Virus record (IMG/VR): IMGVR_UViG_3300019751_000156
Coordinates: 1-27,916 of that record
Source: a virus
Length of the DNA stretch: 27,916 bases
Reading direction: 5' to 3' (one strand)
In this document: positions 1-27,916 of the stretch, piece after piece
Position numbering within the stretch: position 1 is the stretch's first letter
How the letters are laid out: the number at the start of each line of letters is the position of its first letter
Notes under the pieces: model-generated
The model's database searches: none
What the model was told of the DNA's origin: nothing
The model's input: only the letters and a program-made list of their open reading frames with translations
Translations under genes and position numbers: made by a program

Positions 1-1
1 C

Positions 2-295
2 TACGAAGACTTAGAAATAACTGAGTCGGAATATCAAGGAAAGAAGGTCAAACTGAATGACCCTATCCGTACATCTGAGAACCCCAATAAGAAGTTCAAG
101 GTGTACGTGAAGAACGAGAAGGGCAAGGTTGTGGTTGTTCGATTTGGTGATCCCAACATGGGAATCAATCGGGACGATCCGAAGAAGAGAGCATCATTTA
201 GAGCAAGGCACAATTGTGCGAATCCAGGCCCTAAATGGAAAGCAAGGTATTGGAGTTGTTATCAATGGCGTGGAAGCGCTAAGGTTGATAATTAA
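2..295 (+). CDS. Conserved phage protein, C-terminal part (partial at window start)
   Basis: The reading frame is open from base 2 to the TAA at 293-295, so the gene starts upstream of the window and only its last 97 codons are seen. The C-terminus carries a motif I recognise from many marine phage proteins: FGDPNM, then SFRARHNC, PGPKWKARYWSC and a terminal W. The spaced Cys and Trp residues and the many basic residues suggest a small folded, perhaps metal-binding, module, but no function is known to me. The position just upstream of scaffold-like genes suggests a head or morphogenesis protein; this is inference from context. The true start cannot be placed. Confidence 0.75.
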   Translation, partial: YEDLEITESEYQGKKVKLNDPIRTSENPNKKFKVYVKNEKGKVVVVRFGDPNMGINRDDPKKRASFRARHNCANPGPKWKARYWSCYQWRGSAKVDN

Positions 296-300
296 AATAA

Positions 301-308
301 TATAAATA
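301..308 (+). promoter_or_regulatory. T4-type late promoter box (TATAAATA)
   Basis: Exact match to the T4 late promoter consensus TATAAATA. It sits in the only gap of this block, six bases after a stop codon and about 40 bases before the ATG at 349. In T4 this element is read by host RNA polymerase carrying the phage sigma factor gp55 and co-activator gp33. Here it would drive the virion-type genes downstream. Confidence 0.7.
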
Positions 309-348
309 GTATAAGTTATTACTATATTTCTATGGGATAGGTACACAA

Positions 349-642
349 ATGGCAGTAGAAACTCATCAAACTCAAGCAAAAAGACTTGACCGTATAGAGG
401 AAAAGATTGATAAACTCGCTGATGCGATGATCGCTCTTGCTCGGGCGGAGGAGAAACTTATAGCTATCGAAAAGAACAATCACTCTAACTTTGAGAGATT
501 GAATAGATTTTCCCAGAAGCTCGATGACATCGAAAAGAAAGTAGATGATAATGCTAGGACTGTACATATTATTAATAGAATCGCCCTGATCGTCGGCACT
601 GGTGTGATCGGCGGTATAATCAAACTATTCTGGTTCATGTAA
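349..642 (+). CDS. Small coiled-coil protein with C-terminal membrane anchor
   Basis: 97 aa. Residues about 8-75 are charged heptad-like sequence (RLDRIEEKIDKLADAM and later KLDDIEKKVDD), predicted as coiled coil. Residues about 76-97 form one hydrophobic segment (IALIVGTGVIGGIIKLFWF) at the extreme C-terminus. This soluble-coil-plus-tail-anchor layout resembles XhlA-type haemolysin/lysis accessory proteins and small phage membrane proteins, but similarity of layout is not proof of homology. It is the first gene after a late promoter, so it is probably expressed late. Function unknown. Confidence 0.75.
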   Translation: MAVETHQTQAKRLDRIEEKIDKLADAMIALARAEEKLIAIEKNNHSNFERLNRFSQKLDDIEKKVDDNARTVHIINRIALIVGTGVIGGIIKLFWFM

Positions 643-653
643 CGGAGACAATA

Positions 654-1358
654 ATGAGAACGGAAGATATCAAAAAAATGGCGGAGGCATATCTTGAGGT
701 TGTCTCTGAGAAAAAGAAACTTGATCCTGTAGACGATAAAGAGAACGATAAGAAGTTCAAAGATCGTAAGGACAAGGACATCGACAATGATGGAGACGTA
801 GATTCTTCAGATGAGTATCTGCACAAGAAGCGTGCTGCTACCGACGATGCTATCGACGCTAAGAAGAGTGACGATAAGGATCAAGAAGGTGGAGAGACTG
901 ATCTTTCAAAAGATAAGAAGAAAAAGAAGCCTGTAGCCGGTAACACAGACGGTAAGACTGCTGAGATTTCTAAGATCGGTGAGAAGGTAACTACTAAAGA
1001 AGATTTGGATCAATTGGTCGATGCACTTGGTGAAGCTGCCAAGGCAAAACCTGAAGAAGGTGAAAAGATCGATGACAAGGAATCTCCTAAGTCCAAGGAG
1101 TTTGCAAAGGCACACGACAAGTCTGACAAGAAAATTGAGAATGATGAAGAAGACGGTCACAAGAAGACCTTCGCTGCTGGTAAAGCAACCAAACCTGCAC
1201 CGAAGCGCCCCGGCGATAACAAGGCTGGTGACAATAATGTTGTCAACCCCGTAAAGGAAGACACTCGTACAGCACGTGAGAAGATCATGGATGTATTGTC
1301 TGGTAAGACTTGGGGTGAAATCGCACAAGAAGTTGCAGATCAGAAAGTAGAGGACTAA
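654..1358 (+). CDS. Acidic/basic scaffold-like phage protein with an EF-hand-like loop
   Basis: 234 aa, extremely rich in Lys, Asp and Glu with almost no hydrophobic core, so largely disordered. Residues 42-53 form a textbook calcium-loop spacing (Asp at 42, 44, 46, 48, 50 and 53 with Gly47) followed by EYLHKKRA. I recognise this D-rich loop plus YLHKKR from proteins encoded beside head genes in T4-like marine phages. The C-terminus (AREKIMDVLSGKTWGEI) is the only other part likely to fold. Composition and position suggest a prohead core or internal head protein. That role is inferred, and a tail role is not excluded. Confidence 0.7.
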   Translation: MRTEDIKKMAEAYLEVVSEKKKLDPVDDKENDKKFKDRKDKDIDNDGDVDSSDEYLHKKRAATDDAIDAKKSDDKDQEGGETDLSKDKKKKKPVAGNTDGKTAEISKIGEKVTTKEDLDQLVDALGEAAKAKPEEGEKIDDKESPKSKEFAKAHDKSDKKIENDEEDGHKKTFAAGKATKPAPKRPGDNKAGDNNVVNPVKEDTRTAREKIMDVLSGKTWGEIAQEVADQKVED

Positions 1359-1360
1359 TT

Positions 1361-1669
1361 ATGGCACTTAAACCACCCTCATGGGCTTCTAATGCTACAC
1401 CTACTACTCGTGGTTGGATTGATCCGGTCACGGGGGAACTGTTGAAATCTCAGAGAATTACTTCTGGTGAGATCGACGATTATTTGGGTGTTAGTCAAGT
1501 AACAGAACAGGTAGTTCATCAAGCACCACAGATGTTGCATGAAGCTCCTGTTGGAAACGTGGGTTTAGAAGGAATGACTAAACCTCAATTGATTGCTCTT
1601 GCAGAACAGAGTGGTGTTGAAGTACGCACTTGGGATAGTAAAAAGACTCTTATAGAAAAACTATCTTGA
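1361..1669 (+). CDS. Conserved T4-like phage protein with SAP/Rho-N-like C-terminus
   Basis: 102 aa, starting two bases after the previous stop. The N-terminus (PPSWASNATPTTRGWIDP, then TGELLKSQ) matches a small protein common in T4-like marine phages near head and scaffold genes. The C-terminal 35 residues, from GMTKPQLIALAEQSG to TLIEKLS, have the helix-turn-helix look of SAP/LEM/Rho-N-type modules, which often bind nucleic acid or protein. No catalytic residues are visible. Probably a structural or assembly protein; function not established. Confidence 0.65.
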   Translation: MALKPPSWASNATPTTRGWIDPVTGELLKSQRITSGEIDDYLGVSQVTEQVVHQAPQMLHEAPVGNVGLEGMTKPQLIALAEQSGVEVRTWDSKKTLIEKLS

Positions 1670-1716
1670 TGCCCCTATATAAAGGATAGACTTAATTTTA
1701 TCCTGAAAGGTATATA

Positions 1717-2082
1717 ATGAATTTGAATAGTAAGAACTTAATGATATATGCTGCGAAGCATTATCATACACCAATGGCAATTGACGGTGAACAGTTTTTT
1801 GAGGACTTAAAAAGGTTCAAGTATGTAAAGAGATTACTGAACCGATATAAAGATCAAGGTGATCTGAGTGAAAGATTGATTCTGAATCACCTTATAGTTA
1901 TATTTAATGTATTTGGTTTTGAGGCAGGATTACAAATCCTAGAGTTTAAAATAGAAAAGGAACACTGGCCAGTATTAAAACCATTTCTAATTTTTCTAAA
2001 AGCCATTGACGAACATGGATATCCACAAGTAACTATGGATCAACTCGCAGTAGAGCGATTAAGAGAAATTAGGAGAATATAG
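1717..2082 (+). CDS. Conserved T4-like marine phage protein, unknown function
   Basis: 121 aa, mostly alpha-helical, with no membrane segment or signal. The segment FEDLKRFKYVKRLLNRY followed by LSERLILNHLIVIFNVFG is strongly conserved in my memory of marine T4-like phages, where the gene lies between scaffold-like genes and the next gene here. An AAAGG ribosome site lies seven bases before the ATG. The start of the next gene follows the stop directly, so the two are translated together. Probably an assembly or virion factor; there is no direct evidence. Confidence 0.7.
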   Translation: MNLNSKNLMIYAAKHYHTPMAIDGEQFFEDLKRFKYVKRLLNRYKDQGDLSERLILNHLIVIFNVFGFEAGLQILEFKIEKEHWPVLKPFLIFLKAIDEHGYPQVTMDQLAVERLREIRRI

Positions 2083-2679
2083 ATGGGAATCTTAAAATCT
2101 GCAGCAGACCTAGTATACACTATTCGATTCCTGAAGTTGCTTGTAACTCCTATCGAAAACACCGAAGCGTTTAAACTAGGTATCGTAGATGAGAACGGTA
2201 AGAGAAACAAAGATTTCGATGACAACACGATGGATAATCGTGAAGCTCTGAGAGATCACTATACCGCATTTCATCGTCTCGTATTTAACCTAAAGAAGAT
2301 CATGGCGAAAGCGCCTGGCGGTAAGTCAGTCGTTGCACGTTATGGTGCTGCTCTCGCTCTCATCAAAGAACACGGTGAACTATCTGACACCGACATAGAA
2401 AAAATCCACGCAAAGACTGGTATCGATATCCTTGACGTACTCGCTGAAGATTCTCAGTGGTTTATGTTACATGGTAATGAGATATCGCCTGGCGTATATC
2501 GTATGAAGAACGATTCCATGACAGCAACATCTTTTGTTGAGGCTGTCAGTAAGGGTGATCAAATTAGAATCGAAGACGGTAATCCCGTTGAAGAGATGTT
2601 GGGATTGAGTATATACGAAGGAACCCATTTAAAAACGAGACAACGCATATATTTCACAACCGGAGAGATAACGAAATGA
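2083..2679 (+). CDS. Conserved T4-like structural or assembly protein
   Basis: 198 aa. The N-terminal block (LVYTIRFLKLLVTPIENT, then AFKLGIVDENGKR) and the following helix (YTAFHRLVFNLKKIM) are hallmarks of a protein present in most T4-like marine phages next to virion genes. Its role has not been assigned as far as I know. A glycine-containing basic stretch (PGGKSVVARYGAALA) follows near residues 79-94. No signal peptide or transmembrane helix is seen. It follows the preceding gene with no gap and overlaps the next by four bases (ATGA). Confidence 0.7.
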   Translation: MGILKSAADLVYTIRFLKLLVTPIENTEAFKLGIVDENGKRNKDFDDNTMDNREALRDHYTAFHRLVFNLKKIMAKAPGGKSVVARYGAALALIKEHGELSDTDIEKIHAKTGIDILDVLAEDSQWFMLHGNEISPGVYRMKNDSMTATSFVEAVSKGDQIRIEDGNPVEEMLGLSIYEGTHLKTRQRIYFTTGEITK

Positions 2680-2864
2680 AATCATTTAATAAGTTCTATG
2701 AAGAGATGACTGGGACTAGTTCTGTAGTTGGAACTGGAGATGATTCTTCTACCGTTGTTGTCCGTAAGAAGTTTGATCGTAAGAAGAAACGCAAAGACAT
2801 GGCTCAGGTCTTGTCTAGATTCATGGAGAAGTGGTCAGAGAAATCTAAGCGTGAATCTGAATGA
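2676..2864 (+). CDS. Small basic phage protein, MKSFxxFYEE N-terminus
   Basis: 62 aa. The N-terminus (MKSFNKFYEEM) resembles the short amphipathic start found on several prohead-associated proteins of T4-like phages. The middle is Ser/Thr/Gly-rich and the C-terminal half very basic (VVRKKFDRKKKRKDMAQVL). It overlaps the previous gene by four bases and is the last gene before the strong promoter at 2871. It may be a minor internal head protein; this is inference only. Confidence 0.65.
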   Translation: MKSFNKFYEEMTGTSSVVGTGDDSSTVVVRKKFDRKKKRKDMAQVLSRFMEKWSEKSKRESE

Positions 2865-2870
2865 AACCCC

Positions 2871-2900
2871 TTGACAAAGCACACCTATTGTTGATATAAT
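2871..2900 (+). promoter_or_regulatory. Consensus sigma-70 promoter for the nrd operon
   Basis: Perfect -35 TTGACA (2871-2876) and perfect -10 TATAAT (2895-2900) with an 18-base spacer. It sits in the 59-base gap before the first gene of the nucleotide-metabolism block. The match to host consensus in both hexamers suggests early transcription by unmodified host RNA polymerase. The start site should lie near 2907, giving a short leader before the ATG at 2924. Confidence 0.85.
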
Positions 2901-2923
2901 TACTCATTCGAATTGGAGTGAGT

Positions 2924-3268
2924 ATGAATATTACACCTTTACCTTCCGGACACTATGTCGTAATCTTTAATAACGACGAATCCGATCAGGTCATAAATTT
3001 TCAAAAAGAAAATGAAAAAGACAAACTAGTCTACGTCTGTAGAGATGGCACTAGTAATAAATACATCTACCCCGACAGATTTGTCGTGGAGAATTATCAT
3101 ACCTCAATGTTATCTCATTTGCTATATGAGAACAAAATATTTGAGGATCAACAGGAAGAGCATATGTTAAAGATGGCTCAAACCTTCATAGAGACAGGTA
3201 GACAAGTCTTTATAGAAGAGTATGAGTTTTCGGAAGCAGACCCCTTCTACGATTACAGTAAATTATAA
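2924..3268 (+). CDS. Hypothetical protein, first gene of the nrd operon
   Basis: 114 aa, acidic, with no recognisable domain. The N-terminal half is beta-rich (GHYVVIFNNDESDQVINF), and the C-terminal half is helical and rich in Glu. A GGAG ribosome site lies five bases before the ATG at 2924; a GTG at 2918 is in frame but overlaps that site. Being first after a consensus early promoter, it is probably made early. I do not recognise it; it could be a host-takeover factor, with no direct evidence. Confidence 0.65.
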   Translation: MNITPLPSGHYVVIFNNDESDQVINFQKENEKDKLVYVCRDGTSNKYIYPDRFVVENYHTSMLSHLLYENKIFEDQQEEHMLKMAQTFIETGRQVFIEEYEFSEADPFYDYSKL

Positions 3269-3278
3269 TGGGAAAAAA

Positions 3279-5270
3279 ATGATCAAGATCAATAAGAAAA
3301 AGGATGACCTACTAGCAGACTATGCTGTGGGTATGTTAAAGGATTTCTATCTAAACGATTACGAAAACTCGCCTCAAGAAGGTTATGCACGTGCTGCCAA
3401 GGCATGGGCGACATATAAGGGAGAAATGGATGAAGGACTCTCTGAACGCTTATATGATTATGTTAGTAATAAGTGGTTTATGTTTGCAAGTCCGGTTCTA
3501 TCTAATGCACCGAATGGACATGGCAAAGGAAAGGGGATGCCAATCTCCTGTTTCCTTACGTATGTCCCAGATACTCTGGAAGGTCTCATTGGTCATAGTT
3601 CTGAGTTACGTTGGCTTAGTGTTTACGGCGGGGGTGTCGGGGGTCATTGGTCTGACGTGCGAACCGTGTCTGAGATTGCTCCAGGCCCCATTCCCTTCCT
3701 TCACACTGTAGATGCAGATATGATTGCTTACCGTCAAGGTAAGACTCGTAAAGGATCATATGCGGCCTATATGGATGTGAGTCATCCAGACATTATTGAA
3801 TTCTTGAACATGCGTATTCCTACGGGTGATGTGCAACGTAAGGCATTGAACCTACACAACGCAATCAATATCACCGATGAGTTCATGGAAGCTGTTCGTG
3901 ACAACAAAGAATTTGCACTACGTGACCCGAAAGACGATTCAGTAAAAGAAACTATCAGTGCACGAAAACTATGGGAAAGAATACTTGAAGTCCGGTTTCG
4001 CACAGGTGAACCATACCTGAACTTTATCGACACTGCAAATAAAGATTTGCCTCAACCACTAAAAGACTTGGGTCTCAAAATCAATGGATCGAATCTTTGT
4101 AATGAAATTCACTTACCGACAAGTGCAGAGAGGACTGCTGTTTGTTGCTTGTCATCACTAAACTTGGAATACTATGATGAATGGAAAGATACTACAATTG
4201 TCGCTGATCTTATTACTATGCTTGATAACGTCTTGCAGTACTTCATCGACGAAGCACCCGACACAATCACAAGAGCCAAATACTCCGCCGAAAGAGAAAG
4301 GTCAATCGGTCTTGGAGCCATGGGATTTCACTCGTTGTTACAAAAACACGGAGTTGCTTGGGAGTCCGAGAGAGCTAGAGATATCAATAAGGTTGTGTTC
4401 GAAAGAATTAAGGATCAGGCATCGAAACAGTCTGCTCTATTGGCAACTGAAAGAGGAGAGTACCCTGATGGGGTGGGAAGTGGACAACGTAACGCCCATC
4501 TTCTTGCAATTGCTCCTAATGCCTCAAGTGGCGTAATCCTATCAACGAGTCCATCTATTGAACCTTTGAAGGCAAATGCGTACACGCATCGAACCCGAGC
4601 GGGAAGTTTTTTGGTGAAGAACAAGTATCTTGACAAATTACTTACCGAGCGGGGTATAAATACTGATTCGATCTGGAAGTCTATTATTACTAGTAAAGGT
4701 TCGGTGCAACATTTACCAGAACTCACTGAAGGTGAGAAAAGCATATATAAGACTGCACAAGAATTAGATCAAACATGGATTATCAAACATGCGGCTGATA
4801 GACAACCTCATATTTGTCAAGGTCAATCTGTGAATCTTTTCTTCCCGTCTGGTGTCCAGAAGTCTTATGTCAACAAGGTGCACTTGAAGGCATGGGAATC
4901 CGGTCTCAAAGGACTCTACTACCTACGTACAGAATCAAGTTCTCGTGCGGAGAATGTGTCTGAAAAGGTAGAGAGAGTAGCACTTGAAGATGATAACCGT
5001 ACCTTGGTGTATGGTAAGAAGAACTGTCCTTTCTGTGAAATGACTAAGGACGAATTAAATCTACGTGGTATTCCATTTGATTATATCGATCTAGAAGAGG
5101 TAGGTAAAACTGCCGCTGAAGTAACAGGTAGAAAAGTAAAGACCGTTCCGCAAGTTTACCTTGAAGGTGAGTATGTGGGTGGTTACGAAGAGTTGATGAA
5201 ATATTTAAACAAAACCGCTGAACTAGATGGTCTAGATGAAGGCGACGAATGTAAAGCTTGCGAGGGATAA
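3279..5270 (+). CDS. nrdA: Ribonucleoside-diphosphate reductase alpha subunit fused to glutaredoxin
   Basis: 663 aa. It reduces ribonucleoside diphosphates to deoxy forms together with the beta subunit encoded next. Counterparts of the E. coli catalytic residues are visible: Cys91 (PISCFLTY) and Cys289 (AVCCLSSLN) as the redox pair, NLCNE at 272-276 with radical Cys274, and YY at 547-548 for radical transfer. There is no N-terminal ATP-cone, so the usual dATP overall-activity switch is missing. Residues about 575-650 are a glutaredoxin domain with CPFC at 583-586 and TVPQVYLEGEYVGGY. After it come a short acidic linker and CKAC at 658-661, like the mobile C-terminal thiol tail of NrdA. I chose ATG 3279; an in-frame ATG at 3222 lies inside the upstream gene and would add 19 atypical residues. 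Confidence 0.96.
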   Translation: MIKINKKKDDLLADYAVGMLKDFYLNDYENSPQEGYARAAKAWATYKGEMDEGLSERLYDYVSNKWFMFASPVLSNAPNGHGKGKGMPISCFLTYVPDTLEGLIGHSSELRWLSVYGGGVGGHWSDVRTVSEIAPGPIPFLHTVDADMIAYRQGKTRKGSYAAYMDVSHPDIIEFLNMRIPTGDVQRKALNLHNAINITDEFMEAVRDNKEFALRDPKDDSVKETISARKLWERILEVRFRTGEPYLNFIDTANKDLPQPLKDLGLKINGSNLCNEIHLPTSAERTAVCCLSSLNLEYYDEWKDTTIVADLITMLDNVLQYFIDEAPDTITRAKYSAERERSIGLGAMGFHSLLQKHGVAWESERARDINKVVFERIKDQASKQSALLATERGEYPDGVGSGQRNAHLLAIAPNASSGVILSTSPSIEPLKANAYTHRTRAGSFLVKNKYLDKLLTERGINTDSIWKSIITSKGSVQHLPELTEGEKSIYKTAQELDQTWIIKHAADRQPHICQGQSVNLFFPSGVQKSYVNKVHLKAWESGLKGLYYLRTESSSRAENVSEKVERVALEDDNRTLVYGKKNCPFCEMTKDELNLRGIPFDYIDLEEVGKTAAEVTGRKVKTVPQVYLEGEYVGGYEELMKYLNKTAELDGLDEGDECKACEG

Positions 5271-6269
5271 ATGGCATTATTAGAATTTAGTACAACATAC
5301 AAACCGTTCAAGTACCCGTGGGCGGTTGAGTTATCGAAGAAACATGAAGAGGTACATTGGATTGAAGATGAAGCAGAACTATCCGAAGACGTACAGGACT
5401 GGAAGACCAAACTATCCAGTCAAGAGAAAGAGTTTATCACCCACATCCTACGATTGTTCACACAGTCAGATGTACAGGTTGGAGAGAACTATCACGAACT
5501 GTTGATTCCTAAGTTTAAGAACAATGAAGTCCGCAACATGTTATCATCATTCGCAGGACGTGAAGCAGTCCATCAACGTGCCTATGCACTGTTGAATGAT
5601 ACGTTAGGATTACCCGACGAAGAGTATCACAAATTCCTAGAGTTCAAGGAGATGGCCGACAAGGTTGACTTCATGAAAGAGGGTGATACTAATACACATA
5701 CAGGTCTTGCACTTGCATTGGCCCAGTCTGTATTCAATGAAGGTATGTCACTGTTCTCATCATTCGTGATGTTGTTGAACTTCCAACGTTTCGGTAAAAT
5801 GAAAGGTATGGGTACGATTGTTGAGTGGTCTATTAGAGACGAAACTCTACATGTACAGGGTAACGCAAAACTATTCAGAACATTTACAGAGGAACATCCT
5901 CGTATCGTTAACGACGAATTGAAGTCTAAAATCTATGAGATGGCCAAAACTGCGGTTGCATTGGAAGATAAGTTTATTGAACTTGCATTCAAAGGTAACA
6001 AGGTAGAAGGTTTGTCTATTAAGGAAGTACGTGCGTACATCCGACACATTGCAGATCGTAGATTGTTACAACTTGGTATGAAAACAAAGTTCCGTCAAAA
6101 GGACAATCCACTACCGTGGTTGGACTGGGTACTGAACGGCGCATCCCACGATAACTTCTTTGAGAAGAGAGTCACTGAGTATTCCGTCAATGGAATGGAA
6201 GGTGATTGGGGTTGGGAAGAACCTGAACCAGAAGTCTGTGGATTAGACGGGCAAGGTTGTGCCGCTTGA
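5271..6269 (+). CDS. nrdB: Class Ia ribonucleotide reductase beta subunit
   Basis: 332 aa, starting directly after the nrdA stop with GAGG upstream. It holds the di-iron tyrosyl-radical cofactor that starts catalysis in the alpha subunit. All expected ligands are present: Asp67, Glu98 and His101 (REAVHQRAY), Glu157 (NEGMSLFSS), and Glu191 and His194 (RDETLH). Tyr105 sits four residues after His101, where E. coli Tyr122 is. This makes it a class Ia enzyme and not a Tyr-less Ic type. The C-terminal tail is acidic and ends in a Cys/Gly-rich stretch. It overlaps the next gene by one base (TGATG). Confidence 0.96.
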   Translation: MALLEFSTTYKPFKYPWAVELSKKHEEVHWIEDEAELSEDVQDWKTKLSSQEKEFITHILRLFTQSDVQVGENYHELLIPKFKNNEVRNMLSSFAGREAVHQRAYALLNDTLGLPDEEYHKFLEFKEMADKVDFMKEGDTNTHTGLALALAQSVFNEGMSLFSSFVMLLNFQRFGKMKGMGTIVEWSIRDETLHVQGNAKLFRTFTEEHPRIVNDELKSKIYEMAKTAVALEDKFIELAFKGNKVEGLSIKEVRAYIRHIADRRLLQLGMKTKFRQKDNPLPWLDWVLNGASHDNFFEKRVTEYSVNGMEGDWGWEEPEPEVCGLDGQGCAA

Positions 6270-6421
6270 TGGAGTCGTATATATTCGAATTAGAATGTGC
6301 GATTTGTGACAGTATTACCAGAGTAGTTTGTAACTACGACGATGACAAACCCATCTTCTGCCCAATGTGTGGAGAAGAGGCTGAGGTAGAATATCTAGGA
6401 GATAGCGATGGTACTATATAG
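6269..6421 (+). CDS. Small zinc-ribbon protein
   Basis: 50 aa. Two CxxC knuckles, C10-AI-C13 and C31-PM-C34, about 17 residues apart make a rubredoxin-like zinc ribbon, and the rest is acidic. The ATG overlaps the nrdB stop (TGATG), so it is probably translated by coupling; no clear ribosome site is present. Small zinc ribbons are frequent in T4-like phages and may bind nucleic acid or host polymerase, but the target here is unknown. Confidence 0.7.
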   Translation: MESYIFELECAICDSITRVVCNYDDDKPIFCPMCGEEAEVEYLGDSDGTI

Positions 6422-6426
6422 TAATT

Positions 6427-6846
6427 ATGTGGTACTATCGAGAACACGCAAACTTCTTCACTGAAGAAGACGTTGGAGACAATTACGGATTCGTATATTG
6501 TATAACCAACAGAGCTACCGGAAAGAAATATATCGGTAAGAAATTCTTTTGGTCTAAAAGAACTCTTCCACCGTTGAAGGGTAAAACTCGTAAGAGAAAG
6601 AAGATAGTGATGTCTGATTGGCAGGACTACTACGGTTCTAACGAGGAATTGAAAATGTTGGTTGAGAAGAATGGTAAGGATGTATACCATCGTGAAATAC
6701 TCCGTTTGTGTAAAACAAAAGGTGAGTGTTCATACTACGAAGCCAAACTTCAATTTGAAAACGATGTGTTACTCAGTGATGAGTACTACAACGAATTTAT
6801 AGGATGTAAGATTCATGCAAGCCATATCAAACACCTCAAATCATGA
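6427..6846 (+). CDS. GIY-YIG superfamily protein (putative nuclease)
   Basis: 139 aa. The N-terminal third shows the GIY-YIG signature in variant form: GFVY at 21-24 and YIGKK at 35-39, separated by ITNRATGK. These are followed by a Lys/Arg-rich segment and, near residue 100, ECSYYEAKLQFE, where the family's metal-binding Glu is expected. There is no added DNA-recognition domain, so it looks like a free-standing single-domain nuclease of the type found beside nrd genes in T4-like phages. It might be a homing-type nuclease, a repair enzyme or an inactive relative. No ribosome site is clear; the ATG is five bases after the preceding stop. Confidence 0.75.
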   Translation: MWYYREHANFFTEEDVGDNYGFVYCITNRATGKKYIGKKFFWSKRTLPPLKGKTRKRKKIVMSDWQDYYGSNEELKMLVEKNGKDVYHREILRLCKTKGECSYYEAKLQFENDVLLSDEYYNEFIGCKIHASHIKHLKS

Positions 6847-7420
6847 TTGTATAGTCGCTTGGTCTGGGGGTGTAGAAAGCACCTCACTAGTACATCAACT
6901 TGTACTAGAAAAAAGAAACCCTCTTATAATCCATTTAGAAATCTATAACAACGACATTCAAGCCAATACGTTTGAGACATATGCAGTAGAACGTATGTCT
7001 GATATGCTTGGTGTTGAAGTAAGTTTCATCGAATGTAAATCATCAATCCCCGATGTGAAGAAGACCGCCGAGTTCTGGAAACACAGAAAGTTTGGTGGTG
7101 GATACCCTGTCCTACCCTTGTGGACTAGTATGGCCTTCATGACTCAGATTGTCAACCCTTGGTGCAAAGATATCTACATAGGTAAAAACAGTTCGGATGG
7201 TAATGCAGATACATGGGAAGTTGCACAAAATTATTGCAAACAACAAGGTAAACTCTTTGGGTTTGAGAGTGAGATGTCCGCTCCATTGGAACATCTAAGT
7301 AAGAAAGAACAGTGGTTAATGATCCCTAAAGAGGTCAGACCCCATATAAGAACATGCACATCGAAAAACTCTAAGGCATGTGGTAAGTGTTCGAAATGTA
7401 AAGAAATGGAAAGAATGTGA
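6815..7420 (+). CDS. QueC-like PP-loop ATPase (7-cyano-7-deazaguanine synthase family)
   Basis: 201 aa. The ATP-pyrophosphatase loop is SGGVEST at 17-23, where most members have SGGxDS, so Asp is replaced by Glu. The C-terminus has the zinc site typical of QueC: C181, C189, C192 and C195 in the arrangement CTS...ACGKCSKC. QueC adenylates a carboxylate and converts it to a nitrile with ammonia on the route to preQ0. No QueD, QueE, FolE or DNA transglycosylase gene is visible in this window, so classical deazaguanine synthesis is not shown. The gene overlaps the GIY-YIG gene by 32 bases and the next gene by four (ATGA), so it is probably co-translated with the ANL enzyme. The exact substrate is unknown. 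Confidence 0.8.
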   Translation: MQAISNTSNHDCIVAWSGGVESTSLVHQLVLEKRNPLIIHLEIYNNDIQANTFETYAVERMSDMLGVEVSFIECKSSIPDVKKTAEFWKHRKFGGGYPVLPLWTSMAFMTQIVNPWCKDIYIGKNSSDGNADTWEVAQNYCKQQGKLFGFESEMSAPLEHLSKKEQWLMIPKEVRPHIRTCTSKNSKACGKCSKCKEMERM

Positions 7421-8640
7421 AGATTAATAGAAAGTTAATAAACAAAGAAATTGAATACAACGATTCGTTCACCTATGATCACCTTGAAAGTTTGATCAAT
7501 AGGTGGAAACAATGTCTAGTAAAGAGACGTGCGAAGAAGGGAGACCTTGTTGCAATCTCTATCCTTAACGTAAACCACTGGCACGTGAGTGCATTGTTCG
7601 CCTGCGCTGAGTTGGGTTTACGTGTCATACTTTTAGACTCACCCGCAAAAAAGGAGTCATTACCCTTCACCAAACTCGCCAGATTCGGGCCTGCGAGGTT
7701 TTGTCTTGATGATGGTAGTGGTGATACCCTTTATGATGGGTTACATTTGGAGATGATAAACCAGTATGGTGGGGAGAAGATCAGTCCACCCCAAGTGGCC
7801 GATCTGGTAAATAAAAATATCCAACCGTGGGAAGTCCAACCGGAGGATGATTTCCTAATATCAAGTACTTCCGGAACCACAAAGTTCTCTAGACAGATTA
7901 CCTTCTCACACAAAGAAGTGTACGATATGAGTAAACGCAATATCGACATCTTTAAATTTGAACAGGACTCTGTTGTATTGCACACCAAGAACATGCACCA
8001 TGCGAGTGCAATGATTACCGATCTCATACCATCATTGATGGTATCCAAGAAACATTACAACATCACACTTGCGGATAGGAATGAGTGGCACGGCACATCT
8101 TCAAAAGAGTTCTATCGGTTCGTGAATTCCAAACACATATCCCATATGATCGTTCCGAATAGGGATGTTCTCAAATGGATACTATCTTCCGATCCTTACT
8201 TTGAAAACAATGTTCTCATGAATATGTCTGGGTTCACTATGGGGCCTGAATACAATACGATGTGTCTAAACCACAATATATCCTTCCTTCAACACTACGG
8301 GTCTATTGACACAGCCATACCTCTTCTGGTAAGATACCTACCTGAAGATGAGGATTCTGATTGGTGTCTTGGTTCTGTACCGGATGACTATTATGATGTC
8401 CGATTCAACGGCACGAGACTTCAGGTATCCTGTGATGACTGGACTCGTGAAATGGGTGATCTTGTAGAACAACGTGGAGATAAATACTATTTTGTTGGGA
8501 GAGTAATACAACAGGGGAATCCGGAGTTGGCTGATACCATACCGGAAGACCTTGATCTGACCCCTTTCTACCAAGATACTAAGCTGAATATGGATCAATT
8601 ACGTGGGTATTTGGACGTTGCTTATAACAAAAAAGTCTAA
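7417..8640 (+). CDS. ANL-superfamily adenylating enzyme, large domain only
   Basis: 407 aa. It has the core motifs of AMP-forming acyl/aryl-CoA synthetases and adenylation domains: the phosphate loop STSGTTKFSRQ at 150-160, QHYGS ending at 296 (the YGS/YGxTE motif), and GDLV at 347-350 followed by YYFVGR ending at 362. Known members have about 500 or more residues, with a C-terminal lid domain carrying a catalytic Lys. Here only about 45 residues follow GR, so the lid is absent or minimal. It would activate a carboxylate as acyl-AMP; the substrate cannot be read. The phosphate loop lacks the usual PKG and has FSR instead. ATGA overlap with the QueC-like gene suggests a shared pathway. Confidence 0.85.
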   Translation: MKINRKLINKEIEYNDSFTYDHLESLINRWKQCLVKRRAKKGDLVAISILNVNHWHVSALFACAELGLRVILLDSPAKKESLPFTKLARFGPARFCLDDGSGDTLYDGLHLEMINQYGGEKISPPQVADLVNKNIQPWEVQPEDDFLISSTSGTTKFSRQITFSHKEVYDMSKRNIDIFKFEQDSVVLHTKNMHHASAMITDLIPSLMVSKKHYNITLADRNEWHGTSSKEFYRFVNSKHISHMIVPNRDVLKWILSSDPYFENNVLMNMSGFTMGPEYNTMCLNHNISFLQHYGSIDTAIPLLVRYLPEDEDSDWCLGSVPDDYYDVRFNGTRLQVSCDDWTREMGDLVEQRGDKYYFVGRVIQQGNPELADTIPEDLDLTPFYQDTKLNMDQLRGYLDVAYNKKV

Positions 8641-8652
8641 AAAAAGTTTAGA
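8636..8652. terminator. Weak A/T-rich hairpin after the ANL gene
   Basis: TCTAAA (8636-8641) and TTTAGA (8647-8652) are exact inverted repeats around AAAAG, overlapping the ANL stop codon. The stem is short and all A/T apart from one pair, so termination would be inefficient. Its place just before a new promoter makes an operon boundary plausible. Confidence 0.35.
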
Positions 8653-8659
8653 AAAACGC

Positions 8660-8688
8660 TTGCCTTTACAGCAAGAATCACCTATAAT
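8660..8688 (+). promoter_or_regulatory. Sigma-70-type promoter, TTGCC family
   Basis: -35 TTGCCT (8660-8665), 17-base spacer and perfect -10 TATAAT (8683-8688). It shares the flanks AACGCTTGCC and ACCTATAATGTAT with the promoter at 14187. It would drive the small-gene cluster beginning at 8733. Confidence 0.8.
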
Positions 8689-8732
8689 GTATATTGAAAT
8701 TGGTTATGACATAGGAGTCATGGAGTAAAGAT

Positions 8733-8873
8733 GTGAAAGATTTAGTCTATTATTTGGAGATCGAAGGAGAAGTCTTCTACGAGGAATGTTTCGCTAGCGA
8801 AGAAGAAGCTGTTGAGTATGCAGAAGTTAACGCAATCAACAACTACGTAGTTGTGGAGTGGGACTGTGCCTAG
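8733..8873 (+). CDS. Small acidic hypothetical protein (GTG start)
   Basis: 46 aa, strongly acidic (YYLEIEGEVFYEE, SEEEAVEYAEV), with no recognised domain. A GGAG site lies seven bases before the GTG at 8733. The overlapping ATG at 8731 runs straight into TGA and cannot be the start. It is first after the 8660 promoter. Acidic early phage peptides sometimes act as DNA mimics or inhibitors of host proteins, but nothing here proves that. Confidence 0.6.
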   Translation: MKDLVYYLEIEGEVFYEECFASEEEAVEYAEVNAINNYVVVEWDCA

Positions 8874-9051
8874 AGAGAAGAAAGAGTGGTGCATTGCACT
8901 GATATCGATTACACCGTACTATGAGAAGATTCTCAAGAAAAAGTACAAAAGCTCTGAATTTGTAGACGCCGGTAAGGAACTACTCCAGCAACCAGAATAC
9001 AAAGACTTTGATACTTTCAGGGTCTATCACATAAACGAGGTGCCGAAATGA
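8866..9051 (+). CDS. Small basic hypothetical protein
   Basis: 61 aa from GTG 8866, which has GGAG seven bases upstream and overlaps the previous stop by eight bases. A TTG at 8851 would add five residues but has no ribosome site. The protein is Lys-rich (EKILKKKYKSSEFVDAGKEL), and its end (TFRVYHINEVPK) is beta-like. No domain recognised. It overlaps the next gene by four bases. Confidence 0.55.
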   Translation: MPREKKEWCIALISITPYYEKILKKKYKSSEFVDAGKELLQQPEYKDFDTFRVYHINEVPK

Positions 9052-9296
9052 TCAGGATTTTTATTGGATTCTTTATTGTACTGGGAACGGTAGGTAATCA
9101 AGATTTTTGGGATGAGTGTTACGCAGCTGCAGATTGTGTCGCTGGCGACCCGCCTAGTCTCGTAGGAACGGTTATCTGGTTACTAGTGGGTATTGGACTC
9201 ATGTTATGGGGTGCGTGGTCTAACCGTGATCAGTTTGACACCCTGTGGATCAACGAATTACCACCACAATTTAGACCTAACAAGGATGATTTTTAG
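9048..9296 (+). CDS. Small two-helix membrane protein
   Basis: 82 aa. An N-terminal hydrophobic stretch (IRIFIGFFIVLGTVG) and a second segment at about 39-57 (LVGTVIWLLVGIGLMLWGAW) are separated by an acidic loop with two Cys residues (DECYAAADC). Small membrane proteins with this IGFxxVLG start are common in T4-like marine phages. The function is unknown; effects on the host envelope or lysis are possible. It is coupled to the upstream gene (ATGA). Confidence 0.65.
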   Translation: MIRIFIGFFIVLGTVGNQDFWDECYAAADCVAGDPPSLVGTVIWLLVGIGLMLWGAWSNRDQFDTLWINELPPQFRPNKDDF

Positions 9297-9329
9297 AACA
9301 AAAAGTTCTAAAAAAAGTGCGCTTTTTTT
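9291..9329. terminator. Tandem A/T hairpins, probable transcription terminator
   Basis: Two inverted repeats lie back to back. TTTTAGAAC (9291-9299) pairs perfectly with GTTCTAAAA (9305-9313) around AAAAA. A7G (9310-9317) pairs with CT7 (9322-9329) around TGCG. The second ends in seven T on the + strand and, by symmetry, on the - strand. The stems share bases 9310-9313, so they cannot form fully together. The site lies at the stop of the membrane-protein gene and just before a promoter. Confidence 0.55.
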
Positions 9330-9340
9330 CAAAAAAAGTG

Positions 9341-9368
9341 TTGCCATTGGCGCCAGTTGTGGTATTAT
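9341..9368 (+). promoter_or_regulatory. Sigma-70-type promoter, TTGCC family
   Basis: -35 TTGCCA (9341-9346) and -10 TATTAT (9363-9368) with a 16-base spacer, followed by ATAC. It is weaker than its sister promoters because of one -10 mismatch and the shorter spacer. It precedes the gene at 9420 and could also transcribe the tRNA. The leader holds an inverted repeat at 9376-9399. Confidence 0.6.
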
Positions 9369-9419
9369 ATACGTGTTGGTTGGGAATGACCCCTTCCAAA
9401 AATTGAGAGAGAATACATT

Positions 9420-9773
9420 ATGGCTTACATAAATCAAGAAGAGAAAAAGGCAATCGCTCCGGTTGTTAAGAAAATCCTGAAAGAATACGGACAGAAAGGT
9501 ACTTTGGGTATCAGGAACCACAGCACTATCGTTCTTAAGTTGAAGGACGTTGCTGGGATGTTCAACATCACTGATGAGTACGAAGCGAAGTGGGGTAAGA
9601 GCATTAACCCTTACTGGTTCCAAGAACACTATGCTGATCAACCTGTTGTGGTTGAGATGCTTGAGAAGTTGATGACTGCCTTGAAAGGTGAGAACTACTT
9701 CAACAATGACGATGCGATGACGGACTACTTCCACAGGAAGCACTACGTTGACATCGATGTTTATGCGGTTTAA
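9420..9773 (+). CDS. Conserved phage protein, unknown function
   Basis: 117 aa. The sequence MAYINQEEKKAIAPVVKKIL, then LGIRNHSTIVLKLK, then INPYWFQEHY and a C-terminal DYFHRKHYVDIDV is a pattern I recognise in many otherwise unrelated marine podo- and myoviruses. It is always a stand-alone protein and has no known role. The conserved RNHS, His and Trp residues could form a binding site. No membrane segment. It is first in a small operon that continues through two more genes and the tRNA. Confidence 0.75.
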   Translation: MAYINQEEKKAIAPVVKKILKEYGQKGTLGIRNHSTIVLKLKDVAGMFNITDEYEAKWGKSINPYWFQEHYADQPVVVEMLEKLMTALKGENYFNNDDAMTDYFHRKHYVDIDVYAV

Positions 9774-9787
9774 TGAGAGAGGTGAAT

Positions 9788-10018
9788 ATGTTTTTAGCAA
9801 AACCAAAAATGTCTAACGCAAAAGACTCTAAAGAATTTGCGACTGTAATTGAGGCGGTTGAATTCCTCAACGACTATAACGAACTTGGAAAGAAGTTCGC
9901 TGACGCTGGTGGTAACTATGTCGCTGCTCTTAAGGCAGAAGACTGGGCCATCATCGGCAAGTTGGTAGCGCCTGCTGGTGTCTACTTCAAGGATAACAAG
10001 GTTATGGGAACCAAGTAA
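9788..10018 (+). CDS. Small hypothetical protein
   Basis: 76 aa from ATG 9788, which has GAGAGG five bases upstream. An in-frame ATG at 9773 overlaps the previous stop and lacks a site. The protein is helical (EFATVIEAVEFLNDYNEL, then GGNYVAALKAEDWAIIGKL) and of mixed charge, with no recognised domain. It is linked to the next gene by a TAATG overlap. Function unknown. Confidence 0.6.
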   Translation: MFLAKPKMSNAKDSKEFATVIEAVEFLNDYNELGKKFADAGGNYVAALKAEDWAIIGKLVAPAGVYFKDNKVMGTK

Positions 10019-10179
10019 TGGAATTCTACTTTGAATTTTTGAATGAACTACGTGAGTCCGGACAGATCAACATGTTCGGAGCTTCACGTGTTTTGATGGA
10101 ATCATTCGGTCTAGACAAGGAAGAAGCGAAAGAAATTTTTATCGCTTGGACTGAACAGTTCAGGGAGTTCAGTAACTAA
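10018..10179 (+). CDS. Small conserved phage protein (MxFYFxFLxELRESG family)
   Basis: 53 aa, too short for many gene finders. The pattern FYFEFLNELRESG, INMFGA, then FGLDKEEAKEIFIAW is one I recognise from small proteins in marine T7- and T4-like phages. It is entirely helical, with no known function. The ATG overlaps the previous stop (TAATG), and the gene ends eight bases before the tRNA, so the three are probably co-transcribed. Confidence 0.7.
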   Translation: MEFYFEFLNELRESGQINMFGASRVLMESFGLDKEEAKEIFIAWTEQFREFSN

Positions 10180-10187
10180 TGAAGCAC

Positions 10188-10264
10188 CCGCTAGTAGCTC
10201 AGATGGATAGAGCATTGGTCTACGAAACCAAGGGTCAGGAGTTCGAATCTCTTCTAGCGGGCCA
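10188..10264 (+). tRNA. tRNA-Arg (anticodon ACG)
   Basis: A complete 77-base cloverleaf with encoded CCA. The acceptor stem is CCGCTAG/CTAGCGG with discriminator G, the D-stem GCTC/GAGC, the anticodon stem TTGGT/ACCAA around loop CTACGAA, the variable loop GGGTC, and the T-stem AGGAG/CTCTT around TTCGAAT. Anticodon ACG at 10223-10225 reads CGU directly, and also CGC and CGA if A34 becomes inosine. CGT arginine codons are frequent in the genes of this window, which fits a translation-support role. Confidence 0.95.
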
Positions 10265-10349
10265 ATTTTTGGGTATGTCCCTGTCGAAAGATGGGGACTC
10301 AGCCGGAAGCTCGGGACATGCAAACCCTGTCGCCCTGCCCTTTTTTTAT
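10265..10349 (+). ncRNA. Structured segment after the tRNA (leader, terminator or small RNA)
   Basis: No ORF fits here. GTCCCTGTC (10277-10285) pairs with GATGGGGAC (10290-10298) over nine pairs, two of them G-U, closed by a GAAA tetraloop. ATGTCCC (10275-10281) can instead pair perfectly with GGGACAT (10313-10319), which excludes the first hairpin. GGGACA at 10313 can also pair, with a bulge, to TGTC..CCC at 10328-10335, just before a run of seven T (10341-10347). It may be a rho-independent terminator with competing folds, or a stable RNA like those beside the T4 tRNA genes. No known RNA class recognised. Confidence 0.5.
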
Positions 10350-10378
10350 TTGCCAAGTGTTGTATAATGGTGTATAAT
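10350..10378 (+). promoter_or_regulatory. Sigma-70-type promoter, TTGCC family
   Basis: -35 TTGCCA (10350-10355), 17-base spacer and perfect -10 TATAAT (10373-10378). A second TATAAT at 10363-10368 is too close to this -35 to be its partner. It precedes the gene at 10408, leaving a leader of roughly 25 bases. Confidence 0.75.
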
Positions 10379-10407
10379 ACTTGTATTGATTATGAGAGAG
10401 GTATTTT

Positions 10408-10770
10408 ATGAAAGTAATTGAGTATGACGTTTATGACAGTTTCAATAGAAGCGGGTCATGTTTGAAGGGCCACATTAAGGCAAAGTATGACGATTTGGTC
10501 GCTTTGTTTGGGCCACCATCTTATTCTGATGCTGATCCCTACGCAAAAGTTTCTTGCGAGTGGGTTCTGAACGTCAAGGTTTTAGATGATTTCGCTGAGG
10601 ATGAAGATGACTGGTCTTATGAACAGGTCTCCATCTACGCTTGGAAATATGGGTACATCCCTGTTGAAGAGGTTGAGTGGAACATTGGTGGGTTTGACTA
10701 TAACGCTTCAGAGATAGTTGAACAAATTGTTGAATCTGGTGTTGAACCAGCATATAGTGAGGTAGCGTAA
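10408..10770 (+). CDS. Conserved phage protein, unknown function
   Basis: 120 aa, acidic. The order of motifs (SGSCLKGHIKAKYDDLVALFG, then SDADPYAKVSCEWVL, then VSIYAWKYG, then EWNIGGFDYNA) matches a protein I know from many marine phages of several morphologies, always annotated as hypothetical. A beta-rich fold is likely. GAGAGG lies upstream of the ATG. It is first after the 10350 promoter and coupled to the next gene by TAATG. Confidence 0.75.
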   Translation: MKVIEYDVYDSFNRSGSCLKGHIKAKYDDLVALFGPPSYSDADPYAKVSCEWVLNVKVLDDFAEDEDDWSYEQVSIYAWKYGYIPVEEVEWNIGGFDYNASEIVEQIVESGVEPAYSEVA

Positions 10771-11006
10771 TGAGCAAGATAGGTGCTTTTGTTTTGGATG
10801 TGCAAACGGCGGTTGAAGAGAACTTTAACGAACCCCTACATATCTGTAAGGAAAAGGTATATGAGAGTTTCATTTCTCAGGGTAGGCCTGAGTTTGAGGC
10901 AGCATATGCTAAGGAAACTTGTGACGATTACTACAATGAAATCGTCTCAGATATTGATGAATTCTCTTACTTAGTGGCGAGTGAGAGGGTCAAAAAGACT
11001 ATATAG
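10770..11006 (+). CDS. Small acidic hypothetical protein
   Basis: 78 aa, helical and acidic (LDVQTAVEENFNEPLHICKE, then DYYNEIVSDIDEFSYLV). No domain recognised. The ATG overlaps the upstream stop (TAATG), so it is translated after the conserved gene before it and may work with it. The region 11007-11023 between it and the next gene is too short for anything else. Confidence 0.6.
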   Translation: MSKIGAFVLDVQTAVEENFNEPLHICKEKVYESFISQGRPEFEAAYAKETCDDYYNEIVSDIDEFSYLVASERVKKTI

Positions 11007-11023
11007 TATAGTGAGGTTAGAAA

Positions 11024-11446
11024 ATGCAACCCATTCAGGTTTTTGAAATATTCGAAAAGTTCGAATTAGAAAAGTCTCGTAAAAAACGTATTGAGATTTT
11101 GAAACAACACGGTATCCCTGCTGTAAGGGATATTCTCAGAGGAATGTTTGATGATACACTGGAGTTCACTCTCCCCAAAGGCAAACCACCTTATACACCG
11201 AATATTCCGGAGTCAATCCCTTCCACGCTTCTCAAAAAACATAAAGAGTTTGGCTACTTTGTCAAAGGTGGGCCAGGCGATTCCCAGCCCGCATGGAAGA
11301 GGGAAAATCTTTTTATCGGAATCCTTGAGAGTGTTCATCCCGATGACGCTCTGTGGGTATTGGCGATGGTGAATAAAAAATCACCCATCAAAGGCTTAAC
11401 TAAAAAACTAGTACAGGAGGCATTTCCCAACTTAATCCAAAAATAA
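11024..11446 (+). CDS. Conserved T4-like phage protein (probably DUF6433 family)
   Basis: 140 aa. The motifs VRDILRGMFDDTLEFTLPKG, PPYTPN, RENLFIGILESVHPDDA and the C-terminal GLTKKLVQEAFPNLI match from memory a family widespread in T4-like marine phages that I believe is DUF6433. Its function is unknown. It is soluble and mostly helical. In related phages it lies near phoH and the small FmdB-like gene, as it does here, which supports the assignment. The family number is recalled and was not searched. Confidence 0.75.
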   Translation: MQPIQVFEIFEKFELEKSRKKRIEILKQHGIPAVRDILRGMFDDTLEFTLPKGKPPYTPNIPESIPSTLLKKHKEFGYFVKGGPGDSQPAWKRENLFIGILESVHPDDALWVLAMVNKKSPIKGLTKKLVQEAFPNLIQK

Positions 11447-11470
11447 TCCATTAACTAACAAGGAGTGCGG

Positions 11471-11623
11471 ATGACAGCAGCCCAAATAGAACGGTTAAAA
11501 AAAGATTCTCGTGAGATTAATTACTACATCACGAGACTTAAGAAAAAGGGAAAGGAAAGTAAAGCCCATAAGCTTATGGAGAAGCGAGACTTTCTTAACC
11601 AGACTATTCAAACTTTGAACTAA
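11471..11623 (+). CDS. Small basic coiled-coil protein
   Basis: 50 aa, very basic and helical (AQIERLKKDSREINYYITR, then LKKKGKESKAHKLMEKRDF). AAGGAG lies five bases before the ATG, the best ribosome site in this region, so the ORF is likely real. No domain recognised; size and charge would fit a nucleic-acid or protein-binding accessory factor. The same frame stays open for 30 more codons after the TAA (see the next entry). Confidence 0.6.
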   Translation: MTAAQIERLKKDSREINYYITRLKKKGKESKAHKLMEKRDFLNQTIQTLN

Positions 11624-11716
11624 GGGGGTGATCCTATCTCTTCAACCAACAAGGTTGTCGTAGGTGAGATTTTGCGATTAAGAGTGAAGTATATAAATGC
11701 CATTTTACAATTTTAA
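11624..11716 (+). other. In-frame open extension after a stop codon
   Basis: Immediately after the TAA at 11621-11623 the same frame continues for 30 codons to TAA 11714-11716, giving a peptide from GGDPISST to VKYINAILQF. It runs 20 bases into the next gene. No ATG or well-placed GTG starts it on its own. It could be stop readthrough, the remnant of a longer gene, a leader with a regulatory role, or chance. The G-rich start (GGGGGTGATCC) and TATAAATG near its end are also unexplained. Confidence 0.25.
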
Positions 11717-11933
11717 GGACAAGGAGTCCGGAGAGGTTACTGAAGTATCTCTTCGGATTTCCGATTTAGATCAGTACAAAACTGATAACCCAAACCTAGA
11801 ACAGGTGCTTCTCTCTGCGCCTGCAACCATATCCGGAACAAAATCCGCAATGCGTACCGCTGGTAAAGACTGGGAGAACCATCTTGACCGCATGAAAAAA
11901 GGCTCAGGTAGAGGGAACACAATAAACACATGA
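11697..11933 (+). CDS. Small conserved phage protein, FmdB-like N-terminus
   Basis: 78 aa. The start MPFYNFKDKESGEVTEVSLR has the pattern of FmdB/zinc-ribbon-type regulators (MPxYxFxxxxxG), but the cysteines of that family are absent. Its end, GSGRGNTINT, is shared with a small T4-like marine phage protein in the same place before phoH. It may be a degenerate ribbon fold used for protein or nucleic-acid contact. It overlaps phoH by four bases (ATGA). Confidence 0.7.
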   Translation: MPFYNFKDKESGEVTEVSLRISDLDQYKTDNPNLEQVLLSAPATISGTKSAMRTAGKDWENHLDRMKKGSGRGNTINT

Positions 11934-12634
11934 GACCACAATCAACAATGCCTCAAAAACTACGCATTGATGATCTCCTAACATTCGAACCGATCACCGC
12001 CGCACAAGAGACGGTGTATAAGTCGTGGGATGAAGGGAATCACATTGTAATGGCTGGAAGTGCGGGTACGGGTAAAACCTTCTCCGCTTTATACTTGGCG
12101 TTAGAACAAGCGTTAGACAAAGGTAACCCCGCCATCGAAAGAGTGGTGGTGGTTCGTTCTATTGTACCTACCCGTGAAATAGGGTTTCTGCCTGGCAGTA
12201 TCGAAGAGAAAGTAGATGCATATACAGGCCCCTATCGAGCGATCTGTTCTGAACTGTTTGACGATTCACTAGCGTATGATAAGTTGACCAAACAAAACCT
12301 CATTGAATTCTCATCCACATCTTTTCTACGTGGGCTTACGTTTACCGACTGCGTGTTGGTTGTAGACGAAATGCAGAACTTGACGTTCCACGAGTTGGAT
12401 TCGATAATTACACGAGTGGGTCAAAACTGTAGGATTATTTTCTGTGGTGATTACTACCAGAGTGATTTTGTCAAGTCCAATGATAAAAGTGGTCTTGCAA
12501 AGTTTCTTCACGTTATAGATCACCTAAATAACTTCACAACGGTGAACTTCACGTGGTCAGACATTGTACGGTCTGATTTTGTACGTGACTACATCATGAC
12601 GAAAGAAATGTTAGGAGTAACAAATGATAACTGA
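11930..12634 (+). CDS. phoH: PhoH-like P-loop ATPase
   Basis: 234 aa. Walker A is GSAGTGKT at 43-50 and Walker B is VLVVDEMQN at 142-150, with the PhoH-typical RSIVPTREIGFLPG at 76-89 and a sensor-like IIFCGDYYQSD. It belongs to the SF1-helicase-like PhoH family, common in marine phages; the role may lie in RNA or phosphate-stress metabolism and remains unproven. No PIN domain is fused. An in-frame ATG at 11948 is an alternative start, but 11930 gives the tight ATGA overlap. It overlaps the lysozyme gene by 11 bases. Confidence 0.93.
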   Translation: MRPQSTMPQKLRIDDLLTFEPITAAQETVYKSWDEGNHIVMAGSAGTGKTFSALYLALEQALDKGNPAIERVVVVRSIVPTREIGFLPGSIEEKVDAYTGPYRAICSELFDDSLAYDKLTKQNLIEFSSTSFLRGLTFTDCVLVVDEMQNLTFHELDSIITRVGQNCRIIFCGDYYQSDFVKSNDKSGLAKFLHVIDHLNNFTTVNFTWSDIVRSDFVRDYIMTKEMLGVTNDN

Positions 12635-13082
12635 ACAAACAAAAGAAGCGATATTTGAACAATTAAAAATCGACGAAGGAGTAGAATATGTCATCTATAA
12701 CGACCATCTTGGGTACGCTACCTTTGGAGTCGGTCACCTTATCAAAGAAAGTGACGAGGAATATGGAAGGCCAATTGGAACAGCAGTTAGTGAAGAAAGA
12801 GTCAGGAGTTGTTTCGATGGAGACCTTGATATTGCCATCTCAGAGTGTTTCGCTCTATACGGAGAACGGGAGTTTGGTGAGCTACCCTCAGAAGTCCAGC
12901 AGGTCTTGGTTAATATGATGTTCAACATGGGACGCACACGTCTCAGTGGTTTTAAAAAATTCAATGCAGCCGTGTTAGAAGGCGATTGGAAGACAGCTGC
13001 AGTGGAAGGACGTGACAGTCGTTGGTATAGACAGGTCACAAACAGGGCAGAAAGATTAATGTCCCGAATGGAACAGGTGTGA
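12624..13082 (+). CDS. T4-type lysozyme (glycoside hydrolase family 24)
   Basis: 152 aa, close to the 164 of T4 gpe. It cleaves the glycan strands of peptidoglycan. The catalytic triad is intact: Glu18 (IDEG), Asp27 (YNDHLG) and Thr33 (YATFGVGH) correspond to T4 Glu11, Asp20 and Thr26. The core NMMFNMG and the C-terminal RDSRWYRQVTNRAERLM are also typical. There is no signal peptide, so it needs a holin or another route to the periplasm. Size and lack of other domains favour an endolysin over a tail lysozyme. Confidence 0.93.
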   Translation: MITEQTKEAIFEQLKIDEGVEYVIYNDHLGYATFGVGHLIKESDEEYGRPIGTAVSEERVRSCFDGDLDIAISECFALYGEREFGELPSEVQQVLVNMMFNMGRTRLSGFKKFNAAVLEGDWKTAAVEGRDSRWYRQVTNRAERLMSRMEQV

Positions 13083-13216
13083 ACGAAAAAGAGTTTGAAA
13101 AATGGGTACGAGAAAATCCATTAAAGGCAAATTGCGTCTACCCAGTCTTATTGATTGCAGGCGCAATGTTTGTCATGTATAGTTCAATATCCATTATTAA
13201 TTACACAGTTTCTTAG
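13079..13216 (+). CDS. Small one-helix membrane protein after lysozyme (candidate lysis factor)
   Basis: 45 aa from GTG 13079, which overlaps the lysozyme stop (GTGA). A charged N-terminus (NEKEFEKWVRENPLK) is followed by one long hydrophobic segment at about 21-44 (YPVLLIAGAMFVMYSSISII). The gene is fully coupled to the lysozyme gene, so a role in lysis (holin or holin regulator) is plausible. Known holins show little sequence conservation, so this rests on position and topology only. Confidence 0.55.
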   Translation: MNEKEFEKWVRENPLKANCVYPVLLIAGAMFVMYSSISIINYTVS

Positions 13217-13238
13217 CAACAAGAGGGTCTGAGTGGCC

Positions 13239-13403
13239 ATGGCTAAATACAGCCGATTTGATTCCCGCAACAAAAAGCGGAATAAACATAAACAGTACTC
13301 AAAAGAAGGGTACGTAGGGAAAATACATAATGTCGAAGGAAAAAGAAGGATCAGTGAAAAACTTGATATTTCAGTACATGATCCTCAACCCCGATCTGGA
13401 TGA
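13239..13403 (+). CDS. Small basic phage protein (MAKYSRFDSRNKK family)
   Basis: 54 aa. The start SRFDSRNKKRNKHK is like small basic proteins of T4-like marine phages with an xRFDPRNKK N-terminus, which supports its being real. The last third runs inside the next gene in another frame, an overlap of 50-74 bases depending on that gene's start. The upstream GAGGG is about 14 bases away, longer than usual. Possibly nucleic-acid binding from its charge; unknown. Confidence 0.6.
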   Translation: MAKYSRFDSRNKKRNKHKQYSKEGYVGKIHNVEGKRRISEKLDISVHDPQPRSG

Positions 13404-14181
13404 ACAGAGAGGGCCTATCTTAGGACAATCACGTTCTAAGATTTATAGTGAATGCGCTGACATCTCTCGTAAATCGTTTGAGATATATGCCGATAAGATT
13501 GGTGCTGATTACTTGTATTCAGACCAAGCGGTGTATACCAAAGATGAGTATGAGAGGGACACCACCGTATGTCTCTTTGAATGTCTACGGTTAATCTACG
13601 ATCCTATCTTTGATGAATACGATAACGTGTTCTTTGCGGATACTGATATTGTAGTAAACACCGATGAGAGTATCTTTGATATCCACGAGGGGGATGTAAC
13701 AGGTATTCTAGAAAGTGATATCCGGACTGCAAGTGGTGGTGGATATAATGGTTGGGACTACAAAGAGAGTACCTACAACGATCAAGTCAGAAAGTTCGAA
13801 CATCACGGCATACCCATCACACCCGCAATGCCTCCAAATCGACCAAGTAAAATTCAGATAATGAATACTGGAGTAGTGGTTTGGTCTAAACAGGCTCGCT
13901 TACGTGCACGTGAGGTGTTTGATGATTGGAAAGAATGGTACTTCGAAGGGCCTCAAATACACATGTCCCTAATGAACGATCAACCCTACCTATCAGGTCA
14001 GTTTGTCAAACATGACTTTGACCTCAATCTAATCCTAGACCAGACATGGAATGATTCCCCGCACTATGCGACTGAGGACGAATTCTTTGAAAAGGCTAAG
14101 ATGTGTCACTACACGGGCGGTGAATGGAAGGTCGATATGATTAACCATTACCACGAAAATAAGTTCAAAATATTTGAATAA
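13354..14181 (+). CDS. GT-A-type glycosyltransferase
   Basis: 275 aa from GTG 13354, placed six bases after AGAAGGA; an in-frame ATG at 13330 would add eight charged residues. NLIFQYMI is the first beta-strand, and FFADTDIVV has the metal/nucleotide-sugar DxD at Asp96-Asp98. Later, QIMNTGVVVWSK is the N-TGV acceptor-side motif common in GT8-like and phage sugar transferases, and MNDQPYLS is the DQ motif. The donor and acceptor are unknown. It is the first of six transferases in the island and lies before the 14187 promoter, so it may be expressed with the lysis block. Confidence 0.8.
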   Translation: MKNLIFQYMILNPDLDEQRGPILGQSRSKIYSECADISRKSFEIYADKIGADYLYSDQAVYTKDEYERDTTVCLFECLRLIYDPIFDEYDNVFFADTDIVVNTDESIFDIHEGDVTGILESDIRTASGGGYNGWDYKESTYNDQVRKFEHHGIPITPAMPPNRPSKIQIMNTGVVVWSKQARLRAREVFDDWKEWYFEGPQIHMSLMNDQPYLSGQFVKHDFDLNLILDQTWNDSPHYATEDEFFEKAKMCHYTGGEWKVDMINHYHENKFKIFE

Positions 14182-14186
14182 AACGC

Positions 14187-14215
14187 TTGCCAAAACTCCC
14201 GATATGACCTATAAT
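14187..14215 (+). promoter_or_regulatory. Sigma-70-type promoter, TTGCC family, heading the sugar island
   Basis: -35 TTGCCA (14187-14192), 17-base spacer and perfect -10 TATAAT (14210-14215). AACGCTTGCC and ACCTATAATGTAT are shared with the promoter at 8660. It precedes the ATG at 14238, and no other strong promoter is seen until the late box at 20363. Confidence 0.8.
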
Positions 14216-14237
14216 GTATTAGTAATTGGGAGTTATT

Positions 14238-14831
14238 ATGGAAACAAGAAAAATGAAAGCAGATTACGAAAAGGTAATTCTGACTGATGTTGACGGCGTA
14301 CTCCTTAACTGGGGTTATGCGTTCAACATTTGGATGGAACAGCATGGCCATAAGAAAGTTGAGGACGTTTATACAGTCCACAAAGCATATGGTATTGATA
14401 GAGATGCGAGTAAAAGACTCGTAAGACAGTTCAATGAGAGTGCGGCTATTGGGTTTTTACCACCCCTTAGAGACGCTATCCACTATGTAAGAAAACTGCA
14501 TGAAGAGTATGGATACGTATTCCATGCGATTACTAGTTTGAGTCTTGATCCCCATGCGGGAGAACTCAGAACCCAAAACCTTAAGAAGTTGTTTGGAGAG
14601 ACTGCGTTTGAAAAGTATGTCTACTTAGACACTGGTGCTGACAAGGACGAAGCCCTTGCAGAGTACAAGGATACTGGATACCTCTGGGTTGAAGATAAAG
14701 TAGAAAACGCATTAGTCGGAGATAAGGCCGGACTAGATAGTGTTATAATGGAACATGGTTATAACATGCATAGAAATGAACTGCCTCTCATGAAGGGATG
14801 GAAGGACATCTATGAATATCTAGAGGGTTAA
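14238..14831 (+). CDS. HAD-superfamily phosphatase
   Basis: 197 aa from ATG 14238 with GGGAG upstream. The catalytic loop TDVDGVLLNW has nucleophile Asp17 and acid Asp19. AITSLS near residue 95 fits motif II (Thr/Ser), and LWVEDKVENA in the C-terminal third fits the acidic motif IV. It is a HAD-type hydrolase, probably of a phosphorylated sugar or nucleotide; similar proteins in T4-like phages are often called 5'-nucleotidases. It is first in the operon behind the 14187 promoter and directly abuts the carbamoyltransferase, which suggests a shared pathway. Confidence 0.8.
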   Translation: METRKMKADYEKVILTDVDGVLLNWGYAFNIWMEQHGHKKVEDVYTVHKAYGIDRDASKRLVRQFNESAAIGFLPPLRDAIHYVRKLHEEYGYVFHAITSLSLDPHAGELRTQNLKKLFGETAFEKYVYLDTGADKDEALAEYKDTGYLWVEDKVENALVGDKAGLDSVIMEHGYNMHRNELPLMKGWKDIYEYLEG

Positions 14832-16385
14832 ATGACACGATATGTAGGATTCTCAGAGTTCTATCATGATGCGGGAGTCAGTGTTATCGAAGAGGATGGC
14901 ACTGTCTCTTATGCTACACATGCAGAACGCTGGTCAAAGAAAAAGAACGATGCGACAATCCCAGAAAAACTCTGGGATTTTGTCGGCCAAAAACCAGACG
15001 AAAAAATTTCTTTCTATGAAGATTGGGCATTGAAGTTTGGTAAACGTGGTGGAATCAACGTAGATGGTGGTGTCAGAGATGATAACATGCGTTTCAGAGA
15101 CGCTGATGACAAACACTTTATAAGGTGGAGAGGTGAAAGCGATGTCCAGAAGTATTCAGCCAGGGTTCCTATACATGAAGGTCTAGTATACGACCAGTTT
15201 CATTTACATCATGAATCACATTGTGCAGGCGCACTATACACCCGCCCTTGGGACTCTATGGATGATACCGTATGTGTATCTATTGATGGTGCTGGAGAAG
15301 TCCAGTGTTCCGTTATCATGGACTCTAAGTTCAACATAATCAAAGAGTGGCACTATCCTAAGTCAATAGGAATCATCTACAGTATAGTTACAAAGGCCCT
15401 TAAACTGCGTCCCCTTGAGGATGAGTATGTTGTTATGGGACTAAGTTCTTATGGAGAGGATGAGTTCTCCGACTGGATTTACGAACAGTACCACCAATTC
15501 ACAGACGAAGCGAGAGAACTCATGGAGGGTGTCAGGATATCCTCAGAGAATTCCGCAAGAGAAAAACAAAGAAAGTCTTTCACCGCTGCACTTATACGTA
15601 GGTGTTTACGTACAACACCAGAAAACGCAGCTGCATCTGTACAGAAGTTTACAGAAAAGGCTATCATGGAGATCATGCGTGAGGCACGTAAACATGGATC
15701 AAAGTTAGTTTATTCCGGAGGGTGTGCACAGAATGTTGTGGTCAATAGTCTACTTCACGAACTATTTGATGAGGTACATATTGCAATCGCACCAGCGGAC
15801 TCAGGGTCTTCTCTAGGTGCAGCTGCAAAGACTTGGGCAGAAGAGACGGGTGGAAACAAACTAATCTGGACTCCATACATGGGGACTAATATTGACCGTG
15901 AGATCAACCCAACGGAGGTTGTAGATTACTTGTTATCAGACAAAGTATGTGGTGTTGCAAATGGACGTGCAGAGTTTGGCCCACGTGCACTAGGTAATCG
16001 ATCCTTAATTGCAGATGTCCGATATGATGTCAAGGACACAGTAAACGAAATCAAACAAAGGCAGAAGTACCGACCTTTTGCCCCTGCCATCCTTGAAGAG
16101 TATGTAGATGAGTACTTCGAAGGGCCAACAAATGAGTATATGCAGTTCACATCTAAAGCACTACATGACTATAAGTCCGTGATTCACGTAGATGGAACCG
16201 CACGTGTACAGGTTGTACGTAAAGATTGTCAGTCTATATTCAGAAAGATTATAGAAGAATATTATGAGCGCACTGGAGTGCCAATGTTACTAAATACTAG
16301 CTTGAACATCCGTGGGAGACCAATGGTAGATGATGAAGCAGATGCCAAAATCTGGCAGAGTAAATATAACATAAGGGTATTCTAA
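14832..16385 (+). CDS. O-carbamoyltransferase, NodU/CmcH/TobZ family
   Basis: 517 aa. It transfers a carbamoyl group from carbamoyl phosphate, via carbamoyl-AMP, to a hydroxyl of a sugar or base. The N-terminal Kae1-like domain shows GFSEFYHDAG, the metal site HHESH (126-130) and SIDGAGE with Asp152. SGGCAQN and then GSSLGAA follow. The C-terminal YrdC-like part has the signature GRAEFGPRALGNRS, PFAPAIL and NTSLNIRGRPMVD. All motifs expected for activity are present, and the length is slightly below the usual 550-600. In phages, carbamoyltransferases have been linked to cytosine hypermodification as well as to glycans; the substrate here is not readable. Confidence 0.93.
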   Translation: MTRYVGFSEFYHDAGVSVIEEDGTVSYATHAERWSKKKNDATIPEKLWDFVGQKPDEKISFYEDWALKFGKRGGINVDGGVRDDNMRFRDADDKHFIRWRGESDVQKYSARVPIHEGLVYDQFHLHHESHCAGALYTRPWDSMDDTVCVSIDGAGEVQCSVIMDSKFNIIKEWHYPKSIGIIYSIVTKALKLRPLEDEYVVMGLSSYGEDEFSDWIYEQYHQFTDEARELMEGVRISSENSAREKQRKSFTAALIRRCLRTTPENAAASVQKFTEKAIMEIMREARKHGSKLVYSGGCAQNVVVNSLLHELFDEVHIAIAPADSGSSLGAAAKTWAEETGGNKLIWTPYMGTNIDREINPTEVVDYLLSDKVCGVANGRAEFGPRALGNRSLIADVRYDVKDTVNEIKQRQKYRPFAPAILEEYVDEYFEGPTNEYMQFTSKALHDYKSVIHVDGTARVQVVRKDCQSIFRKIIEEYYERTGVPMLLNTSLNIRGRPMVDDEADAKIWQSKYNIRVF

Positions 16386-16714
16386 TGGCAGAAGAAGAAG
16401 TAAAAACGAAAGAATTCCATCCCGCAGATTCGAATGGGGACGGTAAAGTATCCTCTGAAGAACATGCAATGTATCTTGAGGCTAAAAGAAAAGAACTTGA
16501 TGACCAAGATGCAATGCGAGATGCACAACGTAACATGACATGGTTCGCCTTGTTTGGTTTATTGTTGTATCCGTTTGCGGTGGTAATTGCCTCACTTGTG
16601 GGTCTAGATCAAGCAGCAAAAACACTAGGTGATATGGCCCCTACATACTTTGTAGCGGTTGCTGGTATTGTGGCTGCATTCTTTGGTGCACAAGCATTTA
16701 GTAAAGGCAAGTAA
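16385..16714 (+). CDS. EF-hand membrane protein, two helices
   Basis: 109 aa. A canonical EF-hand loop lies at 15-26 (DSNGDGKVSSEE: Asp15, Asn17, Asp19, Lys21, Ser23, Glu26). A charged helix follows, then two membrane segments at about 53-74 and 85-104. Topology puts both ends on the same side, probably the cytoplasm. Small EF-hand-plus-membrane proteins are a recurring type in T4-like marine phages with no settled function. A calcium-sensing holin or envelope protein is a guess. TAATG overlap joins it to the carbamoyltransferase. Confidence 0.7.
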   Translation: MAEEEVKTKEFHPADSNGDGKVSSEEHAMYLEAKRKELDDQDAMRDAQRNMTWFALFGLLLYPFAVVIASLVGLDQAAKTLGDMAPTYFVAVAGIVAAFFGAQAFSKGK

Positions 16715-16725
16715 CAGGATGAACT

Positions 16726-17625
16726 ATGGTTATGGAAAAGGTGACATGGAGAGGAACGCCAGGCGTAGGTGATTTCATGTGGGCACTTAACTGTGTCCAC
16801 CTTCACGCTCACACTCAGAAAACAAAAGTCAACTTAGAGATGCACTGGGAACATGGCCCAGATCATTTACATCACTTCGAAGACCCCGAAACTATTATAG
16901 AAAGAATGGACTACATCCACTCGCTTTATGCGAAGAAAGATGATGTAGAGGTTTCGCACGTCTTTTATTCTGGTGATAGATATACTGATTGGAAGTATGA
17001 TGATGACGTTGTGGTTGAAAATTCAATCAAAAGAATCATGCACCCGAAAGAAAGAGGCGAAGACACCAGCGATTGGAAGGCTCGTTTCTGGTTCGAGAAT
17101 GGTAGATGGTCAGACGGGAAAGGTGACAGGTCTCCGGACAATGATTGGTTGTTTCGAAAAGAAGCGTTCAGAGATACAGTAAGAAACAAGGTTGTAGTCT
17201 GGACACCACTGTTCAATGCGGAAAAACCAAGAGGCTGGAAAACTAAGTTGACAAAGCTTGATTGGGATGTTATAATACAGAAACTACGCCGAGCGGGATT
17301 AGATGTAGTTGAGTTGTGTTACAGAACTCCTGTAAGAGAAGTTGTATATCACATATCTACATGTAGACTCGTGCTTTGTTATGATGGTATGTGGCATTAC
17401 GTTGCAAAGAACTTTGCTAAGCCTCTTGCAGTGATCAGTAAAGAGGGAGTAACTAAATACCACACCGATCATGCAATAAGAATTAATCCCGATCACTCAC
17501 CAGAACAGATTAAACAGTTTGGTAAAGATATCTGGTGGTGGTTAAACAGACCCAAAGAACTGCTGGGTCATAGTAAATACAAAGCAGTTAAATATGAAAA
17601 TGAAATGAGAAGTATTATAAAATGA
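16726..17625 (+). CDS. Glycosyltransferase-like protein (GT-B/GT9-like)
   Basis: 299 aa. The start WRGTPGVGDFMWALNCVHLH resembles the glycine-rich N-terminal loop of ADP-heptose:LPS heptosyltransferases (GT9). The C-terminal half has STCRLVLCYDGMWHYVAKNF followed by KPLAVIS, close to the GT9 donor-site pattern (D-G-x-x-H-x-A, then a Pro-Val strand). Overall similarity is weak, so only the fold is proposed. An AGG site lies six bases before the ATG. It overlaps the radical SAM gene by four bases. Trp and acidic residues are unusually frequent. Confidence 0.6.
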   Translation: MVMEKVTWRGTPGVGDFMWALNCVHLHAHTQKTKVNLEMHWEHGPDHLHHFEDPETIIERMDYIHSLYAKKDDVEVSHVFYSGDRYTDWKYDDDVVVENSIKRIMHPKERGEDTSDWKARFWFENGRWSDGKGDRSPDNDWLFRKEAFRDTVRNKVVVWTPLFNAEKPRGWKTKLTKLDWDVIIQKLRRAGLDVVELCYRTPVREVVYHISTCRLVLCYDGMWHYVAKNFAKPLAVISKEGVTKYHTDHAIRINPDHSPEQIKQFGKDIWWWLNRPKELLGHSKYKAVKYENEMRSIIK

Positions 17626-18599
17626 ATGACATTAGCATTGATCGAGCCGTTATAGAGATAAACGGTGGTTGTAACTATTCGTGTAGTATGTGTCCACAGG
17701 ACAGAAGGACTGGTGGAAGAGATAAGAGATTCCTCGCAAAGATGGGATTGGAGGAGTTCGAAAAGAACGTAAAGGATTGTGCTCAACATGGTTTACGTGT
17801 TGTCAATCTGGAGGGTTCCGGTGAACCCACACTCAATAGAAACATGCCTGAGTATGTCAAGATTGTTAAGAAGTATGGCGCAAGTTGTTTCGCATTCTCT
17901 AATGGATTTCGAATGAAGGGTAAGTTCATGCGTGACTGTGTTGATGCAGGCCTTGACTTCTACAGATTCTCATTCATTGGATCAGACGAACAGGATTACT
18001 CTAAGTGGATGTACAATACAATCCACGGACAGTATCACGAAATTAAACAGAACATCCGTGAGATGGTAGATTACGTTAACAAAACAGGAAGTAAATGTGT
18101 TATTGCTACCTATCATCTTATCACTGATAACGATAACATTGATAAAGAGTTGGAACAATATAAAGAACTTGTGGCAGAACTTGGTATCAAAACAGAAATC
18201 TGGAAGATGCATAACTGGAGCGGAGTCTACAAACCTTCCTACGATAGAGAAGGCGGGGTCAAGAGTTGCGGTAGGCCTTTTTCTCCTGACGTTGTTATTC
18301 GAGCAGGTGGTCTAGATGGTAAGAGTGGTGCAGTAGCACCCTGTTGTCAAGTATTAGGTCAAGACGAAGAGGCAGTTCTAGGTCACACTTCTGAGAATAC
18401 AATCGAAGAGGTTATTCGTGGCCCTGAGTACTCTGCGTTACGTGAGGGTCATCGAACAGGCAACTATCCAGATTACTGTAAGTCTTGTGACTTCTTAATT
18501 GACGATCCGGAAGTATTAGTTTGGACAAACCATGAGAGAGACCTATATAAGATGCATGGTACAGATTTCGATCTGAATGACTATCGGGAGATAACATGA
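17622..18599 (+). CDS. Radical SAM enzyme with SPASM-type C-terminus
   Basis: 325 aa. The radical SAM cluster motif is C17-NYS-C21-SM-C24, and GSGEP at 65-69 is the SAM-binding glycine motif. The C-terminal region has Cys216 (CGRPF), Cys241-Cys242 and C286-KS-C289, the layout of a SPASM auxiliary iron-sulfur domain. Known SPASM enzymes oxidise or cross-link peptides, dehydrogenate sugar alcohols or modify aminoglycosides, so a sugar or virion peptide substrate is possible. Its place among glycosyltransferases favours sugar chemistry; this is inference. ATGA overlaps on both sides show strict coupling. Confidence 0.88.
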   Translation: MNDISIDRAVIEINGGCNYSCSMCPQDRRTGGRDKRFLAKMGLEEFEKNVKDCAQHGLRVVNLEGSGEPTLNRNMPEYVKIVKKYGASCFAFSNGFRMKGKFMRDCVDAGLDFYRFSFIGSDEQDYSKWMYNTIHGQYHEIKQNIREMVDYVNKTGSKCVIATYHLITDNDNIDKELEQYKELVAELGIKTEIWKMHNWSGVYKPSYDREGGVKSCGRPFSPDVVIRAGGLDGKSGAVAPCCQVLGQDEEAVLGHTSENTIEEVIRGPEYSALREGHRTGNYPDYCKSCDFLIDDPEVLVWTNHERDLYKMHGTDFDLNDYREIT

Positions 18600-18826
18600 A
18601 AAAATTAATAGAATGGTTAAAGACCTTATTCCTTGAAGAGTACGAACTGACCGTATGGTATAAAGGCGGTACAGATTTTGACCCCAAGACTACCAAAAGA
18701 GTCTACAGGATGAAGTCTATTTCCAAGAAAACACAAACACATTTTAAGGGTACACAGACTAATGGTAAGTCCCTTGAAATCAAAACAACAGCACCATTTG
18801 ATTATCAGATAGAGAAACTATATTAA
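18596..18826 (+). CDS. Small conserved phage protein (EYELTVWYK family)
   Basis: 76 aa. An amphipathic start (MKKLIEWLKTLFLEEYELTV) is followed by a beta-rich body (KRVYRMKSISKKTQTHF, then GKSLEIKTTAPFDYQIEKLY). I recognise this small protein from many T4-like marine phages, where it occurs in varied gene settings and has no function assigned. It lies between the radical SAM and a glycosyltransferase gene with ATGA/TAATG overlaps, so it is co-translated with the island, but it need not be part of the pathway. Confidence 0.65.
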   Translation: MKKLIEWLKTLFLEEYELTVWYKGGTDFDPKTTKRVYRMKSISKKTQTHFKGTQTNGKSLEIKTTAPFDYQIEKLY

Positions 18827-19611
18827 TGAAGCGAATGATCTATCAGGTTGCCGTAGGTAAACCTTCTAAATTATACGAACACTGTATTGAAAGTGTTTCT
18901 TATTATTGCCAAAAGCATGATATTGTACATTATGTGCAACGTTCTCCGGTGTATCGTATTGCACCCGATCCATTTAACATGGGCCGGTCTCGTGAGTCTT
19001 TTGAGAAGTATGGTGGTTATCTACCCATCTTTGAGAAAGAAGTGGCCTTTGATTACCTACCCAACTACGATCAGATCGCAATCATAGATGCAGACATCTA
19101 CATCAAACCGGACGCACCAAATATCTTCGAAGACTTTGGAACGGAACATGCCTTCGGGGCTGTCTGTGAACGTGACATGCATATTGAACCTTGGTATGTA
19201 AACAAAATACAGAACTACTCAATGATGCAGTATGGACACTTGCATACAAACAAGATTGACTTCAGACCGAATCAACACGGATTTGAGTTCTTCAATATGG
19301 GTATGATACTTTTAAATTCTGAGAGTTTCCTACCATTTTTGAAGGGACAGTCTGGTAAACAATTTATTGAACGTTCAGAGTTCAAAGACTTTGTTGACGG
19401 TAAAGGTGCATGGAAGTGGTCTACCGATCAGACACTACTGAACTATTTTCTAAAGAAGTATAAAGTACCTGTTCGACATATGAATCCTAAGTGGAATGGA
19501 TTGTATACTGCTGTAAAAAACTTAGATAACTGTGAGTTCATTCACTTCTTCCTGAAGGACAAGTTGCCTGACGGAGGAGAAAACATTAAAGAGTTAATGC
19601 GTGGACTATGA
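18826..19611 (+). CDS. GT-A glycosyltransferase (GT8-like)
   Basis: 261 aa. IAIIDADIYIKPDAPNIF carries the DxD motif (Asp88-Asp90) on the expected strand. GFEFFNMGMILLN is the N-M-G acceptor motif, WSTDQTLLNYFLKK the DQ motif, and PKWNGLY plus EFIHFF the C-terminal metal-binding area. Together these fit a metal-dependent GT8-like sugar transferase. Donor sugar and acceptor unknown. No signal or membrane anchor, so it acts in the cytoplasm. It overlaps the next gene by four bases. Confidence 0.82.
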   Translation: MKRMIYQVAVGKPSKLYEHCIESVSYYCQKHDIVHYVQRSPVYRIAPDPFNMGRSRESFEKYGGYLPIFEKEVAFDYLPNYDQIAIIDADIYIKPDAPNIFEDFGTEHAFGAVCERDMHIEPWYVNKIQNYSMMQYGHLHTNKIDFRPNQHGFEFFNMGMILLNSESFLPFLKGQSGKQFIERSEFKDFVDGKGAWKWSTDQTLLNYFLKKYKVPVRHMNPKWNGLYTAVKNLDNCEFIHFFLKDKLPDGGENIKELMRGL

Positions 19612-20381
19612 AACCCAAAGTAAAATTTGCATTACAGTACCCGTCTGGTGCTGGGGGTATGTTTCTTACTGAGTTAATTTATCCCACTACCGAAGATGAA
19701 TCTGGTAAGTGGCCAACTAACCCCGGCTGCAAGAGAAACGTACTCTGGAACGAGTACGGTGGGTCTCTTCACTGTCGCCAACTTGATGGGACTACCGAAC
19801 CCCTAGAGGTAGACGATAGAACTATCTTGGTTGCAAAACAAAACATAGAAAACTATCTACCCCACTACGATGTGCCTATCACATATGTCATCGACGCAAG
19901 TGATGATGACTCATTTGAATACACCCTAGAACTTATGTTCATAAAGAAGTGGTTATCTCCAAGGTTAAGTATGTCTGAGGATGACCGCAAGTTGATTGAC
20001 GATTCTGGTGTAGAGGTTCCTCATAATATTGTTGACAAGTATAGTCTTGCCGTGTTACAATACGTGAAACATGGCAGAGATGAATGGTCTCTAGAGCGTA
20101 ACATCTATGGATATAGAAACGCCTGGCTTAAAGACGGGAAAGAAAAACGACCCGCTGAAGTATGGGTGAAGAACCAGTATAGGAATCTAGTCATCAACCA
20201 TGAAGAGATTGAGAAACATAGTAAGTTAGAGATAATCAACTATGCGGATTTGTTTCTATACGGATTACCGACAGAGACAATCTTTGATAAGTATGAACAG
20301 AAGATACTAGAGTATCGAAAAAGAAATGATGAAATTCTCATGATGTTTGAGAAAGAAATTGTTATAAATAGCACAAGGTGA
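19608..20381 (+). CDS. Sulfotransferase-like P-loop protein (tentative)
   Basis: 257 aa. The N-terminus LQYPSGAGGMFLTELIY looks like the strand-loop-helix that binds the 5'-phosphosulfate end of PAPS, with a Gly-rich loop in place of Walker A. The rest is charged and helical, with VWVKNQYRNLVINHEEIEKH in the C-terminal third. No clear 3'-phosphate motif (R..S) is visible, so assignment to sulfotransferases is uncertain; it could be another P-loop kinase-like family. Its last bases contain the late promoter at 20363. Confidence 0.45.
   Translation: MKPKVKFALQYPSGAGGMFLTELIYPTTEDESGKWPTNPGCKRNVLWNEYGGSLHCRQLDGTTEPLEVDDRTILVAKQNIENYLPHYDVPITYVIDASDDDSFEYTLELMFIKKWLSPRLSMSEDDRKLIDDSGVEVPHNIVDKYSLAVLQYVKHGRDEWSLERNIYGYRNAWLKDGKEKRPAEVWVKNQYRNLVINHEEIEKHSKLEIINYADLFLYGLPTETIFDKYEQKILEYRKRNDEILMMFEKEIVINSTR
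20363..20370 (+). promoter_or_regulatory. T4-type late promoter box (TATAAATA)
   Basis: An exact TATAAATA inside the last codons of the preceding gene, 50 bases before the ATG at 20421. It and the box at 301 share TATAAATAG. It stands before the only gene here with a long leader and an AAAGGAG ribosome site, which supports function. It would raise expression of the di-iron protein and the downstream genes late in infection. Confidence 0.65.
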
Positions 20382-20420
20382 ACTATCTATATTAAGAGTG
20401 TGAATTTAAAGGAGAACCCT

Positions 20421-21119
20421 ATGCAACAACCTAAAGAATTTGTGAATCAACTTCGCAAAGAAAACCAAGCGCTTTTCGAAGCGTCTAAAATGAATGTCAA
20501 AGCCTACTTCGAAGGTGACCTACCTGAAGAAGAAATGGTTGATCACTTCATTGGCCGTATGGTTAATGAAAGAATGAACATGACAGAAATCTCTGCACAG
20601 ATCGCCAAGGTAGACGATAATGCAGACCCTAAAGAACTTGAACTTCTAACCAGACAAGCAGCTGATGAAGCAAAGCACTATCGTATGGTTAAAGAAGTAA
20701 TCGAACATATTAAGGGTGAAGAGATTAATGTTGCTGAAGCGCTTGAAGCAGAACGTCAAGCAGACACAGCAAAAGGTGCAACACTTCTAGAGAAGTACGA
20801 TGCGGAGAATGATGAAGCAGTTCTTGCTGCCTATCAGTTAGTTGCGGAAGGACGTGCGGAAGCGGTCTGGAATCAAATGGCAGATACGATCAAGGATGAA
20901 TTTATTTCTAGTCGTTATCGTACAATCGCAAAGGATGAAGGTTTCCATTCCTCTATTGGTGGATGGAAGTTGCGTAAACTTGCAACAGATGAAGAAACAC
21001 AATCACGTGTTAAATCAGTTGTTGAGAAGATGCGTAAAGACCTTTTCGAAATCTCGTGTGCAAACACAGTAGAAGCTAACGGATCAAGAGAACTAGTAAA
21101 CGAAGCCTACGGCTGGTAA
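20421..21119 (+). CDS. Ferritin-like di-iron protein
   Basis: 232 aa, all-helical. Six likely metal ligands appear in ferritin-like order: Glu50, Glu83-xx-His86 (DEAKH), Glu143 or Glu147 (AEGRAEAVW) and Glu173-xx-His176 (DEGFH). This is the two-ExxH pattern of di-iron oxygenases, oxidases and rubrerythrin-like proteins. No substrate-defining motif is recognised; hydroxylation of a sugar, base or amino acid, or protection from peroxide, are options. AAAGGAG lies six bases before the ATG at 20421, and the late promoter at 20363 feeds it. In-frame sequence upstream of 20421 lacks such a site. Confidence 0.8.
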   Translation: MQQPKEFVNQLRKENQALFEASKMNVKAYFEGDLPEEEMVDHFIGRMVNERMNMTEISAQIAKVDDNADPKELELLTRQAADEAKHYRMVKEVIEHIKGEEINVAEALEAERQADTAKGATLLEKYDAENDEAVLAAYQLVAEGRAEAVWNQMADTIKDEFISSRYRTIAKDEGFHSSIGGWKLRKLATDEETQSRVKSVVEKMRKDLFEISCANTVEANGSRELVNEAYGW

Positions 21120-21125
21120 TAGATT

Positions 21126-21704
21126 ATGAAAATTGGACTGACTCAAAGAGTAGTCCTTTATTCGGAACGATCTGGAATCACGGGTGACTTCACTGATCAT
21201 GGGTGGTATGATTCACCTCTGACCAAAGGTCACACGTTGATTCCTGTTCCGAACAGAAAGGACTTAGATTATGACGGACTTGCTGAAGAGTTAGACCTTC
21301 TGATCATAACTGGTGGTAGGAACGAAGACATTCGTGTCATCACCGAAACCGAAATAGCAACCTCAATGGTATCAATGGGCAAACCTGTTCTGGGTATTTG
21401 TCATGGTGCCTTCTTACTTACCCACATTTTGGGTGGACAAGTTGACGGCGATAAAGAACAACACTTCTTCTCAGAACATACCAACTACTATGAAACACAA
21501 GGTAGAGAAGTTACAGTTAATAGTTCCCACACCGTCTTCATAAAGAACAAACCACCCGGCGCACAGATTCTCTGTACCGATCCCGAAGGAGACTGCGAGT
21601 CTTGGATCAAGGATAACATCTGTGCTATAGTATGGCATCCAGAAAGAATGGATGTTCCATTTGTACCAGATGAAATTCTAGAAGCTACGGGACTAACATT
21701 ATGA
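21126..21704 (+). CDS. Class I glutamine amidotransferase-like protein
   Basis: 192 aa. The triad of class I amidotransferases is complete: nucleophile Cys92 in GICHGAFLL, then His171 and Glu173 in VWHPERM, with the LLIITGGRNED loop before them. Such proteins release ammonia from glutamine for a partner synthase, or hydrolyse gamma-glutamyl compounds (peptidase C26). No synthase domain is fused, so a partner in the island would be needed; surface-sugar amidotransferases of the HisH/WbpH kind are a parallel. The ATGATGA overlap couples it to the cupin gene. Confidence 0.82.
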   Translation: MKIGLTQRVVLYSERSGITGDFTDHGWYDSPLTKGHTLIPVPNRKDLDYDGLAEELDLLIITGGRNEDIRVITETEIATSMVSMGKPVLGICHGAFLLTHILGGQVDGDKEQHFFSEHTNYYETQGREVTVNSSHTVFIKNKPPGAQILCTDPEGDCESWIKDNICAIVWHPERMDVPFVPDEILEATGLTL

Positions 21705-22375
21705 TGAACGATCTATCACATAACTCAATTACAAATGTCACGAACATTTGGCAGTATCAGGTTCATGTCTGGAAGGGTATGAACGACAACATAACAATGC
21801 CTGAACACGAGGGTACAAGATACATTCTATCTCTCGACGCATCAATCCACACCGATACAATTAACATGGGTGGGTTACAATGTAACGCATTACAAACCAA
21901 TTGTAAGAGTCCTTGGGCAAAGTTACATAAACAAACATCTACGGTTGTGGATATTAGGTTCTCAGGGTTGAACCTAAACGAAGAAAGCATGTATGTCACA
22001 GACGGTCTAACGACAGGAAACTTGTCTTACATGGATGGTGGTACTAACAGCAATGCAATCAGTCCACCTCGTGCGGGTCTGCCTGTTGTCAACTACACAC
22101 ACTTTCCCGCAAAGATGTCTCAAACCCTACACACCCACCCTAGTCAGAGAATCGGTTTGGTTCTAAATGGCCATGGTGAAATTGAATTAGATAATCACAA
22201 ACACTTTCGACTTGAGAAAGGTTCTGTCTTTTTTATGGAACGTAATACACTACATAATTTCATAACGCATGACGAAGACGTAACCCTTTTCGTGTTTGCC
22301 CCCGACTCCGGAACAGGGCCAACAGATGAAGTGAATCCTTTGAAGGTACGTACTTATGTCGGACAACAACGATAA
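21701..22375 (+). CDS. Cupin-domain protein
   Basis: 224 aa. The C-terminal domain (about 135-205) has cupin motif 1, HTHPSQRIGLVLNGHGEIEL, and a motif 2 built from GSVFFMERNTLHNF. The metal ligands would be His-x-His, Glu or Gln, and the later His. The first 130 residues match nothing I know but could be a second, degenerate cupin barrel. Cupins in glycan clusters are often sugar epimerases or isomerases, or sensors. A second ATG three bases downstream is an equally possible start. It overlaps the next gene by 20 bases. Confidence 0.75.
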   Translation: MMNDLSHNSITNVTNIWQYQVHVWKGMNDNITMPEHEGTRYILSLDASIHTDTINMGGLQCNALQTNCKSPWAKLHKQTSTVVDIRFSGLNLNEESMYVTDGLTTGNLSYMDGGTNSNAISPPRAGLPVVNYTHFPAKMSQTLHTHPSQRIGLVLNGHGEIELDNHKHFRLEKGSVFFMERNTLHNFITHDEDVTLFVFAPDSGTGPTDEVNPLKVRTYVGQQR

Positions 22376-22994
22376 AAAACTTATTATTATAACAGGCCCA
22401 CAGGGTTCTGGTAATCACCTTTTTAGTAAAATATTCAATGTCCATCCGGATGTAAATGGATGGGACTTTGGAGACAAGTACTGGATTCCCAGTGACGAAG
22501 AACCTTTCGCTGAATGTTGGGTAGACCCATCTAAAACAAAAGAGAAACTTACCGGACGTTACATGGTAGCGAATGTTAGTGTACCTTTCGTATATGATGG
22601 TGTACGTCAAGTTCCTAAGATACAGGAAGTGGCGGACGAAGCGAGAGAAGCTGGTTATGAAGTTACTATTGCGATTGTTTGTAGAGATGCAAATATCAAT
22701 GCACTGCAACAGAAGAGAGTTCGATTTGAGATCACTCTGGGACAAGCGATGGAATATTATCGCAACCTACAAAACGTTGAACGTGCATTTCTATCACACG
22801 AGTCGTTGTACCTTCACAAATGTATGTACCTAAAGTGGTTGTCTACGATACTAGACTTTCCTATTGCATTCTCGGACAAACAAGTGTTTGCTCATCTAGA
22901 AGAAGATCAGAACCGCAAGTATGTTACATACGTAGAACAACACTGGTTGGATCAACAGGTTTGGGATGGATTAAGGCCTAAAAGTGAAAGATAA
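22356..22994 (+). CDS. P-loop protein, probable sulfotransferase-like
   Basis: 212 aa. IIITGPQGSGNHLFSKIF places a P-loop at 14-21 followed by a helix, as in a group of phage proteins I recall labelled sulfotransferase-like. IAIVCRDANINALQQKRVRF near residues 105-124 would be the 3'-phosphate/helix region, and SHESLYL with HKCMYLKWLSTIL follows. A kinase is the main alternative. It is coupled to the genes on both sides (overlaps of 20 and 11 bases), the downstream one having a related N-terminal loop. Confidence 0.55.
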   Translation: MSDNNDKKLIIITGPQGSGNHLFSKIFNVHPDVNGWDFGDKYWIPSDEEPFAECWVDPSKTKEKLTGRYMVANVSVPFVYDGVRQVPKIQEVADEAREAGYEVTIAIVCRDANINALQQKRVRFEITLGQAMEYYRNLQNVERAFLSHESLYLHKCMYLKWLSTILDFPIAFSDKQVFAHLEEDQNRKYVTYVEQHWLDQQVWDGLRPKSER

Positions 22995-23586
22995 CTATGT
23001 TCTAATGACAGGTGCGCCTGGCAGTAGGTGGAGTAGTGTGGCGAATAGTCTTATGCGATGCGTAGACTTTGACATCACTGACAAGTCATCTGATCGAGCT
23101 TATAAACATCACAATGGTCTATTACATTCGGGTTCATACTTTGACCCCGGCATGGAGTTTGAGTTTGAAAAGGATCAGTGGGACTTACCCTTTAATTCCT
23201 ATCATGACCAGTGTAAGAAACGTCTCATCAAGTCACATACTCTTGCAACTCAATTAAAGAACTATAAGAAGTACCCTATTGTTTTGGTACTGAGAAATGA
23301 CTGGGAGTGTTTTAATTGGTGGATGGAATGTGGAGGGTTTGATATTCAATACCCCAACTACCAGTGGTATAAAAATCCGAACAATATGTTTTTACAGATT
23401 CAAAGGCAAAATAAAGCTATTAACAAATTCATATATAATAACACGAACAAAATAGTTAAATGTACAACTAACAGGGGAACCATAAAGGCATTAGGTCTAA
23501 GTGATTACGGAATGTCTGATCCTGCTGTTATTGATAATTACAATGAGAGGGATATTTGTGTCTATGTCTACAAATCCACATCGTGA
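22984..23586 (+). CDS. Sulfotransferase-like phage protein (TGAPGSRWSS family)
   Basis: 200 aa from GTG 22984. The loop MTGAPGSRWSSVANSL, then SGSYFDPGMEFEF, RLIKSHTLA, PIVLVLRNDWECFNWWMECG and FDIQYPNYQWY match a protein family I recognise in T4-like marine phages near sugar genes. The R-N-D and S-H-T motifs sit where sulfotransferases hold the 3'-phosphate of PAPS, but activity has not been shown to my knowledge. Paired with the preceding P-loop gene by an 11-base overlap. An enzyme or a glycan-binding role are both possible. Confidence 0.6.
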   Translation: MKDNYVLMTGAPGSRWSSVANSLMRCVDFDITDKSSDRAYKHHNGLLHSGSYFDPGMEFEFEKDQWDLPFNSYHDQCKKRLIKSHTLATQLKNYKKYPIVLVLRNDWECFNWWMECGGFDIQYPNYQWYKNPNNMFLQIQRQNKAINKFIYNNTNKIVKCTTNRGTIKALGLSDYGMSDPAVIDNYNERDICVYVYKSTS

Positions 23587-24115
23587 GTTTTTAAAAGATT
23601 ACTTCACTAACACATGGCCTACTTCTCGTACCGCTGGTTTTGATCGTTACTATTGGACGGGGTTTAGGTTAATTGATGAAATTGCAAAAGAAGAAAGAGT
23701 ACTTGATGTCGGTTGTGGAGTTAATCCTCTTAAGCGCCATCTTCCTAATTTGCATGGTATCGATATCACCGATATAGGTGCGGACGAAGTTGTCGCAATA
23801 GAAGACTTCGAAGTATTTGGTGCACCCTATGAAGATCATTTTGATGTGGCTCTTTGTCTGGGTAGTTTGAATTTTGGGGATAGAGATTTAATCAGATTGC
23901 AATGTAAGAAAGTTGCAGAAGCATTAAAACCTAAATCAAGAATTTACTGGAGATGTAATCCAGGCCATCGTGATCATGGCAACAATAGAGTTGGAGAAGT
24001 ACCTTTCTTCAATTGGACTATTGAAGATCATTTAGAGTTTGCAAAAGAAAATGGGTTTAGAGTGACAGAGTTCATGCCCGATGAAAATAGGATGTATGTG
24101 AAATGGGAACGTTAA
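23558..24115 (+). CDS. SAM-dependent methyltransferase
   Basis: 185 aa from GTG 23558, six bases after AGAGGG; an ATG at 23564 is the close alternative and one at 23543 is also in frame. SAM-binding motif I is VLDVGCG at 48-54, motif II acidic LHGIDITD, and FDVALCLGSLNFGD is the motif IV strand. It is a Rossmann class I methyltransferase with no target domain for DNA recognition, so a small-molecule, sugar or protein target is likely. It overlaps the preceding gene by 29 bases and the next by 13. Confidence 0.82.
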   Translation: MSMSTNPHREFLKDYFTNTWPTSRTAGFDRYYWTGFRLIDEIAKEERVLDVGCGVNPLKRHLPNLHGIDITDIGADEVVAIEDFEVFGAPYEDHFDVALCLGSLNFGDRDLIRLQCKKVAEALKPKSRIYWRCNPGHRDHGNNRVGEVPFFNWTIEDHLEFAKENGFRVTEFMPDENRMYVKWER

Positions 24116-24732
24116 GAAATTTGTTTGATAAGTATGATTGTGACAAGGGAACTAAAAAACATAAGTATGACCGTTGTTACGAACCCTATATGGAAGATCG
24201 TCGATACGATCAACTCAACATTCTTGAGATTGGATGTTTCAGGGGAGAGAGTACCGAAGCTTTCCTAGAGTATTTCCCTCATGCAACTATCTTTACAATT
24301 GATATCTTTGAAAGACATCAAGCATCAACCATTGATGTACTGAAAGAAGAAAGAGTCAAGTGGATGAAACATGACAGTACTCATGCCGCTCTTGCTATGA
24401 AAATAAGAAGAGAGTGGGGGGATATTAAGTTTGACTTTATCATTGATGATGGTGCACACTGGCCCGAAGCAAACAGAAAAACATTTGAAAATCTTATTGA
24501 CTTACTAGACCAAGATGGTGTATACTTCATTGAAGACGTTTGGATGTTAGACCGCATGAAGTCTAATCCTTGGACAGATGCAAGACCACATTTATACTCT
24601 ATGCCCGAACACGTCCGATTCATGAACACGGTTGAGAAGTATGACCTAAAACATTACGACTATCGCACCACCAAGATTAAAGGTTTCGGTGCATATCCGG
24701 ACAGTTATATACTGAGGATCAAACATGGGTAG
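24103..24732 (+). CDS. SAM methyltransferase, sugar O-methyltransferase/CmcI-like
   Basis: 209 aa. Motif I is ILEIGCFRGES at 40-50, followed by TIDIFER near 65-71 and IIDDGAHWPEAN at 113-124. The last motif, with D-D-G-x-H, is typical of the metal-dependent sugar O-methyltransferases (MycE, CmcI and Methyltransf_24-type). Neighbouring glycosyltransferases fit methylation of a sugar hydroxyl. The start ATG overlaps the upstream stop by 13 bases; a TTG downstream would give a shorter form but breaks the coupling. Confidence 0.8.
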   Translation: MGTLRNLFDKYDCDKGTKKHKYDRCYEPYMEDRRYDQLNILEIGCFRGESTEAFLEYFPHATIFTIDIFERHQASTIDVLKEERVKWMKHDSTHAALAMKIRREWGDIKFDFIIDDGAHWPEANRKTFENLIDLLDQDGVYFIEDVWMLDRMKSNPWTDARPHLYSMPEHVRFMNTVEKYDLKHYDYRTTKIKGFGAYPDSYILRIKHG

Positions 24733-25426
24733 TCAAAAGATATTCATTCACATCCCTAAGAACGGTGGGATGACTATACGTAGGAACCCAGATTTACGCA
24801 AACAGATTATTGTATGTACTCCTGATATACACAGAACTAGAGAGTACACAAAAGGCCTAGAAGAAAAGATGAGAAGCGTTGGCGATGTCATGGGGTATGA
24901 ACATGCACGTTGGCGAGATTTAAAGAAAGAGGTTCGTCAAGAATACAAATCATTTGCAATTGTACGCAATCCGTGGTCACGTGTAGTATCTCGTTACTGG
25001 TTTGCGAAGAAAGTTATTGAGGTTGAAAAAAGTTCAGATCACTATGGTGAACATGGGTATGCAGACATCTCATCATTCGAAGCGTTTCTAGAAGAACGTC
25101 ATAAGTGGGGTGGTGTTGATTATATGTGGCATCGTGCAGTACGTGGATGGTATCCAGCCAAAGATCACGTGGTGGATAAGTTTGGAACCGTACAGTGTGA
25201 CATACTTCGATTTGAGAACTACAACGAAGACATAAAAGATTATATGGGCATTCTGTTTAATCCAGAACCCCGCAATGTTACAAACCTACATAAGGGAACC
25301 TATCAGGACATGTACACCGATAAGACCATTCAGATTATTGCTGATTGGTACAAGGATGACATAGATTACTGGGGGTTTGATTTTGACACCGGAGCGCAGA
25401 AGAATTACTGGAATGAACGTGGTTGA
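24725..25426 (+). CDS. Sulfotransferase (PAPS-dependent)
   Basis: 233 aa. It has both PAPS-binding signatures: the 5'-phosphosulfate loop IHIPKNGGMT (8-17) and the 3'-phosphate motif VRNPWSRVVSRYW (80-92), as in the Sulfotransfer_2 group. This is the clearest sulfotransferase of the island and transfers sulfate to a hydroxyl or amine, probably of a sugar. PAPS must come from the host; no PAPS synthesis gene is seen. AGGATC precedes the ATG at 24725. No membrane anchor, so it is cytoplasmic, unlike eukaryotic Golgi forms. Confidence 0.88.
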   Translation: MGSQKIFIHIPKNGGMTIRRNPDLRKQIIVCTPDIHRTREYTKGLEEKMRSVGDVMGYEHARWRDLKKEVRQEYKSFAIVRNPWSRVVSRYWFAKKVIEVEKSSDHYGEHGYADISSFEAFLEERHKWGGVDYMWHRAVRGWYPAKDHVVDKFGTVQCDILRFENYNEDIKDYMGILFNPEPRNVTNLHKGTYQDMYTDKTIQIIADWYKDDIDYWGFDFDTGAQKNYWNERG

Positions 25427-25436
25427 GGCTATTGAG

Positions 25437-26357
25437 ATGGCTAACAAGGTAGAAAGTCCCGAACCAACTCAGACTGATCTGAATGGTAATCTTTTTATCA
25501 AAGCAATAATCATCTCATTGACCGATGATGGAGCAGCGACACATAGCACTAGACGATTGTTGAAGAGTATTCGTAATACACATTCGTATATCAATCCTCT
25601 GGTGATGGATGCGTCTACGCCTGACACTGCAAGGGATGGATTGATATCCATATCTCACCGTGACTTTTCAAATGCAAGGTGGACTTGGCCTATAGAAGAT
25701 CGTGCAAATGGTCTTGACATTGCTACGGGGTTGTACCGAAAGAAGTATGAAGCAAGTGACCATCGTAAAGTAATTGCATGTATGGTCTCACACATGCGGG
25801 CGTGGCAACACTGTATTGACATGAACGAACCTATCATGGTTCTAGAACAAGACGCATTGTTTATTCGACAGTTCAGTTGGCATCAAATCGAAAATCCTAG
25901 ACCACTAGCTATTGATGATGAATGGTGGAATAGGTGGTTAGACACTAGAGAGATGTCAGTTCTCCCGTGGGATATTAAAGATAAGTGGAAGAATATGCAC
26001 GAGTCATGTAAACAAAAACCAGAGGGTAAATTCTCCGGAGGTATCCTTGGACTCAATAGTCCTATTGGTGCCACACGTAAGTCATCTATCTTTCATGGTA
26101 AACTGTTTGGTAAATATGGATTTCACAAGGTTCCTTCCGTGGATACTATTGGAGACGATCCTTTACCACAGGGTCTAGCAGGAAACTCTGCGTACATCAT
26201 CAAACCTTGGGCTGCTAAGAAACTACTAGATAAAGTAGACGAAATAGGAATGTGGCCTAATGACGCATTAATGTGTAAACAATTCTTCCCTTGGATGCAA
26301 GTGATATGGCCTTACTACACAGTAGTTCAAGGTGGGCCTTCCTCGACAACAGGATAA
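25437..26357 (+). CDS. GT25-like glycosyltransferase
   Basis: 306 aa from ATG 25437, which has GAGG eight bases upstream; an in-frame ATG at 25413 lies inside the previous gene and lacks a ribosome site. IKAIIISLT is the first strand. KVIACMVSHMRAWQHCI with MVLEQDALF (136-140 LEQDA) matches the GT25 pattern SHxxxW plus EDDA, although the central residue is Gln. GNSAYIIKPWAAKKLL and the end WPYYTVVQG also fit. GT25 enzymes add galactose or similar sugars to LPS or to hydroxylysine. It is the first of three transferases in a row. Confidence 0.78.
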   Translation: MANKVESPEPTQTDLNGNLFIKAIIISLTDDGAATHSTRRLLKSIRNTHSYINPLVMDASTPDTARDGLISISHRDFSNARWTWPIEDRANGLDIATGLYRKKYEASDHRKVIACMVSHMRAWQHCIDMNEPIMVLEQDALFIRQFSWHQIENPRPLAIDDEWWNRWLDTREMSVLPWDIKDKWKNMHESCKQKPEGKFSGGILGLNSPIGATRKSSIFHGKLFGKYGFHKVPSVDTIGDDPLPQGLAGNSAYIIKPWAAKKLLDKVDEIGMWPNDALMCKQFFPWMQVIWPYYTVVQGGPSSTTG

Positions 26358-26361
26358 CATA

Positions 26362-27015
26362 ATGAAAAACTTTGTAATTGGTATAATTGATAATCCAAAA
26401 TCAGTTGCGGCTGCAGAACGTTGTATGTTGTCTGGTGAAAGGTATGGATCAGAGATCAACATGTTCAAGGCAATCACACCAAAAGATGACCCCGTGAAGA
26501 TTGCGGAGAAAGAAGGAATCAACGTAAAAGGTTTCGAAGAGGTTTACTCTCGTTTTGAAAACTGTCTATCTGCCTTCCTATCTCACTTCACATTGTGGAA
26601 ACAATGCTTGGAGTCAAAAGAAGTTTATACCATATTTGAACATGATGCAGTTCTGGAAGACGCAATTCCAAACAAACCATTTACTGGTGTAATGAACATA
26701 GGAAAACCTTCTTATGGTAAATGGAACACACCTAGTCACCTTGGAGTAGGCCCTCTTATCACCAAAAGATATTTTCCTGGCGCACATGCCTATCAGGTAG
26801 AACCTAGAGGTGCTAGTGCGTTGATTAATATTGCAAGAGACAATCGTGCGAAACCTACAGATGTATTTTTACACCTCGACACTTTCCCTTGGTTGCAAGA
26901 ACACTACCCCTTTATTGCTAAGGCTGATGATTCCTTTACGACAATTCAAGTAGAACGGGGATGTTTAGCAAAGCATAACTATAACGAAGATTACAAAATT
27001 GAGACTATAAAATGA
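26362..27015 (+). CDS. GT25-like glycosyltransferase
   Basis: 217 aa from ATG 26362, seven bases after AGGA. NFVIGIIDNPKSVAAAERC is the first strand and helix. CLSAFLSHFTLWKQC with TIFEHDAVLED (EHDAV at 93-97) is the GT25 motif, and GAHAYQVEPRGASALI the later one. It is short for the family, so a minimal catalytic domain, and probably a diverged paralogue of the upstream gene, with which it shares the SH...W/E.DA order. It overlaps the next transferase gene by four bases. Confidence 0.76.
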   Translation: MKNFVIGIIDNPKSVAAAERCMLSGERYGSEINMFKAITPKDDPVKIAEKEGINVKGFEEVYSRFENCLSAFLSHFTLWKQCLESKEVYTIFEHDAVLEDAIPNKPFTGVMNIGKPSYGKWNTPSHLGVGPLITKRYFPGAHAYQVEPRGASALINIARDNRAKPTDVFLHLDTFPWLQEHYPFIAKADDSFTTIQVERGCLAKHNYNEDYKIETIK

Positions 27016-27668
27016 AATTAGATAAATTATTTATTACAGGGTGCGATGTCAACACAGAGTGGCAATTGCCTTGGTTCTGGGAAAACTATAAGGAGTATAA
27101 CGACACTCCTTTGTTGATTATGGATTTTGGTATGTCCAAAGACATGCGTGTTTGGGTCGAAGAAAACATCTTTGAATGTGTAGATGTTCTCACACAGGCC
27201 GAGGGTTGGTTCAAGAAACCTTCTGCGATGTTACGTGCATGTGAAGAATCCGAAAAGGTTTGTTGGTTAGATACCGATTGTCAAGTGTTTGGAGATATCT
27301 CATCCATCTTCGATCTTACTGTACCCTTTAAGATTGGTATGGTAGAGGACAGACCGTGGACAAAGAGACGTGGTGAGTATGGTGCGTGGTATAATTCGGG
27401 TGTCGTTGTTTGGGAGGGTAAACCAAACATCCTACGTGCATGGGCAGAACAGTGTATCAATGATGGATGGGTAGGTGACCAAGAAACTCTCTATGCAATG
27501 ATGGGTGGTGATGAGATCATGAAGATGTCAATCATCGAACCGTTACCGCATAAATACAATACGTTACGACTAGATTATGTAGATAATATTGCGGTCAAGA
27601 ATCCTCTTATTGTCCATCATACTGGTAAGAAAGGAAAAGAAGTTATAAAGGAGCAAATAGATGTTTAG
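27012..27668 (+). CDS. GT-A-type glycosyltransferase
   Basis: 218 aa. VCWLDTDCQVFGD carries DxD at Asp87-Asp89, GAWYNSGVVVWEG is the N-S-G acceptor motif, WVGDQETLYAMM the DQ motif, and PLIVHHTGKKGKE the C-terminal His-rich metal site. This places it with the GT8-like metal-dependent transferases. Substrates unknown. It is the last enzyme of the island in this window; the spanin-like gene begins inside its last codons. Confidence 0.8.
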   Translation: MKLDKLFITGCDVNTEWQLPWFWENYKEYNDTPLLIMDFGMSKDMRVWVEENIFECVDVLTQAEGWFKKPSAMLRACEESEKVCWLDTDCQVFGDISSIFDLTVPFKIGMVEDRPWTKRRGEYGAWYNSGVVVWEGKPNILRAWAEQCINDGWVGDQETLYAMMGGDEIMKMSIIEPLPHKYNTLRLDYVDNIAVKNPLIVHHTGKKGKEVIKEQIDV

Positions 27669-27916
27669 TAAAGTCTTATTTGGGATCATCCTTGCAATGG
27701 GTCTTGGTGGTTATGTTTATTTCAAAACAACTCAAGGCACTATTCAAGAGTTGCAGGCCCAACTACAAACTCAGGCGGGAGTCATATCCGCATTCGAAAC
27801 TCGACAGGCGGAACAAGTCCGTACTATCGAAGCACTTCAGACTAATCTGAAGAAAACCACCGAAGCACTCAATACCATGAGTACTCGTAATGCAGAGATT
27901 GAAGCGGAAGCGCAAC
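27661..27916 (+). CDS. Inner-membrane spanin-like protein (partial at window end)
   Basis: The first 85 codons of a gene that continues past the window. AAAGGAG lies seven bases before the ATG. One hydrophobic N-terminal segment (VLFGIILAMGLGGYVYF) is followed by a long Gln/Glu-rich coiled coil (TIQELQAQLQTQ, IEALQTNLKK, EALNTMSTRN). This is the topology of i-spanins, which disrupt the outer membrane in the last step of lysis with an o-spanin lipoprotein. A generic coiled-coil membrane protein is the alternative, since the o-spanin is not visible here. Confidence 0.6.
   Translation, partial: MFSKVLFGIILAMGLGGYVYFKTTQGTIQELQAQLQTQAGVISAFETRQAEQVRTIEALQTNLKKTTEALNTMSTRNAEIEAEAQ

Follow-up and report, generated by a model that had tools for sequence, protein, structure and literature searches.

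Whether a QueC-like PP-loop ATPase and an ANL adenylate-forming enzyme, encoded side by side in a T4-like phage fragment, catalyze successive steps of one pathway is the question raised by a 27,916-base IMG/VR virus record, the full length of which is referred to here as the window. A preliminary description of this DNA had proposed a coupled two-enzyme pathway. The explanation that we favor, with a probability of roughly 0.58, is instead that the two genes are separable cargo, consisting of a compact ANL enzyme that works with a degenerate partner and of a QueC-like protein that acts separately. The features on which this argument is built are the following.

6427–6846, + strand: SegE-like GIY-YIG endonuclease gene, border of a variable slot (Pfam SegE_GIY-YIG, E 3.5e-40)
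6815–7420, + strand: divergent QueC-fold PP-loop ATPase, 201 aa
6863–6880, + strand: modified PP-loop SGGVES, residues 17–22, with Glu for the usual Asp (Glu invariant in 13 aligned relatives)
7355–7399, + strand: zinc-type motif C-x7-C-x2-C-x2-C, residues 181–195
7417–8640, + strand: compact ANL adenylate-forming enzyme, 407 aa, GTG start
7861–7893, + strand: A3 phosphate loop SSTSGTTKFSR, residues 149–159
8296–8313, + strand: A5 motif YGSIDT, residues 294–299, with Asp where YGxTE has Glu (Asp invariant in 27 sequences)
8542–8607, + strand: A10-like C-terminal mini-lid motif PEDLDLTPFYQDTKLNMDQLRG, with the putative catalytic K389 at 8581–8583

Gene junction and relatives of the window

Both open reading frames are real and lie on the + strand, the QueC-like frame beginning with ATG. 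The two genes had been reported to overlap by ATGA, and they do overlap in the window, but the shared sequence is GTGA (7417–7420). In G003, an IMG/VR genome of 147,636 bases that is the nearest complete relative, the genes do not overlap and are 66–78 nt apart, and therefore the overlap is not conserved. Comparisons of the window with G003 gave dN/dS values of 0.29 for the QueC-like gene and 0.15 for the ANL gene, and both are under purifying selection. The ends of G003 share a 244-bp repeat (99% identical), and this genome is, therefore, probably complete; its terminase and that of Phage C48C1 (Kyanoviridae) share 78% identity.

Near-identical QueC-like/ANL pairs were present in three IMG/VR records, and near-exact scans of viral contigs, using single proteins or two IUPAC patterns, recovered the same three records only. 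Wider relatives were gathered by walking along nrdB, which provided 80 relatives, and by profile searches, which provided 23 loci with a QueC-like gene and 143 confirmed relatives of the ANL enzyme, 80 of the latter being fetched. A tblastn search of INPHARED with the QueC-like and ANL proteins as queries gave zero matches at E 1e-3. The QueC-like profile matched a single contig in the genome collection, which was itself phage-like, and the ANL-family profile gave one weak and partial match among 299 Pseudomonadota genomes. Most of the ANL and QueC-like records are fragments, and absences outside G003 are weak.

A QueC fold with an altered substrate site

The preliminary description regarded the two proteins as divergent members of their families, which was correct, and ascribed to the first a QueC-like fold with a zinc site and SGGVES, an assignment borne out by profiles, the fold search, the four cysteines and the invariant Glu. 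The best phage family for this protein was PHROG 1550 (E 6e-13), and matches were also obtained with the PADLOC QueC model (3e-8) and with Pfam QueC (4e-4, under its cut-off); a profile built from 13 phage QueC-like sequences gave a whole-length match to B. subtilis QueC (E 6.6e-9). A Foldseek search with the predicted model, the pLDDT of which was 76 and fell to near 50 at the zinc end, ranked Cap9 first (E 5.5e-9), and Cap9 and QueC both scored Z 13.9. The protein resembles QueC (7-cyano-7-deazaguanine synthase; 3BL5, 2PG3) in its PP-loop Rossmann fold, four zinc-type cysteines and a lysine before the zinc region, and resembles Cap9 of type IV CBASS (9NTO) and QatC in the short form of the QueC fold, about 190–200 aa. 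The four cysteines (C181, C189, C192 and C195) are kept in its relatives, as are the KKEQ lysines (13/13).

In contrast to QueC, which has SGGxDS, all 13 phage QueC-like sequences have Glu in the PP-loop, and YxQxHxxE, VPxRN and YPDC, which are present in most of twelve bacterial QueC-family comparators, are missing from every one of them. The tyrosine that follows the first zinc cysteine in QueC is also missing from the window protein. Its zinc motif is of the C-x8-CxxCxxC type, as in QueC, with x7 as the first spacing. Two named phage QueC-like proteins differ from the present family by carrying the canonical SGGLDS; in MiCath, queD, queE, folE and a transglycosylase gene are adjacent, and F86 has genes annotated as GTP cyclohydrolase.

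These differences bear on a deazaguanine pathway, in which the QueC-like protein would make preQ0 or attach a deazaguanine to DNA or protein. Membership of the QueC family and the zinc motif are consistent with such a pathway. Y35, R99, Y131 and Y189 are essential in E. coli QueC, and the canonical substrate motifs are retained in Cap9 (PMC13329287), which grips the base with the Tyr and Asp of YxDC (Y115 and D117; PMC13279940); the equivalents of the E. coli motifs and of YxDC are all absent from the phage family. Searches for queD and folE gave no match in G001, G002 or the 147.6 kb of G003, and host genes could supply them. The earlier statement that no other deazaguanine genes are seen thus holds for queD and folE in G003, while for queE and the transglycosylase it covers the window only. 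One candidate for QueE, the radical SAM/SPASM gene at 17622, was rejected, its match being weak and far under the cut-off of that model. With its substrate motifs lost and no queD or folE found in the related records, the QueC-like protein is unlikely to carry out preQ0 synthesis or deazaguanylation, and we regard a deazaguanine pathway as highly improbable. The same loss of every substrate motif that is essential in QueC and kept in Cap9 disfavors both a deazaguanine product and the Cap9/QatC-type deazaguanylation that had been considered for this protein (PMC13329287, PMC13279940).

Cap9 and QatC also differ from the phage protein in their surroundings, as neither a CD-NTase or QatB gene nor a gene for an N-terminal-glycine substrate was recognized beside the QueC-like gene. 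With regard to an N-terminal-glycine substrate, the ANL protein begins with MKIN in the window and perhaps with MGNS in G003, the start codons being uncertain. A degenerate Cap9/QatC-like fold might act against type IV CBASS or Qat as a counter-defense decoy, which would be in line with Cap9 and QueC as the closest folds and with a slot that adjoins a GIY-YIG gene, given that the GIY-YIG protein SegB of T-even phages amplifies anti-defense genes (PMC13096335). However, the conserved PP-loop, lysine and zinc cysteines point to an active enzyme, the PADLOC QueC model also matches 292 of 398 Pseudomonadota genomes and, thus, is not CBASS-specific, and a distant branch of the QueC-like family (26–28% identity) sits among the virion genes of other phages. 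A decoy is accordingly an improbable role for this protein.

Under the preferred explanation of separable cargo, the QueC-like protein would act on its own as a zinc-binding PP-loop ATPase, adenylating a substrate that is not 7-carboxy-7-deazaguanine and joining a nitrogen nucleophile to this substrate in a putative ATP-dependent ligation. A phage branch of QueC stripped of its deazaguanine site bears on the reuse of this scaffold.

A compact ANL enzyme with a vestigial tail

The assignment of the second protein to the ANL family was well founded. Pfam AMP-binding matched above its cut-off (E 4e-10), and the AlphaFold2 model, based on an alignment of 27 phage sequences, had a mean pLDDT of 88 and reached, at best, a Z of 31.6 against ANL cores, with an rmsd of 2.6 over 335 residues. 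The A3 P-loop SSTSG(S/T)T is conserved across the 27 relatives (STSGTT in the window), and GD...GR is present in the window protein; the Gly-Arg of A8 is not conserved within the family. The amide bond synthetase McbA (6SQ8, 6H1B) and the N-domain of FACL13 (3T5C) have in common with the phage enzyme a full N-terminal adenylation core, the P-loop, the A5 and A7 positions and an A10-like lysine. The phage family differs from the ANL acyl- and aryl-activating enzymes in its A5 motif, YGS(I/V)D, and in a lid of approximately 100 residues being reduced to a tail of approximately 30.

The enzyme had also been described as lid-less, which is true of the mobile alpha/beta lid: this domain of approximately 100 residues is absent from the family, the window protein ends 45 residues past GR, and the model contains little more than one long helix beyond that motif. 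However, the C terminus retains a lysine motif resembling A10. The motif, DTK[ILV]x3QLR, lies in the last 30 or so residues, and its D387, T388, K389, Q394, L395 and R396 are invariant in 27 divergent relatives. The linker before it is poorly conserved, with a mean top-residue frequency of 0.21 that rises to 0.70 at the block. The spacing from Lys to LR equals that of the published A10 motif, GKI-x4-LR (PMC8388817), and the structural alignment of the ANL model with McbA ended in the pair 389–483, K483 being the catalytic lysine of McbA, the K483A mutant of which was crystallized (PMC6282839). Spacing, conservation and the predicted model together suggest K389 as a putative catalytic lysine equivalent to that of A10.

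The N-terminal core is envisaged to bind ATP and a carboxylic acid, and a vestigial tail at the C terminus, standing in for the alpha/beta lid, would offer K389 for the formation of acyl-AMP. The acyl-AMP would then most likely be transferred straight to an acceptor amine or hydroxyl, in the manner of the amide synthetases, rather than to CoA or a carrier protein. A thiolation step is considered unlikely because the mobile lid is lacking, and direct acyl transfer is proposed because there is no mobile lid, because no PP-binding/carrier-protein domain was found in G001, G003 or G004, and by analogy with McbA. Under this scheme, CoA-free acyl activation is the most likely activity of the enzyme; a host carrier protein could also serve as the acceptor, which would count against the preferred explanation. 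If this scheme is true, the phage enzyme marks how far the ANL fold may be reduced, with adenylation proceeding without the lid domain that usually swings between the half-reactions and with the catalytic lysine carried on a short tail. We found no published description of a compact ANL of this type or of a site-stripped QueC branch in a literature search of incomplete coverage.

Companions of the ANL gene in a variable slot

The 80 relatives obtained by the nrdB walk reveal a variable slot 3' of the SegE-like GIY-YIG gene. In T4-like relatives, the ANL/QueC cargo comes immediately after the SegE-like gene. The ANL gene occupies this slot in approximately 100 marine phage loci and, at the ANL loci in which the flank is present, follows the SegE-like gene directly or one gene further on. 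The first cargo gene overlaps the 3' end of the SegE-like gene by 4–62 nt, and in the window it is the start of the QueC-like gene that is overlapped, by 32 nt. The family of 6427–6846 is named 'NAD synthetase' in PHROG 447 and in many GenBank phage records, although Pfam identifies it as SegE GIY-YIG, and the former label is probably a propagated misannotation. Downstream of the slot, the window carries a tRNA-Arg (acg) gene at 10188–10264.

Clustering of the ANL genes at 95% identity left 32 distinct genes, and their neighbors were compared. A degenerate ANL-like gene was adjacent in 21, alone in 18 and with an SGNH-like gene in 3; an SGNH-like gene alone was adjacent in 2, a QueC-like gene in 4, and none of these in 5. 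The degenerate neighbors lack the P-loop and the C-terminal part. At the level of whole records, a second ANL-like protein was found in 7 of 10 ANL-bearing records and in all five of those of at least 99 kb, where it is degenerate. In G003, this protein has 489 aa and no P-loop, and is encoded far from the nrdB slot beside two SGNH-like genes, which are related to those adjoining ANL in other phages (90.9–94.3 kb of the genome):

L012:12876–14342, - strand: degenerate ANL-like gene
L012:10865–11614, - strand: SGNH-like gene
L012:11614–12444, - strand: SGNH-like gene

Since a second ANL-like protein occurs in all of the long records and the QueC-like gene is scarce, it is the degenerate ANL that constantly accompanies the ANL enzyme, and the QueC-like protein is optional. 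Searches of 15 other ANL-bearing records yielded no QueC-like gene, and those of 8 QueC-like-only records, which are themselves fragments, yielded no ANL gene. QueC-like genes without ANL occur in two other phage lineages, one in the same slot and the other being the distant branch. Members of this branch with SGGVES are located at L120:5195–5839 and L122:5944–6591, in a virion-gene module of unrelated phages.

The coupled pathway proposed earlier is not supported by this distribution; the gene-neighborhood survey, set beforehand as its refuting test, found that the QueC-like and ANL genes rarely co-occur. A narrower version, in which the ANL enzyme activates an acid that the QueC-like protein amidates or conjugates, thereby replacing the degenerate ANL, may be envisaged for the subclade in which the two are paired, but is doubtful. 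The four ANL genes with a QueC-like gene directly upstream all fall in one five-row subclade of the ANL tree (98/96), where the pair has been kept over about 48% (QueC-like) and 60% (ANL) identity, zero loci combine a QueC-like gene with an adjacent degenerate ANL, and the genes overlap translationally in the window. On the other hand, a sister ANL gene nested inside this subclade (L030) has no QueC-like gene, which indicates a loss, the overlap is missing in G003, G003 also carries a degenerate ANL elsewhere, and the QueC-like gene occurs alone in the same slot. The survival of the pair over approximately 60% ANL identity may reflect cooperation within that subclade.

According to the explanation that we prefer, the QueC-like and ANL genes sit side by side in a hypervariable slot next to the SegE-like gene of marine T4-like phages but are separable cargo, and the ANL enzyme would partner a degenerate ANL-like protein whose gene is adjacent or lies at another site of the genome, frequently with SGNH-like genes close by. 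An extension of this partnership to a two-protein ANL system in marine T4-like phages, comprising a lysine mini-lid subunit and a degenerate subunit with optional SGNH-like and QueC-fold add-ons, is a tentative proposal that we consider somewhat less probable than not. Such a system, if real, would acylate or amidate a phage or host macromolecule by a chemistry undescribed in phages.

Several other genes were noted. The NrdA frame of the window (3222–5270) ends, by eye, in a glutaredoxin-like segment (CPFC), and an IscU-like iron-sulfur scaffold frame, also recognized by eye, lies between nrdA and nrdB in G003 (L004:6079–6456), with none there in the window. A long run at 13330–27668 of the window contains glycosyltransferase-like, NodU-type carbamoyltransferase and radical SAM/SPASM genes, together with class I glutamine amidotransferase, cupin and methyltransferase-like genes. 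The glutamine amidotransferase at 21126–21704 matches gamma-glutamyl-CDP-amidate hydrolase, though below the cut-off (E 1.8e-9).

Follow-up and report, generated by a model that had tools for sequence, protein, structure and literature searches.

The window, a stretch of 27,916 nucleotides (IMG/VR virus record IMGVR_UViG_3300019751_000156), is a genome fragment of an uncultured marine T4-like phage. The genome to which it belongs is incomplete, and the closest near-complete relative is 147.6 kb in length. The T4-like character is evident in a close relative, which encodes tail sheath, tail tube, baseplate wedge and gp32-type ssDNA-binding homologues and carries the T4-type late promoter motif TATAAATA before these genes. 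Positions 13330-27668 hold an island of approximately 21 genes, all on one strand; a lysozyme gene borders it upstream and spanin genes downstream (Table 1). As first described, short overlaps join nearly all of these open frames, most junctions overlapping by 1-23 nt. Gaps occur chiefly at two junctions, of 44 bp before the HAD-like phosphatase gene and of 18 bp before the diiron gene, and both contain conserved promoter motifs.

The gene set and order of the island are kept in dozens of contigs, and every island gene tested is under purifying selection (dN/dS 0.03-0.33). Together with the open frames and domain matches, these results bear out the initial annotation in that a real gene cluster is present, and its picture of a T4-like phage carrying a large island of glycan type is likewise supported. 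The evidence for the island and for the cassette within it is wholly computational: gene content was compared across approximately 300 viral loci, and presence/absence counts (x/38) refer to 38 comparable contig groups.

Table 1. Features of the island and its flanks (positions in the window)
Feature	Position	Strand	Evidence and remarks
Lysozyme-domain protein	12624..13082	+	Upstream flank of island; PHROG baseplate hub/tail lysozyme 3e-20, endolysin 5e-11
GT8-like glycosyltransferase a	13330..14181	+	DTD motif; Pfam GT8 2.4e-4, just under cut-off; in 34/38 contig groups
Sigma-70-like promoter TTGCCA-17-TATAAT	14187..14215	+	Before HAD; 11/12 match
HAD-like phosphatase	14253..14831	+	phrog_420 1.6e-32 (function unknown); motif I DVDGVL by eye; in 36/38
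O-carbamoyltransferase (NodU/CmcH type)	14832..16385	+	Carbam_trans_N and C above cut-offs; phrog_1601 2.7e-78
Small protein, EF-hand-like N-terminus, two hydrophobic segments	16385..16714	+	Weak EF-hand match; sequence
GT-B/heptosyltransferase-like protein (tentative)	16726..17625	+	In 38/38 contig groups
Radical SAM/SPASM enzyme	17622..18599	+	Pfam 1.2e-13 and 6e-7; 321 viral relatives
Small protein	18596..18826	+	No PHROG match; 23 related loci
GT8-like glycosyltransferase b	18826..19611	+	DAD motif; Pfam 1.4e-4, just under cut-off; in 28/38
PL1, P-loop-like protein	19608..20381	+	P-loop-like by motif only; rare, 6/38
T4-type late promoter motif TATAAATA	20363..20370	+	Before FERR, 27/27 distinct island relatives
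FERR, helical-bundle diiron protein	20421..21119	+	Start 20421, AAGGAG before it
GATs, class I glutamine amidotransferase / gamma-glutamyl hydrolase-like	21126..21704	+	Peptidase_C26, GATase pass Pfam cut-offs
CUP, metal cupin	21701..22375	+	Cupin_2 4e-9; C-terminal half highly conserved
PL2, sulfotransferase-fold P-loop protein	22356..22994	+	AlphaFold2 pLDDT 92; Foldseek top match TPST1
PL3, P-loop protein	22984..23586	+	GAPGS[RK]WS (family alignment); at least 580 viral relatives
MT1, SAM methyltransferase	23564..24115	+	Start 23564 likely; Methyltransf_23 3e-4, below cut-off; conserved family; co-occurs with PL3
MT2, SAM methyltransferase	24103..24732	+	Methyltransf_24 3e-8, above Pfam cut-off; phrog_21658 2e-15
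Carbohydrate-type sulfotransferase (SULF)	24725..25426	+	Sulfotransfer_2 2.3e-6
GT25 glycosyltransferase a	25413..26357	+	Glyco_transf_25 2.2e-11, above Pfam cut-off
GT25 glycosyltransferase b	26362..27015	+	Glyco_transf_25 1.4e-8, above Pfam cut-off
GT8 glycosyltransferase c	27012..27668	+	DTD motif; Glyco_transf_8 2.6e-5, above Pfam cut-off
Rz-like spanin	27661..27915	+	Cut by window end; homologue in relative phage

Glycan genes and island borders

Six glycosyltransferase-like genes had been proposed, of which both GT25 genes and one GT8 gene are firm. GT8-like a and b fall just below the Pfam cut-off (21.2 and 21.9 bits against 24.3) with their DxD motifs kept, and the sixth (16726-17625) stays tentative: it has a heptosyltransferase-like tail only, below threshold (NCBIfam E 0.06), and its profile found no match among PDB sequences. 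The carbamoyltransferase, radical SAM/SPASM enzyme, cupin and amidotransferase all pass Pfam cut-offs, as does the one clear sulfotransferase, whose PAPS sulfotransferase domain scores 28.4 bits against a cut-off of 22 (Sulfotransfer_2) and which also matches phrog_3347, galactose-3-O-sulfotransferase (5.5e-9). MT2 is likewise secure as a SAM methyltransferase; MT1 is weak in Pfam but belongs to a conserved family. The three further sulfotransferase-type proteins fared less evenly: the PL2 fold fits a sulfotransferase (and kinases too), and neither PL1 nor PL3 has a Pfam or PHROG sulfotransferase match.

With several glycosyltransferases and sugar-modifying enzymes in one run, the island has the make-up of a phage polysaccharide (LPS-type) cluster, but no nucleotidyltransferase or NDP-sugar enzyme is among its Pfam/PHROG matches. 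A cytidyltransferase-like gene lies outside the island in the relative. Many of the island genes are missing from one relative or another. The small protein at 16385-16714, which like the flanking lysozyme and spanin genes was absent from the initial list, would be holin-like judging by its topology. The spanin homologues in the relative phage match phrog_739 (8.5e-14) and phrog_812 (3.7e-12), the second Rz-like gene coming after the first. A near-identity DNA search of GenBank phages returned only ribonucleotide reductase, an Rfam search only a tRNA, and an anti-phage defence library only generic matches (viperin-type radical-SAM, methyltransferase and QueC).

A separable cassette with its own promoter motif

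Six of the island genes (20421-24115), encoding the diiron enzyme, glutamine amidotransferase, cupin, two P-loop proteins and methyltransferase MT1, behave as a unit. This cassette is full in 15 contig groups, lacks only the cupin in 2, is partial in 1 and is missing from 20, an all-or-nearly-none pattern in 37/38 groups, whereas the glycan genes are retained. On the radical-SAM tree, no fewer than 6 gains or losses of the cassette are required. It also occurs without the glycosyltransferase block at 38 distant loci, many of which adjoin replication genes. Its members keep company there and elsewhere: FERR and PL2 are each present at 59 of the 62 cupin-centred loci, and MT1 accompanies PL3 at all 42 loci where PL3 is flanked. 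Independent swapping among relatives, which had been named as evidence against one pathway, is thus what was found for this block.

The promoter motifs divide the island as well. A sigma-70-like match of at least 10/12 is present in 33 of 62 distinct HAD upstreams, with 1.5 expected, which suggests early expression of the upstream part of the glycan block. The late motif, which the close relative has before its tail sheath, tail tube and baseplate genes, stands before FERR and before none of the other five cassette genes; with a late promoter of its own, the cassette is probably expressed at the same time as the tail genes. The initial view of a single product from genes selected to be made together is therefore not borne out, given a cassette that comes and goes as a unit and has a late motif rather than the sigma-70-like one upstream. 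In island phages, glycan genes always adjoin the cassette, and a shared product there is possible, since SULF, GT25 and GT8c lie downstream on the cassette's strand and overlap.

Relatives are common in viral metagenomes (at least 223 for the diiron gene), and yet neither FERR nor PL2 has a match in 50,697 GenBank phage records, nor FERR in PHROGs; a frequent phage metabolic function may thus have gone unnamed so far. Outside viruses, all cassette genes except GATs are present in two Oxalobacteraceae genomes, Janthinobacterium (UMAB-56) and Massilia. FERR is sporadic in this family, being found in only 2/295 genomes beyond a trivial match. Two further candidates were rejected. A Nitrosopumilaceae MAG contig (L163) carries the cassette, but one of its frames (660 aa) joins phage-like sequence to a truncated CCA-adding enzyme; this has the look of a chimeric assembly or of an insertion, and the contig was not counted as archaeal evidence. 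The Rhodobacteraceae MAG match (L162) is viral, a contig almost the same as L071.

Transport genes recur beside the cassette in other phages and in bacteria. Loci with PL3-MT1 carry a TctA permease in 41/80 and a TctC-like binding protein in 54/80, a TctC-type protein is encoded near FERR at 7 distant loci, and an NMT1-type binding protein and permease are encoded at the bacterial loci. The link is seen in 0/42 island phages.

Predicted activities of the cassette proteins

No cassette member has a characterised close homologue. The diiron assignment of FERR is upheld by an invariant ligand set (E57, E90xxH93, E150, E180xxH183 in 35 sequences, numbered from 20400) and by a helical-bundle AlphaFold2 model (pLDDT 91), the pattern E...ExxH...E...ExxH on four helices being that of ferritin-like diiron proteins. 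The best Foldseek matches are CADD, TenA, UndA and AetD (TM up to 0.66, with a weak E of about 1e-2). The top fold matches are thus members of the haem-oxygenase-like diiron oxidases (HDO), whereas the ligand spacing, with two ExxH motifs, is ferritin-like. FERR has no sequence similarity to CADD/UndA/AetD-type oxidases, and its profile matched no PDB sequence.

GATs retains an invariant triad (C92, H171, E173), and the cupin three invariant histidines (H144, H146, H185). The PL2 model matches tyrosylprotein sulfotransferase TPST1 (E 5e-5, TM 0.51), with nucleotide kinases nearly as good; by eye, a glutamine stands where serine is expected at the 3'-phosphate site. The PL3 profile found no sulfotransferase in the PDB and no detectable relative of known function. 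Kinship of PL2 and PL3 was considered and discarded, as profile comparison reveals nothing shared beyond the P-loop.

Interpretation and relation to known clusters

Marine phage glycan islands usually go under the common name of "LPS genes"; in the present case, co-occurrence, a tree and the promoter motifs divide the island into parts open to separate testing. The reading we favour, to which we give about an even chance, is of a composite island in which a glycan block is joined by an independently mobile, late-expressed oxidative and transfer cassette. The outer block (glycosyltransferases, carbamoyltransferase, radical SAM/SPASM enzyme, HAD phosphatase and sulfotransferase) would probably build and decorate a short glycan of the host envelope or the virion. 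The cassette probably makes or tailors a small molecule. For its chemistry, order of steps, substrate, attachment site and timing, we infer the following model: a precursor resembling an amine or amino acid would be oxidised by the diiron enzyme and the metal cupin, the amidotransferase-like protein would remove or provide a glutamine-derived group, MT1 would methylate, and PL2, probably with PL3, would transfer a sulfuryl or phosphoryl group. The product may be attached to the glycan in island phages and used without it elsewhere. More tentatively, the cassette could be an undescribed phage-borne pathway, widespread among uncultured aquatic phages and turned on alongside the virion genes, whose product is a small molecule that is oxidised, methylated and either sulfated or phosphorylated, the transporters linked to the cassette elsewhere pointing to exchange of the molecule or a precursor with the surroundings.

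One integrated pathway, in which all genes serve a single sugar chain and FERR to MT1 make or install an unusual pendant group (e.g. amidate-, sulfate- or methyl-bearing), seems rather unlikely. The tight overlaps, the conserved synteny and the presence of a clear sulfotransferase and a carbamoyltransferase in the same run argue for it, as does the resemblance of GATs to the gamma-glutamyl-CDP-amidate hydrolase of the Campylobacter O-methyl phosphoramidate capsule pathway (NF045546, 1.8e-9, below cut-off). That protein is the sole, sub-threshold sign of such a pathway, however, glutamine kinase and cytidylyltransferase not being among the Pfam/PHROG matches of the cassette, and 20/38 otherwise similar islands do without a cassette that elsewhere stands without glycosyltransferases and has its own promoter motif.

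Direct action of late-made PL2/PL3 (as tyrosylprotein sulfotransferase-like enzymes), MT1 and FERR on tail or capsid proteins is less probable still. The late motif common to cassette, tail and baseplate genes and the TPST1 match of PL2 favour it, and radical SAM/SPASM enzymes often modify peptides; but the match is at fold level only, no substrate peptide was found, and the cassette is linked to transporters in other phages and is present in bacterial genomes. We consider DNA hypermodification, with the island glycosyl-, carbamoyl- and methyltransferases acting after base hydroxymethylation, very improbable: distant cassettes do adjoin replication genes, and one related contig (G008), itself lacking the diiron gene, has a TET domain, but a search of the 147.6-kb relative found no TET and no thymidylate-synthase/dCMP-hydroxymethylase family member, and the promoter motif before the cassette is of late type. 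Stuffer DNA without a selected function, a possibility discussed for the LPS genes of cyanophages (PMC3037559) and suggested here by the many optional genes, is largely refuted by the dN/dS values, invariant catalytic residues and conserved promoter motifs.

The description of the cluster as unusual was overstated. LPS clusters near phoH are known in marine T4-like phages, cyanophages P-SSM2, S-SM2 and S-SSM7 have likewise large polysaccharide clusters, that of P-SSM2 lies near phoH and tRNA genes like this island, and some cyanophages share the carbamoyltransferase (PMC3037559). Unlike those clusters, the present island has a diiron gene and PL2 unmatched in GenBank phages and is bounded by lysozyme and spanin genes. 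The host-recognition or hypervariable islands of pelagimyophages are also GT8-rich with inserted radical-SAM cassettes, and are interpreted as changing the host O-chain against co-infection; the parts of that account considered here describe no diiron/amidotransferase/cupin cassette or late promoter (PMC7029224). The cluster of cyanophage S-SSM6a, predicted to make a secondary metabolite, shares a carbamoyltransferase, cupin-like oxygenase, methylase and HAD phosphatase (PMC7824862), but has a halogenase and 2-oxoglutarate oxygenases in place of the diiron enzyme, amidotransferase and P-loop pair.

Our literature search found no paper on Phage C48C1 (OQ984149, Kyanoviridae) or on a phage diiron cluster. 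Phage C48C1 carries lysozyme, GT8a, HAD, carbamoyltransferase, GT-B-like and radical SAM genes in the same order (54-74% identical), mostly annotated as hypothetical, but is without the FERR cassette and has no match to the downstream SULF/GT25/GT8c genes. The two Oxalobacteraceae copies are in isolates, in which the cassette could be studied.

Gene content of the island and its phage

The window, a virus record of 27,916 bases, carries nrdA, nrdB, a phoH-like ATPase, a lysozyme and one tRNA-Arg among the genes upstream of the island. The closest contigs are one of 91 kb and the 147.6-kb IMGVR_UViG_3300024264_000006, with island proteins 84–100% identical to those of the window. As the latter encodes homologues of tail sheath, tail tube, baseplate and gp32-type ssDNA-binding proteins, the window's phage is T4-like. 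The tail sheath of this relative is at most 44% identical to those of GenBank phages (best match, Phage C48C1). The upstream QueC-like and ANL genes (see table) are both present in the 147.6-kb relative, and the QueC-like gene had no match among the 161 related loci first compared.

The island comprises approximately 21 genes on one strand, neighbours being mostly joined by small overlaps, between a lysozyme-domain gene on one side and two Rz-like spanin genes on the other. Pfam matches above cut-off are to carbamoyltransferase, radical SAM/SPASM, class I amidotransferase, cupin, sulfotransferase, methyltransferase, GT25 (two) and GT8 (one) families; two further GT8-like proteins score slightly under cut-off. 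The gene cluster of the initial annotation is thus confirmed, with weaker support than implied for its GT-B-like gene and two P-loop proteins; the flanking lysozyme-domain and spanin genes were missing from that account. Every island gene tested between window and relative is under purifying selection (dN/dS 0.03–0.33), which argues against filler DNA. Synonymous divergence (dS, window versus closest relative) of the carbamoyltransferase and cupin genes exceeds that of most island genes around them, suggesting gene-wise (piecewise) recombination.

The nearest published kinds are LPS clusters near phoH (PMC3037559), a gene cluster of a cyanophage that combines carbamoyltransferase, cupin and HAD phosphatases (PMC7824862), and pelagimyophage glycosyltransferase and radical-SAM cassettes (PMC7029224). 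Phage C48C1 has the island's core block at 54–74% identity but lacks the six-gene cassette nested in the island: diiron protein, amidotransferase, cupin, PL2 (P-loop protein with a sulfotransferase-like fold), PL3 (P-loop protein) and MT1 (SAM methyltransferase). Neither the diiron gene nor PL2 has a match among 50,697 GenBank phage records, and no PHROG corresponds to the diiron gene. For the PL3 of a distant relative, the sole matches are two single-cell records of marine viruses, both lacking annotation.

Coordinates of the island and of features in the window and related contigs
Sequence	Positions	Feature	Remark
Window	6427-6846	Small phrog_447 protein (named 'NAD synthetase')	Homing endonucleases match too
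Window	6815-8640	QueC-like PP-loop protein adjoining adenylate-forming (ANL) enzyme	Upstream of island
Window	13330-27668	Island
Window	14832-16385	Carbamoyltransferase
Window	20421-24115	Cassette
Window	21701-22375	Cupin
G008	130083-130541	TET/JBP dioxygenase domain
L291	3523-4959	TctA/TctC-like genes beside PL3-MT1	Example from marine phage contigs L258-L337
L323	1228-1884	218-aa family	Pfam without match; 35/80 PL3 loci, 27/38 distant diiron loci
L335	6234-7262	342 aa, amidinotransferase/dimethylarginine-hydrolase look	By eye, Pfam without match; near PL3-MT1 in 11 loci
L163 (Nitrosopumilaceae MAG)	2748-4730	660-aa frame joining phage-like sequence to truncated archaeal CCA-adding enzyme	Either chimeric assembly or insertion

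The cassette as a mobile unit

Searches with the diiron and radical SAM genes gave at least 223 and 321 viral relatives, respectively, these and all other counts being of uncultured contigs that are not independent of each other. Window proteins mapped onto these loci keep the island order in many contigs. Of the 38 contig groups that extend from the radical SAM gene as far as the last glycosyltransferases, 15 have the complete six-gene cassette, 2 have all of it but the cupin, 1 has two of its genes and 20 have none. Presence of the diiron gene requires 9 changes on the radical-SAM tree, 6 of these being forced by well-supported branches. Among 62 flanked loci from a cupin-centred search, the diiron gene and PL2 are each present in 59, the amidotransferase in 57, MT1 in 55 and PL3 in 53; a PL3-centred search gave at least 580 relatives, with MT1 in 42/42 flanked loci. 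The cassette is therefore a mobile unit that is inherited together. Thirty-eight distant loci have the diiron gene without the glycosyltransferase block: the amidotransferase is found in 37, most also hold PL3, MT1 and PL2, and DNA-replication genes adjoin many.

TATAAATA (chance expectation approximately 0.01 per 120 bases) lies directly upstream of the diiron gene in 27/27 distinct island relatives and 6/25 distant ones; the other five cassette genes have no such motif ahead of them. The motif moves with the cassette: relatives without the diiron gene lack it at that site, except L104, a locus that retains part of the cassette. In the 147.6-kb relative, TATAAATA is also found ahead of genes for tail sheath, tail tube, baseplate and structural proteins, an arrangement published for T4-like cyanophages (PMC2984593). 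A sigma-70-like promoter precedes HAD, which heads the upstream glycan block, in 33 of 62 distinct relatives (1.5 expected); a second clade has the late motif before the carbamoyltransferase instead. These predicted promoters agree with a two-part island.

Possible functions

The 'di-iron protein' of the initial annotation holds up, with an invariant E...ExxH...E...ExxH set by sequence comparison and a confident predicted structure (pLDDT 91). The best structural matches of this model are CADD, TenA homologues, UndA and AetD (TM ≤0.66, E approximately 0.01–0.04); the fold of PL2 is sulfotransferase-like and matches TPST1 best, E-values being modest for both proteins. The amidotransferase resembles gamma-glutamyl-CDP-amidate hydrolase, under cut-off.

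On this computational analysis, the best model, which we hold at about an even chance, combines a glycan block with a mobile oxidative/transfer cassette that is expressed late. Janthinobacterium sp. UMAB-56 and Massilia atriviolacea contain diiron-cupin-PL2 and PL3-MT1 genes, with which no amidotransferase was detected in either. Alongside them lie genes for an NMT1-type solute-binding protein, a permease, a protein of the sulfatase family and a 2H phosphoesterase (the Pfam search covered the Janthinobacterium copy), plus a PaaK-like gene assigned by eye (Pfam without match). In other marine phages, a TctA permease is present in 41 of 80 PL3-MT1 loci (one scoring 1.7e-94) and a TctC-like binding protein, assigned by appearance together with a very weak match to UPF0065, in 54 of 80; transporter genes occur in 0/42 island phages. 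Phage tctA was noted earlier, with no role given (PMC4164917). This gene pattern would fit small-molecule metabolism better than a purely polymer-bound task, and we propose a cassette substrate only as far as an amine- or amino-acid-like precursor.

The initial annotation's single sugar-chain pathway across the island is partly supported: the genes are clustered and their order is kept, but the cassette is separable and also found without the glycosyltransferase block. Its suggestion of DNA modification after hydroxymethylation is disfavoured by the 147.6-kb relative, where neither a TET domain nor any member of the thymidylate-synthase/dCMP-hydroxymethylase family was found. The related T4-like contig G008 (that of locus L143), from which the diiron gene is absent, carries the radical SAM gene and a TET/JBP domain.
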